This document shows positions 1-64,000 of a DNA stretch of 64,000 nt, in pieces. A program made the position numbers and the translations under genes. The notes beneath the pieces are model-generated. The model was not told the origin of the DNA, searched no databases, and saw only the letters and a program-made list of their open reading frames with translations. Source of the DNA: Aureococcus anophagefferens (Eukaryota > Sar > Pelagophyceae > Pelagomonadales > Pelagomonadaceae); the NCBI RefSeq assembly GCF_000186865.1, contig NW_008705561.1, forward strand, positions 311,711-375,710, read 5' to 3'. Position 1 is the first letter of the stretch; the number at the start of each line of letters is the position of its first letter.

Positions 1-474
1 ACTCGCGGCGACGCTCAGGCGGCGCTGCCCCCGCGGGCGAAGCACGACGCCCGCCGCGCGAAGCCGGCGACGAAGCGGGACCTCGACCCGCGGCCGCCGC
101 CCGCGCTCGACCTCGGCGACGGGCGGCCCGTCGTCGTCGTCGCGGACCGCGCGCGCGACTCGCTCCGCCGCGCCGTCGCCGCCGTCGACGACCTCTACGC
201 GTCGGAGACGCAGCCGCGGGCCGACGAGCCCCGGAAGATCACGCCCGACAAGGAGAAGGAGGGGCCGCCGGCGGCGGACGCGCGGCGGCCCGCGGGCCGG
301 GGGGCGGAGCCCGCGGCGCCGCGGACGGCGGACGCGCGGCGGCCCGCGGGCCGGTCCCACTGGCCGCCGCCGCCGCCGTCGTCGCGGCCCAAGATCCCGA
401 AGCTGCCGCCGCGGCGCCGCACGCCCTGCACGGCGCCGCCCTCCGCGTGGAACAGCAACGTCCGGGTCAAATAA
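1..474 (+). CDS. 3' end of a P/A/R-rich protein (5' end outside window)
   Basis: Frame 1 is open from the first base to a TAA at 472-474 (157 codons), with strongly GC3-biased codons like the other genes here. The encoded tail is basic and proline/alanine rich, with no recognisable domain. A 27-bp unit is repeated in tandem-like fashion near 275-301 and 327-353, giving a duplicated ADARRPAGR peptide, and a short SRPKIPKLPP stretch follows. Only about 95 bp separate its stop from the next start codon on the same strand. The function is unknown. Confidence 0.5.
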   Translation, partial: TRGDAQAALPPRAKHDARRAKPATKRDLDPRPPPALDLGDGRPVVVVADRARDSLRRAVAAVDDLYASETQPRADEPRKITPDKEKEGPPAADARRPAGRGAEPAAPRTADARRPAGRSHWPPPPPSSRPKIPKLPPRRRTPCTAPPSAWNSNVRVK

Positions 475-569
475 TCGTTGTTGCCGTGCAGCGTGCAGCT
501 CTCCTAGCGCGGCGTCAACGGGCTGGGGCAGCCCGCGCCGCCCGTGGGCGGCCCCGCGCGCCGGGGACC

Positions 570-3143
570 ATGCGCGTGGGCATCGCGCGGAACCGCGAGG
601 ACCGCCTGAGCAAGCGGCGGCTCGTGGAGAACCAGAACTGGATCTCGGAGCAGGTCGCCAACGCCCAGGCGAAGAATGAGCAGCTCAAGGCCGACACGCA
701 GGCGCGCTTCGAGCGCGCCAGCGTCTGCCTCGAGGCGGCCTTCCGGGGCATGCGGGGCCGCTTCCGCGCGAAGCGCCAGCGGCGCGAGGTGCGCGCCGCG
801 CTCCTCGTCGAGCGCCACTCGCGCGGCCTGCTCGGCCGCCGCGTCGCGCAGCAGAAGCGGTGGCAGAAGGCGAGCGTCGTGAAATCCATGGCGGCGCTGC
901 TGCGCATGAAGGACCGGTCCCACGTGACGGCCGTGTCCGGCGGCTGGACGGAGATGGTCGACCCGGAGACGAACGCGCTCTGGTTCCTCAACACGGACAC
1001 GTGGCGGTCGACGTGGTGCCGGCCGTCGGAGATCGCGGCGAGCCTGAAGGCGCGGGACCAGATCTACGAGGCCCAGAAGCAGCACGAGAAGGACCAGCTG
1101 CTCTCCGTCGACGCCGCCGAGGAGGAGTGGCACCGCGCGTTCCACCTCGGCGAGGAGAACGACGTCGCGGCCGGGCTCCTCGGCGAGTCGGACGTCGACG
1201 CGCCTTTAGACCCCGACTCCGAGTCCGCGAAGCGGCGGCGGCTCGCGACGCTGACGGGCGCGTCGCGGGCCCACGGCGCCGCGCCCGGCGGCGGGTCCCT
1301 GCCCGGCGACCGGCCCGGGGACCGCATGGGCGCCATGCAGGGCCCGCCGCCGCCCGGCGGCGCGTCGTGGAACTCGCCCGTGGGCCGCGAGCTCGCGCGC
1401 AAGCTCGAGCGCGAGGAGCAGAAGAAGCGCCGGCTCAACCCGGAGAAGTACCTGAGCGTCGAGCCCGTCGGGGACAACCTCGACGAGTTCCTGAAGCACG
1501 TCTACCCGAAGCGGAACGGCGTGTCGCTCCGCGTCTTCCGCGGCGGCGGCCGCCACGAGGGCCACTGCGTCGACGGCTGCTTCGACGGCTTCGGCACCTG
1601 CACCTACGCCGACGGCGGGCGCTACGTCGGCGAGTGGGTGCGGAACATGCGCCACGGCGAGGGCATCTTCACGTCGGGCGACGGGAGGGAATACGTCGGC
1701 GAGTGGCGCGGCGGCAAGAGGCACGGCTGGGGCTGCGTCTTCCACCCCTGCGGCGAGCTCTACGAGGGCGAGTGGGACCAGGGCCTCATGCACGGCGTCG
1801 GCAAGCTCGCGAGCGCCAACGGCGACGCCTACGAGGGCACGTTCGTGCGGAACAAGCCCGAGGGCCTCGGCCGCTTCTCCAAGGCGAACGGCGACGCGTA
1901 CTTTGGCGAGGTGCGCGACGGCGTCGCGAGCGGGCGGGGCGTGTTGTCCTTCGCGACGGGCGAGATCTACCGCGGCGAGTTCCGCGACAATTTGAGGGAC
2001 GGGCGGGGCGTCTGTTTGTACCCGAACGGGAGCAAGTACGCGGGCGCGTGGCGCGAGGGCCACCACGAGGGCTACGGCGTCTACGTGAGCCCCGACGGCG
2101 AGCGCTACTGCGGCGCCTGGGTCAAGTCCGTCAAGGAGGGCCAGGGCCGCTACTTCTTCGCCAACGGCGACTTCTTCGACGGCACGTTCCGCGGCAACGT
2201 CGCGACGGGCCACGGCGTCTACTGGTACACGGCCTGGGGCAACGCCTACTCCGGGTCCTGGGTCGACGACAAGAAGAACGGCAAGGGGTCCTACGTCTTC
2301 GCCTCGGGCTCGCGCTACGACGGCTGGTGGAAGGACAACGACATCCACGGCAAGGGCATCTTCGTGTTCTCGGACGGCGCGACGTACAAGGGCGAGTTCG
2401 CGCGGAACATGAAGGAGGGCCGCGGCACCTACGCCTGGGCGTCGGGCAACGTCTACGTCGGCGACTTCCTGAAGGACAAGATGGACGGCGCCGGCGAGAT
2501 GACCTACCACACGACGAACCACCACTACGTCGGCCGCTGGCGCGACAACAAGAAGAACGGGCGCGGCCTCTTCACCTTCGCGGACGGCAACACCTACGAC
2601 GGCGACTTCCTCGACGACATCCAGCACGGCTACGGCAAGCTCGTCTACATGCCGACCACGATCCTCGAGGAGTCCTACGAGGGCGAGTGGCAGGACGGCC
2701 TCCGGCAGGGCCGCGGCGTCTACCGGTACCGCGAGCAGGACGCCATGAAGTCCTACGACGGCGACTGGCTGTCGAACCTGCGCCACGGCAAGGGCCAGCT
2801 CGAGTACCGCGACGGCGGCTACTACAAGGGCGACTGGGTCAACGAGCGCATGACGGGCCGCGGCCTCTACGTCTGGCCCGACGGGTCCCAGTACGAGGGC
2901 CAGTGGCAGGACAACATGCGCCACGGCGAGGGCACGGAGCTCTCCGCGTCGGGCACGGTCTACCGCGGGCGCTACTGGAAGAACATGCGCCACGGGCCGG
3001 GCGTCATGACCTACCTCAACGGCAACTCCTACGAGGGCATCTGGGACAACGACAAGATCCGCGGCCGCGGGCGCTACACGATCCTCACGGGCGAGAAGGG
3101 CGGCTCCGCGGACACGGTCAAGCTCCGCGTCTTCGGGTACTAA
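570..3143 (+). CDS. WW-like domain plus about 21 MORN repeats
   Basis: Predicted protein of 857 aa starting at the ATG at 570; the frame is open further upstream but has no ATG there. Residues 20-110 are charged and helical. Residues 126-152 match a WW domain (W126, aromatic pair at 138-139, W149-x-x-P152). From about residue 330 to the C-terminus there are about 21 tandem MORN repeats of the type YxGxW/F...G.G. MORN arrays bind membranes or scaffold proteins and are common in cytoskeletal and flagellar proteins, while WW domains bind proline motifs. The stop codon overlaps the stop of the convergent gene on the other strand. The domains are clear; the cellular role is inferred. Confidence 0.85.
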   Translation: MRVGIARNREDRLSKRRLVENQNWISEQVANAQAKNEQLKADTQARFERASVCLEAAFRGMRGRFRAKRQRREVRAALLVERHSRGLLGRRVAQQKRWQKASVVKSMAALLRMKDRSHVTAVSGGWTEMVDPETNALWFLNTDTWRSTWCRPSEIAASLKARDQIYEAQKQHEKDQLLSVDAAEEEWHRAFHLGEENDVAAGLLGESDVDAPLDPDSESAKRRRLATLTGASRAHGAAPGGGSLPGDRPGDRMGAMQGPPPPGGASWNSPVGRELARKLEREEQKKRRLNPEKYLSVEPVGDNLDEFLKHVYPKRNGVSLRVFRGGGRHEGHCVDGCFDGFGTCTYADGGRYVGEWVRNMRHGEGIFTSGDGREYVGEWRGGKRHGWGCVFHPCGELYEGEWDQGLMHGVGKLASANGDAYEGTFVRNKPEGLGRFSKANGDAYFGEVRDGVASGRGVLSFATGEIYRGEFRDNLRDGRGVCLYPNGSKYAGAWREGHHEGYGVYVSPDGERYCGAWVKSVKEGQGRYFFANGDFFDGTFRGNVATGHGVYWYTAWGNAYSGSWVDDKKNGKGSYVFASGSRYDGWWKDNDIHGKGIFVFSDGATYKGEFARNMKEGRGTYAWASGNVYVGDFLKDKMDGAGEMTYHTTNHHYVGRWRDNKKNGRGLFTFADGNTYDGDFLDDIQHGYGKLVYMPTTILEESYEGEWQDGLRQGRGVYRYREQDAMKSYDGDWLSNLRHGKGQLEYRDGGYYKGDWVNERMTGRGLYVWPDGSQYEGQWQDNMRHGEGTELSASGTVYRGRYWKNMRHGPGVMTYLNGNSYEGIWDNDKIRGRGRYTILTGEKGGSADTVKLRVFGY

Positions 3144-4561
3144 CGGCGCGTTTTTAGTGTTTGCAGCAGGGTGAAGGTCGCGTCGACGCCGGGCGCGCCC
3201 GGCGGCCCCTCCGGCTGCGCGGACGTCGAGAGCGCCACCGGCGTCGCGCCGTCTTCGCCGAAGACGAGGTGGGGCCGCTCGCGGCGCGCGAAGGCGCGCG
3301 ACGCGCCGTCCGTGAAGTTGACGACGTTGTCGTAGGCGACGCCCGTGACGCGCCAGTCGAGCGGTGTGGACCAGTCGCGGTCGGGCGGCGCGAACGCCCA
3401 GGCGTGCGCGCCGTAGAACGGCCGGAAGACGTGCGCGAGCGCGTGGTAGATCGAGCCGTTCCGCGCGTCGCGCCAGATGGTCGGGTCCTCGACGCCGACG
3501 TCCCACTGGGGCCCCTCGGGCGACCCGCCGACCGCGCGCCACGTCGCGGCGTCGTCGTAGTTCGCCGCGCGCCAGGTCATGCCGCCGCGGATGAGCGCCA
3601 GCGCGGCGCCGTCGCCGTCGATCGTCAGGGCCGTGTTCCAGTCCCAGGCGGCGGTCAGCGCCGCGATCTCGCCGACGTCGGTCCAGGGCCCGTCGGGGCC
3701 CGCCGCGACCGCCAGCATCTGCCTGAACTCGTGGCGCAGCGCCCGCGGCGTCCCGCGCTGGTAGGGGCAGGCGCCGCCGACGGGCGGCGTCGCGCCGTTG
3801 GCGCAGCCGCCGCAGAAGCTCGCGTTCCGGCTCGGCGTCGACGCGCCGTCGAGGGGGAACGACGAGTAGGCCATGACGAACGAGCCGTCGGGCCCCCGGA
3901 CGACGTCCGGCTCGTGGGCGAAGGCGTCCCTCACGACCTCGCGCCGTTCGTAGGGGCCCGCCGCCGCCTCGGCGACGACGTGGACGATCCGGCTGTTCGT
4001 CTCCCACGCGTTGATGCCGCACTGTCCGGCGATCTCCGAGGCCCAGCCGTGGAAGCGGCCGCCGGCGTGGAGCACGGGCATGCCCCAGCTCGACGCGTCC
4101 GACGCGCGGTAGCCGAGCGCGGCGCCGTCGACGTCGCCGAGGTCCAGCCGCTCGCAGTACGGACCCGTCCACCCGGCGTCGCAGGAGCACGCGCCGTCGC
4201 GGCCGCAGTCGCCGTTGTGCGCGCAGTCGTCGCGCGAGTCGCAGGGCCAGAGCAGGCGGCTCGAGGCCGCGCCGTCGGCGGGCGCCGGGAACCACTCCGC
4301 GTCCGCGACGCAGGCGCAGGCGCCGACAGACGCGAGTTCCTCGACGTAGCCCGTCATCTCCCCGTCCACGCTGCTCTCCAACGTGTCCGCGCGCCAGCAG
4401 GCGGCGCGGCAGCGCTCCGCCGGCGCCGTCGCATTGCGCCAGGCCGCAGCAGCTTCAGAGCAGTGCGCGATGGACGCGGCGCTGCCGACGTAGCGCAGGC
4501 CGGAAGCCCGCGGGATGGAGCAGGCGTTGACGTTGTTGTGGAGCTCCCAGGGGACGACCAT
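3140..4561 (-). CDS. EGF-like plus five-bladed beta-propeller (GH43-like) protein
   Basis: Predicted protein of 473 aa, one exon. The N-terminal 100 residues are cysteine rich. An EGF-like module spans C107-C136 and ends in WTGPYC. The remaining ~330 residues resemble the five-bladed propeller of GH43/GH32-type glycoside hydrolases, with repeated acidic-W signatures such as EDPTIWRD, plus phrases like HEPDVVRGPDGSFVMAYS. This suggests an extracellular or cell-surface carbohydrate-active protein. No signal peptide is visible at this ATG, so a 5' exon may be missing. The TAG stop shares bases with the TAA of the convergent MORN gene. Confidence 0.7.
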   Translation of the reverse strand: MVVPWELHNNVNACSIPRASGLRYVGSAASIAHCSEAAAAWRNATAPAERCRAACWRADTLESSVDGEMTGYVEELASVGACACVADAEWFPAPADGAASSRLLWPCDSRDDCAHNGDCGRDGACSCDAGWTGPYCERLDLGDVDGAALGYRASDASSWGMPVLHAGGRFHGWASEIAGQCGINAWETNSRIVHVVAEAAAGPYERREVVRDAFAHEPDVVRGPDGSFVMAYSSFPLDGASTPSRNASFCGGCANGATPPVGGACPYQRGTPRALRHEFRQMLAVAAGPDGPWTDVGEIAALTAAWDWNTALTIDGDGAALALIRGGMTWRAANYDDAATWRAVGGSPEGPQWDVGVEDPTIWRDARNGSIYHALAHVFRPFYGAHAWAFAPPDRDWSTPLDWRVTGVAYDNVVNFTDGASRAFARRERPHLVFGEDGATPVALSTSAQPEGPPGAPGVDATFTLLQTLKTRR

Positions 4562-4738
4562 GCTTCGGGCTGCAAGCGCATTCTTCAGGGTAAAATTTTA
4601 ACGTTGCTCCTCAACTTGGCGACGACGCGCTCTCGACGCCCTCACGCGCGCGCCGCCGCCTGCCATCGCGCCGTCGCGCCCCCCCCTCGCGACCGAGACC
4701 GCCGCGAAACGCATCAGGCGCCGCAATCGATCGAAGCC

Positions 4739-5629
4739 ATGGCCGCTTTGACGTCCGCCGCGGCGACGCCGCCCCCGCCGAAGCGGAAGCGCAAGGAGCC
4801 GCCCGCGGGCTACGTCTGCAAGCTCTGCAGCGAGCCGGGCCACTGGGTCTACGAGTGCGGCCTCTGCGAGAAGAAGCCCAAGGCCCCCAAGCCCGCGCCC
4901 GCGAGCGACGCCGCCGAGGCGCCGAAGCCCGCGGCGAAGCCGAACCCGTGCGTGTCGACCGAGGAGGCGCGCATCAAGTGCCACTGCGGCCTCCGCGCGA
5001 TGAAGCGCCGCTTCTTCTCCGGCGACGCGCCGGAGCAGCGCTGGATCTGCGGCCGCATGAAGAAGCACAAGATCAAGCGCGGGGACACGGGCATGAAGCG
5101 GTGCAAGTTCTCGCGGCCCGTCGCCGACGGCGACGACGCGGGCGCGCCCGGCGAGCCCGGCGACGCGCCGAAGAAGCGCGTCAACTCGCGCTACATCCAG
5201 CGCGACAAGAAGCGCAAGCTCAAGTGCAAGCTCTTCGTCAGCGGGCTGCCCTTTAGCGCGAACCCGGCGGAGGTCCTCGCGGACTTCTTCGCGGACCAGG
5301 GCGCCGCGGCGCCGGTCAAGGTCGCGACGCTCAAGAAGGGCGGCCGCAAGACGGGCCAGGCCTACGCGACCTTCGAGACCGTCGCCGCCGCCGACGCCGC
5401 GCTCGCGCTCTCGGGCACGAAGTGCGCCGGCGCCGGCGGCCGGTGGCTCGACTTCAAGAGGGTCGAGGAAAAGACGGACAAGCCCGCCGCCAAAGCGGCC
5501 GCGGGCGGCGATGCTGGCGGCGACGACGGCAGCAGCAGCTCCGACGATAGCTCCGACGACGAGGAGGCGGACGCGCCGCGGGACGACGCCTCGGACGGCG
5601 AGAGCGACGATGGGAGCGATAGCGACTAA
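4739..5629 (+). CDS. Zinc-knuckle / GRF-like zinc finger / RRM protein
   Basis: Predicted 296 aa. A CCHC zinc knuckle lies at C27-C30-H35-C40. A second zinc-binding segment with a CHCG...WICG...RCKFSR pattern resembles a GRF finger. An RRM-type fold begins at the LFVSGLPFSANPAEV motif (about residue 165). The tail is acidic and serine rich (SSSSDDSSDDEEAD). Both modules bind nucleic acid, so a role in RNA processing is likely. The start is the first ATG of the frame and is divergent from the EGF/propeller gene, 177 bp away. Confidence 0.75.
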   Translation: MAALTSAAATPPPPKRKRKEPPAGYVCKLCSEPGHWVYECGLCEKKPKAPKPAPASDAAEAPKPAAKPNPCVSTEEARIKCHCGLRAMKRRFFSGDAPEQRWICGRMKKHKIKRGDTGMKRCKFSRPVADGDDAGAPGEPGDAPKKRVNSRYIQRDKKRKLKCKLFVSGLPFSANPAEVLADFFADQGAAAPVKVATLKKGGRKTGQAYATFETVAAADAALALSGTKCAGAGGRWLDFKRVEEKTDKPAAKAAAGGDAGGDDGSSSSDDSSDDEEADAPRDDASDGESDDGSDSD

Positions 5630-5754
5630 CCTACGCAGCGTGGGTATTTCAGCAGGGACGCCCCGACTCTCGAGGAGTCCCCGGGCCTCCGACAGTCGGA
5701 GTCACGTACGCCGTCTCCGACGACGACGACGCGGCGCCGGCGGCGACGCCGCAT

Positions 5755-5778
5755 ATCGATATCGAAGTCGATATCGAT
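5755..5778. repeat. 24-bp near-perfect palindrome in a convergent intergenic region
   Basis: Two 11-bp arms (ATCGATATCGA and its reverse complement) are separated by AG. It lies in the 302-bp space between two convergent genes, which also holds two smaller hairpins: 7-bp arms in CTCCGAC-A-GTCGGAG, and GACTC...GAGTC. These could be 3'-end processing or termination signals, or a recombination-prone palindrome. Nothing else was recognised in 5630-5931. Confidence 0.55.
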
Positions 5779-5931
5779 CGCGACCGCCCCGGAAAGCGAC
5801 GATCGGGTCTTCCTCCCACCCCCGATGTAACTTCTGTCATCATCATTATGCACACAACCGCTCGGCTCGCATCGACGCGCCGGTGTCGACGCGGCGGGGC
5901 GTGGGCCGGGACGCCAGCTTGGTCGCGTCGC

Positions 5932-6509
5932 CTACCAGTTGAGGAAGCCGGGCTTCTTGGCCTTGGCCTCGGCGGCCGTGCGGCCCTTGGCGGCGTCGAA
6001 CTGCTCCTTGGTCTCGAACTTGTTCTTGGCGTAGGTGTGGCCCGAGCGCTTGACGTTGTCGCCGTCGAGGACCTGCGCCGCCTCCATCTGCTGGAGCCAC
6101 TTGTCGATGCCGAGGGTCGCCTTGCCCTTGGGGAAGCGCTGCTTGTTCTGCCCCTTGGCGGCCGACTCCTTGGCGAGCTGGGCTTTCTGCGAGGGGGGAA
6201 GATTGAGGCCGTTGGCTCCGTTTCCGCGCGGAAGCGGGCGTCGGGGGAAAAATCCAGATCGGCGCCCCCGGCGACCCCCGACTTCTCGGACGCCGCGGGC
6301 GCACGTACTGCGCCTCCGTGAGGCCGTTGGGCACGTAGCTGCGCGGGACGGGGGGGGCGCCGCGTCAGCGCGGAAGGAGAGCGTCAGAGAGAAGCGGTAG
6401 GTTCTCACCCGTTCACGACGACCGTGGAGCGCACGCCGAGGGCGGCGCCCGACTGCTGGGGCGCGAAGGCCGCGGCGGAACCGGCGAGGAGGGCGAAAGC
6501 GAGCTTCAT
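5932..6509 (-). CDS. Small plastid-targeted lysine-rich protein, three exons
   Basis: The exons on the minus strand are 6409-6509, 6305-6338 and 5932-6186 (129 aa). Exon 1 encodes a signal peptide, MKLAFALLAGSAAAFAP, ending in the AAFAP motif typical of plastid bipartite targeting in algae with secondary plastids. The donors are GTGAGA and GTGCGC and both acceptors are CGCAG; joining gives NGYVPNGLTEAQYKAQLAKES in one frame. The mature part is short, charged and glutamine/lysine rich, with a conserved-looking GHTYAKNKFETKEQFDAA segment. It resembles small plastid proteins of diatoms, but no specific name is justified. Confidence 0.65.
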
Positions 6510-6651
6510 CGTTTGTAGGGGCTTCGAGATGGACGAGACCGGAGGAGGCTTGCAGCTATTGCGCGTGCGATCTCGCGCCAGCTATGACGACGATTCGCTA
6601 CAGTGCCCCGACGGTGCAGACCTCACCTCGTCCCGTTGCAAGCTGCCCGCG

Positions 6652-8125
6652 ATGTCGCGGCGCGTCGTGCTCGCGGCGCTGCTCGCCGTCGCCGGCGCGT
6701 CGAACGACTACGCGACGCCGGAGTCGCACCCGCACCTCGAGGACATGGTGAGCCGCGTCTTCGCCGTCGACGGCGCGACGGCGGCCAACGAGGCGGCCAT
6801 GGACGACTACTTTTCGTCGCGGAGCGGCCCGCGCGCGGGCATCGTCTTCCTGCTCAAGGACCTGCGCTTCAACGGCAAGCCCTACAAGCAGAACGCCAAG
6901 TGGGGCGCCTGCACCTACATCGACCAGGCCATCCGGTCCGTGGGCAGCCTCCTCCAGAAGGGCAGCCTCCTCGCCAAGTACCCGAAGCGCGGCCGCGGCG
7001 CGGGGAGCGGGCGCGCGGCGCGCCCGGGGACGAACCCATCGCGCAGGTACCCGATCCTGCTCTACCACGCGGACTGGACGTCCGACGACCGGGCCATCCT
7101 CGAGCGGGCCGCGGGCCTCAACGGCCGCGGGACGCGCGCGGACCCCGCCGTAAAAGCGTGGTGGCAGCGCGTCGTCTTCGGGCCGTCGGCGCTGCCGCCC
7201 TACCTCTACGACGTGAACCGCACCGTCGCCGGCTGGCGCGAGCTCCACGTCCAGGGCGACCTGAACCAGGCCACGAAGGCGAACATCCACGGCTTCGGCT
7301 ACATGCTCATGTGCCGCTTCTACGCCGGCGCGGAGGCCCGGCGTCCGCGGCGGTTTCCCTTTTCCGACGGCGCGCGTAGGCCTCATCCACCACGCGCCGC
7401 TCACGCGCAAGCTCGACTTCTACCTGCGCATCGACGGCGACTCGCGCCTCTCCGCCGTGCAGCTCGACCCCTTCGAGCACATGGCGACGCGGGGCTTCAA
7501 GTACGCGAACTACGGCGGCAACTACAAGGAGATCATCGGCGGGCCCGCGGCCCTCCCCGCGAAGATCGCCGCGCTCCACCCCGGCGAGACGTTCGCGACG
7601 CGGGCCTGGAGCGGCCGCGACGCCTGCCCCGGCCAGGGCGTCGCCTGCCCGCTCACGCAGAAGGGCGGCGGCCCGGGGCCCAAGGGCAAGCCCGCGGCGG
7701 GCGGCTGCTCCATGCACTGCCCGCTCCACGTGCCCGATGACCCGTCGCAGATCAAGCTGCCCGTGCCCCTCTGCAAGGGCAAGGCCGGCGGCGCGCCGCG
7801 CTGCCCGGCCTTCTACAACAACTTCGAGATCGTCGACATGCGCGCGTTCCGCACGCCGCTCCAGTGGGAGTTCTTCCTCCTCGCGGAGCGGTCCCACGCG
7901 TTCCTCTGCGAGGCGTTCCCCCAGCGGTCCCGCGCGGGCAAGTGCGGCGGCGGCGGCATGGGCGACGCCATCTTCCGCACGCTCCAGGTCAACACGTTCA
8001 TCGCGCCCAAGGACGTCGCGCCCATGCGGCCCCACGTCTCCTACCACCACCCGGCGCCCATCGCCAAGTTCTGCGGGCCCGGCGGCACGACGGACGGCGG
8101 GCCGCCCGTCCAGCGGATCCAGTAG
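6652..8125 (+). CDS. GT15-like alpha-1,2-mannosyltransferase (KRE2/MNT1 type)
   Basis: The signal peptide MSRRVVLAALLAVAGASN is followed by a luminal domain. Family-like segments are MLMCRFYAG, the LDFYLRIDGDSRL acceptor region and FKYANYGGNYKE, then a cysteine-bearing C-terminal half. Frames change at about 7328-7379. The best join is a 52-nt GC-AG intron (exon 1 to 7327, exon 2 from 7380), giving RFYAGLIHHAPL, which matches the family. A 37-nt GT-AG alternative (7343-7379) would add five residues. GT15 enzymes extend O- and N-linked mannans in the Golgi. About 475 aa. Confidence 0.75.
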
Positions 8126-8189
8126 GGTGTCCTGGTAAGCTGGACCCTCCTGTGTGCTATTCGGCGCTGCGGTACCTGTACCGGATCCG

Positions 8190-8439
8190 CATATAGAAAA
8201 TAGTCAAGCTATGAAAACCAGAGTAGCGATCTTTTGTCCGAGACGCACCATTTTCTTCAAAATTGCGATGAAGGGCACCTGGCGGCGTCCCGAGGCCACC
8301 CATTCACAAAAATACTTCCAGGTACCGCAGCGTGTGGCGTCGGACAAAGAATACGTGTTATCTTCTGTCCTCGACCAATGAAATCGCTGGAATATGCGAC
8401 TGACTTTAATTTTTCCATAATATAACTATTTTCTATATG
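8190..8439. mobile_element. MITE-like AT-rich element with 15-bp terminal inverted repeats
   Basis: The 15-mer CATATAGAAAATAGT at 8190-8204 recurs as its perfect reverse complement at 8425-8439. The 250-bp interior is far more AT-rich than the surrounding genes and has no credible ORF. The hexamer GATCCG abuts the left end (8184-8189) and reappears 7 bp beyond the right end (8447-8452), a possible imperfect target duplication. It fills most of the 8126-8549 gap between the GT15 gene and the TPR gene. Confidence 0.55.
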
Positions 8440-8549
8440 GGATATCGATCCGGAGGATGCTCACCTTGAAGGCCTCCTTGAAGGGCAACCATTTTTTCAT
8501 TGACTTTTGGGGGCAGCTTATAGAGGGCCTCTCCTCGGGGATCCAAACG

Positions 8550-9065
8550 ATGAACTGGTTCCGCAGGCCCGACGAGAAGGAGCTGGGCAACGCGTCGTTC
8601 AAGGAGAAGAAGCTCGACGACGCGATCATGCACTACACCTACGGCCTCGAGCAGTGCCAGGGCACGAGCCAGACCGCGGAGCGCGCGCGGCTGCTGGCGA
8701 ACCGGTCCGCGGCCCTCGTCGGCGTCGAGCTCTACCGCGAGGCCTTGCTCGACGCCGAGGAGGCGGCGCGCCTCGCGCCGGAGTGGCCCAAGGGCTGGGC
8801 GCGCAAGGGCAAGGCCCTCGCGTGCCTCCAGAAGCACAAGCTCGCGGCGGCCGCGTACGCGCGGGGCCTCGAGGCGGCGCTCAAGGCGCTCGAGGCGGCG
8901 GAGACGAGCCACGGCAAGGAGCTCGAGGCCATGAAGCGCCAGGCCGAGAGCTCGTCGGACATGTACCTGAAGCTCCTCGGCGAGCACGAGACGCTCAGGG
9001 CGCAGCTCGAGGACTACGAGCTCATGTTCGCGGGCGCCGACGCCGTCAAGGCCAAGGTCGGGTAA
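8550..9065 (+). CDS. TPR co-chaperone-like protein
   Basis: Predicted 171 aa from the ATG at 8550 (MNWFRRPDEKELGNASF). An in-frame ATG at 8457 would add 31 residues drawn from AT-rich sequence that looks non-coding. Three helix-pair TPR motifs span about residues 10-115, with typical spacing (ELGNASFKEKKLDDAIMHY; ANRSAALVGVELYREAL; AEWPKGWARKGKALACL-like). A glutamate-rich coiled coil follows. Such TPR clamps often bind the Hsp90/Hsp70 C-terminus; the partner is not identifiable here. Confidence 0.75.
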   Translation: MNWFRRPDEKELGNASFKEKKLDDAIMHYTYGLEQCQGTSQTAERARLLANRSAALVGVELYREALLDAEEAARLAPEWPKGWARKGKALACLQKHKLAAAAYARGLEAALKALEAAETSHGKELEAMKRQAESSSDMYLKLLGEHETLRAQLEDYELMFAGADAVKAKVG

Positions 9066-9077
9066 GAAAAACACGTG

Positions 9078-9932
9078 TTAGCCAAAGGGCACGACCCGGT
9101 CGTAGCCCAGCGCGCCGAGGAGCCCGCCGACGGGCCCGCCGCCGGGCCGCGCGCGCGCGCCGCAGAGGTGCGCGACGAAGCCCTTGGGGCCGCAGACGAG
9201 GACCAGCGTGCGCGGCGCCGACGCCGGCGGCAGGAACCGCGCGACCTGCGCCGCGTCGACGCGGCCGACGGCGTCGACGTCCGCGCGGCCGTCGGACTCG
9301 TCGACGACGTAGCGCACGGAGAAGCGGTCCGGGTGCGCCGCCGCGAGCGCGTCGAGCTCGGCGCGCAGCAGGATGTCCCCCGGCGTGCGGTTCGCGTAGA
9401 GGAGCGCGAACTTCGTCGCGTCGCCGTCGTCCCGGAGGCTCGCGCGCGCGATCTGCAGCATCGGCGTGATCCCCGTGCCGCCCGCGACCATGGCGACGCG
9501 GTCGGCGGCGTTCGCCGCGTAGGGCAGCGTCACGACGGGGCCGCTGAAGCGCATGGTCTGGCCCGGCTCGAGCCGCGCGAACCGCTCCGAGAAGTAGCCG
9601 TTCGCGTAGCGTTTCACGACCAGGTCGAAGTAGCCGACGTCGACGCCGTCGAGCGTCACGGGCGTGTACTCGCGGTACATGTTGCCCGCGTCGACGGCGA
9701 GGACGTGGCTCGCCACGGGCAGGCCCAGCGAGTGCGCCGGCGTCGGCAGCGCGAAGCGGTAGCGCGACGTGTCGGGGGTCAGCGGCGTCTTGGCGACGAG
9801 CGGGCAGACGAGCTGCCTGCCGGGCTGGAGAGCGCTGTGCAGCGGCGGCGCGTCGTCCCTGAAGTGGTAGGCCGCCGCGGCGGCTGCGACTCCGGCTGAG
9901 GCTGCGGCAGCCGCTGCGCGCGACGCGGCCAT
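9078..9932 (-). CDS. NADH-cytochrome b5 reductase-like flavoprotein
   Basis: Predicted 284 aa from the ATG at 9930-9932; the open frame upstream lacks an ATG. An alanine-rich N-terminal helix (residues 1-22) is a plausible membrane anchor. The FAD motif REYTPVT starts at R87, the GGTGITPM nucleotide-binding loop lies near residue 155 and CGPKGF near 254, in the usual order for the ferredoxin-reductase superfamily. The enzyme passes electrons from NADH to cytochrome b5 for lipid desaturation and related reactions. It is divergent from the LHC gene, 324 bp away. Confidence 0.85.
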   Translation of the reverse strand: MAASRAAAAAASAGVAAAAAAYHFRDDAPPLHSALQPGRQLVCPLVAKTPLTPDTSRYRFALPTPAHSLGLPVASHVLAVDAGNMYREYTPVTLDGVDVGYFDLVVKRYANGYFSERFARLEPGQTMRFSGPVVTLPYAANAADRVAMVAGGTGITPMLQIARASLRDDGDATKFALLYANRTPGDILLRAELDALAAAHPDRFSVRYVVDESDGRADVDAVGRVDAAQVARFLPPASAPRTLVLVCGPKGFVAHLCGARARPGGGPVGGLLGALGYDRVVPFG

Positions 9933-10256
9933 CGATCGGGCGGCCTCTCCGGCACGACCGACCTCGTCACCCAGTCCGCCCGATCCGCTGCTCAAGGTGC
10001 GATGGGGATCCAATTTCCGCGCGCGATGCGGCCCCGGCAGCGCCTACCCCACCCAAACCCGTTGCAACACGTCCGGCCATCGATGCTTAAGTCGGCGCCG
10101 GGCGCTGAAGCTTCGGGGCGTCCTGTGGTTCGCGCCCAGGACGACGCTCTCCCGAAACCCGCCATGGGCTCCAATTTCCGCGCGCCCCAGCCCTATCTCT
10201 CCCATCGATCGGCTCCCGGCCGCGCCCTGATGTGCTTCGCGCCGCAGGTCCCAAAA
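9933..10256. promoter_or_regulatory. Divergent intergenic region between CBR and LHC genes
   Basis: This 324-bp spacer separates two divergent start codons and must hold both promoters. The phrase TCCAATTTCCGCGCG occurs twice (about 10009-10023 and 10169-10183), each 3 bp after a GGGATCC or GGGCTCC-like hexamer, and CCATCGATCGG occurs at both ends. The CCAAT-containing duplicate is a candidate light-gene promoter element. No TATA box is evident. Confidence 0.4.
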
Positions 10257-10973
10257 ATGAAGCTCGTCCTCGCCCTCGCCGCCCTCGCGCCCGCCTCGGC
10301 CTTCGTGGCCCCGCAGGCCTCGGCGCCCGCGGCGGGCGCGCTCCGCGCGGACGCGAGCTCCATGGACGGCATCCTCGCGCCCGTGGGCTTCTTCGACCCG
10401 CTGGGCCTGTCCAAGTCGGCGTCCGAGGAGACGCTGAACTGGTACCGCGCGGCGGAGATCAAGCACGGCCGCGTGGCCATGGCGGCGTTCCTCGGCTGCG
10501 TCGTCACGGGCCTCGGCGGCCACTTCCCCGGCGCCATCGACCTCCAGGGCGACTCCTTCGCGTCCGTGGGCACGGGCCAGCTCCTCGAGTTCTGGGACAA
10601 GACGCCCGCGGCGGGCCGGCTGCAGATCATCTCGACGGTCGGCGCCATCGAGTACGTCTTCGAGTCGCAGCAGCCCCACTACCTCCGCGGCGGCACGCCC
10701 GGCGCCGTCCGCCTCACGCGCGGCGTCGCGCCGTGGCACGAGGAGGCCGGCGGCCCGGGCTACGACCCCATGGCCAAGTACGACGCCGCGACGCGGAAGA
10801 CGAAGCGGGACATGGAGCTCCAGAACGGGCGCCTCGCCATGCTCGGCATGGCCTCCTTCGTCGCCGCGTCGAAGATCCCCGGCTCCGTGCCCGTGCTCGC
10901 GGGCCTCGGCTTCGCGGGCGACTACGCGGGCGCGCTCCCGTCCAACCCCCTCCCCTCGAGCTTCTTCATGTAG
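10257..10973 (+). CDS. Fucoxanthin chlorophyll a/c-binding (LHC) protein
   Basis: Predicted 238 aa. The signal peptide MKLVLALAALAPASAFVAP carries the ASAF-type cleavage motif used for import into secondary plastids. Helix 1 contains EIKHGRVAMAAFLG and helix 3 contains MELQNGRLAMLGM, the paired chlorophyll-binding ExxxGR motifs of the LHC family. GFFDPLGLSKS precedes helix 1, as in other fucoxanthin LHCs. It binds chlorophyll and carotenoid in the thylakoid antenna. No intron is needed. Confidence 0.93.
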   Translation: MKLVLALAALAPASAFVAPQASAPAAGALRADASSMDGILAPVGFFDPLGLSKSASEETLNWYRAAEIKHGRVAMAAFLGCVVTGLGGHFPGAIDLQGDSFASVGTGQLLEFWDKTPAAGRLQIISTVGAIEYVFESQQPHYLRGGTPGAVRLTRGVAPWHEEAGGPGYDPMAKYDAATRKTKRDMELQNGRLAMLGMASFVAASKIPGSVPVLAGLGFAGDYAGALPSNPLPSSFFM

Positions 10974-11025
10974 GGCGGCGGTCGTGTAAGGCTCGCGCGG
11001 CTTACTTGGGGAGATATCGCGCGCC

Positions 11026-13755
11026 CTACTTGAGGGACCGGGACGCGATCTCGTACGTGTCCTTGGAGAGGCCCGCGGCGTCGCGGATGGCCTCGAGGCA
11101 GGCCTTCATCTTCGCCTGGCGCGGCGCGTCGAACTTGCGCCAGTTGCCGAAGGCGCCCGCGAGGCGCGCGGCGACCTGCGGGTTGAGCTTGTCCGTCGCG
11201 ATGACCTCGTCGCGGACGAAGTCGTAGCCGCCGCCGTCGGCCGCGTGGAACGCCGCGGGGTTCGCGCCCGCGAAGGTGTTGACGACGGACCGGTAGCGGT
11301 TCGGGTTCGTCCGCGTGAAGTCCGGATGGGCGACGAGCGCCCGCACCGTCGCGAGCGCGTCGTCCGCGTCCGCCGACGCCTGGAGCGCGAACCACTTGTT
11401 GACGACGAGGTCGGCCTTGGACGCCTTGGCGGTCGCGAAGAAGTCGCCGAGCACGCGGTCGCGCTCCGGCGACGCCGCGCCCGCGAGCGCGACGGCCGCC
11501 GCGAGGCGGTCCGTCATGCAGTCCGCGGCGTCGTAGTGCGCGGCCGCGCGAAACTCCTGGCCGTCCAACCGGCTCAGGATGCCGAGGCACGCGTTGCGCA
11601 GGCGCCGCCGGCCCACCTCCGCGGCGTCGACGGAGAAGGCCGCGTCGCTCGCCAGGGAGTCGTAGAGCGCGGCGAGCTCGGCCTCGAAGGCCGCGGCGAG
11701 CTGCCGCTTCACGGCCTTGAGCGCCGCGCAGAGCAGGCCCGGGTCGAAGCCGTCGTCGAGCTGCAAGCTCAGCTCCGAGAAGCCCGGCAGCGCCAGATTG
11801 AGCGCGCGGAGCGACGGGTCGCCCGCTTCGTCCTCCAGCGTCGCCCCAAAGGCCCGGGCCAGCGCGGCGAAGGACGCGTCCGCGGCCTCGGCGCCGGCGA
11901 AGGCGTCGAGCACGGCCGCGGCGCCGAGGCGCTGCGTCGCGTCCCACTTGTTCACGGGATCCGTGTCGTACGTCGCGAGGAAGAGGAGGTCCTCGGCCGT
12001 CTGGCCCTCGACGACCATGGTCACGGGCGCCGAGAAGTCGCGGTTCAGCGAGAGCACGTAGTCCGCCGCGCCCTCGTCGACGGCGCCGAAGGAGAAGGTC
12101 TGCGACGCCTCCGTGAGCTCGAACGTCGCCTCGGCGACGACGGCGCCCGCGGCCCGGTCCAGGAGCGCCGCGGCGATGGGCACGTGGAACGGCGCCTTGT
12201 CCTCCTGCCCCGGCGTGCCCTTGGTCGCCTGGGACAGCGCGACGGCGTAGGCGCCGTCGACGACGGTCCCCGGCGCCGCCGTGACCGTCGGCGTGCCCGC
12301 CTGCGTGTACCAGCGCTCGAACTGGGCCAAATCCCGGCCCGTCGCGTCGGCCATGGCCTGGCGGAAGTCGTCGCAGGTCACGGCCGAGCCGTCGTGGCGC
12401 GAAAAGTAGAGGTCCGCGCCCTTGCGGAAGCCGTCCCAGCCCAACAGCGTGCGGTACATGCGGATGACCTCGCTGCCCTTGTTGTAGACCGTGACCGTGT
12501 AGAAGTTGTCCATGGCGACGTAGGACTCCGGGCGGATCGGGTGCGCCATGGGCCCCGCGTCCTGGGCGAACTGGGCGCTGCGCATGACCCGGACGTCGTC
12601 GACGCGCTTCACGGCGCGCGACGTCATGTCCTCCGTAAAGTGCTGGTCGCGGAAGACCGTGAGCCCCTCCTTGAGCGTGAGCTGGAACCAGTCGCGGCAG
12701 GTCACGCGGTTCCCGGACCAGTTGTGGAAGTACTCGTGGGCGACGACGCCGAGCACGCGGTCGTAGTCGCCGTCCGTCGCCGTCTCCGGCGCGGCGAGGA
12801 CGCACGCCGTGTTGAAGACGTTGAGGCCCTTGTTCTCCATCGCGCCCATGTTGAAGTCGTTGACGGCGACGATGTGGTAGACGTCGAGGTCGTACTCGAG
12901 GCCGTAGACGTCCTCGTCCCACTTCATGGCCTTCTTGAGCGCCTCGAGGCTCCAGTCGAGCTGCCCCACGTTCTCGTGCTCCGACCAGACCCGCAGGTCG
13001 ATGGCCCGGCCGCTCTTCGTCGTGAAGGACCCCCGGATGCCGCCGAGGTCGCCGGCGACGAGCGCGAAGAGGTAGGACGGCTTCTTGAAGGGGTCCTCGA
13101 ACCGCGCCCAGTGGCGGCCGCCGTCCGCGTCGCCGCGCGCGACCTCGTTGCCGTTCGAGAGGAGCACGGGGTACTTGGCCTTGTCGGCCTCGACGCGGCA
13201 CGTGTAGCTCGCCATGCAGTCGGGCCGGTCGTAGAAGTAGGTGATGCGCCGGAAGCCCTCGGCCTCGCACTGCGTGCACAAATTGCCGCTCGACTCGTAG
13301 AGGCCGCTGAGCTGCGTGTTCTCCGCGGGCTTGATGCCGACGACGGTCGTGAGCGTGAAGGGCTGCGCCGGCGGCGCCGCGATGGTCAGCGTCTCGGCGC
13401 CGACCTCGTAGGCCGACGGCGCCAGGGGCGCCCCGTCGACGGCGACGCTCACGAGCCGCAGGTCCTCGCCGTCGAGCACGAGCGGGCCGCCGCCGGCCGG
13501 CGCGAGCGCGAGCGTCGACGTCACGAGCGTCTCCTCGGCGCCGACGTCGAAGTCCAGGTCCACGGACACGACGTCGTAGGGCAGCGCCGCGTAGTCCTTG
13601 CGGAACTTCTCCATGGGCGCCTCGGCGAGCGTCGAGTGGGCCAGCGACCCGCCGCGCAGGTGCTGAGGGCGGACGAGCACGCGCGGGCTGAGCAGCGACG
13701 TCGACACTCGCACGCAAGCGAGTGGGACGAGGCAGCGGCGGAGCGCCGTGAGCAT
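11026..13755 (-). CDS. M1-family aminopeptidase N (PepN type)
   Basis: Predicted 909 aa from the ATG at 13753-13755; about 40 upstream in-frame codons lack an ATG. The exopeptidase motif GAMEN lies at 304-308. The zinc site is HEYFH at 340-344 with the third ligand E363, exactly 18 residues after the motif. The length and C-terminal helical domain match the bacterial-type PepN subgroup. The N-terminal ~45 residues are basic and hydroxylated, suggesting organelle targeting. It removes N-terminal residues from peptides. It converges with the LHC gene, 52 bp away. Confidence 0.92.
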   Translation of the reverse strand: MLTALRRCLVPLACVRVSTSLLSPRVLVRPQHLRGGSLAHSTLAEAPMEKFRKDYAALPYDVVSVDLDFDVGAEETLVTSTLALAPAGGGPLVLDGEDLRLVSVAVDGAPLAPSAYEVGAETLTIAAPPAQPFTLTTVVGIKPAENTQLSGLYESSGNLCTQCEAEGFRRITYFYDRPDCMASYTCRVEADKAKYPVLLSNGNEVARGDADGGRHWARFEDPFKKPSYLFALVAGDLGGIRGSFTTKSGRAIDLRVWSEHENVGQLDWSLEALKKAMKWDEDVYGLEYDLDVYHIVAVNDFNMGAMENKGLNVFNTACVLAAPETATDGDYDRVLGVVAHEYFHNWSGNRVTCRDWFQLTLKEGLTVFRDQHFTEDMTSRAVKRVDDVRVMRSAQFAQDAGPMAHPIRPESYVAMDNFYTVTVYNKGSEVIRMYRTLLGWDGFRKGADLYFSRHDGSAVTCDDFRQAMADATGRDLAQFERWYTQAGTPTVTAAPGTVVDGAYAVALSQATKGTPGQEDKAPFHVPIAAALLDRAAGAVVAEATFELTEASQTFSFGAVDEGAADYVLSLNRDFSAPVTMVVEGQTAEDLLFLATYDTDPVNKWDATQRLGAAAVLDAFAGAEAADASFAALARAFGATLEDEAGDPSLRALNLALPGFSELSLQLDDGFDPGLLCAALKAVKRQLAAAFEAELAALYDSLASDAAFSVDAAEVGRRRLRNACLGILSRLDGQEFRAAAHYDAADCMTDRLAAAVALAGAASPERDRVLGDFFATAKASKADLVVNKWFALQASADADDALATVRALVAHPDFTRTNPNRYRSVVNTFAGANPAAFHAADGGGYDFVRDEVIATDKLNPQVAARLAGAFGNWRKFDAPRQAKMKACLEAIRDAAGLSKDTYEIASRSLK

Positions 13756-13908
13756 GTGTCGCCGGTGGAACGCGGACGGGAGCAAGGGACAGCGCTGATG
13801 GTGGACTCGATGGCTGCTCGATCTCAGCGCGCCCACCCCCGGGCGCGTCAGACGTTCAGTCGCACGACGGTTTGAGGACTCTTCCCCCTAGGCGTCGCGA
13901 CGGGTGTC

Positions 13909-14790
13909 ATGGATGCGGCCAAAGAGGAAGCGAATCGGAAATCACGCGAGTCAGATCAGAACGCCGTGTCCACGGCGCTTTTGTTCAAGCTCCGCAACAT
14001 GTCGGAGAGCTGCTTCGGCATCGTGCGCGCGTTCCTGCGCCAGGGCCACTCTTGCCCCGACACCGTCGTCGGGCGCGTGGATGCCGCGAAGAGCTTCCTA
14101 GCCGGACTCTCGATACTATTGGCCCTCCGCGGGCACAACGCGACCTTATCCGACGGTTCGGACTACTTCACGTTCTCGTCGGGCGACGCCGAAGACTATA
14201 AAGAGTCATTCATTGAGAGACTCCCGTCTTCCCTTTGTGCCTCTTTCGAGCCCTTCGATGCATTCTCCGATGTCCAGCTGGTGGTAATGACAGACAAGTC
14301 GAAAGTTGGGGACGCCGACGTTTCCGTGGTGATGGTTCCCGATGATATAATGGGTATGATGGGTGCTTCTTGGACGGAGCAGCTGGATTTTATGAGAAAG
14401 GTGACGCGTGCCAAGGCGTTGGAAGATGATGCTGTTATGGATTTCAAGGCTTCTTGCGCATCCGTATTCCTCGATGCCTCGAATTCCATTATCGAACATC
14501 ACCTCGAAGACTTCAAAGGCGACCATCGTCCAGACAAAACTGCCGCAGTTCCTGGCTCATCAGATCGGAGGCATTTGTGGAGGGCGTACGGCCTGGTTAG
14601 TCAGATTGAATTTAAGTGCAAACGCAGCGCCTTGGAAAAACTGGGAAGCGTCACGCAGAAACAAGCAACGAAGCTGGTTTCCGCCCAATCTGATGACGGC
14701 CGAAACGGTGCTAAATTCTATCCGTGGGTTTGGCCGAAGGCGCCACTGCCGCCCCGCAAGAAGGCGCGCCGCTCCAAATCGAAGAAATGA
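13909..14790 (+). CDS. Orphan nuclear-like protein with unusual codon use
   Basis: Predicted 293 aa with no family recognised. The C-terminus (PRKKARRSKSKK) is a strong nuclear-localisation-like stretch. Base composition is visibly less GC-rich than its neighbours, with many A/T third positions in the middle third. The N-terminal region is helical and contains a LSILLAL hydrophobic patch too short to be a membrane span. The composition suggests a recent acquisition, or a fast-evolving gene; neither can be settled from the sequence alone. Confidence 0.6.
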   Translation: MDAAKEEANRKSRESDQNAVSTALLFKLRNMSESCFGIVRAFLRQGHSCPDTVVGRVDAAKSFLAGLSILLALRGHNATLSDGSDYFTFSSGDAEDYKESFIERLPSSLCASFEPFDAFSDVQLVVMTDKSKVGDADVSVVMVPDDIMGMMGASWTEQLDFMRKVTRAKALEDDAVMDFKASCASVFLDASNSIIEHHLEDFKGDHRPDKTAAVPGSSDRRHLWRAYGLVSQIEFKCKRSALEKLGSVTQKQATKLVSAQSDDGRNGAKFYPWVWPKAPLPPRKKARRSKSKK

Positions 14791-14959
14791 GAGCCCGCAC
14801 CCAGCTTCCGCGCGTGCGAGCCCTCGAAATGAGAGTTCCCTTCCCGGCGCCTTCCCACCCCTCTTCTTTAATGACGCGCCACGGGAACTAGCGTCGGGAG
14901 ACCTCGCCCACGCCGTCCGCGGCGAAAGGAGCGCGCGGACGACCTTGAATCGCCTTACC

Positions 14960-16251
14960 CTAGAGGTCGTAGAGCTGGCCCTGGGCCTCGCCGAGGACGG
15001 CGGACGCGGAGCCGAAGAGGCCCTTGAGGACGTCGCCGAGCACGGTGACGGCGACGCGGGCGACCTCCGCGACCTCGAGCTCCGCCTGGACCTCGTCCTC
15101 GTTGGGGATGAAGAACTGGGGCGTCTCCTCGACGACGGGCACCTTGGTGACGAACTCCTGGACGGCGAAGCCGACGATGGCCAGCATGGCCGTGCGGCCG
15201 TGCGTGAGCTCCTGGCCGATGATCTCGCGCCGCGCGGCCTCGACGGCGGAGAGCGGCCGCGGCGCCGCGGGCGCGAGCGCCTCCTCGAGGGCCAGCGCGT
15301 CGAGCGCGTCCTGCGCGTCGGCGTCGAGGCGCTCGCGCAGCGTCTCCGCGAGGTCGAAGGCGAGGGACGACTCCCGGAGGTTCGCGGACGCGCCGTCGTC
15401 GGGCCAGAGGCCGAGCGGGTCGAAGCCCAGATCCCCCGGCGCGCGCACCGCGCCGACGCGCTCCGCCTCGCGGAGCCGCGAGCTCCCGGCGTACTCGAGG
15501 GCGCCCGCGCCGGCGACCACCGCGAGCCAGTAGGCCGCCGTGACCTTGCCGAGGCCGCCGTTGAGCAGCGACGGCGCGAGGCCGATGCCTGGGCAGGAAA
15601 AGGGTGATTCAACGTCGCTTCAACGTGAGCGATCCGCGCGCGCGCGTTCCAGAAAAAGCATCCACGCTTCGAGACCGTTCCGAGAGATGATCGCTCGTCC
15701 AAAAATCAGCCGAAACGAGTGGAAAACGGCCGAGATAGGAGCCTTTGAAGTTGGGAATTTCGCACCCTTTTCCCGCCCCGGCCGATGCCCGCCGCGTCCG
15801 GCGCGACGAGCTCGCTCGGCAGCGCGAAGCGCTCGCTCAGGCGGCCGTCGAAGAGCTCGGACACGGGCCAGCCCACGGCCGCGAGCATGGCCACGCGGCC
15901 GTGCTTGAGCTCCGCCTCGCGGTACGCGTACAAGCGGTCGTCGCGCTCCTGCGGTGACTCGCCCTCGTTGAGGCCCCAGCCGACCTCGGCCCAGCCCAGC
16001 GGGTCGAAGCCGAAGTCGCCGGCGGTGAGGGCGAAGGCGTACTCGGCCCGCTTCAGCTCGTCGAGCCCCGCGGGCCGCTCGCACCAGGGCAGGGCCTCGC
16101 TCATCTCCCGGTCCACCGTCGTCGTGGCGCGGGCCGCCGTCCGCCGCGGCGCGGCGGCGCGCAGCGCGCAGGGCTTCGTGGCTTGCAGCGCACAGGCGCT
16201 GGCGGCCAGCGCGACGACGAGCATCGCGGGCGAGAGCTTGCACGCGGTCAT
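14960..16251 (-). CDS. LHC-type chlorophyll a/c-binding protein split by an introner
   Basis: Exon 1 is 15789-16251 and exon 2 is 14960-15588; the 200-nt intron is introner A1. Joining gives DAAGIGLAPSLLNGG in frame (363 aa). Exon 1 starts with a secretory/plastid leader (MTACKLSPAMLVVALAASACA) and has FGFDPLGWAEVG and ELKHGRVAMLA. Exon 2 has a second GDLGFDPLGLWPDD and ELTHGRTAMLA, so the protein carries two LHC-like N-terminal motifs and is longer than a standard ~200-aa antenna protein. It is probably a thylakoid antenna or stress-type LHC with extra length. Confidence 0.85.
15589..15780. mobile_element. Introner element A1 (192 bp) inside LHC gene
   Basis: The 8-bp TSD GCATCGGC (coding strand) lies at 15781-15788 and 15581-15588. 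The ends are imperfect inverted repeats (CGGGGCGGGAAAAGGG against CTGGGCAGGAAAAGGG). The intron runs from the GC that opens the upstream TSD copy to the AG that closes the element, so removal restores the original reading frame. It is 192 bp, exactly the size of introner A2, but sits in the opposite orientation relative to its host gene. Confidence 0.9.
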
Positions 16252-16369
16252 GGTCGCAGTCGAGATCTCTGCCGTGGTTTGCTGCCGGCCGCGTCAGGAT
16301 GCCTCCGATCGTTGAACGTTGCAGACTCGTTGCCGTCAACTCGGCTTCAAGGGCGCCCCAGAAGCGACA

Positions 16370-18037
16370 TCACACCCCCATGTTTAAAAGCGTCGCGAAG
16401 GTGGCGGAGAACGGCGGCGCGTCGAGGGGCTCCCCCGGCGCCTCCGTCGCCGCCCGCTTCGCGAAGCGCGGCGCCGCGAGGCCGCCGCCGCCCGCGGGCT
16501 CGAGGCGGACGACGGCGCGCGGCCCCTCGTGGCGCGGGAGCCGCACGCGGGCGGGCCGCGCGCCCGCGTTGACGACGAGCACGGCCACGATGCCCCTTCG
16601 TGTGCCCGCGTGCGCGTAGACCGACACCCCCGGCGGCGCGGGTCCGCAGGACGCGCGCAGCACGTCCGCGCCAAAGAGCGCCGAGAATGTCTCCGCGACG
16701 TCGAAGGACGGCGTCGGCGCGTAGGTCCGCCTGGGCAGGAAACAAAATATTCAACATGACTTCAATCGACATCGATTTGGCAGAGATAGAGAGGTTTGAA
16801 GTTCTGCTAGACGGGTCCAGCTCACTGGTTGTTTCCGGCACAGAGGTCCGCGAGTCCAGCAGGCCGTAGACGCCGCCCGCGAGGGTCTGCCGCGCGAGAA
16901 GCCCCACGCCCGCGGCCGCGGCCCGGCCGAGGAGGTCCGCGTACCTACGAGCCGGGGTCGAGCGGCGATCGTACGACGGACGCCGCGCCGCGTGCCAGAG
17001 CGCGCCCGCGACCGCGTCCGCGGCGCCGAAGCCGCTGCCCTCGGGCGCGTGCGTGCACGGCGCGACCGCGACCGCCCAGGGCGCGGGCTTGCCGAGGCGC
17101 CGCGCGAGGGCCGCGTAGCGCGCCGCGACGGCGTCGAAGCGCGCGCCGTGGCCCGCGTCGACGACCCCCGCTGCGACGTCCGCGCGCGCGGCGCCGTAGG
17201 CCGCGCAGCCCTCGTGCTTGCGCTTCCGCGGCAGGAACTCCGACGACGCGTAGTAGGAGAACGCGACGCGGTCGACGTCGCCGCGCGTCGCCGCGTAGGC
17301 CTCGTCGGTCCAGGCCGCGTCCTCGTCGGCATCCTGGTTGAGCACGCCGACGACGGTGCCCGCGAAGGACCGCCGGAGGGACCGGAAGTCCGCCGCGAGG
17401 CTCGCGGCCGTCGGCGCCTCTTTCAGCTTGCTCTTCGACGCCGACGGCCGCCGGTGGAGCTCCTCGAAGAGCAGGACGGCGCGCGTCTCCGCGGGCAACG
17501 ACGCCGCGGCCGCGCCGTCGAAGACGCCCGCGCCGTCGCGGATCGTCGGGTTGAGGTGCCAGGCGAGGTCCGTCCCCGTGGCCTCGGCGAACGCGCCGAG
17601 CGCCGCGAAATTGCGCGCCGACGCCGTGCCGGCGTAGCGCCTACCGTTGCACGACGGTACGTTCTTAAAATCGCTCGCCACGGGACGCCGGCGTAGCGCT
17701 TGCGCGCGCAGTAGGGGCTCGCGTAGCCGTCGCGGCCGACGACGCCGACGCAGTTCGACCGGCCGCCCGTGACGACGAGCAGCGCCGGCGCGAGGCGCCG
17801 CGCGAGCGCGACGAGGCGCGGGTGCGTGAGGTTGAGCAGGCCCGCGCCCCGCGGGTCCGAGAACTGGGACTTGGACGCGGCGCCGTCGAGCGCCAGGGAG
17901 CTCGGGTCGAGGACGGCGCTGACGTAGCGCGCGTCGACCGTGAGGTTCGTGCGCGCAAAGTCGCAGACGACCTCCGGCGCCGGCGGCGCGGCGGCCGCCA
18001 GCGCGACGCACAGGGCGAGCCTCATGCGTCGCCTCAT
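16370..18037 (-). CDS. GH79 heparanase-like glycoside hydrolase, three exons
   Basis: The exons are 17700-18037, 16852-17640 and 16370-16730 (495 aa). The signal peptide is RLALCVALAAAAPPAP. The core contains LLVVTGGRSNCVGVVGRDGY, a DVDRVAFSYYAS strand and, across the second intron, the VRQTL-like segment QTLAGGVYGLLDSRTYAPTPSFDVAETFSALFG split over two exons, matching the heparanase C-terminal region. GH79 enzymes cleave beta-glucuronides in proteoglycan- or arabinogalactan-type glycans. Both introns carry 8-bp TSDs (GCGCTACG and GCGGACCT) and use GC-AG sites. Confidence 0.82.
16731..16843. mobile_element. Introner element B3 (113 bp, internally deleted) inside GH79 gene
   Basis: The TSD GCGGACCT lies at 16844-16851 and 16723-16730. 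The outer parts match introners B1/B2 (AACTTCAAACCTCTCTATCTC on the coding strand is a near match to B2), but about 90 bp of the B2 middle is missing between the GTCGATT and GAAGTC motifs. The right end (CCTGCCCAG) matches family A rather than B. The intron is GC-AG and 121 nt long. Confidence 0.82.
17641..17691. mobile_element. Short introner-like element C1 (51 bp) inside GH79 gene
   Basis: The TSD GCGCTACG lies at 17692-17699 and 17633-17640. The 59-nt intron again starts with GC from the TSD and ends in an element-derived TAG. Its sequence (coding strand GGCGTCCCGTGGCGAGCG then a TTTTA run) resembles the short introns of the sorting nexin and MYND genes. Inverted repeats are not obvious at the ends, so the mechanism is less certain than for families A and B. 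Confidence 0.6.
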
Positions 18038-18173
18038 GGCACACTGGGCAGCCGCTCCTGCAGGAATTCCATAAGCCTCACTTTCTGGCCGATGGTGAAG
18101 CTTCGTGATGGTTTCGTGATGGGATGGTGACTTTCGGCAGCCCTGACTTCGACGGCGCGCTGCCGCCCTAGCC

Positions 18174-19020
18174 ATGTCCCAGCGGCGCTGGCGGCCGCCG
18201 AAGCAGGGCTGGAACGACGACTTTACGGGCACGAGCGCGCGCGCTCAAAGCGCCCCGCGGCCCCGTCGACGAGGAGCTGCTGGCGCTGCAGGCCGCGTGG
18301 GCGCCCGGGCGGCCGCGGCGCCGCAAGCCGGAGCTCGGCGCGGCGCTCGCGACCTACGACGCGGACCTCGTCTGGCGCGCGGACGATCGCCGCTCCGACG
18401 TCCGGAGCGGCGGCCTCAACTACGACGCGCCGATCATGCTCGAGGGCCTCCGGCGCTACGAGCGCCGGGGCGCGCGGCCGCGGTCGCCCGGCGGCGACGG
18501 CGGCGGCGACGACGACGCGTGCTTCGCCTATTTCGAGAAGAAGTGGGACTACATCTACGCCTTCGTCGACCGCGAGAAGGCGCGGGAGCGGCGCGAGGCG
18601 ATCGACCGCGCGCGGCGCGCGGCGCGCGGCGCCGCGGCCGCCGCCGACGACGACTTCGGCGCGCCCTTCGCCGGCGAGCGCCCCGCGGACGACGAGGACC
18701 GCCTCGCCGTCGCGAGCCTGCCGGACGCGCCGCGCGCGCCGCGAAACGCGACGACGTGGGCGGCGCTCGAGGCGAAGCTCGCCGCGGGCGCGGCGGTGGC
18801 CGTCGCCGACGTGCCCTGGCCCCTCGCCACGGACCGCATCGTCGACGCGCGGGCGCCCGCGGCCGCGCGCAAGGACCAGTGGCGCGCGGCGCTGCGGCGC
18901 TTCCACCCGGACAAGTTCCAGCGCGTCCTCGCCGCCGCGGCGCCCGGCGACCGGAGCCGCATCCTCGAGCGGTGCAAGGCCGTCACGCGCCGCATCATCG
19001 ACGAGAAGGCGCTGCTCTAG
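18174..19020 (+). CDS. NFKBIL1-like protein with degenerate J-like domain (apparent frameshift)
   Basis: The ATG at 18174 opens MSQRRWRPPKQGWNDDFTG in one frame. From about 18240 the coding continues one frame over (LKAPRGPVDEELLALQ) to the stop at 19018-19020. The switch lies in a GC dinucleotide run (18232-18244); removing one base joins the parts, and no intron fits. The C-terminal WRAALRRFHPDKFQ segment is the J-like WHPDKF signature of NF-kappa-B-inhibitor-like 1 proteins, preceded by VADVPWP. About 281 aa if repaired. Either an assembly error or a broken gene. Confidence 0.6.
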
Positions 19021-19028
19021 GCCCGGCG

Positions 19029-19102
19029 TTAGAACTTGAGGGGCGACGGCGGCGCGTCCTTCGAGCGCTCGAAGAGGCGCGTGAACTCGAAGCGGCGCTT
19101 CC

Positions 19103-19133
<31 letters not shown>

Positions 19134-20687
19134 GCCCGGCGCCGGCGTCAGGGCGGCGAGGAACGACCGGACGGCCGCGAGCGCCGCGGCCACGGAGCCG
19201 CCCAGGGTCGGCGCGGCGCCGCCGGCGAAGACGCGCGCGAGGAGGCCGAGGACGCCGACGCGGATCGCGGCGTCGGCGAGCTTCCGCTTCTGCACGCGGC
19301 GCGCGCGGTAGAGCGCGTAGCGGTGCTTGGCGTGCTCGACGAGGGCCTCCGTGTGCTCGCTGAGGAGCAGCTCCTTGAGCAGCGCGAAGTCGCCGTGCTT
19401 CCGGTTGCCCGCCTCGGAGCTGCCCCAGGGGTAGTGGCCGTCGCGCGCGACGATGCCGAGCGGGTCGCCCTTGGCGCGGCCGCGCGCGAAGGTGCGGTCG
19501 CCGAAGACGGAGTGGGGCGCCGCGTCGAAGTCGACGATGGCGATGCGCGCGCGGTCGAACTCCGCGCGGAGCAGCGCGCGGTACTCCGTGATCTCGTCGT
19601 CCGTGAGCGTGTCGGACTTGGCGATGACGGGCACCTGCGCGGGGAACGGGGAGATGCGACGTCGCTTCGACGCAAGGGGAACGGAGAGATGCGATGTTGC
19701 TTTGACGCGAGTGTTCCGCGTGTGTGTGTTCCGGAAAACGCATCCACGCGTCGAGGCCGTTCCAAGAGACGATCGCTCGTCCCAAACGTCGGCCGAAACG
19801 AGTGGAACGCGGCCGAGAGCGGAGCCTTTGAAGTCGGGCGCGTCGCGCTCGTGTCCCGCCCCGACGGGCGCGATCGCGAGCTCGCGCTGGACCTGCTGGA
19901 GGAAGTGGCGGTCGATGTCGAGGAAGCGGTGCGGCGGGATGAAGTAGATGCAGCAGTGCACGAGGCAGTCGTAGGAGTACTCCTCGTCGCCGGGCCGCGC
20001 GCCCATCTGGCACTCGAACTGCTCCGCGCGGCAGCGGTCGATGTACTGGAGGATGGGCCGCACGGCGTGCTTGTGGTCGATGGCGTTGCCGAAGCCCGGC
20101 GTGTCGATGACCTTGACGCGGACGATCGTGTTCGTCGCCTCGTCGAAGCGCTCGAAGCAGCGGCTCACGTCGACGTGCTTCGTGCTGTGGTGGATCTGCG
20201 GCCGGTCGCCGAGCGACGCGCTGTGGCGCCGCGGCTTCTTCTGGTCCCGCCGGTGCCAGTGCTCGAAGAGCATGTCGCAGCACGTCGTCTTGCCGAGCCC
20301 GGACAGGCCCGACACCATGACGTTGAACGACACGACGCGCGGCTTCAGCCGCAGCGACGCGACGTCGTCGGCCGTCGGCACCGGCACGTCCCGCCGCGCC
20401 TGCTTCTGCAGGAACGCGTTCGCCTCGTTCTCGCCCGCCGCGCGCGACATGACGTCCGTCAGCGCCTCGTCCTCCAGCGGGAACGCCTCGAGGTCCTCCG
20501 CCGGCGGCGGCGCGGGCGGCGGCGGCGCCGCGTCGTCCGTCGCCAGCGGCGACGCCTCGACGTCCGCCGCCGGCGGCGCGGGCGGCGGCGGCGCGCCGCC
20601 GCCGCCGCCGTCCATCGACGTCGCGGCGGCGCAGGCGACGAGCGCGGCGCACACAACCTTGAGCATGGCCATCTTGAGCATGGCCAT
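19029..20687 (-). CDS. Septin-like GTPase with N-terminal hydrophobic leader
   Basis: Exon 1 is 19872-20687 and exon 2 is 19029-19634 (473 aa). G1 is GLSGLGKT at 127-134, G3 is DTPG at 195-198 and G4 is AKSD at 277-280, created by the splice that joins ELAI to VPVIAKSD, a canonical septin strand. HCCIYFIPPHRFLDID is also septin-like. The N-terminus is unusual: a repeated MAMLK, then a hydrophobic VVCAALVACAAA leader and a proline/glycine-rich linker. Septins form membrane-associated filaments. The intron is in frame and stop-free, so an unspliced reading would falsely add 79 residues. Confidence 0.85.
19635..19863. mobile_element. Introner element A3 (229 bp) inside septin gene
   Basis: The target copies are GCGCCCGT (19864-19871, donor side) and GTGCCCGT (19627-19634, exon side), differing only at base 2. 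The element ends match family A (CGGGGCGGGACACGAG). Close to one end a unit of about 40 bp (GGGGAACGGGGAGATGCGAC...) is tandemly duplicated, explaining the extra length. The intron is 237 nt, GC-AG, a multiple of three and without stops. Confidence 0.88.
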
Positions 20688-20774
20688 TACGAACTCGCGC
20701 GCCAGAGCTCGAGTGCCGCGAGGACGAGAACGTCGATTTTGTTGAAGGTTGCAGTGATGTTGACGTCCATAAAC

Positions 20775-21662
20775 TTAGGACGACCGCCACCGTCGCACGA
20801 CCTCGTAGACGGCGGCGGCGGCGCAGGACGCGACGTTGAGGCTGTTCTTGACGCCGAAGGTCGGCAGGCTCACGACGCCGTCGCACGCCGCGAGCACGTC
20901 CGGGTGCACGCCGACGAGCTCGTTGCCGAAGACGAGCGCGAGCGGCGCCGGCAGGTCCGCGTCGTAGAGCGGGACGCTGCCCCGCGTCGTCTCCAGCGCG
21001 TAGACCGCGACGCCCCGCCCCTGGAGCGCCCGGACGGCGTCGAGCGTCGACGGCTCGCGGCGGACGTCGACGAACGGCGCCGCGTTGCACGCGGCCTTGA
21101 GCACCGCGGGCGTCGGCGGCGCCGGCGTCGTGCCGCAGCAGAGCACCCTCGCGCCCGCCGTCTCGCAGGTGCGGATGACGTTGCCCACGTTCTCGCCGCT
21201 CCGGAGGCCGTCGAGGATCACCGTGAGGTCGTGCGGCGGCTCCGCCGGCCGCTCCGCCGCGGCGCGGTCGACGTTGACGAGCCAGGCCTCGTGGGCCGCG
21301 ACGGCCTCGCGCGCCTGGAACGCGACCTGGTTCGCGATCGTCGCCGCGCGCTGCGGCGCCTCGGCCGTCGCGAGCGCGCCGAGGGATTTCGGGAGCACGA
21401 AGCTCCGGTACGTCCGCAGCGCGGACGACCCTCGCAGCCGCGCGTCGTCGTCGAGCGACGCCGGGTCCAGGCCCACGTCGCGCAGGGCGGCGTCGAGCCG
21501 CGCGCGGCGCCGCGCGGCGCCCGCCGGGTCCGCGACGAAGTCGTCGGTCGTCGCCGTGGAGCGGCTCGCGCGCAGCGCGGCGCCTCCCGTTTTCAGGCGC
21601 CGCAGCGGTCGCGCGAGCGGCGCGCAGGAGCGCGCGATGGCGAGGAGCAGCATGCCGCGCAT
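20775..21662 (-). CDS. SPOUT (TrmH/SpoU-type) RNA 2'-O-methyltransferase
   Basis: Predicted 295 aa. The N-terminal ~40 residues are basic and lack acids, suggesting mitochondrial or plastid targeting. The catalytic domain has motif 1 LRSGENVGNVIRTCETAG, then ALVFGNELVGV and the knotted cofactor site LPTFGVKNSLNVASCAAA. These are the three SpoU motifs in order. It transfers methyl groups from S-adenosylmethionine to a ribose in tRNA or rRNA; the target base cannot be told from the sequence. Confidence 0.9.
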   Translation of the reverse strand: MRGMLLLAIARSCAPLARPLRRLKTGGAALRASRSTATTDDFVADPAGAARRRARLDAALRDVGLDPASLDDDARLRGSSALRTYRSFVLPKSLGALATAEAPQRAATIANQVAFQAREAVAAHEAWLVNVDRAAAERPAEPPHDLTVILDGLRSGENVGNVIRTCETAGARVLCCGTTPAPPTPAVLKAACNAAPFVDVRREPSTLDAVRALQGRGVAVYALETTRGSVPLYDADLPAPLALVFGNELVGVHPDVLAACDGVVSLPTFGVKNSLNVASCAAAAVYEVVRRWRSS

Positions 21663-21897
21663 CGATCAGATCACGGCGCTGCGGCGCGGCCCATCGTCTT
21701 GCCGCAGAGGTCGCACTCGCCTTGCTCGCCGCCGCCCGCCGCGACTGCGCGCGCCGTCGAGCGCCGGCCGTAGCCCCGCGCCGCCGCCACCCGCGACGCC
21801 TCTCCTCCGACACACCGGCACCGTCGTCGAGCCGGGAGCGCCGCGAAACCTCGCCGTCGTCGCGCCGCCCGCGCGCAACCCATCGCAACACCGACCG

Positions 21898-22664
21898 ATG
21901 TCGTCCCTGCGCGCGGCGTCGCTCGTGAGCGTCACGGAGGTGACGAAGCTCATCGAGGATTTGAGCGCCAAGCAGGCCGAGTGCGAGTCGCAGCGCGCGC
22001 AGCTCGCCGTGCGGCTGTCGAGCAACAACCGCGACGAGAAGACGCAGGGCCTCCTCGCGCAAGTCGAGCTCAGCATCCGCGACGTCAAGCTCATGGTCCG
22101 CGAGCTCGAGGGCGAGAAGCAGAAGCTGGTCGCCGCGCGCGAGGCGGCCCAGCGGGCCAAGGACGCGGACCGGCGGAAGCGCGCGCCGGCCGCGGCGACG
22201 CCGCCGGGCACGAAGCTCGGCAAGTACGTCGTGCCGGACTGGATCGACGGCCGCGCGCCGGCGCTGCTCGTGGCGACGAAGGAGGGCAAGGCCGTGCAGA
22301 CCATCGATCTGTACAAGAAGGACTGCTTCGTCCTCGGCCGCCAGCCCGAGCTCTGCCACATCACGCTCGAGCACGCGTCCGTGAGCCGCCAGCACGTCGT
22401 CGTCATCCACGGCGCGCCTCCCGGCGGCGACAAGGGGTGGTACCTCGTCGACCTCGGGTCGGCCCACGGCACGGGCGTCAGCCCCGCGCCGGGCGAGAAG
22501 ATGGCCCGGCTCAAGCCCGAGACGCCCGCGCGCCTCGCTCCCGGCGCGTCGTTCCGCGTCGGCAAGTCGTCCCGCCTCTACACGGTCAAGGTCGACGACC
22601 GCCGCGACCGCAAGCGCAAGCCCGGCGACGGCGGCGACGCCGGGTCGGCGAAGCGGGCCCGCGT

Positions 22665-22709
<45 letters not shown>

Positions 22710-23157
22710 CGACGTCATGCACCCGGAGGACCGCGCGGCCGCGGCCGCCGCGGCCGCGCCCGCGCGGCCGCCCGCGGGGCCCGCACCGGAGCCGCCCGCG
22801 GCGCCGGAGCCCGCGGCGCCCGCGCCGCCCGCCCCGGAGCCCGCCGCGCCCGAGCCGCCCGCTCCGGAGCCCGCCGCGCCCGAGCCGCCCGCTCCGGAGC
22901 CCGCCGCGGCGGCGCCGGAGCCGCCCGCCGCGCCCGAGCCGCCCGCCGCGCCCGAGCCGCCCGCCGCGCCCGAGCCGCCCGCCGCACCCGAGCCGGAGCC
23001 CGAGGCCGCCGCGCCGCCGCCCGAGGAGACGCTCACCGCGGCGGAGGTGGGGAAGATGACGGTGGCGGTGCTGAAGCGCGAGCTCGAAACGCGGAGCCTC
23101 GACACGTCGGGCCTCAAGGCCGTCCTGAAGCAGCGGCTCCTCGACGCTATCCAGTAA
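21898..23157 (+). CDS. FHA plus SAP domain nuclear protein
   Basis: Predicted 419 aa. A coiled coil occupies residues 10-95. An FHA domain, which binds phosphothreonine, follows with GR at 147-148, SRQH at 163-166 and LGSAHGTGV at 186-194. Then come a bipartite basic signal (RKRKPGD...AKRARV), a 14-residue aspartate run, a long P/E/A repeat of PEPPAA type, and a C-terminal SAP helix pair (MTVAVLKRELETRSLDTSGL) that binds DNA or RNA. A role in phospho-dependent chromatin or RNA-processing complexes is inferred. Confidence 0.88.
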
Positions 23158-23165
23158 CACGCCTA

Positions 23166-24356
23166 CTAAAATCGCTTATCGCGCCAGACCTTCTGCCAGC
23201 CGCCGCAGCCGTCGTCGACGGGCGTGCCGTGCTCGTCGTCGGACGCGCGGTCGTCGTCGCCGCCGTCGTCGGGCAGGTCGCGGAAGATCTTCGCGAGCGC
23301 CGCGGGCGTCGTGCCCGTCGTCGCCCAGGGGTGGGCCGTGTCGAGCGCGCCGAGGAGGGCCCTGAGGTCCGGCGCCCGCCGGAGCGCGGCCGCGCTCGTC
23401 AGCGCGAGCTTCCCCACGAGGTGCGCGTGGACCTGGCGCGGCGTCGCCGAGGTCGCCGCCGCGGCGTCGCAGTACATGGCCGCGACGTCGCGCCGGCTCG
23501 ACACGGCGCGGGCCGTGAAGACGGCGTGGGGCCGCCGCAGGCACCCGACGCCGGACATGACGCCGTCGGCGCCCGTCGCTTCGAAGCACGCGGCGACGTC
23601 CGCCGCGTGGCGCACGTTGCCGTTCGAGATGACGGGAATGCCCGCGCGCTCCTTGACGGCGCGGATCCAGTCCCAGTTCGCGAGCTGCGCCGCCGTGCGC
23701 CGCCCGCCGCCCGCGTGGCGCGTCCGCCCGTGCACGGTAAGCATCTCCGCGCCCGCCCGCTCGAGCGCCGCCGCGAGCGCGAGCGTCCGCGCGACGTCGT
23801 CGAAGCAGCGGATCTTGACGACGCAGGCCACCTTCGGCGCGCCCGCGGGGCGGCCCGCGTTGTGCGCGTCGAGCGCGGCGCGCATCGCTTTTATACACGC
23901 GACCGCGCGCGCGGGGTCCTCCATCAGGAAGGCGCCGCTTCCCGTCTTCTTCGCGCAGCGCTGCGGGCAGCCCATGTTGAGCTCGACGGCGTCGCAGTGG
24001 CCCGTGGCCGCGACGAGCGCCGCGGCCCGGGCGAGCGCCGCGGGGTCCGACCCGCCGAGCTGTGCGGTGAGCGGCCGGTCCGCGGCGCCGCCACTGAACG
24101 CGTACTCCGCCCGGTACCGCGGCGACGCCGCGTAGCCCGCGGCGTCGATCATGGGCGTCGAGCAGCACTGCGCGCCGAGTGTGCGGCAGAGCACGCGGAA
24201 CGCCGGCTCCGAGTAGCCCACGAGCGGCGCGACGAAGAGCTTCGGCGACCCGATGGACGCGTACCAGGCCCAGGCCGCCTCGTTGCGTGCTGCCGCGGCA
24301 TCGGTCGTGGAGATGTGCAGCTTGGTGAGGTCGATTGCGGTGAGGACTTCGGCCAT
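23166..24356 (-). CDS. tRNA-dihydrouridine synthase (Dus)
   Basis: Predicted 396 aa from the ATG at 24354-24356; the longer open frame has no ATG. The TIM-barrel signatures are LFVAPLVGYSEPAFR, TAQLGGSDP, ELNMGCPQRCAKKTGSGAFLM (with the catalytic cysteine CPQRC), VVKIRCFDD, TVHGRTR and VISNGNVRHAADV. It uses FMN and NADPH to reduce uridines in the tRNA D-loop. The MGCPQ and PLVGYSE motifs fit the eukaryotic Dus1-like group best. The acidic C-terminal tail is extra. Confidence 0.9.
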   Translation of the reverse strand: MAEVLTAIDLTKLHISTTDAAAARNEAAWAWYASIGSPKLFVAPLVGYSEPAFRVLCRTLGAQCCSTPMIDAAGYAASPRYRAEYAFSGGAADRPLTAQLGGSDPAALARAAALVAATGHCDAVELNMGCPQRCAKKTGSGAFLMEDPARAVACIKAMRAALDAHNAGRPAGAPKVACVVKIRCFDDVARTLALAAALERAGAEMLTVHGRTRHAGGGRRTAAQLANWDWIRAVKERAGIPVISNGNVRHAADVAACFEATGADGVMSGVGCLRRPHAVFTARAVSSRRDVAAMYCDAAAATSATPRQVHAHLVGKLALTSAAALRRAPDLRALLGALDTAHPWATTGTTPAALAKIFRDLPDDGGDDDRASDDEHGTPVDDGCGGWQKVWRDKRF

Positions 24357-24493
24357 CGCTGGGCCGAGAAATGCAACCCCGAGTGCAAGCACGAGTGCAT
24401 CACCACAACTTGAACCGAGACACTCGTGCGGTCGAGTCGAGAAATACAACAGAAATACACCACCACAGCTTGAACCTCAGGCTGCGGACTGAA

Positions 24494-25648
24494 TTAGATC
24501 ACCCCCGACGTGTCCGGCCGCCGGCGCGGGGCGTCGCCGCCGTCGCCGACCTTGCCGACGGGCGGGAGGCGCGGCCGCGTCTGCGGCGGGAGGTGGTCGT
24601 CGCGGAGGACCTTCGTCCCACGCTGCGTCGCGGCCTGGCGGATGCGGCCGTAGCCCACGACGCAGTGCCTCGCGTAGCCGGGGAGCGCGCCCGGCCCGAA
24701 GACCCGGTCGACGACGATTTCCATGTAGTCGAGCAAGATGAGCGCCCGTACGAACGGCCGCACGGGCTGCCCTCGGAAGAACGCCGTCGCGTCGTTCGCC
24801 GTCTTCCGAACGAGGAGCTCCGTGTCCTTGGTCTGCTCGTCGCGCCACGGGGCCGTCTCGTCGATGCACGCCCAGCGAAACAGCTTGTCCAACTCGTCGT
24901 CGCCGTCCGAGGGCATCCACGCGACTCGGTCTCCCAAAATCCATTCGCCGAGGTCGTCGATCTTCAGGCGGTCGAGCTGGAACTCGAAGGTCAGCGCCGC
25001 GAGGAACCGCGTGAGCAGGCGGCTCCGCATGGCCGGCGTGTAGCGCTCGAGCAAGAGGCCGTCGAGGGCGACGGACGCGACGCCGTCCGCCGCCCGCCCG
25101 CTCGCCGACTCGGCGTACGTCGACAGCGAGCAGCTGTCGTTGAGCGCTCGTTTCTCGCGGAGCCAGTAGGCGGGAATGAAGAACGCGTCGCCCGGGTACA
25201 AGATCGCCGCTCGCGCGTGCTCGCCGAGGCCCGCCGCGGCGCCGAGGGGCACGAGCGTCTCGCCCGCGTGCGCGTGGAGCCGCGGGACGAGGCCCGTGCG
25301 CCGCGTGACGTCGCGCGTGGGCGGCGCGACGACGACGCGCGTCTGGCCCGCGCGCTGCACGTGCACCTCGTCGCGGACGTCGTAGCGCGACGCGCTCCGC
25401 CAGCCCGGCGAGCCGAGCGAGCGTTCCTCGCCCGCGCCGGCGACGCAGGCGTCGAGCCCCGGCGCGGCGGCGCAGGTCTCGTCCGCCTCGCAGGAGCTAC
25501 CGTAGCCGCGCACGACGACGGGCTTCACGACGTCGTCCCAGCGCTCGGCCTCGTCGATCGCGGGGTAGAAATACTCCGCGCGCGTGCCTATCGAGAAGAG
25601 CACAACGATGGCGCTCAGACGGCAGCCCATCGGCCGCTTTTCCTGCAT
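24494..25648 (-). CDS. Secreted/ER cupin (JmjC-like) protein
   Basis: Predicted 384 aa. The leader RLSAIVVLFSIGTRA marks entry into the secretory pathway. The RLHAHAGETLVPLGAAAGL and LYPGDAFFIPAYWLREK segments resemble the cupin fold of cupin-8/JmjC-like hydroxylases: the PGDxxFIPxxW motif is typical, though the iron HxD...H triad is not clearly intact. The C-terminal half is helical and unassigned. It is divergent from the prolyl-hydroxylase gene, 114 bp away. Confidence 0.6.
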   Translation of the reverse strand: MQEKRPMGCRLSAIVVLFSIGTRAEYFYPAIDEAERWDDVVKPVVVRGYGSSCEADETCAAAPGLDACVAGAGEERSLGSPGWRSASRYDVRDEVHVQRAGQTRVVVAPPTRDVTRRTGLVPRLHAHAGETLVPLGAAAGLGEHARAAILYPGDAFFIPAYWLREKRALNDSCSLSTYAESASGRAADGVASVALDGLLLERYTPAMRSRLLTRFLAALTFEFQLDRLKIDDLGEWILGDRVAWMPSDGDDELDKLFRWACIDETAPWRDEQTKDTELLVRKTANDATAFFRGQPVRPFVRALILLDYMEIVVDRVFGPGALPGYARHCVVGYGRIRQAATQRGTKVLRDDHLPPQTRPRLPPVGKVGDGGDAPRRRPDTSGVI

Positions 25649-25762
25649 CTCGAGCACGGAGGTCGGTCGTCGATGCGTGCGAGGTTATTGGAGATGGCAG
25701 CCCATCGTTGAAAGTTAATTCGTTGAGCTCAACATCACTTCACTATCAGTCGAGCGAAGACG

Positions 25763-27205
25763 ATGGCTCGACTCAGTGCCGGTCTGCTCTTCACGCTCCA
25801 GCTCTGCGCGGCCTTCGTCGCGCGACCGGCCCCGCAGCATCGTCGCGCCGCCGCGCCGGGCAGCGCGGCCGTCGACGCCGCCATCGAGGCCCTGGAGCGC
25901 AAGCACGACGCTGCCTACGCCCGCGGCGCGCAGGCGTTCCGCACGTGGCACGCCGACGGCGAGGCGGCGGAGGACGTCGTCGCGCTGCCCGTGGACGTGA
26001 CGCGCCACGCCTTCCCGGAAAACGCCGACGGCGCGCCGCCGCCGCGGCGCTTCGCCGACGGCCCGTGCGCCGCGGTGACCGCGGCGCCGCTCTTCAGCGC
26101 CGACGAGTGCGGCTGGCTCGTCGCCGAGGCCGAGCGGGCGGGCCGCTGGGTGAAGCAGGAGTTCCGCTACGCGCGCGACGTCGTGCAGCAGGTCGAGGAC
26201 CTGCCCGAGGGCCGCCAGTGGCTCGAGGCCGCGTGCCGCCAGTCGCTCTTTCCGCTGCTGCAACAGTGCTTCCCCGGCGCCGTCGGCGCCGGCGCCGCCG
26301 CCCGCGACGCGCTGCGCGTCTTCGACGCGAAGATATTGAAGTACAACGCGTCCGCGGGCCAGTCGTACCTCGGCGCGCACCGCGACGGCACGCTCCTCAC
26401 GGCCGTCGTCGCTTTGAATCCGCTCGACGCCTACGCCGGCGGCGGCACGCACGTGGAACCGCTGGGCCGGACGCTGCGCTACGACGTGGGCCACGTCTGC
26501 TGCCACGCGGGCGAGGTCCGGCACGCGGGCGCCGAGGTCGAATCGGGCGTGAGGTACGCGTTGGTCTGTTTCGTCGACAGCGCGGCGGTCTTCGAGCCCG
26601 CGCGCGCGCTGTCCAACGAGGGCGACGCGCGGCGCCTGCGGGGCGACCTCGACGACGCGCTGCGGCTCTACGACCACGCCATCGCCGCGGGGCCGTCCAA
26701 CGAGCTCCCGCACTGCGGCCGGGGCCAGGTCCTCCTCGAGCGGCGCGACTTCTCCGCGGCGGCGGCCGCGTACGCGGAGGCCGTGGACCTGGCGCCGCGC
26801 CACGCCGTCGCCTGGACGAACCTCGGCTGCGCGCTCGCCAAGGCCGCCGGCGGCGACGCCGCCGTGCTCCGCGAGGCCGTCGCGGCGCTCGAGACGGCCG
26901 CGGCGCTCGACGCGCGCGAGCCCGCGCCGCTGAACAACCTGGGCCTGCTGCTCGGCGACCTCAAGATCCACGACGCGGCGCGCGACGTCTTCGCCGAGGC
27001 CGTGGACCGGGCGACGGCCGGCGGCGTTCTCTGCGTGGCGCCGCGCGAGCTCGCGGACTACCACTGCAACCTCGGCGTGGAGCTCGTCGAGCTCGGCAAC
27101 CTCCGGGACGCGCTCCGCAACTTCGAGGACGCCCTCGCCTGCGACCCGAGCCACCCGGGCGCGGCGGGCAACATCGTCGCCATGCGGACCGCGCTGCGCT
27201 CGTAA
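25763..27205 (+). CDS. 2OG-Fe(II) oxygenase (prolyl-4-hydroxylase type) fused to TPRs
   Basis: Predicted 480 aa. A hydrophobic leader (residues 5-20) suggests secretory or plastid entry. The oxygenase domain has the iron triad H206-x-D208 and H254, and the 2-oxoglutarate arginine R264, in the order of prolyl hydroxylases. Residues 285-475 form about five TPR motifs (PSNELPHCGRGQVLLERRDF; TNLGCALAK; LNNLGLLLGDLK; CNLGVELVELGN). TPR fusions also occur in animal collagen hydroxylases, though there the TPRs precede the oxygenase. Confidence 0.85.
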   Translation: MARLSAGLLFTLQLCAAFVARPAPQHRRAAAPGSAAVDAAIEALERKHDAAYARGAQAFRTWHADGEAAEDVVALPVDVTRHAFPENADGAPPPRRFADGPCAAVTAAPLFSADECGWLVAEAERAGRWVKQEFRYARDVVQQVEDLPEGRQWLEAACRQSLFPLLQQCFPGAVGAGAAARDALRVFDAKILKYNASAGQSYLGAHRDGTLLTAVVALNPLDAYAGGGTHVEPLGRTLRYDVGHVCCHAGEVRHAGAEVESGVRYALVCFVDSAAVFEPARALSNEGDARRLRGDLDDALRLYDHAIAAGPSNELPHCGRGQVLLERRDFSAAAAAYAEAVDLAPRHAVAWTNLGCALAKAAGGDAAVLREAVAALETAAALDAREPAPLNNLGLLLGDLKIHDAARDVFAEAVDRATAGGVLCVAPRELADYHCNLGVELVELGNLRDALRNFEDALACDPSHPGAAGNIVAMRTALRS

Positions 27206-27237
27206 TCGAGATACGTGCTTTTTAATCCGAGTCTGCC

Positions 27238-28392
27238 CTAGTCCTTCTTCGCCCACTGGAGCATGGAGTAGATGACGAGCGCGGCGCCGGCGGAGAAGGC
27301 GAGCGGCGGCGGCGCCCCCGACCAGGCCGCCGCGGCGAGCGCCGTCGCGACGATGGACGTGGGCTTGGCGTAGAGGTAGACGAGGTTGCCCGCGTACTTG
27401 AGCGTCGCGGGGATCAGGATGCCGTTGAGGGACTTGAGCGCGACGACGGCCCAGACCGCGGGCGTGATGCCCTCCATGGAGCCGATCATGGACGACCCGA
27501 AGGCGTAGGGCGACGCCCAGGGCGCGACGGCGCCGGGGACGCCCGCGCGGAAGGCCGAGGCCGCGGAGCCGAGCTGCGACGCGGCGATCCAGAGGAAGAT
27601 CCAGCACGTGACCTGGATGTTCCGCGCCCACTCGTCCTCGCCCTCCGTCTTGAGGATCTTCTCGTACCAGACGTTGGGCACGGCGCTCAGCAAAGCGCCG
27701 AGCACCGTGAGGCCGCCGCCGAGGAGCGCGTCGGCGCCCGCCTCGCCGAACGCGCCGCCCATCTCCGAGAGCTGCACGAGCAGCGACCCCGCGAGGAGCG
27801 ACGCGAGGGCGACGAGCTTCCGCGGGCCGAGGCGCTGGCCGAGCATGGTCACGGCCAGGATGGCCGTGAAGATCATCTTCGACTGGCTCAGGACCTGGTA
27901 GCTCGCGGCGGAGATGCGGCCGAGCGCGGCGAAGTAGAGCACGTTCTGGGCCGCGTAGGCGCCGGCGATCCACGCGATCTTGAGCGGCGTGTCGCGGAAG
28001 GCGCGGACCACCGTGGGCTTGAGCCGCTTGGCGCCGCCGCCGAAGACGACGATCGCGACGGCGAGCACGGGGAACTTGGCGACCTCCGAGAGCATGGACA
28101 CCGTCGACCCGCTGTAGGCGCCCGCGCGCCGCGTCATGTCCGTCAGCGTGTCCGCGAGCACCTTCTGGGTCACGAGCGCGCCGAAGAGCAGCGGCGTGCG
28201 GTGCCGCACGAGCAGGCCCCGCAGGCCCGGCGCCTCCTCGGCCGGGGCCGGCGCCGACGCGAGCGCGCCGCCGCGGCCGACGGCGACGCTGCTGCGCGGC
28301 TGCTTGAGCTTTTGCAGGGAGATCTGCGGCTTCGTCAGCGCCATGGCGACGCCCTGCAGCAGCAGCACCGGCAGCAGCAAGCCACGAGACAT
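27238..28392 (-). CDS. Nucleotide-sugar transporter (UDP-Gal/CMP-Sia type)
   Basis: Predicted 384 aa with an N-terminal signal-like segment and about ten membrane spans. Family-like segments are LYFAALGRISAASYQVLSQ, KMIFTAILAVTMLGQRL, the NVWYEKILK loop (matching the G-x-YxEK-type loop of the family) and SLNGILIPATLKYAGNL near the C-terminus. It would carry nucleotide sugars into the Golgi for the glycosyltransferases encoded nearby. The start is the first ATG (28390-28392); TTGAAC-type motifs sit 29-60 bp upstream. Confidence 0.85.
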   Translation of the reverse strand: MSRGLLLPVLLLQGVAMALTKPQISLQKLKQPRSSVAVGRGGALASAPAPAEEAPGLRGLLVRHRTPLLFGALVTQKVLADTLTDMTRRAGAYSGSTVSMLSEVAKFPVLAVAIVVFGGGAKRLKPTVVRAFRDTPLKIAWIAGAYAAQNVLYFAALGRISAASYQVLSQSKMIFTAILAVTMLGQRLGPRKLVALASLLAGSLLVQLSEMGGAFGEAGADALLGGGLTVLGALLSAVPNVWYEKILKTEGEDEWARNIQVTCWIFLWIAASQLGSAASAFRAGVPGAVAPWASPYAFGSSMIGSMEGITPAVWAVVALKSLNGILIPATLKYAGNLVYLYAKPTSIVATALAAAAWSGAPPPLAFSAGAALVIYSMLQWAKKD

Positions 28393-28498
28393 CGCGTGTT
28401 TTTGCACACTGACTTTTTTGCTTCAACCGAGTTCAACTAAAAGTTCAACCGGCGCGCGCTTGCCCCGTCCCTGCCGCCCGGTGCCACAGCCTTGCACG

Positions 28499-29467
28499 AT
28501 CCGTCGCCTGTTCAGCCGCCCTCGTCGCGCGCGCCGGCTCGTCGCATTTTTGCTCGTTGCCTGGGTCGCCGTCACCGCCCTCACTTTCCTGCTGCACCAC
28601 GGTCGACGGCCGCCGGAGCGCGCGCCGCCGGAGCCGCCGACGCCACCCCGCATGGCGGCGCTCGCGCCGGCCCGCGCCGCCGACACCATCGCGGCGACGC
28701 GGCTCCACGTCGGCGACGCGTCGCGGCCGCCCGACCTGTCCAAGGTCCGCGCGTTCGTCGACCGCGTCGCGCCCGCCGTGGACCGCGTCGCGATCGCCGT
28801 CGGCGTGCCCGGCGTCGAGGAGCGCACGCTCGAGGCCCTCGGCGAGCTCGCCGCCGGCGTCCGCGCCGCGTGCGCGGGCGCGGCCGCGCCCGTCGACGTC
28901 GTGCCCGTCGAGCCCTGGGGCAACTTCCTGCCGGCCCTGAACGCGCTCACGGCCCACGCGGCGCGCCGGGGCTACGGCTTCATCCTCTTCGCCTCCGTCG
29001 AGGCCGCCGCGGACCCGGCGACGGCGCGGCGCCTCCGCGCGGAGCTCGACGGAGCCGACGCGCTCGTCGCGGGCGCCGCGCTGCCGGGCCACGACTTCTC
29101 GCCGGGCGAGCGGCCCCTGACGGGCGTCACGACGCCCTGGAACACGCTCGCCCTCTGGCGCGTGCCGTCGCTGGCGCTCCTGGGCTTCCCGCTCGTCGGC
29201 GAGGGGCTCCACGCCGGCGCGGCCGGCGGCGTCGAGGAGGTCTCGGCGATCCACGCCCTCGCCAAGGTCCACCCGGCCAAGGCCCGGGCGCTCCTCGTCG
29301 CAGTGCCCGGCGTCGCCTGGGCGACGGACTTCGACGACGAGAAGCGCGCCGCGTGGCACGCGAAGAAGATGGCGTCCAAGGAGTCGCGGCCCGCGGCGCA
29401 CCTCGCGCTCCTCGCCGCGGAGGCCGGCCCGCCGACGACCGTGCTCCACGTCGTCGCGTCGCCGTAA
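28499..29467 (+). CDS. Type II membrane protein, glycosyltransferase-like (start unresolved)
   Basis: The frame is coding from at least 28499: a basic segment and a membrane span (VAFLLVAWVAVTALTFLL) precede a ~250-residue luminal domain with VEPWGNFLPALNALTAHAARRGYGF and VTTPWNTLALWRVPSL. No ATG lies in frame between 28343 (inside the neighbouring gene, opposite strand) and 28652, which is past the membrane span. So a non-ATG start, an unseen exon or a base error is possible. The topology suggests a Golgi glycosyltransferase or similar enzyme, but the family is not certain. Confidence 0.5.
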   Translation: MRRLFSRPRRARRLVAFLLVAWVAVTALTFLLHHGRRPPERAPPEPPTPPRMAALAPARAADTIAATRLHVGDASRPPDLSKVRAFVDRVAPAVDRVAIAVGVPGVEERTLEALGELAAGVRAACAGAAAPVDVVPVEPWGNFLPALNALTAHAARRGYGFILFASVEAAADPATARRLRAELDGADALVAGAALPGHDFSPGERPLTGVTTPWNTLALWRVPSLALLGFPLVGEGLHAGAAGGVEEVSAIHALAKVHPAKARALLVAVPGVAWATDFDDEKRAAWHAKKMASKESRPAAHLALLAAEAGPPTTVLHVVASP

Positions 29468-29735
29468 GTCTCTTTTTTGGGTTTTTATGCGGCGCGATTT
29501 CGGGAGAGCGCGCGCGCGTTCGCGCGGCGGTCGCGTGGCGCGACGGCCGGAACGGCGCCGCGTTTCGAGGGGCGGATCAACAGAAAGAGGCGGGGCTTCA
29601 GGAGGATTTCGCGATGATGGGCTTCGTCGGGCGCCGCTGCTGGCTCCTAGGGAAGGGCGAGGCGTCTTCGTCGGGCGCCGGCGGCGCGCGGGCTCTTCAA
29701 CTCTCGCGTCGCGGCGCGCGCGAAGTGACCCGGGT

Positions 29736-30034
29736 TCACTGCCTCGACGACGTCAACCGCCGCTGCAGCTGCGTGTGGTTGCGGCGGAGGCGGTCCTTCT
29801 GCGACGCGCCGGCCCAGGCGTCCTTGATCTTGTCGTTCTTCGCGATGTACTCCTTGCAGGAGTCCTGCGAGCGTTTTTGGATCTTTCGCGCCGCGCCGCG
29901 CGCGCGCGCTGGGCTGCAAGATGGGGGCGGCGTCGCGCGCCGGGACGCGGATTCTTGACGGGGATCGACGCCTGGTCGAGCAGCTTGCTGAGTTTGAGGC
30001 ACTCGGTTTCGCTGATCTCCATTTTGCTGGGCAT
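29736..30034 (-). CDS. Small two-exon protein, splice junction unresolved
   Basis: The 5' part reads MPSKMEISETECLKLSKLLD from the ATG at 30032-30034. The 3' part, in another frame, ends CKEYIAKNDKIKDAW...TQLQRRLTSSRQ at 29736. A short intron lies around 29860-29960, bounded by TTGCAG or TCGCAG acceptors; several donors fit. One clean GT-AG join (after ...QASIP to DSCKEY) gives a helical protein of about 70 residues. No family was recognised. The flanking 29468-29735 shows nothing recognisable. Confidence 0.4.
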
Positions 30035-30608
30035 TTTTGATGTCGGTCGCCTACGGCGCGGCGGGGTGCGGAATTCGTGTACGGGCTAGGGTGTCAACGC
30101 AGGGGCTGCGAACAAAGATCGAGAATCGACTGGCTTCTTTTGCTTCGGTGCGATCAAGGCTCTCGGTGCGGCTGTTCTCTCGGACGGCAAGGTAACCTTC
30201 AACACTTCTTCAAGTTGCGTCCCTCGTATGCTAGCCGAATGAGCTCTAGATGGCTGGCCATCCCCGCGGCGCCGCGAGGTCCGGGGGCAGGCCCGCCAGC
30301 GGCCGGCAGCGAATGCTCGCGTTCCGCCGCCGCGCGCCCGCGATGGGCGCCGCGGCCGCGGCGTACAAGTCCGTGGTCGCGACGCGCACCACCATCGATG
30401 GCGTTGGATACGCCCCTTGGCTTTGGGCGCGACGTGGGGTGTGGCGGCTGGGGTAGGCCATTTACCTTGCGTTTGATGTACCACCCGCGCGCGCGCAGGA
30501 GCTTGTGTCCGAGCGGGCTCGAGCGGCTCGCTGTGGTAAAATGCGCCGGTCATGATGGGCCGCCGGTCATGATGGGCCGCGTGTAATTTGTAATACCGCG
30601 ACGCGAGG
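30035..30608. other. Intergenic region without a supported gene
   Basis: This 574-bp spacer separates the small minus-strand gene from the large membrane-protein gene. It holds short open frames with atypical composition that I do not support as genes. A 17-bp unit (CCGGTCATGATGGGCCG) is tandemly repeated at 30546-30562 and 30563-30579, directly upstream of the next gene. TTCAAC-type motifs lie near 30195-30215. Confidence 0.5.
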
Positions 30609-32723
30609 ATGCTGCGAATACTCGGGTTTGCCTGCGCGTCGATCGCCGCGGCGCAAGATGCGACGCCGGCGCTGGCCAGTTTGAGCCTCGGGACGCCCGC
30701 GGCGCTGGCGCCTGTGGCGAGCGATGCCGGCGCCGCGCCGCAGCCTTCGCGGGCGGCGGCGGCGGCGACGACGGCGTCGCTTTTGGACGAGACGCGCCAG
30801 CGCATGTCGGCCTTCAAGAGCGACGCGAACGCCGACGCCGTGCGGCGGATCATGGAGGCGACGGAGATCCTCAAGCGGCGAAACGCGGCGCTCGTCGCCG
30901 CGAACGCCGCGGCCGCCGAGGCGCCGGCCGCCGCCGAGGCGCCGGAGGCGCCGGTTGTTGTCGCCGAGGCGGCGGAGGCGCCGGTCGTCGCCGAAGCGGC
31001 GCCCGCGGAGATTCCGGCGCCCGAGGCGGCCGCGGCGGCCGCGGAGCCGGACGCGGAGGCTTTCGGGTACGCGCCGGCCGACGCGGCGCACCACGACCCG
31101 CACCACGACGAGCCGCCGGCCATGCCGGAGCACGACGCGGCGCACGAGCTCGAGGTCGTTCCCGAGCCGCCCGCGGAGCCGGAGCCGCCCGCGGAGCCGG
31201 AGACGCCGGTACGCGACGAGCTCCCGCCGCCGGAGCACGACGAGCTCCCGGCGCCCATCCCCGAGCTCCCGGAGCCCGTGGAAAACGACGAGCACCCGGC
31301 GCCCATCCCCGAGCTCCCGGTGCCCGAGCCGCCGGAGGCCGAGCCCGTCGAATCGCCCGCGGCGCCCGCGGAGGAGCCCCCCGTCGTCCTCGTGCGCCCG
31401 CCGGCGGAGCCCGCCGAGGAGCTCGACGACCACGCCGCGAACCACCCCGGCGAGTTCGACGGCCACGACATCCACGCCATCGTCGGCGCCATGCACGACT
31501 ACCACCGCGCCAAGGGCGAGGACGCGGACCCGCCGCCGCCCGCGGCCTTTGCGCACGAACCGTCGCTCGACGCGCGCGTCGCCGCGGCCGCGGAGCTGCC
31601 GGGCGTCGCGTTCGCGGAGCGCGGCGCGGCGCCCGCGGTCCTCGACGCGGCGGCGGCGGAGGAGCCCGCGGCCGCGGCGGCGTCGGCGCGCTTCGACGCG
31701 CCGCAGGAGCCCGCGGAGCCCGCGCACGATCCCTTCGCCACGGACGAGCCCCCGGCCTTCGAGGCGGAGGCGGCCGAGGAGCCCGTCGCGGCGGAGGACC
31801 CCGTCGCGGCGGAGGACCCCGTCGCGGCGGAGGACCCGCCGCCCGCGGACCCCGCGCCGACGGAGGACCCCGCGCCGGCGGCGGACCCCGCGCCGGCGGC
31901 CGCGGAGGCCGCGCCCGCGCTCCAGGACTGGTCGCGCGCCGCGCCCGCGGCGCGGCCCGACGCCCCCGCGCCCGACGCCGCGCCGCCGGAGGAGAGCTAC
32001 CGCGACGTGCTCGCTCGGAAGCACGCCGCGCGCCACGAGGCCGCGACGTCGCCGCTCGGCCTCGCGTACCTCGAGCCGGCGAAGCTCGTCGCGGGCCTCG
32101 CCCTCGCCTGCTTCCTCCTCTGCGGCTGCCGCCTCTGCTACCGCCGGCGCCGCAAGGCCGCCGCGCCGCCGCCGCCCGCGCCGTCGCCGAAGCCGCGGAA
32201 GCCGCCGCCGCGGCGCGGCCGCGGCGCCGCGCCCGTCGCGGTCGCGAAGAAGGTGCCCATGGTCGCCGACGACCTCGACGACGACTGGGACGACCTCGAG
32301 GGCGGCGACGCGTCGCCGCCGCCGCGGCCGGCGGCCGCGAAGCCGGCCCGGTCGCGGTCGACGACGCCGCGGCCCGCGTCGCCGCCGCCGCCCGCGTCGC
32401 CGCCGAAGAAGTACGCGTCCAAGGTCGAGGAGATCTTGGACGACGACGTCTGGGGCGCCGACGGCCTCGACGACATCCTCAACGACTGCTGGGACGCCGA
32501 GGACGGCCTCGCGCCGGCGACGCCCGCGAAGTCGCCCTACGAGAAAGTCGCGCGAACCGCGAGCCTCAGCGCGCCGCCGGCGCCGCCGCGGTCGACGACG
32601 CCCCTCCCGCCGGCGACGGGGCCGCGCCGCGCCGTCTCCTCCGCGAGCTCCTACCACGACGAGTCCGACGACGACTTCTTCGCGAGCCTCGGCATGGCCG
32701 CGAAGCCCAAATTCAAGCGCTAG
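30609..32723 (+). CDS. Single-pass membrane protein with long acidic P/E/A-rich ectodomain
   Basis: Predicted 704 aa. A short signal peptide (MLRILGFACASIAAAQ) leads into about 475 residues of low-complexity sequence rich in E, P and A, including three tandem VAAEDP units and a histidine cluster (HHDPHHDE). One membrane span follows (LVAGLALACFLLCGCRLCY). The basic, proline-rich cytoplasmic tail holds two acidic tryptophan modules, DDLDDDWDDLE and DDDVWGADGLDDIL, which look like adaptor-binding motifs. No homologous family was recognised. Confidence 0.7.
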   Translation: MLRILGFACASIAAAQDATPALASLSLGTPAALAPVASDAGAAPQPSRAAAAATTASLLDETRQRMSAFKSDANADAVRRIMEATEILKRRNAALVAANAAAAEAPAAAEAPEAPVVVAEAAEAPVVAEAAPAEIPAPEAAAAAAEPDAEAFGYAPADAAHHDPHHDEPPAMPEHDAAHELEVVPEPPAEPEPPAEPETPVRDELPPPEHDELPAPIPELPEPVENDEHPAPIPELPVPEPPEAEPVESPAAPAEEPPVVLVRPPAEPAEELDDHAANHPGEFDGHDIHAIVGAMHDYHRAKGEDADPPPPAAFAHEPSLDARVAAAAELPGVAFAERGAAPAVLDAAAAEEPAAAAASARFDAPQEPAEPAHDPFATDEPPAFEAEAAEEPVAAEDPVAAEDPVAAEDPPPADPAPTEDPAPAADPAPAAAEAAPALQDWSRAAPAARPDAPAPDAAPPEESYRDVLARKHAARHEAATSPLGLAYLEPAKLVAGLALACFLLCGCRLCYRRRRKAAAPPPPAPSPKPRKPPPRRGRGAAPVAVAKKVPMVADDLDDDWDDLEGGDASPPPRPAAAKPARSRSTTPRPASPPPPASPPKKYASKVEEILDDDVWGADGLDDILNDCWDAEDGLAPATPAKSPYEKVARTASLSAPPAPPRSTTPLPPATGPRRAVSSASSYHDESDDDFFASLGMAAKPKFKR

Positions 32724-32947
32724 CGCCGCAATCCCGCTCCTTTAACCTCTGCACCGCCAGGCCATATTTTTTCCGAGGGCGACAGCGCGACCACCGCTCT
32801 ACCAACTGCTCCAGCCGCTGGACTCGACGCGTTCAAGGGCGGACGACGTCGTCCGAGCGGCGAGGTCGCTGGCCCGCCAGGGCAGTCCTCAGGGCGGCTC
32901 GCCACAGCTCGCGCCTCCTATCCAAATCCAAGCAGTTTCGCGCGACG

Positions 32948-33937
32948 ATGTCGACGTGGAGCGAGTACTTTGGGTATGGTAAAAAAACTTTACCGGGCCC
33001 GGACGACGTCCTGGGCATGTCCGCGACGGAGATCCTCCACCTCCCCCAGTGCGAAACGGCGTCCGACATTCAAAACTCGAGCGTCGAAACAAAACGTGCG
33101 AGGGCTCGCCGTCGCGCCGGAGCACACAAACGACGCCCCCGCTTTTCCGCCCCCGACTTCCCCGCACCTCGTAGGCTCCAGTACCAGCTGCTGTTCCTCG
33201 CCGCGGTGCACGGCGCGTGCTCGAAGCTCTTCCGCACGTACGCGACGGGCGCGTTCCAGGCCAAGTCCGCGGTCATGGCCCACTACGTGCCATTCCTGAT
33301 CTGCTTCGTCGGCATGGCGGCCTACGGCGACTACCTCTGGCTCGCGGACGAAACATTAAGCGACGGCTTCGATAAGACGTGGGGCTTCCACGCGGGCGCC
33401 GAGGCGATCGTCGTGTCGATGCTCGCCGTGCAGCTCTACGACATCCCCGTGTCCCTGAGCGTCGACGACCTGCGCGTGCCGACCTTCATCGCCCACCACT
33501 TCGCCGTGCTCTACCTCGCCGTCGTGGTCCTCAAGTACCGCTGCTTCTACTACTACGCCGTCTACTTCCTCGGCGTCATCGAGACGTCGAGCCCGTTCCT
33601 CGCGCTCGTCGACGCCTTCCGCGACTTCCCCGCGCTCGCGGAGGCGTACCCGCAAACCAACGAGGCCATCCGCTACGCCTTCATCGTCGCCTTCTTCCTC
33701 GTCCGCGTCGTCTTCTGGGTGCCGTGCTCGGCCGCGTTCTGGCGGGACGCGACGGCGCTGCTGGACCCGGCGACGCCGTCCCACGGCGTGCCCGACGCCG
33801 TGGTCTACTCCGTGCTCCTGCTCAACCTCGGCCTGACGCTGCTCCAGTTCCACTGGGCGAGCCTCATCGGCAAGGCCGCGAAGAAGATGCTCCTCGGCGA
33901 CACGTCGGACCGCGCGGGCGAGGCCAAGCGGAAATGA
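32948..33937 (+). CDS. TLC-domain-like multi-pass membrane protein
   Basis: Exons 32948-33048 and 33175-33937 give 287 aa. The 126-nt intron (GTGCGA...CTCGTAG) is a multiple of three and stop-free, so the unspliced frame is also open, but splicing yields the smooth EILHLPQLQYQLLFLAAVHG. At least five membrane spans are present. PTFIAHHFAVLYLAVV and YCVY-like FYYYAVYFLGVIETSSPF match the TLC (TRAM/LAG1/CLN8) pattern, including the conserved HH and ExSxPF. TLC proteins act in ceramide or ER lipid handling. The substrate is unknown. Confidence 0.75.
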   Translation: MSTWSEYFGYGKKTLPGPDDVLGMSATEILHLPQCETASDIQNSSVETKRARARRRAGAHKRRPRFSAPDFPAPRRLQYQLLFLAAVHGACSKLFRTYATGAFQAKSAVMAHYVPFLICFVGMAAYGDYLWLADETLSDGFDKTWGFHAGAEAIVVSMLAVQLYDIPVSLSVDDLRVPTFIAHHFAVLYLAVVVLKYRCFYYYAVYFLGVIETSSPFLALVDAFRDFPALAEAYPQTNEAIRYAFIVAFFLVRVVFWVPCSAAFWRDATALLDPATPSHGVPDAVVYSVLLLNLGLTLLQFHWASLIGKAAKKMLLGDTSDRAGEAKRK

Positions 33938-34175
33938 GCACCGCGCGACGGCGCCGGACACCGCGGCGACGGCGCCGGACCGCGGCGCCGGCGCGGCGAG
34001 ACGTGCTGCGGCCCCTGCGGCCCGTGACGGCCGGCCCCCGGCCCGAGGCGACCCGGGGCTCGCGGCGCGCCCTAACGTGGCATACCCCGACTCGCCCGCG
34101 CGCCGTAACACAGCATACCCCGCTCACAGAAACCCGCGTTTTCCTTGTCGCACGGTTAGGTACGGGCGCGAGGTC

Positions 34176-34958
34176 TCACGCGGAGTACGGGTCCGCGCCG
34201 GAGAAGTACTTGGCGTAGAAGTCGGCGGTCTCGGCGATGGTCTTGTGGTTGACGAGCTCCTGGGCGCACATGCCGGCGACGCCGATCATGGCCAGGCGCC
34301 CGTTCTGGAGCTCCTTCGTGGCCATCGTCGCGAAATCCGCGGCGTCGCGCGGCTTGAGGCCCGCGGGGTCCCAGCCCAGGTCGCCCGGGTAATAGGATGC
34401 CCGCAATTCGAAGAGCTCGTCGGCGCTGGGCTCGACCCAGCCGCGCTTCGCGCGGAAGGTCTCGGCGACGCCGATGGCGAGCGTGAGGACGCCGAAGAGC
34501 GGCCCCGGGATCTGCGCGAGCTGGTCGTTCGCGGGGCCCGTCACGGCGCCGTTCCAGACCACGGGGCTCGCGGCCTCGCCGGCGAGGTAGCCCACGGCCG
34601 CGACCATGGCCACGCGGCCGTGCATGACCTCGGCCTCGCGGTAGCGCCGCACGTCGTTGAGCGGCACGCCGCGCTGCGAGAAGCCGAGCGGGTCGAAGTC
34701 GCCCAGCGGCGCCAGCGACCCGGGCAGGCCGTAGCAGAAGGCCTCGTAGTCGGGCACCCAGCCGTTGAGCGACGCGGGCTTGCGCGGCTTGCGCGTCCGC
34801 GACGGGATCGTCGTCAGCGGGCTGTCGTCGGAAGCAGCGGGCGGCGCTTCGGCTTCGACGTCCTCCGTCGTGGACCGCGCGAGGGACGGCGCGGCGGCGC
34901 GCGGCGCCACGAACGCATTGCCGACGGGCAGCAGGACTAGAGCGAGTGACAGCTTCAT
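34176..34958 (-). CDS. Fucoxanthin chlorophyll a/c-binding (LHC) protein
   Basis: Predicted 260 aa. The leader MKLSLALVLLPVGNAFVAP ends in the NAF-V-AP plastid-import cleavage motif. Chlorophyll-binding helices are EAEVMHGRVAMVAAVGY and KELQNGRLAMIGVAGM. An FDPLGFSQRG motif precedes helix 1 and a second DLGWDPAGL precedes helix 3, as in fucoxanthin LHCs. A thylakoid antenna protein. No intron is needed. Upstream lies the hairpin region at 35110-35204. Confidence 0.92.
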   Translation of the reverse strand: MKLSLALVLLPVGNAFVAPRAAAPSLARSTTEDVEAEAPPAASDDSPLTTIPSRTRKPRKPASLNGWVPDYEAFCYGLPGSLAPLGDFDPLGFSQRGVPLNDVRRYREAEVMHGRVAMVAAVGYLAGEAASPVVWNGAVTGPANDQLAQIPGPLFGVLTLAIGVAETFRAKRGWVEPSADELFELRASYYPGDLGWDPAGLKPRDAADFATMATKELQNGRLAMIGVAGMCAQELVNHKTIAETADFYAKYFSGADPYSA

Positions 34959-35109
34959 ATGACAGGAGGCTTTTTTTCGTGTGGCAGCGGTGTGTGGGAT
35001 GACAGTCGATTATTGAGGCCCTCGGGATGGCTGGTCAGCTTGATTGAGCCCATGTGGCAATTATTTAAAAACTGGCGCAATGGGCTGTGAGGCTTGTCCG
35101 ATACTGCGA

Positions 35110-35204
35110 ATTGACTGTCCGAAATCGCGGCCCGGCACGCATCACGCCGTGCCGCGATTTTGGACAGTCAATTGCGCGCCGTGCCGCGATTTCGGACAGT
35201 CAAT
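35110..35204. repeat. Inverted repeat with a duplicated right arm
   Basis: A 21-bp arm at 35110-35130 (ATTGACTGTCCGAAATCGCG..) is inverted at 35152-35172 with one mismatch, and inverted again at 35184-35204 with none. Spacing is about 20 bp and 12 bp. It would form alternative hairpins. It lies between the LHC promoter and the 3' end of the MYND gene (intergenic 34959-35228). Confidence 0.75.
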
Positions 35205-35228
35205 CTCCGAGGCATCTCCAGCCGAGTC

Positions 35229-36013
35229 TTACGCGCCACCGCGCGCTGCGACCGCCGCCCGGCAGGCGGCCTTGTGCCCCAGCTTCCAGTGGCTCGCTTG
35301 GCAGGCCCGGGAGCAGTAGAGGACGGTCTTGCACGCGGCGCACTGGCTGAGCTTCGACGAGCTGCCCCCGCACGCGGCGCACACCCTGCGCGGCACGTGG
35401 CGCAGCGACGCGGCGACGGCTTTGAAGTCGACGGCCTCCTTCTCGCCGTTGTTCAGCATGAGGAACACGTCCTCCTCCGGCGCCTCGACGAGCAGCGCCG
35501 TCGTCGTCGACGTCAATCCCTCGAGGCGCCCGACGGACGCGTAATCGACGACCCAGGCCCGCTCGAACTGCGGGGCGTCGTACGCGGCGACGGGCCCGAA
35601 CGTCGCGTTGTTGGCCAGCTCCTGGTCCTCGAGGTAGGCCATCAGCCGCGCCGCTCCGTCGCGACCGCCGCTCGCGGCCATCGACGGAAAGCGCGGCCGG
35701 CGCCGCACGAAGATCGTCGAGAAGCCGGGGCCGTCGTAACAACCTAAGAAGGTCCTCGGTTGTCCGGTACAAGTGAAAAACGCTCGCCAGCCGGACCCTG
35801 GTGCCGGCGCCGACTGACGAACTGCTCCACGAACGGGCCGTGGTCCAGGCCCGTGGCCCGGACTTCGGCGGGCGTGAGCCAGCCCCGGGGCACGCGGAGC
35901 TCGTAGGCGCCGTCGAAGCACGTCGCGTCGACGAGCGGCGCGCCGGCGACGATCGGCACCTCCGGATCCTTGCGTTTCTTTCGGCTATTGCGAGTTGATT
36001 GCGGGGCAGCCAT
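35229..36013 (-). CDS. MYND zinc-finger protein, two exons
   Basis: Exons 35815-36013 and 35229-35743 (237 aa); the 71-nt intron runs GTCGGC...CTTAG and joins FVEQFVS to CYDGPGFSTIF. The start is basic (STRNSRKKRKD). The C-terminus is a complete MYND finger: CAACGGSSSKLSQCAAC, then YCSRACQASHWKLGHKAAC, with all eight zinc ligands. MYND fingers bind proline-rich partners and are common in stramenopile regulatory proteins. The intron resembles the short C-type introns of other genes here. A duplicated copy of its 5' end lies upstream. Confidence 0.8.
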
Positions 36014-36110
36014 CGCGCTTTAGATGAAGTGTGCGTCGACGATCGGCACCTCCGGATCCTTGCGTTTCTTTCGGCTATGGCGATTCGCACGGGGCTGCCA
36101 TCGCGCTTTA
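35947..36110. repeat. Tandem duplication of the 5' end of the MYND gene
   Basis: Segment 35947-36023 (42 bp of coding sequence through the start codon and GCCATCGCGCTTTA) is repeated at 36037-36110 with small changes. In the upstream copy the ATG is followed within eight codons by a stop, so it is a dead duplicate and only the downstream copy is used. Confidence 0.75.
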
Positions 36111-36228
36111 AACACGAGTCAAAGTGTGACATGTGCAAGCCTAGGATGATGAGGCCGACATTGCATCGGCAAGCAGCGATGAGGTGAGCCCGAAGTCAAT
36201 AGGGAGAACCACCACACCATACGCAACC

Positions 36229-37740
36229 ATGATGCGCAAGCAGCGCCGGCGCGACGCCGCCGTGCGGACGACGTACAACGAGGCGGCGGCGCACTACGAG
36301 GCCCACGAGTCCGGCCTGCTCGAGGCCGAGTCGAAGACGGAGCGCACGCACAAGGTGAAACAGGAACAGATCGCGGGCGCCGTGTCGCGCAACTCGGCCG
36401 TCAACGCCTGGAAGCACCCGCTGACCCTCGGCCCCTACGGCGTGTCGTTCAGCCGCACGGGCCGCCACGCGCTCCTCGCGGGCCACGGCGGCCGCGCCGC
36501 GGTGCTCGACCTCCACGCGAACGCGCCCAAGTGCGAGGTCGTCGCCGGCGAGTGCGTGCGCGCCGCCGTCTTCCTCCACGACGAGACCATGTTCGCCTGC
36601 GCGCAGAAGAAGTACGTCTACGTCTACGACGACTCCGGCGCCGAGGTCCACCGCATGAAGCAGCACCTCGAGCCCGAGCACCTGAGCTTTTTGCCCTTCC
36701 ACTTCCTGCTCGCGTCCATGGGCCACAGCGGCTACCTCAAGTACCACGACGTGTCCACGGGGACGCTCGTCTCGGAGCACGCGACGCGCCTCGGCTCCGC
36801 GCACTCGCTGGCCCAAAATCCCCAAAGCGGCGTGCTCGACGTGGGCCACGGCAACGGCGTCGTCACCCTCTGGTCGCCGGCGTCGCCGCAGCCCCTGGCG
36901 CGCGTGCTCGCCCACCGGGGCGGCGTCGCGGCGCTGGCGCACAGCGCGTGCGGTACGTACCTGGCCACCGGCGGCGTCGACGGCTTGCTCAAGATCTGGG
37001 ACGCGCGGACCTTCCGGACCCTGCGGGAGACGCGCTTGAAGGGCCGGGCGCCGACGTCCCTCGACTTCTCCCAGCGCGGCATGCTCGCCGTGGCCTGCGC
37101 GCACTCGAACGGCGTCGAGGTCTACGAGTCCGCGACGAAGGCGAAGGCGTGCGCGCCGTACCTGTCGCACGCGCTCGCCGGCGGCGTCGCGGCCTGCGCC
37201 GCGCGGTTCCGGCCCTTCGAGGACGCCCTGCTCGTCGGCCACGCGCGCGGCGTCGACTCGATCCTCGTGCCCGGGAGCGCGGAGGCGAACTACGACGCGC
37301 TCGAGGGCGAGAACCCGTTCCGCACGAAGAACCAGCGGAAGACGGCCGTCGTCCGCGGCCTGCTCGACAAGCTCCCGCCGGAGACCATCGCCCTGGCCGG
37401 CGCCGACTTCGTCGGCCAGGTCGAGCGCGACCCGGAAGCCGCGAAGAAGGACAAGCGCGCGCTCGAGGACGCGGCGAACGCCAAGCTCGAGCAGAAGATC
37501 AGGGACAAGAAGAAGACGCGCGGCCGCTCCAAGCTCAAGGCCAAGCTCAAGAAGCGCCTCAAGAACGTCATCTCCAAGGAGACGAACATGCTCCGCGACA
37601 AGGTCGCCGACGAGGCCCGCGAGAAGAAGCGCAAGCGCAAGGCCGGCGGCGACGGCGCCGCCGCCGCCGCCGGCGACGACGCGCCCGCGGACACGTCCAC
37701 GGCCCTCGACCGCCTCTTCTCCCGCGCGAAGAAGAGGTAA
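36229..37740 (+). CDS. UTP7: UTP7/WDR46 (BING4) small-subunit processome WD40 protein
   Basis: Predicted 503 aa from the first of two adjacent ATGs. The N-terminus is basic (RKQRRRDAAVR). The WD40 core contains LASMGHSGYLKYHDVSTG, DVGHGNGVVTLWSPASPQPLARVLAHRG and TGGVDGLLKIWDARTF, characteristic of UTP7. A BING4 C-terminal domain follows (ENPFRTKNQRKTAVVRGLLDKLPPETIAL), and then a lysine-rich tail with RSKLKAKLKKRLKNVISKE. It acts in the nucleolus in 18S rRNA maturation. Confidence 0.93.
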   Translation: MMRKQRRRDAAVRTTYNEAAAHYEAHESGLLEAESKTERTHKVKQEQIAGAVSRNSAVNAWKHPLTLGPYGVSFSRTGRHALLAGHGGRAAVLDLHANAPKCEVVAGECVRAAVFLHDETMFACAQKKYVYVYDDSGAEVHRMKQHLEPEHLSFLPFHFLLASMGHSGYLKYHDVSTGTLVSEHATRLGSAHSLAQNPQSGVLDVGHGNGVVTLWSPASPQPLARVLAHRGGVAALAHSACGTYLATGGVDGLLKIWDARTFRTLRETRLKGRAPTSLDFSQRGMLAVACAHSNGVEVYESATKAKACAPYLSHALAGGVAACAARFRPFEDALLVGHARGVDSILVPGSAEANYDALEGENPFRTKNQRKTAVVRGLLDKLPPETIALAGADFVGQVERDPEAAKKDKRALEDAANAKLEQKIRDKKKTRGRSKLKAKLKKRLKNVISKETNMLRDKVADEAREKKRKRKAGGDGAAAAAGDDAPADTSTALDRLFSRAKKR

Positions 37741-37944
37741 GGGCTGCTCGACCATCGGGCCTCGGCAAGTGCCTCGGCGAGGCAGCACCAGCTCGAAGTC
37801 TTCATCTTTGTCAAATTGCCTCAGGGCAAAATCGTCGGCAAATCGATGGGGAACGGTCAGCCCGAACGCATGCCAGTTAGTCGCGCGACCGCAACGTGAT
37901 CACGCGATACGAACGCGAAAAGGCCGACAAACACGACCGCAGCG

Positions 37945-40378
37945 ATGATGGACGCGCCGACGCGCAGCTACTCCGAGGCCTGGACGCGCAAGGCGCGCGC
38001 CCAGGGCCGCGCCGGCGACGCCGTCTTCGTCGAGCGCGGCGCGCTGCGCGCCCTCGGCGCCGAGGACCTCGCCGCGGACGCCGCGCCGGGCCCCGGGCGC
38101 AAGCCCGCGCTGCTGCCCACGGAGCAGCGCATGGTCGACCGCGACGCGTACGTCGTCTTCCTCGAGGACCAGCTCAGGCGCGTGTCCGACATGGTGCTCC
38201 AGCTCGACGCCAAGGAGGCCGACGTGGCGCGGACCATGGCGGCCGCGGAGGCGCGGTGCGTCGAGGCCGCGCGGGCGGCGCGCGCGGAGGACGGCGCGCG
38301 GCTCGAGGCGCGGCTGATCGACGCGGAGGCGCGCATCGCGCGGACGGAGCGCGAGCTCCGCGAGTCCGAGGCCGCGCGCAGGGCGGCCGACGACCGCCTG
38401 GCGGACCTGCTCGACGGCCGCCGCGAGCCCGAGCCCCGCGAGCGCCTGGCGGCCGTCGAGGAGAAGGCGAGCTCCGCGTGCGCGCGCGTGCTCGAGCTGG
38501 AGAAGGCGCTGCACCGCGCGCTGCGCGTCAAGGTCGCGCGGCCCGACGACGACGACGGCGCGTCGAGCCTCGGCGACGACGTCGAGGCGGCCCTGCGCGA
38601 CGCGACGGAGGAGGGCGTCCGGTGCCGCGCCGCGGCGGAGGCCGCGGACCGGCGGTGCGACGCGCTGGCCGAGCTCGCGGAGCGGTCCGAGGCCGCGGCG
38701 CGCGACGTCGCCGCCGCGGCGACGCGCCACGCCGACGAGCGGTCCGAGTGCGTCGTCGCGGCCATCGCCGACCTCGAGCGCGACTACGGCGCGCGCCTCG
38801 ACGCGCTCGAGCGCCGCGCGCTATCCGCGTCGCCGCGCCGCGCCGCGGCGCCGGGCCGCGCGCCGTCGCCGCCGCGCGCGGCCTCGCCGGGCCGCCGCGC
38901 GCCGTCGCCGCCGCGGGCGGCGTCGCCGGGCCGCGTCCACGCGATCCGCGCGGGCGGCGGCCCGTCGCCGCCGCACCACGACCGGCTCCCCGCGGACTCG
39001 CTCCTCGGGTCGTCGTTCCCGCCAGGGCAGGACAAGGGTGATTCAACGTCGCTTCAACGTGAGTGTTCCACGCGCGCGCGTTCCGGAAAAAGCATCCACG
39101 CTTCGAGACCGTTCCGAGAGATGATCGCTCGTCCAAAAATTAGCCGAAACGAGTGGAAAACGGCCGAGAGAGGAGCCTTTGAAGTTGGGAATTTCGCACT
39201 CTTGTCCTGCCCAGGTTCCCGCTCTCGCCGGAGACGCTCGAGACGGACGCGCCGGCCATCCACACCATGTCCGAGGCCGAGAGCGCGCTCGACGCCGCGC
39301 GCGAGTCCGCGCGCTGCGCCGCCGACGACGCCGTCGCGCGCGCGGCGGCCGCCGAGGACGAGGCCGCGGGCCTCCGCGCGCGCGCGGCGCAGCTCTGCGC
39401 GAAGCTCGTCGACGGCGGCGACGCGCCCCTCGACGACGCGCCCCTGCCCCTGCCCCGCTGCCGCGCGAGCGACGACGACGACGGCGCCGCCGCCGCAAAC
39501 GCCGCGCGGCCGCGGTCGCCGCCGCGGTCGCCGGCCGCGCGGCCGTCGCCGACGCGCCTCGCGGCGCGCCGCGGCTCGCCGACGGGCTTCCCGGCGGAGC
39601 GCTCGCCGTCGCCGCGCCGCGCGGCGTCGTCGCCCGGCGCGTCGCCCCGCCGCGGGGCGTCGTCCCCGCCCCGCCGCGGGGCGTCGTCCCCGCCCCGCCG
39701 CGCGGCGTCGCCGGCGTCGCCGCTCGCGCGCGGCGNNNNNNNNNNNNNNNNNNNNNNNNNNNNNNNNNNNNNNNNNNNNNNNNNNCGTCGCGGGCGGCGC
39801 GGTCCGCGTCGCCCGAGCGCCGCGCGGCGCCCGCGGCCGTCGCCCGCGCGGCCGCGCCGCGCCGCGACGGCGCCGACGTGACGCGCCTCGCGGCCGCGCG
39901 CGAGTCGCGGCTCCGCGGCGACGCTTTGGAGCCCGCCGACGAGCCGCCGCCCCTGCCGCCGCACCTGCGCGCCTACGGCGGCGACGGCGACGCGCCCGTG
40001 TCGCGGCGCGACCTCGTCGCGATGATCCCGCGGCTCTTCGCCGACGACTACGCCGGCGAGCCGGCGCCCCGGGGCGCGCCGCCGAAGAAGAAGGCGCCGC
40101 GGCCGAAGAAGCGCAAGCCCCAGCAGCCCAAGCGCAAGAGCCCGCCGCCGCGCGCGGACCCGCGGGGCGCCATGGCCAAGGCCGCCGCGCGCGTCGCCGC
40201 CGCGAACCGCCGCGCGGCCGCCGGCGGGCCCCTCGGCGAGTCCTGGCCGTCGTCGGTGATGCACTGCGGGCCCAACACGCGCGCCTGGGTGCCCGCGATC
40301 AAGGTCGGCACGCCGCGGCCCTCCGTCTCCGGCGTCGCCGGCGGCACGGTGTCCGTGGGGACGGGGCCCGGCCACTAG
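37945..40378 (+). CDS. Coiled-coil, serine/proline/arginine-rich protein (contains assembly gap)
   Basis: Exon 1 is 37945-39014 and exon 2 starts at 39215; the intron is introner A2. Exon 1 encodes a long alanine/glutamate/arginine coiled coil (residues 60-290). The sequence then becomes repetitive (SPPRRGASSPP-type units). A run of 50 Ns interrupts it at 39736-39785 and the open frame differs on the two sides, so the true gap is not 50 bp. The 3' part (KKKAPRPKKRKPQQPKRKS) ends at 40376-40378. No family was recognised; a cytoskeletal or nuclear scaffold is possible. Confidence 0.6.
39023..39214. mobile_element. Introner element A2 (192 bp), GT-AG, opposite orientation
   Basis: The TSD GTTCCCGC lies at 39015-39022 and 39215-39222. 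The termini CAGGGCAGGACAAGGG and CTGGGCAGGACAAGAG are near-perfect inverted repeats. It is the only introner here with a GT donor, again taken from the upstream TSD. The core GTCCAAAAATTAGCCGA runs sense to the gene, the reverse of A1, A3 and A4. Intron length 200 nt. Confidence 0.92.
39736..39785. other. Assembly gap of 50 Ns
   Basis: Fifty consecutive N characters. It falls in a repetitive Ser-Pro-Arg-coding region, which probably caused the assembly break. Confidence 0.99.
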
Positions 40379-40602
40379 AGGCGCGTAAGCTGCGTGCCCT
40401 CGGAGATGCGCGCGGCGACGAGTCGGCTGTTTGGCCGGGGAATGGGGCTCGGGAACTGGCTCAGGGCGTCTTGTTGACCGATGATCGCTCAAAAATACCA
40501 TTTGAAGCTTGCAGTCGAAGCTTGTGGTTTTTCACTCCTGGCGGCGCCCCACGGACGAGAGAGCCCGACGAGAGAGCCGTCGCACGCAAAAATCGGTACG
40601 CG

Positions 40603-41401
40603 ATGTGCCGAACGATACTGGCGACTCTGGTGGCGATCGCCGTCTCACAGCCTCTCTCCCGCGAGCACTACGACCGCATTGTTTTTCACCATACGCGCAA
40701 GGCCGGCGGCACGTCGTTGCGCAAACTTTTGGCCGCCGCCGCCAACCACCACGGTCTGCCGATTCGCGTCCGCGAGGGCCAGATCGTGAACGAGACGGAG
40801 CTCTTCGGCGAAAACCGCGTCTGAAGTCACGATAACGAACCTGCGCGAGCCCACGGCTCGCGTCTGGAGCGACTACCTCTTCGAGGGCCAGTGGGTCCAC
40901 GGGCAATCGGAGAAACTCAAACAGCGCACCGCCGAGAACCACGTGGACTTCGACGCGTGGGTGGCGCGCGTCGAGGAGCGAGGAAAGAATCTGGGCCGCC
41001 CGAACGCGCTTTGGACGTGCGTCTCGAACTGCTACTGCAAGTTGTTCGGTGGCAGGCGCGGTGGCAAGCGCGACCTGGAGCGCATCCTCGACCTGGAACG
41101 CATCCTCGCGGGGAACTGCTCGAGGGCGCTCGAGACGCTGCGACGGTTTCATCTCGTGATCGTCCTCGAGCGCCTCGACGACGAGGCTTATCTCGACCGA
41201 CTCCACGAACAACTCAATATTCCCCACAATTTGAAGTTGATGCACGTTCGGCGCACCTTCTCCGGCGACCTCTCCCACATGGACGCGCGGATCGCGGCGA
41301 GCATGAACGCGATGAACGCGCTGGACGCGCCGCTCTACGAGACCATCGCTCGAGAAAGGCGCGAGGACCCGGGGCTCGCCGCCGTCTCTGAGAAAGTATA
41401 G
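40603..41401 (+). CDS. Golgi-type carbohydrate sulfotransferase-like (apparent frameshift)
   Basis: MCRTILATLVAIAVSQPLS is a signal sequence. FHHTRKAGGTSLRKLL is the PAPS 5'-phosphosulfate-binding P-loop-like motif. This frame hits a TGA at 40822, but the next frame carries VTITNLREPTARVWSDYLFEG, the second PAPS-binding segment, and continues to the stop at 41399-41401. The parts join if the A4 run at 40812-40815 is shifted by one base. About 265 aa. Either a base error or a recent pseudogene. The enzyme would sulfate secreted glycans. Confidence 0.6.
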
Positions 41402-42064
41402 ATACAGATGTAAACCGCCTATATGAGAACCACTTATGTTGCACGATGCAGCCTCTATGAGAGACGCTCTACGCCCGTCTCGCGTGTATGTTGAATGTCG
41501 AGTACACCTCGTTTCACTCTCAGCCGTTGGGGGGAAGCGAGCTGGCGATCGTCCACCCGGCTCCGGACGCTTCGGCGCGCCCTCGCTTCGCTGCGGGCGC
41601 TCTCGCTTTCAAGGAACCCGCGGCGTCGTCGCCGGGGGTTTTTGGGGACACGGAGACGGGGGGTGTTGCCGGCATAGTGCAGCGCGCGCCACCGCTGCCG
41701 CCGCTCGTCAGCGGTCGCTTGATTTTCTTAACCCGGGCGTTCCCGAAGGCTACACCCCTGAAGCGTCCCGAAACCAAGGAGCGCGTACAACGGCGTCGAT
41801 GGTGGCGAGATCGGTGGTGGCGGATTCGTCCGTAATTCGTCCGTGGGACTCAGTGGGACGACAGTGCACGAACCGGGCCGCGATCGAGAAAGGCGCGAGG
41901 ACCCGCCGGCGGGGCTCGCCGCCGTTTCTGAACAGATAAAGATACAGCCTGAGATGTAAACCGCATATATGAGAGTCATCACACCCACGTTGGACGATGC
42001 CGCCTCTATGAGAGACCCACTTCACGCGCCTCGCTCGCATCTTGAATGTCTCGTTGCACTCTCG
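41346..42064. repeat. Diverged direct repeat: sulfotransferase 3' end and flank
   Basis: 41346-41523 (the last ~18 codons of the sulfotransferase plus 120 bp of 3' flank) recurs at 41881-42064. Shared landmarks are GAGAAAGGCGCGAGGACC, GGGGCTCGCCGCCGT, ATGTAAACCGC, TATATGAGA and GCCTCTATGAGAGAC. Identity is high but with indels. The second copy ends 26 bp before the selenoprotein start. The ~350 bp between the copies has no supported gene. Confidence 0.7.
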
Positions 42065-42089
42065 GTGAAGCACAGCCCGAGGGCGCAGC

Positions 42090-42983
42090 ATGCTCATGCG
42101 TCGCATCGCGTCGCTGTCGTTCGCCACGTCTCTCGGGCGCGCGCGCGGCCTCGGGCGCAACGCGCACAAGTCGTGCGTGCGGCGCTTCGCGGCCGGGAAG
42201 CAAGGCGGCGCGTTCCCGCCCGGCCCGGAGCAGTGGGACTCGTGGACGGAGATCGGCTTCGGCGTCTGGGCGCCGACGGCGCTCTGCGCGACGTTCTGGA
42301 ACAGCGGCACGTGACCCTACGCGCAGCGCGCGTGGATCGCCATGGAGGAGACGCGCGTGCCGTTCGTGACCGAGACCGTCGACCTGCAGCACAAGAGCGA
42401 AGCGTTCCTCGCCAAGTACGAGGAGGCGAACCCCGGCGGCCGCGCCAAGGTGCCCATCGTCGAGATCGACGGCCTCGTGCTCACGGAGAGCGCCGTCGTC
42501 GTCGAGTACCTCGCGGAGAAGGACGGGCCCGGGCCCTTCTACCTCGAGGACCCCGCGCGGCGCGCGGCCGCGCGGCTCATGGCCGAGGTCCACCCCTTCG
42601 GCGACTACTTCAAGTTCCTCAAGCTCCGGGACGACCCGGAGGCGCTCGCCGCCGCCGTCGCCGACCTCACGGGGAAGCTCGAGGTCTTCGAGGCCTTCCT
42701 CGTGAAGCACGGCGACGCCGCGGGCCCGTTCTTCAACGGCGAGGACCTGTGCTTCGCGGAGGCGAACCTCGCGCCCTTCCTCCAGCGCATGGTCCCGACG
42801 CTCAAGCACTACGTCGACGTCGACGTCCGCCGGCTCTGCGAGCCCTTCCCGCGCGTCGACCGCCTCGTGAGCGCCGTGCTCGCCCGGTGGACCGTGCGCA
42901 AGACGGGCGTCCCGGAGGACAAGCTCATCGAGGGCATGGACAAGATGCTCGCGCGCATCGCCGCGCAGGCGCCGCCGCCCTAG
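42090..42983 (+). CDS. Selenocysteine-containing glutathione S-transferase-like protein
   Basis: One frame is open from the ATG at 42090 to the TAG at 42981-42983 (297 residues) except for a single TGA at 42312-42314 (codon 75). It occupies the catalytic cysteine position of an omega/lambda-type GST: NSGT-U-PYAQRAWIAMEE. Downstream, KVPIVEIDG and LTESAVVVEYL are the glutathione-site landmarks and a helical C-terminal domain follows. Residues 1-50 are basic and probably target an organelle. A SECIS-like hairpin begins 27 bp after the stop. Sec would replace Cys in a thiol-transferase or dehydroascorbate-reductase-type reaction. Confidence 0.85.
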
Positions 42984-43000
42984 GCGCGGGCGCGCCTCCC

Positions 43001-43061
43001 CGCGACCACATGACGAGCCCGCGCGAACGCGCGTTCGCGCGGGCTCCGAGACCCCGTCGCG
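43001..43061 (+). promoter_or_regulatory. SECIS element in the 3' UTR of the GST-like selenoprotein
   Basis: The eukaryotic SECIS core is present: ATGA at 43010-43013, AA at 43026-43027 (12 bases later) and GA at 43048-43049. GAGCCCGCGCGAA (43015-43027) pairs perfectly with 43034-43046 around a 6-base loop, and a lower stem pairs CGCGAC (43001-43006) with GTCGCG (43056-43061). In the simplest fold the AA can pair with UU, so the apical loop needs modelling. Confidence 0.75.
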
Positions 43062-43095
43062 CGGCGCGTCCCCGTAGAAAAACGTTGTTGTGGAG

Positions 43096-44262
43096 TTACG
43101 CCCCGCAGGCCCGCCGCGCGGCGGCGAGGATCGCGTCGACGTCGCCCGCCGCTCGGCGGTCCGACGGGAGCGGTACGTTCGTGAAGGGGTCCACCCGCCG
43201 CAGCATCTTTTTGAGGAGATCCGCGCGGGCGCAATTGCCCGAAGGCAGGAGCCGCAAGTCCCTGAGCTCGTAATTTCGCAGCGCCTCGAGGCTGATGGGA
43301 TCGACGTCGTTGCGGCAGACGCCGAGCGTCGTCGGCGGGCCGAGGGGCCCCGGCGCGGTCTCGGCGCGGAGCGCGGCCTCGACGCGCGCGATCGCCGCCC
43401 GGCAGGCCTCGGCGACGGCGACGCGGTCCTCGGCCGCTTTGCGGAGCTTCGCCTGCTCGGCCGCGGACGCCTCGGCGGCGTCGGCGGCGCGCCGCAGCTG
43501 CAAGAGCCGGCCCTCGCTCCGCCGCTCGTCCCAGTACTCCGGAGCGGCGCGCACGGCCCGCGCCGCGCGGTCCGCGCGGTCGAGCGTCCGCGCGAGCCGC
43601 TTCCGGAGGTCGTCGCCGCCGCCGAGCGCCTCGAGCGCGTCGGCGGCCGCGGACGCCACGAACTCGAGCTCCGCGCAGGCCGTCGCGAGCGGCGACGTCT
43701 CGAGCGCGTCGTGCGAGAAGCGCTCGCGGCAGACCGCGACTAAGCGCGCCGCGTCGCGCGCCTTCTCGTCGGCCTGCCACTCGGCGCGCCAGGGCAGCTC
43801 GAAGGCCGCGGGCAGCGTCCGCTCGCAGCGCGCGACGACGTCGCGCGCCTCGAGCGCGGAGCGCTCGGCGTCGGCGTAGCGCGCGGCGGCGGCGACCGAC
43901 GCCGCGGCGCGCTCGAGGCGGGTTCGCGTCTCCGACGCGTCGGCGCACAACTCCGCGGTGACGCCGAGCCGCCGGCAGCGCTCGCCGCAGGCGACGCGCG
44001 CGACCGCCGCCGCGAAGGCCGCGTCGTCGCTCGTTTTCGCCGCGAGGTCCGCGTAGCGCGCGCGCAGCGTCTTCGCGGGTGGAAAGTCGACGACGCCGAG
44101 CTGCTGCGCCGCGGCGTGGAAGGCCTCCGGATCTTCCTCGCGCGGCAGCTCGGCGACCGCCGCGTCGGCGCGCTCGGCGGACCGCCGCAGGCGCCGCTTG
44201 GCGTGGAACAGGGCTGCGACCGGGGCTGTCACCGCCGCTGCGCCTAGTGTCGAAAGCCACAT
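43096..44262 (-). CDS. Membrane-anchored coiled-coil protein with U-box/RING-like C-terminus
   Basis: Predicted 388 aa. An N-terminal hydrophobic helix (WLSTLGAAAVTAPVAALF) is followed by basic residues, as in tail-out organelle anchors. The middle is a long alanine/arginine helical region. The C-terminus, VDPISLEALRNYELRDLRLLPSGNC through DPFTNVPLP, has the DPIS...LPSGxC...DPFTNxPL spacing of U-box or modified-RING ubiquitin ligases. It is convergent with the selenoprotein gene; the SECIS lies in the 112-bp gap. Confidence 0.65.
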   Translation of the reverse strand: MWLSTLGAAAVTAPVAALFHAKRRLRRSAERADAAVAELPREEDPEAFHAAAQQLGVVDFPPAKTLRARYADLAAKTSDDAAFAAAVARVACGERCRRLGVTAELCADASETRTRLERAAASVAAAARYADAERSALEARDVVARCERTLPAAFELPWRAEWQADEKARDAARLVAVCRERFSHDALETSPLATACAELEFVASAAADALEALGGGDDLRKRLARTLDRADRAARAVRAAPEYWDERRSEGRLLQLRRAADAAEASAAEQAKLRKAAEDRVAVAEACRAAIARVEAALRAETAPGPLGPPTTLGVCRNDVDPISLEALRNYELRDLRLLPSGNCARADLLKKMLRRVDPFTNVPLPSDRRAAGDVDAILAAARRACGA

Positions 44263-44325
44263 CGTGAGCTGCTGAGAGTCAACCAAAAGTGTGAAGAGAG
44301 TGGTGCCTCCACAAACGCTCGCAAA

Positions 44326-45039
44326 ATGGCGGCGTCGCGCCTGCTCGCGTTCGCGGCGGCGGCCCTCGCGGCCGTGGCCCAGGCCTACCCCGTCGCCGTG
44401 GAGCACGCCTTCGGCGCCGCGGCGCCCTTCGCGCCCCGCGGCACCCTGGAGATCACGCCGAGCGCGCCGCGGCACAAGATGGTCAAGTTCGCGCCGGCGC
44501 GCGTCGAGCTCGCGCCCAACGCGAGCGCCGTCGGTGCGCTCCTGGCGAGCGACGGCTTCTACCGGCTGCGCGCGCGGAGCCTCGGGGGCGCCGGGCCCTG
44601 GGCGTCCGCGTCGCTCCGCGCGTGCGACCTCGCGCTCGCGGACTTCCGCGAGGACGTCGCCGTGTCGCTGTCCGCGCGCGGCGAGGTCGTCGCCCTGACC
44701 TTCGGCAACGCGCGGGCCGGCGGCCGGGGCTGCGCGGCGGAGCTCCCGGAGGGCGCGGCCCTCGAGGCCACGGCGACGGTGGCGACGGACGCCGTCGCGC
44801 AGGTGATTCCAGTGCAGGCCAAGGTCGGCAAACCGCCGAGCGGCATGGGCGAGGTGCTCACGGACGCGCCGGCGGGCCGCGGCGGCGCCGAGGGCGGCCA
44901 AGCGGAGCCGCAGAAGCCGAAATCCTTCCTCGCCAAGTACTGGCACATCATCCTGCCGCTCGCGCTGCTCCTCCTGACGACCAAGGAGCCCGAGCCCGAG
45001 AGCGTCAAGACGACCAAGGCCCCGGCGAAGGCGGACTAG
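44326..45039 (+). CDS. EMC10: EMC10-like ER membrane complex subunit
   Basis: Predicted 237 aa. A signal peptide (residues 1-20) precedes a beta-sandwich luminal domain. A C-terminal membrane span (YWHIILPLALLLLT) is preceded by KSFLAKYW, the signature of EMC10 (KSFxxKYW). A short lysine-rich tail follows. The complex inserts tail-anchored and multi-pass proteins in the ER membrane. It is divergent from the U-box-like gene, with starts 63 bp apart. Confidence 0.8.
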   Translation: MAASRLLAFAAAALAAVAQAYPVAVEHAFGAAAPFAPRGTLEITPSAPRHKMVKFAPARVELAPNASAVGALLASDGFYRLRARSLGGAGPWASASLRACDLALADFREDVAVSLSARGEVVALTFGNARAGGRGCAAELPEGAALEATATVATDAVAQVIPVQAKVGKPPSGMGEVLTDAPAGRGGAEGGQAEPQKPKSFLAKYWHIILPLALLLLTTKEPEPESVKTTKAPAKAD

Positions 45040-45081
45040 GTGGGCGTAAGTCCGCGTTGCGGGGATGTTTCCCGTCGGAGC

Positions 45082-46843
45082 TCAGACGGCGGCCGCGTCC
45101 TTGTCCGGCGCCGCGGCGTCGCCCGCGTCCCAGACGAGGCCCGCGGCCATCAGCGGGCGGTCCGCGTCCTTGGGCTCGCCGAGGGCGTCGAGGGCGTCGT
45201 CCCAGGCCGAGATGGTCCGCGACGCGAGGTCCTTCTGCGCGTTGAAGAAGCGCCGCGTCCAGAGCGCGTTGAACGCCGCGTGCTCCGCGTCGAAGCGCGC
45301 CAGTTCGCAGTAGACGAGCGACCGCGCGTGCTGCTCCAGGAGCTTCTCGTTCTCCGCCACGACGCCCTCGGACTTGGCGATCTGCTCGTCGACGCTGAGC
45401 GTCGGGCCGTTCGTCTTGCTCGCGACCGCGCTCATGTTCTTCAGCGCCTTGTCCCAGAAGCCGCCCGACTTCTGCGGCGGCGGCGCGGCCTCGCCGCCCG
45501 TCTTGCCCGACGCCTTGTTCGCGTGGAGCAGCTGGAGCGTCTTCTGCTCCTTGCGCAGCTCGTCGAGGAGCACGCCGCGCTTCGCCTGTGTGGAAATCAA
45601 ATCCTCAAGCCGACTTCAATGTGCGCGTAATCGAACGGTTCGGACCAGAATCCTTCGCTGTGCTTCGGAACTCGATGAGAGCAATCGATCCGTCCAAAAA
45701 TCAGCCGAATCGACTTCGATTTGGCCGAGCTAGGGAATTTCAAAGTTTGGTCGGGACGTCCCGAACCGGCGGTTGATTTCCACGCCGCGCTTCGCGAGCA
45801 GGTCCTTGAGCGCCGCGACGTGGAGCTGCTGCCACTGGAGCGCGCCGCCGACGGCGACGTCGAGCGCGTTCGCCTCGAGCGCGCACTCCAGGCTCCAGGC
45901 GCGGAGCGCGCCGGACACGGCCGCGGCCGACGCCTCGCCGCCGCCCTTCTCGCCGCCGAGCTCCAGCGCGGAGAGCCGCGCGGACTCGCCGCGCCAGGGC
46001 GCGAAGCCCTCCGAGAGCGCCGCGACGCCCTCCGCGCGCTGGCCCAGGCCGCCGGCGCCGCGGGCCACGGCGGCCTGCGCCGCGCCGAGCGCCGCGCCGA
46101 GCGCCTCGAGGCGCGGGTTCACGTCCGCGAGGAGCCGCGCGAGCGCCGCGACCTACGAGACGCGTCGGTAACCATGCGTTGCTTCCGTCGAACGCGCTCG
46201 TAAAATCGTCTCCGGGACGCCGGGGGGCGACGGCGGGCGCGGCGTCGGACCGCTGGATCGTCGCGTACCAGAGCGCGCGGCCGCGGCCGCTGACCTGGGC
46301 CTCGTCCGTGGCGATGGCCCCCGGCGCCTGCTCACCCTCGAGGGCCTTGGCGAAGGGCTCCTTGGACGCGCCGACGAAGCTCCGGAGCACGGCGTCGTCG
46401 CCGAGCCACGGGATCGTGCCCAGCCGCTCCGCGAAGAGGCCCAGCACGCGGAGCCGCTGCTTCGTCTGCTTGTCGGCGGCCTTGGCCGACATGGACGCGA
46501 TGGACGTGAGCTCCTTGGGCGGGATGGGCGGCACGAGGAGCCCGACGTAGCGCTGCACGAGCGCTTCGCGGAGCGTCGCGAACTCGGAGAAGCGCCGCGT
46601 GATCTCGAACTCGTCCTCGCTGCCGTCGTCGCGCGAGCAGCGGCTCCTCACGCGGTAGGTCACGTGGCGCGACAGGGCGCTGCCCGCCTGGACGGGGTTG
46701 TCCACCGTCAGCGTGAGCCGCGGCAGCTTCTCGCCGGCGCGCGACCAGGCCTCGCGCCAGGGGACGACGCCGGCCCGCTCCTCCACCTTGACCTCGCCCG
46801 CGGACGCCGCCGCGGGCCACTCGTCGCTCCCGGGCGCCGCCAT
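45082..46843 (-). CDS. PX-BAR sorting nexin (Vps5-like), three exons
   Basis: Exons 46232-46843, 45796-46152 and 45082-45585 (490 aa). The PX domain includes VTYRVRSRC, EITRRFSEFATLREAL and LLVPPIPPKE, the phosphoinositide-binding PPxPPK-type motif. A BAR-like coiled coil fills the rest (LADVNPRLEALGAALGAAQ; EKLLEQHARSLVYCELARF). Intron 1 (79 nt, GT-AG) is a short C-type intron; intron 2 is introner B1. Sorting nexins of this type bend endosomal membranes for retrograde transport, as in retromer. Confidence 0.88.
45586..45787. mobile_element. Introner element B1 (202 bp) inside sorting nexin gene
   Basis: The TSD GCGAAGCG lies at 45788-45795 and 45578-45585; identity continues 7 bp further (CGGCGTG). 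The inverted ends share GTGGAAATCAA. The intron is GC-AG and 210 nt. The interior is close to B2 over its whole length (for example the GTCCAAAAATCAGCCGA core and GATGAGAGCAATCGAT). Confidence 0.9.
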
Positions 46844-47152
46844 GGGGACGCCGGGCCGCGCGCTGTTCCGATCGCAGCAGACGACGCTGCCCACTCGCAA
46901 AGCCGGGCTGCCAAAATATAAAATTCTTGGCAAGGTCACCAGTGCTTCACACCGCGCGCGGCGGCGTCCGCCGGCGATCTCTCGAGAGGGGCGTGCGTCT
47001 TCCGACACGCTCCTCGGGGGCTTGGGACGGCGACGAGGCACAAGCGAGGAGGCCGTGATTTTCACTTTCGCCATCGATGCGTGCGTTGACTTGGCTCGAA
47101 ACAGCGCCTTGTCGAGCACCGACGCCGTCGTCGTCCGCACCGGTCGAACACG

Positions 47153-48715
47153 ATGCGAGATAATTTGATTTTCCTCGTCTTCGTCGCGCTACGTGCGTCG
47201 GCGCGAGACGTCGCGACGTGGCCGAGCGATCGCGAGCGGTGCGACGTCTTCGCCGCGAACGAGGCCCAGCTCATCGCCGCCCTGGAGACGAGCGCCTGCG
47301 ACCGCCTCGTCGTGACGGACGCGATCCGGCTCGGGAGCTGCCTGCGCGTGCTCTACGCGCGGACCCTGACCCTGGAGCTCGCGCCGGGCGGGTCCCTCGT
47401 CGGGCCGTCGAAGGACGCGTTCGCCGCGGCCGCGGCCGCGGAGGAGTTTTCGCCGTCGCTGAGCTCGCCCGCGATGCTCCACTTCTTCGATGCCGCCAAC
47501 GTCACGGTGCTCGGCGCCTACGATCCGGCGCCGCCGCCGCAGGCGCTGGGCATCACGACCTTGGACGACGACGACGGCATCGGCCGCCTGTTCCGGCCGG
47601 AGCCTCAGCTCGTCGGCGCCGCCGCGACCTTCGCGCCGAAGCGGACCGGGCGGCGCGCGTCGGAGCGGCGGCGCCTCATCGTGCCGACGGTGAAGATGGC
47701 GAGCAAAAGTTTTGGCATCAAAATAATGGCGCACCGGGGCTACGGCCTCCTCAAGTTCGAGCAGTGCTCGGGCTGCGCCGCGCGGGGCCTCTCGCTCTCC
47801 AATGCTCCGACGTTCGGCGTCGCCGTCGTCGCGAGCGCCGACGTGGCGCTCGAAAAAATTCGCGTCGGGCTCGGCGCGAGCCGGCGCGACCCGCTCCGGA
47901 GCTACAAGAACACGAACGCGCTCCTCGTCGCCGGGTCGCGGCGCGTGTCGTGCCGCGTCGCGACGCTCGAGAGCGCGAACGAGGCCGTCGTCGTGCGCGC
48001 GTCGTCGGCCGTGGCCGTCGAGGACGCGTCCCTGCTCCTCGGCCGGGGCATCGCGATCGGCCCCGTCGCGCCGGGGGAGCGCGTCGAGGACGTCGCGTTC
48101 CGCCGCGTCATGCTCAGGGCGCCCAAGCACGCGCTCCGCGCGCGCTTCGGCGAGCGCGTCGCGGGCGCGGCGCCGCGCGCGGCCAACGTCTCGGCGTCGG
48201 ACTTTTACGTGCAGAACGCGAACTTCGGCGTGCTCGTCGACGGGAGCCCGACGGCCGCGGAGCTCGGCGCGTTCGAATTCTCGAACTTCCGCTTCGAGCA
48301 CAGCGACGCCTTCGAGCAGTACGCGGCGAAGAAGGGCTACATGAACGCGCGCTGCTGCAAATGCGCGGGCTTCTCGGACGGCCACGCCCGGTGCGAGAAG
48401 TGCGACGCGGCCTTCCCGGCCCGGGCGTGCGCGGGCTTCGAAATCCACGGCTACCGCGAGACGTGCGGCTGGCTCTACGGCGACGGCGAGGCGCGGACCT
48501 TCGACCACGCCTTCGTCCCGCGCCCGCAGGACAACGACGGCCAAAAGCAGGACCGCAAGTCCCTCGCGTGGCTCGACGCGCACGGCCACCTCGTGCCGCG
48601 GTGGCAGTCCGTCTGCGGCGACCCGTCGTTCCGCGGCGACGTCGTCGAGGCCGCCGCGGGCCTCGACGCCGAGGGCCTCCACGGCCTCGTGTCGGAGAAG
48701 TACCGGGAGGACTAG
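47153..48715 (+). CDS. Secreted parallel beta-helix (pectate-lyase-like) protein
   Basis: Predicted 520 aa. A signal peptide (NLIFLVFVALRASA) leads into a series of short beta-rich repeats in which LTLELAPGGSLVGP, NVTVLGAYD, RGLSLSNAPTFGVAVV and RVSCRVATLESANEAVVV recur with a 20-30-residue period, as in pectin-lyase folds. A cysteine-rich insert (CCKCAGFSDGHARCEKC) resembles a small zinc ribbon. Catalytic residues cannot be assigned. Probably an extracellular polysaccharide-binding or -cleaving protein. Confidence 0.65.
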   Translation: MRDNLIFLVFVALRASARDVATWPSDRERCDVFAANEAQLIAALETSACDRLVVTDAIRLGSCLRVLYARTLTLELAPGGSLVGPSKDAFAAAAAAEEFSPSLSSPAMLHFFDAANVTVLGAYDPAPPPQALGITTLDDDDGIGRLFRPEPQLVGAAATFAPKRTGRRASERRRLIVPTVKMASKSFGIKIMAHRGYGLLKFEQCSGCAARGLSLSNAPTFGVAVVASADVALEKIRVGLGASRRDPLRSYKNTNALLVAGSRRVSCRVATLESANEAVVVRASSAVAVEDASLLLGRGIAIGPVAPGERVEDVAFRRVMLRAPKHALRARFGERVAGAAPRAANVSASDFYVQNANFGVLVDGSPTAAELGAFEFSNFRFEHSDAFEQYAAKKGYMNARCCKCAGFSDGHARCEKCDAAFPARACAGFEIHGYRETCGWLYGDGEARTFDHAFVPRPQDNDGQKQDRKSLAWLDAHGHLVPRWQSVCGDPSFRGDVVEAAAGLDAEGLHGLVSEKYRED

Positions 48716-48910
48716 TTTTTCAGAGCCCGCGCGGCAGACTCTCAATGTCATCTATCGCGCGATTGGTCTTCGATCAAACATGTTATAGATAGAGGGTCGG
48801 CGAGGGTGGGATGTTCAACACACGCTCGGTGGTGGGGGCGGGGGAGCGCTCGACGGGGCGCGGCCCCGGAGCTTCGCCCCCCCCGCGCCCGGGAGGCGGG
48901 GGGGCTATGT

Positions 48911-51427
48911 TCAGAACTCGAGGACGGAGTCGAGGCACGCGGCGACGAGGTCCGTGTCGTAGGCGTAGCCGTCGTCGTCGTCGTCGTCGCCGCCGTCGTC
49001 CGTGACGACGGGCGGCGCGGGAAGGAAGGACCGGCCCGGCGGGAAGCGGAGGAGCCGCGTCGCGAAGAAGGGCCCGCCGGCCTCGAGCTGCGTGACGACC
49101 TCGGGCACGAGCACGTTGTTGACGACGCCGAGGATGCCCCCGCGGAGGAAGCGCACGGACGTGTGGCGCGCGCGGCCGAAGGCCTTGACCTGGTCCTTGA
49201 GCTCCGCGAACGAGATGCCCTCGGGCCGCGCGGCCGCGCGGTCCGCGACGTACAGGCGCAGGTCCTCGACGAAGCCGAGCTCCGCCGGCGGCGTGCGGCA
49301 GCGCACGGCGTCGCCGACGACGCGCAGCTTGCCCGCGGTCTCGAGCACGTGGCGGAGGTCGCGGCAGCCCAGCGCCGCCGCGTCGTCGAGGTCGTGGCCG
49401 TGGACGCGGCGGTACGCGCCCGCGACCTCGCCCAGGGGCAGCGCCGCGCCGCGGTGGACGAGCTCGTAGTCGTGGACGGCGACGTGGAGGCGCTTCTGCG
49501 CGCCCGCGAGCTTGCGCTGCGCCTCCGCGTCCGGCGACGGCGCGACGGCGCGCGCGTAGCGCGGCGCGGCGCCGGGCCCGAGCAGCGCGATGCGCGCGTC
49601 GCCGCCGGCTAAACCGCCGGCCGCGCCCGCGGGCACGGCGTGGCTCACGGGCGCGCCCGCCTCGATCCACGTGAGGCGGCCCGCGCCGAAGCGGAGGATC
49701 GCGTGCTTGATGCCCGAGCCCTGGCCGCCGCCCTTGCGGTACTGCGGGAACTGCGCGTAGAAGGGCACCAAGTCCGCGCACTTGACCTCGCGGCGCCGCT
49801 GGCGCGCCAGCCAGTCGTAGAGGTCGTCGACGAGCTGGTGGCTCGCCGCGTCGCGCGCCGCGAGCGCCGCGGGGTCGCCGCCTGCGTGGTCATTAAAATC
49901 TTCAACCCGACTTCAATGTGCGCGTAATTGAACGGATTGCGCCGGACTCTTCGGCCGTGCTTCGAGAACTCGATGAGAGCAATCGATTCGTCCAAAAATC
50001 AGCCGAATCGACTTCGATTTGATTGAGATAGAGAGTTCTGAAGTTTGGTGGGGACCCCCAAACCAGTGGTTGATTTCCACACAGGTCGCCGCTCAGGCTG
50101 CCGGACGACGGGAACGAGCCGAGGCTCGCGAGCGACGCGGCGGACGTGCGCGCGAGGGACGCGCCGCTCCAGGTCCGCTGGAGCGTCGCGGCGCTCCCGA
50201 AGTCGCCGAAGCTGCCCAGCGACGACGAGCTCCCAAAGCCCGCGAGGTGCGCGCCGGACGACGAGTGCACCGGCGGCGACCCGCTCCCGAGCGATTCCGC
50301 GTAGCCCGACGAGTCCAGGGCCCCGTCGCCGTCGCGGGGCATGGCGCGCACGACGAGGGCGCCGTTGTTCCGCTCCCTGTGGGACTCCCAGGCGAGGTGC
50401 GCGTCGACGCCGTGCGACGCGACGGCGGCCCGGACGTGCGACGTCGACGGCGCGCACGGGTACGCGCGCGTGCCCGCGAGCGTGCCCAGGAACGGCGCGA
50501 CGCCCGACCGGCTCAGCACGGCCTCGTGGGGCCAGGGCCGCCGCAGCAGCCAGGCCCGCAGGTCCTCCGCGAGGCGCCGGAGCGCGCCGGGCGGGAAGTG
50601 AGGGAAGCCCCCGGCCGGGAGGGGCGGCGCGCGGCTCGGCAGGGGCGCGGGCGCCTCGAAGGCCTGGGCCGAGCCCACGACCCACTGGAGCGGCGCCGCG
50701 CCGCCGCGGAAGACGGCGCCCGATCTTTCGAGGCCGTCGAGGTCGACGCGCGCGCCGCGCGCGAGGTTCCGCACGTAGTTGTAGAGCGACGACACGAGCA
50801 CCGCGGACCGGCCCGCGAGCCAGGGCGGCTCGACGTCGTCCGGGATGGGGTACCTGCGTGCAGGGAGGCGTGAGCGTCGACGAGCGGCGCTCCCGCTCGG
50901 ACGCCGTCGCCGCGCGGGTCGACGCGGCGGAGGTGCGCGATGATGGCGAGCGCGTCGGCGCCCTGGACGTAGAGCGCGTCGTCGAGCGCGGCGGGCCGGG
51001 CCGGCGCCTCCGGCGACACGACGCGGCTCCGGAGCGCGGGCCACTCGACGAACGCCGCGTCGCCCTTCGGCCTCTCGCCCACCACTGCCACCCCCTCGTA
51101 GCCCGCGGCGACGAGCCGCTTGATCGCGTCGCCGACGAAGGCGTGGCCCCCGAAGGCGTCGGCGTCGGCGCCGGCGACGACGGCGACGCGGCCGGGCGGC
51201 GGGTGCGCGACGGCCCAGAGCGCGGCCTCGAGGCACGCGTTCGCGACGACGCGCACGTCGCACGTCGCGTCGTCCCAGGGCAGCACCGCCGCGAGCTGCG
51301 GCGACTTGTTGTGCTCGTCGACGAAGGCCTCGTGGCGCACGCTCGAGTCCCAGAAGACGGCGAGCGGCGGCGTCGCCATGGCCGGCTTGCGTCCGGTCCC
51401 GGGAATCTGGGGGAAGAAGTTGGGCAT
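48911..51427 (-). CDS. NYN-nuclease plus LOTUS-like RNA-binding protein, three exons
   Basis: Exon 3 is 48911-49881, exon 2 is 50093-50853, and exon 1 runs from 51427 to about 50916. The first intron has a clear CACGCAG acceptor but several possible donors; the second is introner B2. About 747 aa. Residues 20-150 are an NYN/PIN-like domain (LAVFWDSS, VVAGADADAFG, VVGERPKGD). The C-terminus has a LOTUS-type helix-turn-helix (LPLGEVAGAYRRVHGHDL...HVLETAGKLRVV). The pairing matches MARF1/limkain-b1 proteins, which control mRNA. A serine-rich linker lies between. Confidence 0.75.
49882..50084. mobile_element. Introner element B2 (203 bp) inside NYN-LOTUS gene
   Basis: The TSD GCGGCGAC (coding strand) lies at 50085-50092 and 49874-49881. 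The ends are CTGTGTGGAAATCAAC and CTGCGTGGTCATTAAA, imperfect inverted repeats. The GC-AG intron is 211 nt and splicing restores LSGDPAALAARDAASHQLVDD. The sense orientation matches B1. Confidence 0.9.
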
Positions 51428-51645
51428 GCGCTGACGGGCGACGCCGCGACCGGTGCCCCCCCGCCGCGGCCGCGCCGCGAACGGCCGGCAGGGGTCGGGG
51501 GAGGCGCGACGCGCGGCGAAGGTTTCAAGGCCGACGAGGGATGACGCCTCCTTTTCACACGTCGATTCAGTCCTCAACGATCGTGAAGTCGCCTCGACGC
51601 CTCTGACGGCGGGGTGGAGCCTCATAGAGCTCTGCGATGAAGAGT

Positions 51646-51780
51646 TTAGCCGCTATTATTTAGAGCTAAGAGCGCCTCCTTCGATTTCTCGTGGCCTTTG
51701 GCGGCGCCGGGAGCCAACCAGCGTCTGGCCTCGTCGATGTCCACGTCCACACCGCGGCCGTAATAATATATAGATCCCAT
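51646..51780 (-). pseudogene. Relic of a Sel1-repeat gene (one repeat)
   Basis: A 44-codon frame starting MGSIYYYGRGVDVDIDEARRW encodes a single Sel1-like repeat (YYYGRG..D...A..W...AA.KGH), closely like the last repeat of the RING-Sel1 gene just upstream on the same strand. It lacks the rest of that gene and is probably a leftover from a tandem duplication. The sequence is AT-richer than the surroundings. Confidence 0.5.
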
Positions 51781-51897
51781 CTGGAGAGTGTTCCCAGAGA
51801 GAGGAACGCGGCAACGACGATGCCAAGGCCAAGCACGACTGCCGTGCGCAAGCGCAGCATCTCGGGCTCGGGCGACGATGCGGGGTAAAGATTTAAG

Positions 51898-52984
51898 CTA
51901 TACTCGCGCATCGAGGGCCGCGAGGGACTCTATAGCTGGCTCGTAGCCCTTGGCAGCGGCGCGCTCGAACCAGTATCTGGCTTTGCCCAGGTCGACCTCC
52001 GTGCCTTCTCCGTCCCTGTAACAACAGCCAAGGTTGAACTCTCCAGAGGTATAGCCTTGATCCGCCGCGAGCGCGTAGTACCGGAACGCCTCTTCAAATC
52101 TCTCCTCAGCATCAAGTAAAGCCCCTAAATTGTTTTGCGCGAGCGCGTCGCCCCGATCTGCGGCCGCGCGATACAGCCGTTCCGCCTTCTTCTTGTCCAG
52201 TTTGACGCCACTTCCAGTCTCATGCAATCTCCCAAGGTGTCTCATCGCGTCCACGTCGCCGAGCTCCACAGCGCGCCGGTAAATCTTCGCGGCTTTCTTA
52301 TCGGATTTCACGAGGCCAAATTTACCGAGTCGGTACAATTCTCCCAAACAGCAAATCGCATCCGGCACCTCGTTCTCCACATGGCGGCGAAGACGCGCGA
52401 GCTCCTCCGCATTGGTTTTCGTGGGCGGTAGGCGACAGAGGGGACACGCGCCGGTGCCGATCTTGTTCTCGCACGATCGGCAGACCTTTCGGCAGCAACA
52501 GACGCGAAGCACGCCCGGAACATTCATGTCCCACTCCTCGAGGCAGATCGGGCACCGCGACCCGTACCGCGCAGACAGCGGCTGTCGCTCCGGGTTCGCC
52601 TCGCGCCGCTGACGCGCCGCCTCGTGCTCCGCCGCGATGCGCGCGCGGACCTCGTCGGCGTGCGACCGAGGCGCGGGGCCGTAGAACACGTCCCGCGGCG
52701 GCGACGGCGGGGGCGTCGGCGCCTCGGCCCGGGCCGCCTCCGCCGCGCGCTCGCTTCGGATCTTCTTGCACGCCTTTCGAAAACCGGTCGCGCCAGTCGA
52801 TGCGTTGACAGTCCGTCGTGCAGTATTGAGCCGTGCCGCACGGACACGGGAGCTTCGCGGTAGCCGAGCAAATCGAACAGGTAGTGCGGAGTTTCAGGGC
52901 TTTCGCCCTCGCTTTGACCTGCTCGAATTCTCTTTGCTTCTTCTTCCACTCGGGCTCGTCGCCCCCCTCGTTCTTTGGGTTCAT
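51898..52984 (-). CDS. MYND-like finger plus RING plus Sel1-repeat protein (apparent frameshift)
   Basis: From the ATG at 52982-52984, CSICSATAKLPCPCGTAQYC..CQRIDW is a MYND-like finger. The frame then breaks in the T4 run (A4 on the plus strand at 52782-52785); dropping one base continues RDRFRKACKKIRSER. The rest has a RING finger (CPICLEEWDMNVPG...CPLC) and four or five Sel1 repeats (AKIYRRAVELGDVDAMRHLGRL; AERLYRAAADRGDALAQNNLGAL). About 362 aa if repaired. RING domains act in ubiquitin transfer. The shift may be a base error, since both sides look conserved. Confidence 0.65.
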
Positions 52985-53259
52985 CGTGTTGTCTCGCGTT
53001 TCTTGAGATTCTGGGGTACACCGGTTTATTTTTTGTCGCGGTCTTGCCGCGATTCGGCGGCGCCGACAAGCGCCACAAGATCTCCACAAAGGCGATCGCC
53101 AAGCAAGTGGCAGACGCGATAGGCGCGTGGCGGGGTGCTTCGCCTAATGCGCTAGAGAGAGACGTGGTCGACCCGCGTCGACGCGAACGCAGCTCGCCCT
53201 GCGTCGCGCGCGCGACCGTGACCGTATCACTCCTTCCGCCGAACCACAACACCAAAACG

Positions 53260-53999
53260 ATGGCGAACTTTTCCAGCCTCACGGACGAGCTCGGCTTTAT
53301 GCTTGCGAAGGCGGAGATTGCGACGCCCGAACCTGACAAAGCCGAAACGAGCGAGCGTGAACCGTCGCAGCAGCTCACCGCCGCCGGCGAAGCCTTGAAC
53401 GCATCAGCGACGTGGTTCCGCGCCGCGGCGCGCGACGACGGCGCGCTCGACGGCCGCGCGTTCCTCGCGGCGACGTCCGCGTTGACTCCGTGGCTCGACT
53501 CGCTCGGCTGCGGCATCACCTCGATGGTCAACGTCAACGTCGCGAAGCTCGAGACGCGCTTCGGCGCCGACGACGCGTTCGAGGAAATCGAGGTTGGCGC
53601 CGCCGTCGCGGACGAGGCGTCGCGCGGCGCCAAGGACGACGACGACAGCGTCTTCGTCGCGTCGCTCTGGAACGCGCGCATCCTCAGCCTCATCGGTCGC
53701 CTCCTCGAGAGCGTGCTCGCGTGCGCGGACCTCGCCACCGACCCTCGGAGCTGTGCGAGATCATCACGGCGTCGTACGAGGATACGCTCGCGCGCCACCA
53801 CAACTGGGCCGTCCGGCCCGCCGCCAAAGCGCTCCTGCTCATGACGCCCGACCGCGCCGACCTGCTCGCGGATTTCGGCTACAACAAAAATGAGTGGAAC
53901 ACGCGCGCGCGGAGCGACTTCGCGGAGTTCGTCGCGGCCGTCGAGGCCTGCCTCGGGCGGCTCGCGGCCATCTACGCGCCCTACGACGAGGCGATTTGA
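53260..53999 (+). CDS. Glycolipid transfer protein (GLTP) family (apparent frameshift)
   Basis: The start is MANFSSLTDELGFML. The GLTP-like segments are GCGITSMVNVNVAKLETRF (the headgroup site region) and ARILSLIGRLLESVLACADL. At 53742-53744 (a C3 run) the frame shifts; adding one C joins ...ATDPSELCEIITASYEDTLARHHNWAVRPAAKALL, which carries the family histidine-tryptophan pair. It ends DFAEFVAAVEACLGRLA. About 246 aa if repaired. GLTPs carry glycosphingolipids between membranes. Confidence 0.72.
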
Positions 54000-54149
54000 G
54001 GCTCCTGCTAATGGATAATCTAGCACCTCCAGACGTCGGCGGGGAGGATCGCAGATGCGCCAGGGAGAGAGAGGCAAGTGACTGGCGGTCCGACTGGCCG
54101 GTCTGGGCGCCTCCACCTTGAAGTGCAACTTGCCGCATTCCCCTCATCG

Positions 54150-56866
54150 ATGGGCACACCCCCAAACAGGCAGCCCATGGAGGCGCAGTGCTCGTCGCGG
54201 GACGAGGCGGAGCGGCGGCGGCGGTCGAAGCTGCGCGCCGAGGACGAGAAGATGCACTCGCTGGCCCAGCAGGGCCGCCAGTCGCTCATCATCGTCAGCG
54301 ACCCCCTGGCGCCGTCGGCCTACACGGGCCGCAAGCTGTCGCCCGGCGTGTCGAGCGGCGGCTTCAGCGACGGTTCGAGCTCGCCGCCGCCGCCGCGCGC
54401 GCCGCTCCTCAAGCGCCTGTCGCGGCGCATGTCCGACAGTTTAGCGCACATCACGCAGCACGCGGAGCCGCACAGCGAGTTCTTCGACCTCGACGACTCG
54501 TACATCGACGCCAGGACCGTGGAGCACGAGGCGGTCCTGCGCGTGCACTACCCGGCGCGGGGCTCGCCCTGGGCGGCCCTGGACCCGAGCGCGCCCTGGC
54601 GCACGTGGTGGGACGCGTGGATGCTCGCGCTCGTCGTCTACGTCATGTTTGTGACGCCGTTCGAGCTGGCCTTCGTGAACAAGGTGCCCCTCGACGGCGG
54701 GCTCTTCGTCGCGAACTGCGTCGCGGACCTGAGCTTCCTCGGCGACCTGGTGCTCCAGTTCCACACGGGCTACTACGACGCGTGGCGGCGCGAGTGGGTG
54801 ACGTCGCGGCGGCGCATCGCCGCGCACTACGCGTCCTGCTACCTCTGGCTGGACGTCGTGTCGCTCCTCCCCTACGAGTACCTCTACCGCAAGTCGAGCG
54901 GCCTGGCCATCCTGCGCCTCGTGCGCCTCGTGCGCCTCGCGAAGCTCCTCCGCGTCGCGAAGGCGCCGCGGATTTTGGCGAACATCCCGCTCTTCGCGGA
55001 GATGTCCTTCAAGGCCCACGTCGTCGCCAAGTACCTGGGCTGCCTCGTGGGCATGCTCCACCTCCAGGCCTGCAGCATCCGCCTCGCCCACGACTTCCAC
55101 CGGGGCGGCGGCGACAACGCGGGCACGAACTCGTACCTCGTCTGGAAGGCGCTCACGTTCCGCCACACGTCGTGGCCGAGCAACTGGGCGTCCTACGTCG
55201 ACTCGCTCGACTGGGCCGTGCAGACCATGCTGGGCCAGTCCGCCTACATGACGACGGCCGAGGGCGTGCTGTCCATCGCGTCGAACAGGGCGGGAAAAGC
55301 GTGCGACATTCCCAAAGGCTCCGATCTCGGCCGTGTTCCGCTCGTTTTGGCCGATGCTTGGACGAGCGATCATCTCTTGGAACGGTCTCGAGGCGTGGGT
55401 GATGTTTTTGATACGCGCGCGCGCGGACCACTCACCTTGAAGCGACGTCGAATCTCTCGGTTCCCGCCCAGGTGTCGAACCTCGTGGGCATCATGTTCGT
55501 CGCGTTCCTCTTCGGCGACCTCACGAACATCTTGTGCAACCTGGACCCGGCGTCGAACGAGTTCAAGCGCACGGTGGACAACATGAACAAGTTCGCGAGC
55601 GACAACAACTTCCCGCGGCCCGTGCGCGACCAGCTGCGGGACTACCTCCGCCAGAGCGAGAGCCTCTTCCGCGCGAAGTTCCACGGCAACCTCGTCGACA
55701 AGCTGTCGCCGAACCTCCAGGAGCTCATCGCCCACTTCCGCCTGGGCCACCGCGTCGTCACGACGCCCCTCGTGTCCTACGCGCGCCAGTGCACGCTCGG
55801 CCTCGTCGTCGGCCGGCGCCTCGTGATCCGGCCGCGGCGGCGGCCGCGGCCCCGGAAGAAGCCGCGCGGCGGCGACGACGACGACGCGTCGGCCTTCGAC
55901 CGCGTGCGCCGCGAGGCCGTCATCACGCGCATCTGCCCGGGCATGAACTACGACGTGCGCTACCTCGACGACTTCTCGGCGGAGCGGAGCGTCGCGCACG
56001 ACCGCATCTCGCTCCGCGACGAGTCGACGCGCGTCCAGCGCGCGGTCCAGACCATGGAGTACGTGACGAAGCTCCTCGTGACGAACATGGCCAAGACCCT
56101 CGTGGCGACCCTCTTCATGGGCGGCGACTACGTCATCCGCAAGGACATCACGCTCACGTCGGCCATGTACGTCGTCGACGGCGGCCGCGTCATGGTCTTC
56201 GGGCGCGACGTGCTGCGCCCCTACGCCATGTCCTTCCTCACGGAGGGGGGCTGCTTCGGCGACCAGACGGCGGCGATGATCGTCGCGGGCCACGCGCCGC
56301 GGCCGGCCTGGTACAACGCGCGCGCGACGATGATCAGCCGCCTGCTCGTCCTCGAGGCCGACGCGCTCTTCGACATCATCTCGAAGCCGGGCTTCGAGAC
56401 CTTCCGCAAGTACATCGCGCGCTACGGCGTCTGGGCGTCCTTCAAGATCAACTTCGTCAAGGCCATGAAGAACGGCGACCTCGCGCGCGTCCTCACGGAC
56501 TGGCACCGGGAGGAGGCCCCGGCGGCGGACCTGGCGCGGGCCGAGAGCTTCGACCGCGGCTTCGAGGGCCGCGTCGCCGCGAAGGTCGCCGCGCGCCTCG
56601 AGCGGCGCCTGGACGCGCTCGAGGCGCGGCTCGCGGCGGCCGGCGGCGGCGCGGCCCCCGCGCCCGCGCCGCCGCCGCCGCCGCCGCCGCCCGCCGCCGC
56701 GCCCGCGGAGGTCGTCGTCGTGACGGCGTCCGACGCGCCGCCGGTCGGCGAGCAGTCGCCGGGCGTCTCGGGCCTCCGGGCGTCCTACGACTACATGTCG
56801 CACCCGCACCACGACAGCTTCGACGAGCTCGCGACGCTCGCGGAGCAGCACGACGGTAAGCCTTAG
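54150..56866 (+). CDS. Voltage-gated, cyclic-nucleotide-binding-domain ion channel (EAG/CNG-like)
   Basis: Exons 54150-55277 and 55472-56866 (840 aa). The six-span core includes a basic voltage sensor, LAILRLVRLVRLAKLLRVAK. A pore-helix segment (SLDWAVQTMLGQSAYMT) precedes the last span, which is created by the splice LSI-VSNLVGIMFVAFLF. The cytoplasmic half has a C-linker-like region, a degenerate cyclic-nucleotide-binding-like fold (DYVIRKDITLTSAMYVVDGGRVMVF; GGCFGDQTAAMIV), a coiled coil and a polyproline tract. The selectivity-filter motif GYG/GFG is absent, so the ion specificity is unclear. Confidence 0.82.
55286..55471. mobile_element. Introner element A4 (186 bp) inside ion-channel gene
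   Basis: The target copies are GCGTCGAA (55278-55285, donor) and GTGTCGAA (55472-55479, exon), one difference at base 2. The inverted ends CAGGGCGGGAAAAGCG and CTGGGCGGGAACCGAG are imperfect. GC-AG, 194-nt intron. The core (GGCCGATGCTTGGACGAG) is diverged from A1, so it is probably an older insertion. Confidence 0.88.
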
Positions 56867-56962
56867 CGCGGCGAGGGCGCCGAGGTTCCGCGTGGCGACC
56901 GCGGCCCGGAGCCCGCGCGTCGGTCGAGAGGGGTGGTTTGGGGGTGTGTGCATTGCGTAGGT

Positions 56963-57823
56963 TCACGGAAATGGTGTTGCAAACGGGTGCGTCGTGGGCG
57001 AGTACGTCGGGACGCCCGTGGGCGCGGCCGTTGGCGCGCACGTCGGCCCGCCCGACTCCAGGAACCGGACTTCCGCGATGCCCAAGTAGTCGTCCTCCGT
57101 GCCCAAGTGGACTCCCTGCTGAAGGAAGAGGCGGATGTGCTGCGTCGCGACGGCGCTTTTGAGGGTGAAGCACGCGTCCATGACGTCCGGGAGCGAGCTC
57201 GGGTCGCCGTCGCCGGCGAGCATGCCGTTGTTCTCGTCGTAGGTCGCCTCCTCGAACCAGCTCGAGCCGTCGTACGAAATGTCGACGCGCACGCTCGTGG
57301 CCCCGTACATGATACTCGCGTACCAATCCCAGACCAGGCACACGCCCGTCACGGTGTGCGTCTCCTTGAGGTCGTAGGCGATCCACTGGTTGGTCGTCTG
57401 GAGATGTGCGGCGTACCAGCCCCCGTCCGCATCGTACTTACCGTCGAGCGTCTTGCTGCAGTGGTAACCAATAAACTGCGACGAGACCGAGCACGAGTCC
57501 TTGTCCGGGAGCAGCTCGACGTCGCACTGATCGACGGCCGTGGGCGCGGCCGTCGGGTCGCCCGTGGGCAGGCCCGTGGGCAGGCCCGTGGGCAGGCCCG
57601 TGGGCAGGCCCGTCGGGCCCGCCGTCGGGTCGCCCGTGGGCAGGCCCGTGGGCAGGCCCGTGGGCGCGCCCGTCGGGTCCGCCGTCGGGTCGCCCGTGGG
57701 CAGGCCCGTGGGCAGGCCCGTGGGCGCGCCCGTGGGCAGGCCCGTGGGGTCGCTCGTAGGAGCACGAGTAACCGGGCCCCGGGGGTCGCCCTCGTTGGAG
57801 TCCGAGACCTCTCGAGAGGGCAT
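56963..57823 (-). CDS. PT-repeat plus discoidin (F5/8-type C) domain protein, 5' end uncertain
   Basis: The frame is open for 286 residues from the ATG at 57821-57823. About 85 residues of tandem PTGLPTG/PTGDPT units (see minisatellite) are followed by a discoidin-like domain (DKDSCSVSSQFIGYHCSKTLDGK; QWIAYDLKETHTVTGVCLVWDW; VRVDISYDGSSWFE; QHIRLFLQQGV; DDYLGIAEVRFLES). A second short PT tail ends at 56963. Discoidin domains bind carbohydrates or lipids on cell surfaces, and the PT linker looks extracellular. No signal peptide is seen, so upstream exons are probably missing. Confidence 0.65.
   Translation of the reverse strand: MPSREVSDSNEGDPRGPVTRAPTSDPTGLPTGAPTGLPTGLPTGDPTADPTGAPTGLPTGLPTGDPTAGPTGLPTGLPTGLPTGLPTGDPTAAPTAVDQCDVELLPDKDSCSVSSQFIGYHCSKTLDGKYDADGGWYAAHLQTTNQWIAYDLKETHTVTGVCLVWDWYASIMYGATSVRVDISYDGSSWFEEATYDENNGMLAGDGDPSSLPDVMDACFTLKSAVATQHIRLFLQQGVHLGTEDDYLGIAEVRFLESGGPTCAPTAAPTGVPTYSPTTHPFATPFP
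57540..57757. repeat. 12-bp minisatellite coding for PTGLPTG repeats
   Basis: About 18 units of GTGGGCAGGCCC and variants (GTCGGGTCGCCC, GTGGGCGCGCCC) lie head to tail. On the minus strand they encode alternating threonine-proline-glycine units. Higher-order blocks of three to five units recur, which is typical of unequal exchange. Confidence 0.9.
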
Positions 57824-58072
57824 ATGTGGCTGGGTTGGATAAAAAGTCGGGTTTATGATGCTGTTGAAGTTTTTGAGTTATTGGCTCTGCGCGCAAGACG
57901 ACGGTGCCGGCTTTCAGATGCAACAAGAATTTTGCAAATCGGTGGTCATGGCGCCGAGATAGAGCTTGCCAAAGGTGCCCATCACCACTGGCGGAGCCCT
58001 CTTTACCATCGATTTTCTCGAAAGCGTATCTCGCCATTCGATCCGACATCTTATCCAACCCAGCCACATATG
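57821..58072. mobile_element. 252-bp segment with 22-bp perfect terminal inverted repeats
   Basis: 57821-57842 is the exact reverse complement of 58051-58072 (starting CATATGTGGCTGGGTTGG). If the palindromic CATATG is taken as a target duplication, the element is 57827-58066 with 16-bp ends. It lies between the discoidin gene and a duplicated discoidin fragment. No transposase is encoded. The ends contain GTGGCTGGG/CCCAGCCAC and so could supply GT and AG splice sites. Confidence 0.65.
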
Positions 58073-58144
58073 AGTAGCTGTAGGACCCGGCGTAGGTAAG
58101 ATATACGCAGTTTCTCGCCTCCTCGAGGGACGCAATCCCGCGCA

Positions 58145-58231
58145 GCTCCACGAACCGGACTTCCGCGATGCCCAGATAGACATCGACGGCCTGCTCGAGG
58201 AAGAGGCGGATGTGCTGCGTCTCGACCGCCA
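58145..58231 (-). pseudogene. Duplicated fragment of the discoidin exon
   Basis: It matches 57055-57152 over the QHIRLFL...YLGIAEVRF segment (for example GGAAGAGGCGGATGTGCTGCGT and CCGGACTTCCGCGATGCCCA in both). The open frame around it has no ATG before the match. It may be an upstream exon of a larger discoidin gene or a relic of a tandem copy. The rest of 57824-58568 has no other gene I can support. Confidence 0.5.
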
Positions 58232-58568
58232 CACGCGTAGCATCGCTCCATAGCGCGGCCCGCTCCGAGTCGTGGGCGTCGCGCCGGTCGAGATCCACGG
58301 CGGCAACGCCCGGGCGATTGAAGTCCGCCGCAGCAAAAGGTACGGCGCTGCACCTCGATTTCTTCAGCGGGGGCGGCGATGACAGCTCTGCGGCGCGTGC
58401 CGGGTGCTCGCAGAAAGTTGAAGTCAAGTTGCTGTCCCCAGCCTCGAGAGAAACTCTGTGGCAGCCAGGGCCTGGACGAAGTCGTCTACCTCGTCGCTGC
58501 GCGACGACGACCTCGACGCGCGCGTGACACCTTTAGCGCCGCCGCCCTCGAAGAGGCGCTCCGAGACG

Positions 58569-61500
58569 ATGCCGCCGCAGATGGTGAGCATCGGCGGGGG
58601 CGGCGCGGACCCGCGCCTGGGCATGGAGTACATGGAGACGGAGGAGCTCGGCGACGGCATCAGCATCAACCGCCACCGCTACAACACGGAGTTCGGCCAC
58701 AACACCTGCGACTTCGTGTCCATGGAGGACCAGTCGCCCGAGAGCGTCGCGAAGCTCTCCGAGGCGCTCAAGAGGCAGCAGGAGGACAAGGAGGCGGCCA
58801 AGTGGGACGCGCGCGACGCCGCGGCGAAGACCCGCAAGGACGAGGTCATGTGGTCCTACGAGGTCGAGGACTGCGGCGCGGCGGAGTGCAACGGCCTCTA
58901 CGAGCGGAGCGACGACTACGGCTGGCGCAACGAGGCGCCCGTCTCTATCCGGCGCCGCGCGGGGGCGATCGCGCGCGGGCGTTCCGCGCGCCCTCGCCCC
59001 GGAGAGTGGGCGTCGCGGTGGGGCGAGGGCGGAGAGTGGGTGTCGCGCCCTCCGCGCAGAGCATCGCTCGTCGAAACGTCGCGCCGAGAACGCGACCGCG
59101 CGCCGCGCAGGTCTACGTCAAGGCCAAGGGGTCCCCCAAGGGCTGCGACAAGGTCTTCTCCCTGAGCCGCGAGGAGCAGCCCGTCAACGAGGCGCGGACG
59201 GAGTTCAAGATGGGCTGGATCCTCGGGTGCATCGACGAGAAGAAGGCCTACTTTGGCACGCTGACGGACGGCCTGTCCATCCCCCACGAGCAGTGGCAGG
59301 CCCTCGCCGACGACGTCAAGTCGCCCGTGCCCTACTGCCGGTGGAAGTCGTGCACGGACCGCGCCAACGACCACAAGGTCATGGGCAACGTCTACTTCAA
59401 GCGCGGCCAGTACCACGAGGCCATCGCGGAGTACTCCGAGGGCCTGCTCTACGACCCCGTCGACGCGGCGACGCTCGCGACGCTGCTGAGCAACCGGAGC
59501 GAGTGCCGCATGCGCCTCAAGGACTGGCTCGAGGCGCTCGGCGACGCGGAGGACGCGCTCGACGCGCTCGGCGACGACCCGGCGCTCACCGCGACGACCG
59601 CGCCCATCGTCGAGAAGGCCCACAACCGGCGGGGCAAGGCCGCGCGCGAGCTCGGCCAGCTCGCCATCGCCGCCGACGCCTACGTCGCGGCCCTCGAGGC
59701 GTCCGCGGCGCTGCGGAAGATCCCGAACCTCAAGAAGGACGTCGCCGCGCGGCTCGCGCTCGGCGCCAAGGAGACGTCCGACGCGCTCAAGGAGGTGCGC
59801 GCCCTCGAGCGCGTCGCGGGCCTCGTCGGCGCCAAGGCCGCCGCGGCCAAGGGCGAGGACCTCCAGCTGCTCGAGACGAAGAAGTGCCTCGACGGCCTCG
59901 CGGAGCTCGCGGACGCCGCGATCTTAGATCGGGACGCGGGCGCCTGCGCCCGGGCGGCGAAGTTGTTGGACGTGCTGGCGCCGGCCATCGAGTCGCTCCA
60001 GCCGGACCTCAAGGGCGCGCTCGCGCAGCAGCCGACGCCGGCCGTGCAGCGCTACGCGCGCGCGGCCGGCGCGCTCGAGCTCCTCGCGGGCTTCGTCGAG
60101 GGCAACGAGACCCTCCACGCGAGCTGCGCGTCCCTGCCCCTCGTGCGCCTGCGCACGCTCGTCCGCGGCGACGAGGCGTCGCTCTGCAAGTTCGTCGACG
60201 TCGGCGGCGTGCGGCGGCTCCAGGCCGCGCTGCTGCAGGACGACATGCACTGCGCGTACCACGGCGCGGCGCTGCTCGTGGAGCTGCTGGGCGCGAAGCG
60301 CTGCGCGGGGCGGGCCATCAAGCAGTTCTTCGCGCCGCTCGCGGCGCCGTCCGCGGACGCGGAGAGCCGCGACTTCCACTTCGCCAAGAAGTTCGGCGCG
60401 CGCCTCGGCCGCGACTGCCTGGCGCGGCTCCAGAAGATGAGCGTGCTCACGCCCAAGGCCATGGGCTTCCGCATGGACACGGCGCGCTACACGAAGAACG
60501 AGTGGGCGACGGCGCAGCGCTGCGCGGCCGAGGCCGCGGCGCTCCTCTGCGAGCACAAGCCGAGCCGCGTCGCGGCCGCCAAGGTCCTCAAGATCTCGGC
60601 GCTCGTGAAGATGCTCGAGTCGCCGAACCGCGACGTCTCCGAGCGCGGCGCCCGGACGCTGCGGGCCGTGACGACGGACGCCGCCGCGCGCCGCGCGCTC
60701 GACGTCCGCGCGGGGTTCCGCGACCTTTTGAAGTACGCGCACGAGCTCGTCGCCTGCTCCGGCGAGGTCGCGCGGCTGACGCTGCGCATGCGCTCCGTCG
60801 ACGACGTCGCCGCGCGCCAGCGCGCCCAGGAGGAGCAACGGGCCCAGTCCGCGAAAGCGAAAGTCGCGCGGGCCAAGGCGCGCGCGGCGGGCGGCGGCGC
60901 GCGCGCGGCCGCCGGCGAGCGGACGACGACCAAGGCCGACGCGATCCTCGGCTACCCGCTCAAGCAGATGTTCAAGGACGGCGCGACCAAGGCCGAGGAT
61001 GACGATGGGGACGAGGACGCCGAGGTCCCCGCGCGACGAAGCACGGTCGACTGGGCGACGAAGCTCCAGACGGACGGCCAGGAGCTCCTCTACTACCGCG
61101 CGGACCACCTGGACAAGCGCAAGGTCGAGGACGCGGTCGGCGCGCTGGAGCTCGTCGCCGAGGAGCTCGAGGCGTTGGTCGCGGACCCGCGGCGCAGGGA
61201 CGAGGTCGACGGCTGGATTTCGGCGCTCTCCGAGGACCGCGCGTGGGGCTTCCTCGCGCCCCTCATCCACGGCCCGCCGCCGCTCGCCGAGGCCGCGCTG
61301 CGCGTCCTGGCGGCCTGCTGCCTCGGCTGCCCGGACGTGGGCCACGCCCTCGTGGACTGCATGGCGTACCGTCCGCTCCTGACGCTCGACTCGCCGCGGG
61401 GCCACGAGCCGCTGCGGACGCACGTGCCCGAGCTCTACAAGACGAGCCGGAGGGCGCGCAACGCCGCGGCGACGGTGCTGGGCGCCTGCGGCCGCACGGC

Positions 61501-62656
61501 GGGCTTCAACCAGGGCGTCGACGACGACGAGCGGCGGTCCCTGTCGACGCTCCAGGCGCTGCTCGAGGCCGCGGACCAGGACCCGAACGCCGAGGCGACC
61601 GTCGCGGGCGCGGCCGCGGCGATGGCGTCCGTCGTCAACTACCGGCCCGAGCGCGTGCTCCTCGTGGAGCTGCGCTTCGTGGAGAACGTCATCGTGCCCA
61701 TGTGGCGCACGGCGACGCCCCACGGCGAGCCGCGCAAGGCGCTGTCGTCGCTGCTCCGGGGCATGCTCCGCGACGAGACGTTCATGCAGAAGCTGCTCAT
61801 CAACTTCGAGAAGCGCGGCCGCGTGGGGCTCTTCAACAGCCTGACCAACGAGCTGCGCTGCGAGGACCTCGGCGACTCGGCGCAGCTCTTCGAGCGCGAG
61901 GCCAACTCCGTCGACGCCATCTGGACGTCGTCCGACAAGAAGCGCGAGCAGCTCGAGCAGGACCGCGCGGACGACGACCTGCGCGTCGACGCCGTCGCGC
62001 GGTGCCTGGCCACGGCCCTGCCGAAGCGCGGCAAGTTCCTCGAGTTCGGCATGACGACGGGCCTCGTGTCGTCGCGTTTGAAGGACTTGGTCGACCGGTC
62101 CGTGTCGATCGTCGTCGCGGACCCGAGCGACAAGGCGCGCCTGGGCATCTTAGACGACCTGAAGCAGGTGGGCCGCGACCCGGACGTCAAGGACGAGGAG
62201 GACTACGTCTCCGAAGTGTTGGTCAACGGCAACGTGAAACTGGTGCGCGCGGACGCGCGCGCGAAGGCGCTCTCGGAGTTCGAGGCGCTCAAGGAGATGG
62301 GGCCCTACGACGTCATCTACCTCCAGAACGCGAAGGACTACGTCGTCGACTTCGAGCCCTTCTTCGCCGACCTGGCGAAGCATTTACTGGTCAAACCGTC
62401 GGGCAAGCTCTGCTTCCTCGAGGACAAGGACTTCGGCTTCGTCCTCGGCGACGACGCGGTCCACGCGGGGCTCGTGGAGGACGACGCGTCGGGCGAGTGC
62501 GTCGTGCTCCAGAAGGGCCGCGACCTCTTCATCTTCGGCTACGAGGACGGGCCGGGCTTCCCCCTGCCGGGGAGCCCCATCCCCGCGCCGCGCGCCAAGA
62601 AGGCGGACGCGATGCTCAAGGGCGGCAAGGAGGCCGGCCTCCTCGACCTCGACTAG
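58569..62656 (+). CDS. TPR-ARM repeat protein with methyltransferase-like C-terminus
   Basis: Exons 58569-58940 and 59111-62656 (1305 aa); the 170-nt intron is GTCTCT...CGCGCAG. A TPR pair (MGNVYFKRGQYHEAIAEYSEGLLYDP; LLSNRSECRMRLKDWLEALGDAEDAL) lies near residue 230. About 650 residues of ARM/HEAT-like helices follow, similar in plan to UNC-45-type myosin chaperones. The last ~250 residues have a Rossmann-like pattern (VSIVVADPSDKARLG; VKLVRADARA; PYDVIYLQNAKD) that may be a degenerate methyltransferase. The domain calls after the TPRs are tentative. Confidence 0.7.
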
Positions 62657-62695
62657 GCCGCCCCTTTTTTTGCAGACGCGCTAACGGACGACTAG

Positions 62696-63250
62696 TTACT
62701 CCGCGCCGTCCCCGGCGGCGCGCGCGGCGCGCTTGGACTCGCGGATCTCGAAGGCGGCCGTCGCCTTCTTCTCCTTGCGGCGCTTCGCGAGGCTCGTCGC
62801 GTCGTCGAGGCGGATGGGGCGGCCCTCGACGGGCTGGCCGTCGAGGGACCGCAGGGCCGTCGTCGCGTAGAGCGGGTCGCTGTAGGTGCAGAAGCCGTAG
62901 CCCTTGGACTGGCCCGTGAACGAGTCGCGGACGATTTTCACGTGCGTCACGGGCCCCACCGCGCCGAAGAAGGGCTTGAGCGTGTCCTCCGTGACGTCGT
63001 AGCGCACGTTCGCGAAGAAGATGCGGTTCGGCACCTCGGCCTCGCGCTTGCGCCGCGCGTTCGCCCCGACGGACCCGCCCGTGTTCTTCTCCGTGACGCG
63101 CCGCCGGTTCTTCTTCGTCACGCCGTGGCGCACGACGAGCGGAGCGGCGGTCCGCGTCGACGGGGTGGTCGTGTGGGGCGCCAGGAAGGCGCGCGCCGGG
63201 GCGAGGAGGAGGGCGGCGGCGCCGAGGAGCAGCTGTGTCGAGGCCACCAT
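62696..63250 (-). CDS. Plastid-targeted RRM RNA-binding protein
   Basis: Predicted 184 aa from the ATG at 63248-63250. The leader QLLLGAAALLLAPARAFLAP ends in an RAF-LAP plastid-import motif. One RRM follows with RNP2-like RIFFANVRYDV and RNP1-like KGYGFCTYSD (aromatics in place). The tail is basic. Such proteins stabilise or edit plastid transcripts. It is convergent with the TPR-ARM gene; the gap is 39 bp. Confidence 0.88.
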   Translation of the reverse strand: MVASTQLLLGAAALLLAPARAFLAPHTTTPSTRTAAPLVVRHGVTKKNRRRVTEKNTGGSVGANARRKREAEVPNRIFFANVRYDVTEDTLKPFFGAVGPVTHVKIVRDSFTGQSKGYGFCTYSDPLYATTALRSLDGQPVEGRPIRLDDATSLAKRRKEKKATAAFEIRESKRAARAAGDGAE

Positions 63251-63400
63251 GCTTGCTTCGCTGCGGCACTGCCTCAGCACTGTCGAGCGCGCGACTTCAA
63301 CTTGAAGCCTGCGGCTCTCGAGGTGAGCTGCTCTCCGCAGCGTTGCCTCGGTTGCTGCCCGCCTGTCTGGTCTCGCAGAGCTGCGCTGCTTAAGCTGCCC

Positions 63401-63485
63401 GCCTGCTTGAGCTGCCCGCCTGCTTGAGCTGCCCGCCTGCTTGAGCTGCCCGCCTGCTTGAGCTGCCCGCCTGCTTGAGCTGCCC
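63401..63485. repeat. 17-bp minisatellite upstream of UDG-like gene
   Basis: Five perfect head-to-tail copies of GCCTGCTTGAGCTGCCC, with degenerate copies on both sides (63385-63400 and 63486-63502). It lies 13-30 bp upstream of the last gene's ATG and inside the divergent promoter region shared with the RRM gene. Confidence 0.92.
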
Positions 63486-63514
63486 GACCGCTCAAGCTGC
63501 CCGCCTCCGAAGCC

Positions 63515-64000
63515 ATGGAGTCCAAGAAGCGGCCGAGGACCGAGACGCCGCCGCGGAAGCCGGCGAAGCAGCCGAGAGAGACGCCCACACCGGAGGCGGC
63601 GGACGCGGACTGGATGGACCGTCCTCGGTCGTTCGCGAACCTCGCGAACCTCGCGGCCGCGCGGGCCCTCGACGTCGCGCGCGTGCGGCCGCTGCGCGCG
63701 TACGTCGCCGCGCTCCGAGAAACCGCCAAGGACGCGACGCTGCCCGACTTCGATCCGCTGGGCGGCGGCGTCGATGCCACGGTGCTGTTCCTGATGGAGG
63801 CGCCGAGCGGCAACGCGTCCGTCGCGCGCGGCGGGAGCGGCTTCATCTGCCCGAACAACGACGACGTCACGGCCGTCATCGACGCGGAGCTCAAGGAAGC
63901 GGCGGGGCTCGCGAGGGACCGAGTCGTGGTGTGGAACGCCTGCCCCTTCTACGTCGGCAGCGCGACGAAGATTCGCAAGCCGACGCTGAAGGACATGAAG
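63515..64000 (+). CDS. Uracil-DNA glycosylase superfamily protein (5' part; runs off window)
   Basis: The ATG at 63515 opens a frame that reaches the window end (162 codons). A basic N-terminus (MESKKRPRTETPPRKPAKQP) precedes VLFLMEAPSGNASVARGGSGFICPNNDD and VVVWNACPFYVGS, which match the active-site loop (GxAPG-like, here EAPSG) and the WN-type motif of UDG-like enzymes. They remove uracil or related bases from DNA, or act on similar substrates. It shares a promoter region with the divergent RRM gene; a 17-bp minisatellite lies just upstream of its start. Confidence 0.7.
   Translation, partial: MESKKRPRTETPPRKPAKQPRETPTPEAADADWMDRPRSFANLANLAAARALDVARVRPLRAYVAALRETAKDATLPDFDPLGGGVDATVLFLMEAPSGNASVARGGSGFICPNNDDVTAVIDAELKEAAGLARDRVVVWNACPFYVGSATKIRKPTLKDMK

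Follow-up and report, generated by a model that had tools for sequence, protein, structure and literature searches.

Eight sites in a 64 000-nucleotide stretch of Aureococcus anophagefferens DNA, all of which was analysed and is called the window here, raise the question of how a gene can gain an intron and still encode the same protein. An earlier note had described eight introns of one build, an 8 bp target copy followed by an element and then by the same 8 bp, with the donor lying in the first copy and the element ending in the acceptor. The eight coordinate pairs given there, from 15581–15788 to 55278–55479, are exact to the base, and in all eight introns the first copy opens with GC or GT and the final two bases of the element are AG. 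The two copies are the same at six of the sites; at 19627 and 55278 they are not, since base 2 of the donor reads C in the donor copy (GC) and T in the exon copy (GT). All three intron phases occur, as had been stated (1, 2, 2, 0, 2, 0, 1 and 0 in window order), the donor is GC in seven introns and GT only at 39015, and two related repeat families cover seven of the eight elements. The host genome is GC-rich and comprises 49 Mb. The seven elements of the two families are, very probably, introners: short nonautonomous DNA transposons with terminal inverted repeats (TIRs) that were inserted into genes and are predicted to be spliced out exactly.

The coding strand is minus at 15581, 16723, 17633, 19627, 45578 and 49874 and plus at 39015 and 55278. 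The family A introner A1 (15581–15788; predicted intron 15589–15788, 200 nt, GC-AG, phase 1), with the repeat GCATCGGC on the coding strand, interrupts a chlorophyll a/b-binding-like (LHC) gene whose spliced protein matches Pfam PF00504. A2, a B-like introner (16723–16851; intron 16731–16851, 121 nt, GC-AG, phase 2), shares its host gene with C1, an 8 bp repeat flanking 51 bp (17633–17699; putative intron 17641–17699, 59 nt, GC-AG, phase 2); this gene gave no Pfam match and presumably resembles a heparanase-type glycosidase. A3 (19627–19871; intron 19635–19871, 237 nt, GC-AG, phase 0) is a diverged family A introner with repeat copies GCGCCCGT (donor) and GTGCCCGT (exon), and its junction falls inside the conserved VPVIAKSDTL stretch of a septin gene (PF00735). 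The family A introner A4 (39015–39222; intron 39015–39214, 200 nt, GT-AG, phase 2) has an interior that runs opposite to that of A1. Family B is represented by B1 (45578–45795; intron 45586–45795, 210 nt, GC-AG, phase 0), in a PX-domain (sorting-nexin-like) gene with PF00787 upstream, and by B2 (49874–50092; intron 49882–50092, 211 nt, GC-AG, phase 1), the ends of which suit splicing on either strand and the flanking frame of which points to minus. The last site, A5 (55278–55479; intron 55278–55471, 194 nt, GC-AG, phase 0), holds a family A introner in an ion-channel gene (PF00520), with repeat copies GCGTCGAA (donor) and GTGTCGAA (exon). An Rfam search of the window gave nothing at the gathering threshold.

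The families extend well beyond the window. A genome search found at least 40 places for A1 and at least 40 for B1, each count including the query itself, and the B1 matches other than itself were 87–92% identical among the genome places scored. Three places match both parts of A2 with approximately 83–93 bp lying between them, and at one locus (L033) A2 and B1 match a common place; A2 is probably an internally deleted relative of family B. Copies were collected from the window and 20 fetched 10 kb loci (264 kb), giving 65 BLAST-defined copies, of which 55 were kept; the loci were picked around A1-like matches, so that the sample is skewed towards young family A. On second inspection three of the ten dropped copies fitted as well, and the other seven are degenerate and, like C1, do not support the introner model. 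A scan of the 264 kb for target-site duplications (TSDs) and TIRs by structure alone returned 665 matches, compared with 606–655 in four offset controls, and was set aside; it was swamped by low-complexity, GC-rich sequence, and the family-based search was used instead.

Paralogous genes can have similar introns, and such repeats could arise if an existing, ordinary intron were spread by gene duplication or conversion, with no insertion at all. This origin is exceedingly improbable here. The host genes are unrelated according to Pfam (LHC, septin, ion channel and PX protein), and the end repeats are specific to their loci: the two repeats of a copy are identical in 50 of the 55 kept copies, which were selected to have an 8 bp repeat within one mismatch (C1 being kept by exception), whereas of 2970 pairings of repeats from different copies, 4 are identical and 64 (2.2%) agree to within one base. 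Among aligned relatives, 13 of 16 septins cross the A3 junction without an intron-sized insert (one, P0002, has two extra residues nearby), as do all 11 LHC proteins at the A1 junction. At the protein level, the environmental protein P0122 (98–99% identical, 27 members on 21 contigs) is uninterrupted at A1, which fits either an empty site or a spliced intron, and P0001 (96% identical over 69% of the query), P0011 and P0012 (both 99% over 34%) read into or out of A3.

In the 42 family A copies, TIR positions 1 and 3–14 pair in 79–100%, and two copies are identical across 164 internal bases. The earlier note had called the transposons active; near-identical copies and mostly intact repeats speak for present-day activity, but only indirectly. 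Two of the five mismatched repeats differ at donor base 2, too few for a change from GT to GC after insertion to be claimed. C1 had been described as sharing the common build, and its 8 bp repeat, donor and AG do so; its status as a member of a mobile family is unproven, as the whole-genome search returned C1 itself alone and no clear TIR was found in it (8 of 16 positions pair). C1, and perhaps other short introns, could have arisen without a transposon, through a staggered break that was mended with filler DNA and left a direct repeat, and short direct repeats flanking new introns have been reported in Daphnia. We hold this origin to be plausible without preferring it: the C1 repeat is 8 bp, the same size as in the introners, and C1 is a single case.

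The splice signals and the reading frame agree with the introner reading. GC or GT at one end and AG at the other are found on exactly one strand in 52 of the 55 kept copies, on both strands in two and on neither in one, a degenerate copy. For most copies the strand was assigned from these signals; a codon-bias frame test blind to splice sites, run on 53 copies, is an independent check. Its codon model was trained on four window-gene stretches and is mildly circular for three of these, each of which had been joined across a predicted window intron. Strand and frame are kept across the predicted junction in 45 of the 53 copies, and the earlier claim that splicing restores the coding sequence holds at the DNA level, within the 264 kb, for all 39 copies with a strong coding signal on both flanks. 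Retention of the 45 frame-assigned introns would introduce an in-frame stop in 34, and the length is not a multiple of three in 43. The introns are inferred to be spliced in the cell.

Insertion of a TIR-bearing element would duplicate 8 bp of target. One end of the element in family A, or both ends in most of family B, is a pyrimidine-rich stretch ending in CAG, which would be usable as a 3′ splice site. Where GC or GT opens the duplicated target, the 5′ splice site would come from the first copy and the AG from the element; the second copy would remain exonic, and removal of 8 bp plus the element would restore the gene. If elements land in genes and are spliced exactly, each landing makes a new intron. 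Misfit insertions would presumably be purged, leaving the copies that we see, in which GY end (Y being C or T), CAG end and coding strand are consistent with one another.

That GY instead reflects a target preference of the transposase is a rather unlikely alternative to such a purge. It would accommodate the splice-predicted strand being the coding strand by codon bias in all 37 copies with strong coding flanks and a prediction, the lack of clearly antisense or intergenic copies (0 of 53, though only 63% of 240 nt windows, 2709 of 4323, look coding) and a weak hint of symmetry, a purine at position 7 of the far-end repeat in 37 of 54. A symmetrical preference fits poorly with RC (R being A or G) at the far end in only 17 of 54 against GY at the near end in 54 of 54, however, and the coding strand is invisible to a transposase. 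The donors themselves also look shaped by splicing efficiency: at codons offering both GT and GC, 14 of 31 donors are GC against 71% expected (p = 0.003), an approximately threefold excess of GT.

The donors depend on codon composition. The intron phases (18/13/13) match the supply of GY at the three codon positions (p = 0.82), and GC donors occur in 27 of the 45 frame-assigned introns. If donors are copied from GC-rich codons, almost every phase-1 introner should be GC-AG, and phases 0 and 2 should show both kinds of donor. This is observed: all 13 phase-1 donors are GC, and the exons hold 8372 GC and 200 GT at that position. Passages of an earlier survey likewise give a very high GC-donor share in this high-GC genome, 39.6% of introns being GC-AG, which is termed an enigma for which U1 RNA gave no cause (PMC3033335). 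In our search U1 RNA was not found, and the controls were silent as well. The abundance of GC-AG introns in Aureococcus may have its cause in GY taken over from GC-rich codons.

Beyond GY the donors have no clear consensus, and in the same passages the intron information deficit of A. anophagefferens is the largest among 61 species (PMC3033335). The terminal-repeat stem might substitute for the absent consensus by acting in RNA to bring donor and AG together. Of 53 introns, 45 form a terminal stem of at least 8 of 16 pairs in their minimum-energy fold, 39 of the 41 classed as A (C1 included) leave the acceptor A unpaired, and family A ends pair better within than between copies, with none of 2000 shuffles, which ignore relatedness, reaching the observed value. 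Such a role is nevertheless unlikely. Transposase binding to both ends predicts the same pairing; for family B, where 233 of 2000 shuffles reach the observed value, the excess falls short of significance, and only 2 of 12 introns leave the acceptor A unpaired; when the right half is taken from another copy, the stem still forms in 27 of 40 introns of family A and in 7 of 11 of family B; and GT is as frequent close to the donor as far from it (30 of 795 in each case).

On the coding strand, 37 of 42 family A copies have the ends C[A/G]GGGC...GCCCAG, and the interior between them is found in both directions, with no significant link to lineage. Two copies (L020_7818 and L026_1932) run in opposite directions although only one of their 164 internal bases differs, and the gene frame supports the strand in all eight turned copies. 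TIR position 2 never pairs (0 of 42 copies), the only such terminal position. Conceivably, though we would not presume it, recombination between the terminal repeats may turn the interior between fixed ends, the acceptor-bearing end serving either direction; position 2 behaves as if held out of end exchange, leaving the acceptor A free. Turning of this kind would explain how one acceptor-bearing design yields introns in both directions.

The mobility presumably came from an unseen transposase. Searches found no hAT transposase domain (PF05699), no KDZ or MULE domain and no TNP-like GBD domain (PF21788); the controls were silent in all but one of these searches, those for hAT and PF21788 among the silent ones. 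One match to PF21787 (P-type transposase) lay above the cut-off (E = 1.4e-9) in a single-copy gene with in-frame TAG codons, the read-through protein of which has one distant homologue (28%). Directly downstream of this broken gene lies an introner-like stretch (70% over 134 positions); matching terminal repeats were not found. The 264 kb contain 82 family A TIR motifs, six of them without a partner within 150–260 bp; all six belong to known copies with a deviating other end, and no long element was seen there. In the search for carriers, a viral and a prokaryotic contig set each held a single exact 19-base match, with surroundings that suggest chance, and two further viral scans and two phage BLAST searches gave nothing in collections that may omit near relatives of the host.

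The mechanism itself is already known in Aureococcus and Micromonas; the anatomy of the present elements, their families, orientation, predicted frame restoration and donor dependence on codons can be read from the DNA. In 2016 Huff, Zilberman and Roy reportedly described introners of Aureococcus anophagefferens and Micromonas pusilla, likewise short nonautonomous DNA transposons, that carry one splice site and co-opt the other from the duplicated target. Nothing excludes identity of the Aureococcus and Micromonas introners with the present families. Passages on them mention TIRs and direct repeats whose length is constant in Aureococcus (PMC7789003), both orientations (PMC10228655) and a characteristic intron length of about 210 bp (PMC9481584), compared with 200 and 210–211 nt for full-length copies here; in the passages of these three papers, neither fixed ends around a freely turning interior nor a link between codon composition and GC donors appears. 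The parts of Gozashti et al. (2022; PMC9860276) concerned describe a Symbiodinium family that carries the 3′ site and obtains the 5′ site through its 4 bp TSD (their Fig. 2B), and an Aureococcus sp. family, family 4, that also has an 8 bp TSD. This family 4 contains both splice sites and lengthens the transcript by 12 bp, whereas the families here, spliced as predicted, would add none.

The genome displays the DNA anatomy of each step of intron gain by introners. Introners are a leading explanation for mass intron gain. The codon link turns the stated GC-AG puzzle into a testable prediction, and sites such as A1, which is occupied here while a near-identical environmental gene seemingly has no interruption there, could help to date the birth of an intron.

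The earlier note had read eight introns of the window as an 8-bp target copy, an element and a second target copy. Its eight coordinate pairs are exact when checked against the sequence, and at all eight sites the coding strand carries the build described, an 8-bp repeat starting with G[C/T], an element ending in AG and the repeat again. On the minus strand these are A1 (15581–15788; intron of 200 nt), A2 (16723–16851; 121 nt), C1 (17633–17699; 59 nt), A3 (19627–19871; 237 nt), B1 (45578–45795; 210 nt) and B2 (49874–50092; 211 nt), and on the plus strand A4 (39015–39222; 200 nt), whose gene has a run of 50 N inside, and A5 (55278–55479; 194 nt). The repeat copies are identical at six sites; the window's sole mismatches, at A3 and A5, both fall on base 2, where the donor copy reads GC and the exon copy GT. 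In the septin alignment the A3 position is V or I, not A, which suggests that the donor copy mutated after insertion.

The genome holding the window comprises 49.05 Mb in 86 contigs. GC content is 71.5% in the window and likewise in all 264 kb examined, and third codon positions are 99.6% GC (four window coding stretches, 1370 codons). Size, GC content and introner length roughly fit Aureococcus, for which the portions of the sources consulted give 56 Mb and 67.4% GC (PMC9481584) or 69.5% GC (PMC3033335).

A genome search for family copies, a check proposed in the earlier note, found at least 40 A1-like places including A1 (the others scored 93–96% identical; 2104 first-look candidates) and at least 40 B1-like places including B1 (87–92%; 1659 candidates). 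The introner interpretation holds for seven sites; C1, a putative case, matched nothing but itself in the whole genome. A2 gave 43 matches, mostly over one part, with three places matching both parts about 83–93 bp apart, a pattern suggestive of a B-like element with an internal deletion. A3, A4, A5 and B2 were assigned to families via shared 8-mers. Families A and B have a common stretch near CGTCCAAAAATCAGCCGAA, by which they look like distant branches of a single element.

BLAST defined 65 copies in the window and 20 ten-kilobase loci, each centred on an A1-like match (264 kb in total). Retention required an 8-bp repeat whose two copies differed at no more than one base, plus terminal inverted repeats (TIRs) pairing at 10 or more of 16 positions; C1 was retained by exception and the A1 ends were placed by hand. 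This left 55 copies. Three of the ten dropped fitted perfectly on re-inspection, the others being degenerate or truncated by the locus end. GY...AG was confined to a single strand in 52 of the 55, occurred on both in two and was absent from both in one.

A codon-usage score blind to splice sites was applied to the 240 nt flanking each repeat, using a model whose training set came from parts of four window genes; these genes are therefore not independent in this test. Strand and frame were kept after removal of the predicted intron in 45 of 53 copies with enough flank (chance about 1 in 6) and in all 39 whose two flanks both scored strongly as coding; the coding strand was the splice-predicted one in 37/37, the remaining two having no prediction. 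The better-scoring flank of all eight discontinuous copies lay on the predicted strand, and none of the 53 was clearly antisense.

A Pfam scan of the spliced frames hosting A1, A2/C1, A3, A5, B1 and B2 matched the A1 host to chlorophyll a/b-binding protein (LHC), the A3 host to septin, the A5 host to an ion channel and the B1 host, upstream of B1, to a PX domain; at E 0.001 there was no match for the A2/C1 protein, the B2 protein or the later part of the B1 protein. The A3 junction sits within the conserved septin stretch VPVIAKSDTL, which 13 of 16 aligned homologues (from 120 matches listed) cross without an intron-sized insert, P0002 having two extra residues close by. The other three, the environmental proteins P0001 (96% over 69% of the query), P0011 and P0012 (both 99% over 34%), read into or out of the element, indicating that their genes hold the introner and that gene prediction did not splice it out. 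All 11 aligned LHC homologues (from 120 matches listed) cross the A1 junction uninterrupted. Among them is P0122, 99% identical from end to end; its 27 members come from 21 contigs of up to 7.8 kb. It may derive from a transcript contig; since gene calling evidently ignored splicing for other proteins carrying that source label, we prefer to read its gene as an empty allele at the A1 site. The nearest named septin and LHC relatives among the matches listed, from databases that may omit close relatives, are from Pelagophyceae sp. CCMP2097 (55–58%). Two environmental LHC relatives, P0139 and P0130, diverge abruptly just past LNGGLG, as if another intron started there.

Insertion in both orientations is already known (Huff et al., as described in the part of PMC10228655 consulted). 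The interior is oriented as in A1 in 34 of 42 family A copies and turned in eight, all eight with the gene frame continuous on the assigned strand; the 12 family B copies split 9 and 3. The donor-side end of family A is CAG in 25 copies, CGG in 16 (one degenerate) and CCG in one, and never CTG among the 42; 40 copies have CAG at the acceptor end, and both ends conform to C[A/G]GGGC...GCCCAG in 37. Assigning strand from splice signals partly predetermines the acceptor count, but not the donor-side absence of CTG. TIR position 2 pairs in 0/42, versus 79–100% at positions 1 and 3–14, and in the exact-TIR subset of the 264 kb the donor side carries A or G in all 32 copies. Pairing is better within than between copies, by shuffles ignoring relatedness. 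A tree of 39 interiors requires six orientation changes for the eight turned copies (shuffle mean 7.4; six or fewer in 205 of 2000 shuffles), so that orientation is not significantly linked to lineage; four turned copies cluster with L020_7818 (a copy in one fetched locus), on a tree based on few differences. Turning thus seems to have occurred several times, with the ends matching the gene each time. Recombination between the terminal repeats may have turned the interior, one event sufficing per case; without it, both end bases must change jointly at each turn.

No hAT, KDZ, MULE or TNP-like GBD domain turned up in genome searches, three of which had silent controls. One P-element-type domain (PF21787, E = 1.4e-9) lies at G000:C25:178372–178818; the P-element-like transposase gene there (1087–2290 of locus L031) is single-copy and its frame is broken by several in-frame TAG codons. 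Directly downstream is a decayed introner-like stretch that matches A1 at 70% over 134 positions. Given how common introners are in the genome, this could be an old copy placed there by chance, and matching terminal repeats were not seen in the partly readable surroundings. The gene is a lead, not a partner of the introners.

Donors in the 45 frame-assigned introns (C1 included) are GC in 27, GT in 17 and a degenerate TA in one. All 13 phase-1 donors are GC; exon dinucleotides at this codon position number 8372 GC versus 200 GT, as T is nearly missing from third codon positions. In phases 0 and 2, GC donors are fewer than expected (14/31 versus 71%; p = 0.003), which corresponds to a roughly threefold preference for GT (odds calculated by hand from donor and exon counts). 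Intron phases (18/13/13) agree with the GY supply (p = 0.82), and no donor consensus beyond GY is clearly visible in the introns examined.

Introner insertion is a known mechanism; what may be new is narrow, namely the independence of ends and interior in family A and the setting of GC donors by codons. A link from codons to GC donors was not found in the portions consulted of the literature on introners and GC–AG introns, and Huff et al. (2016) may discuss one. In A. anophagefferens, 39.6% of introns are GC–AG and the U1 end is normal; this abundance is termed an enigma in the part of the source consulted (Iwata and Gotoh, PMC3033335). Co-option of donors from GC-rich codons offers a possible cause of this abundance.
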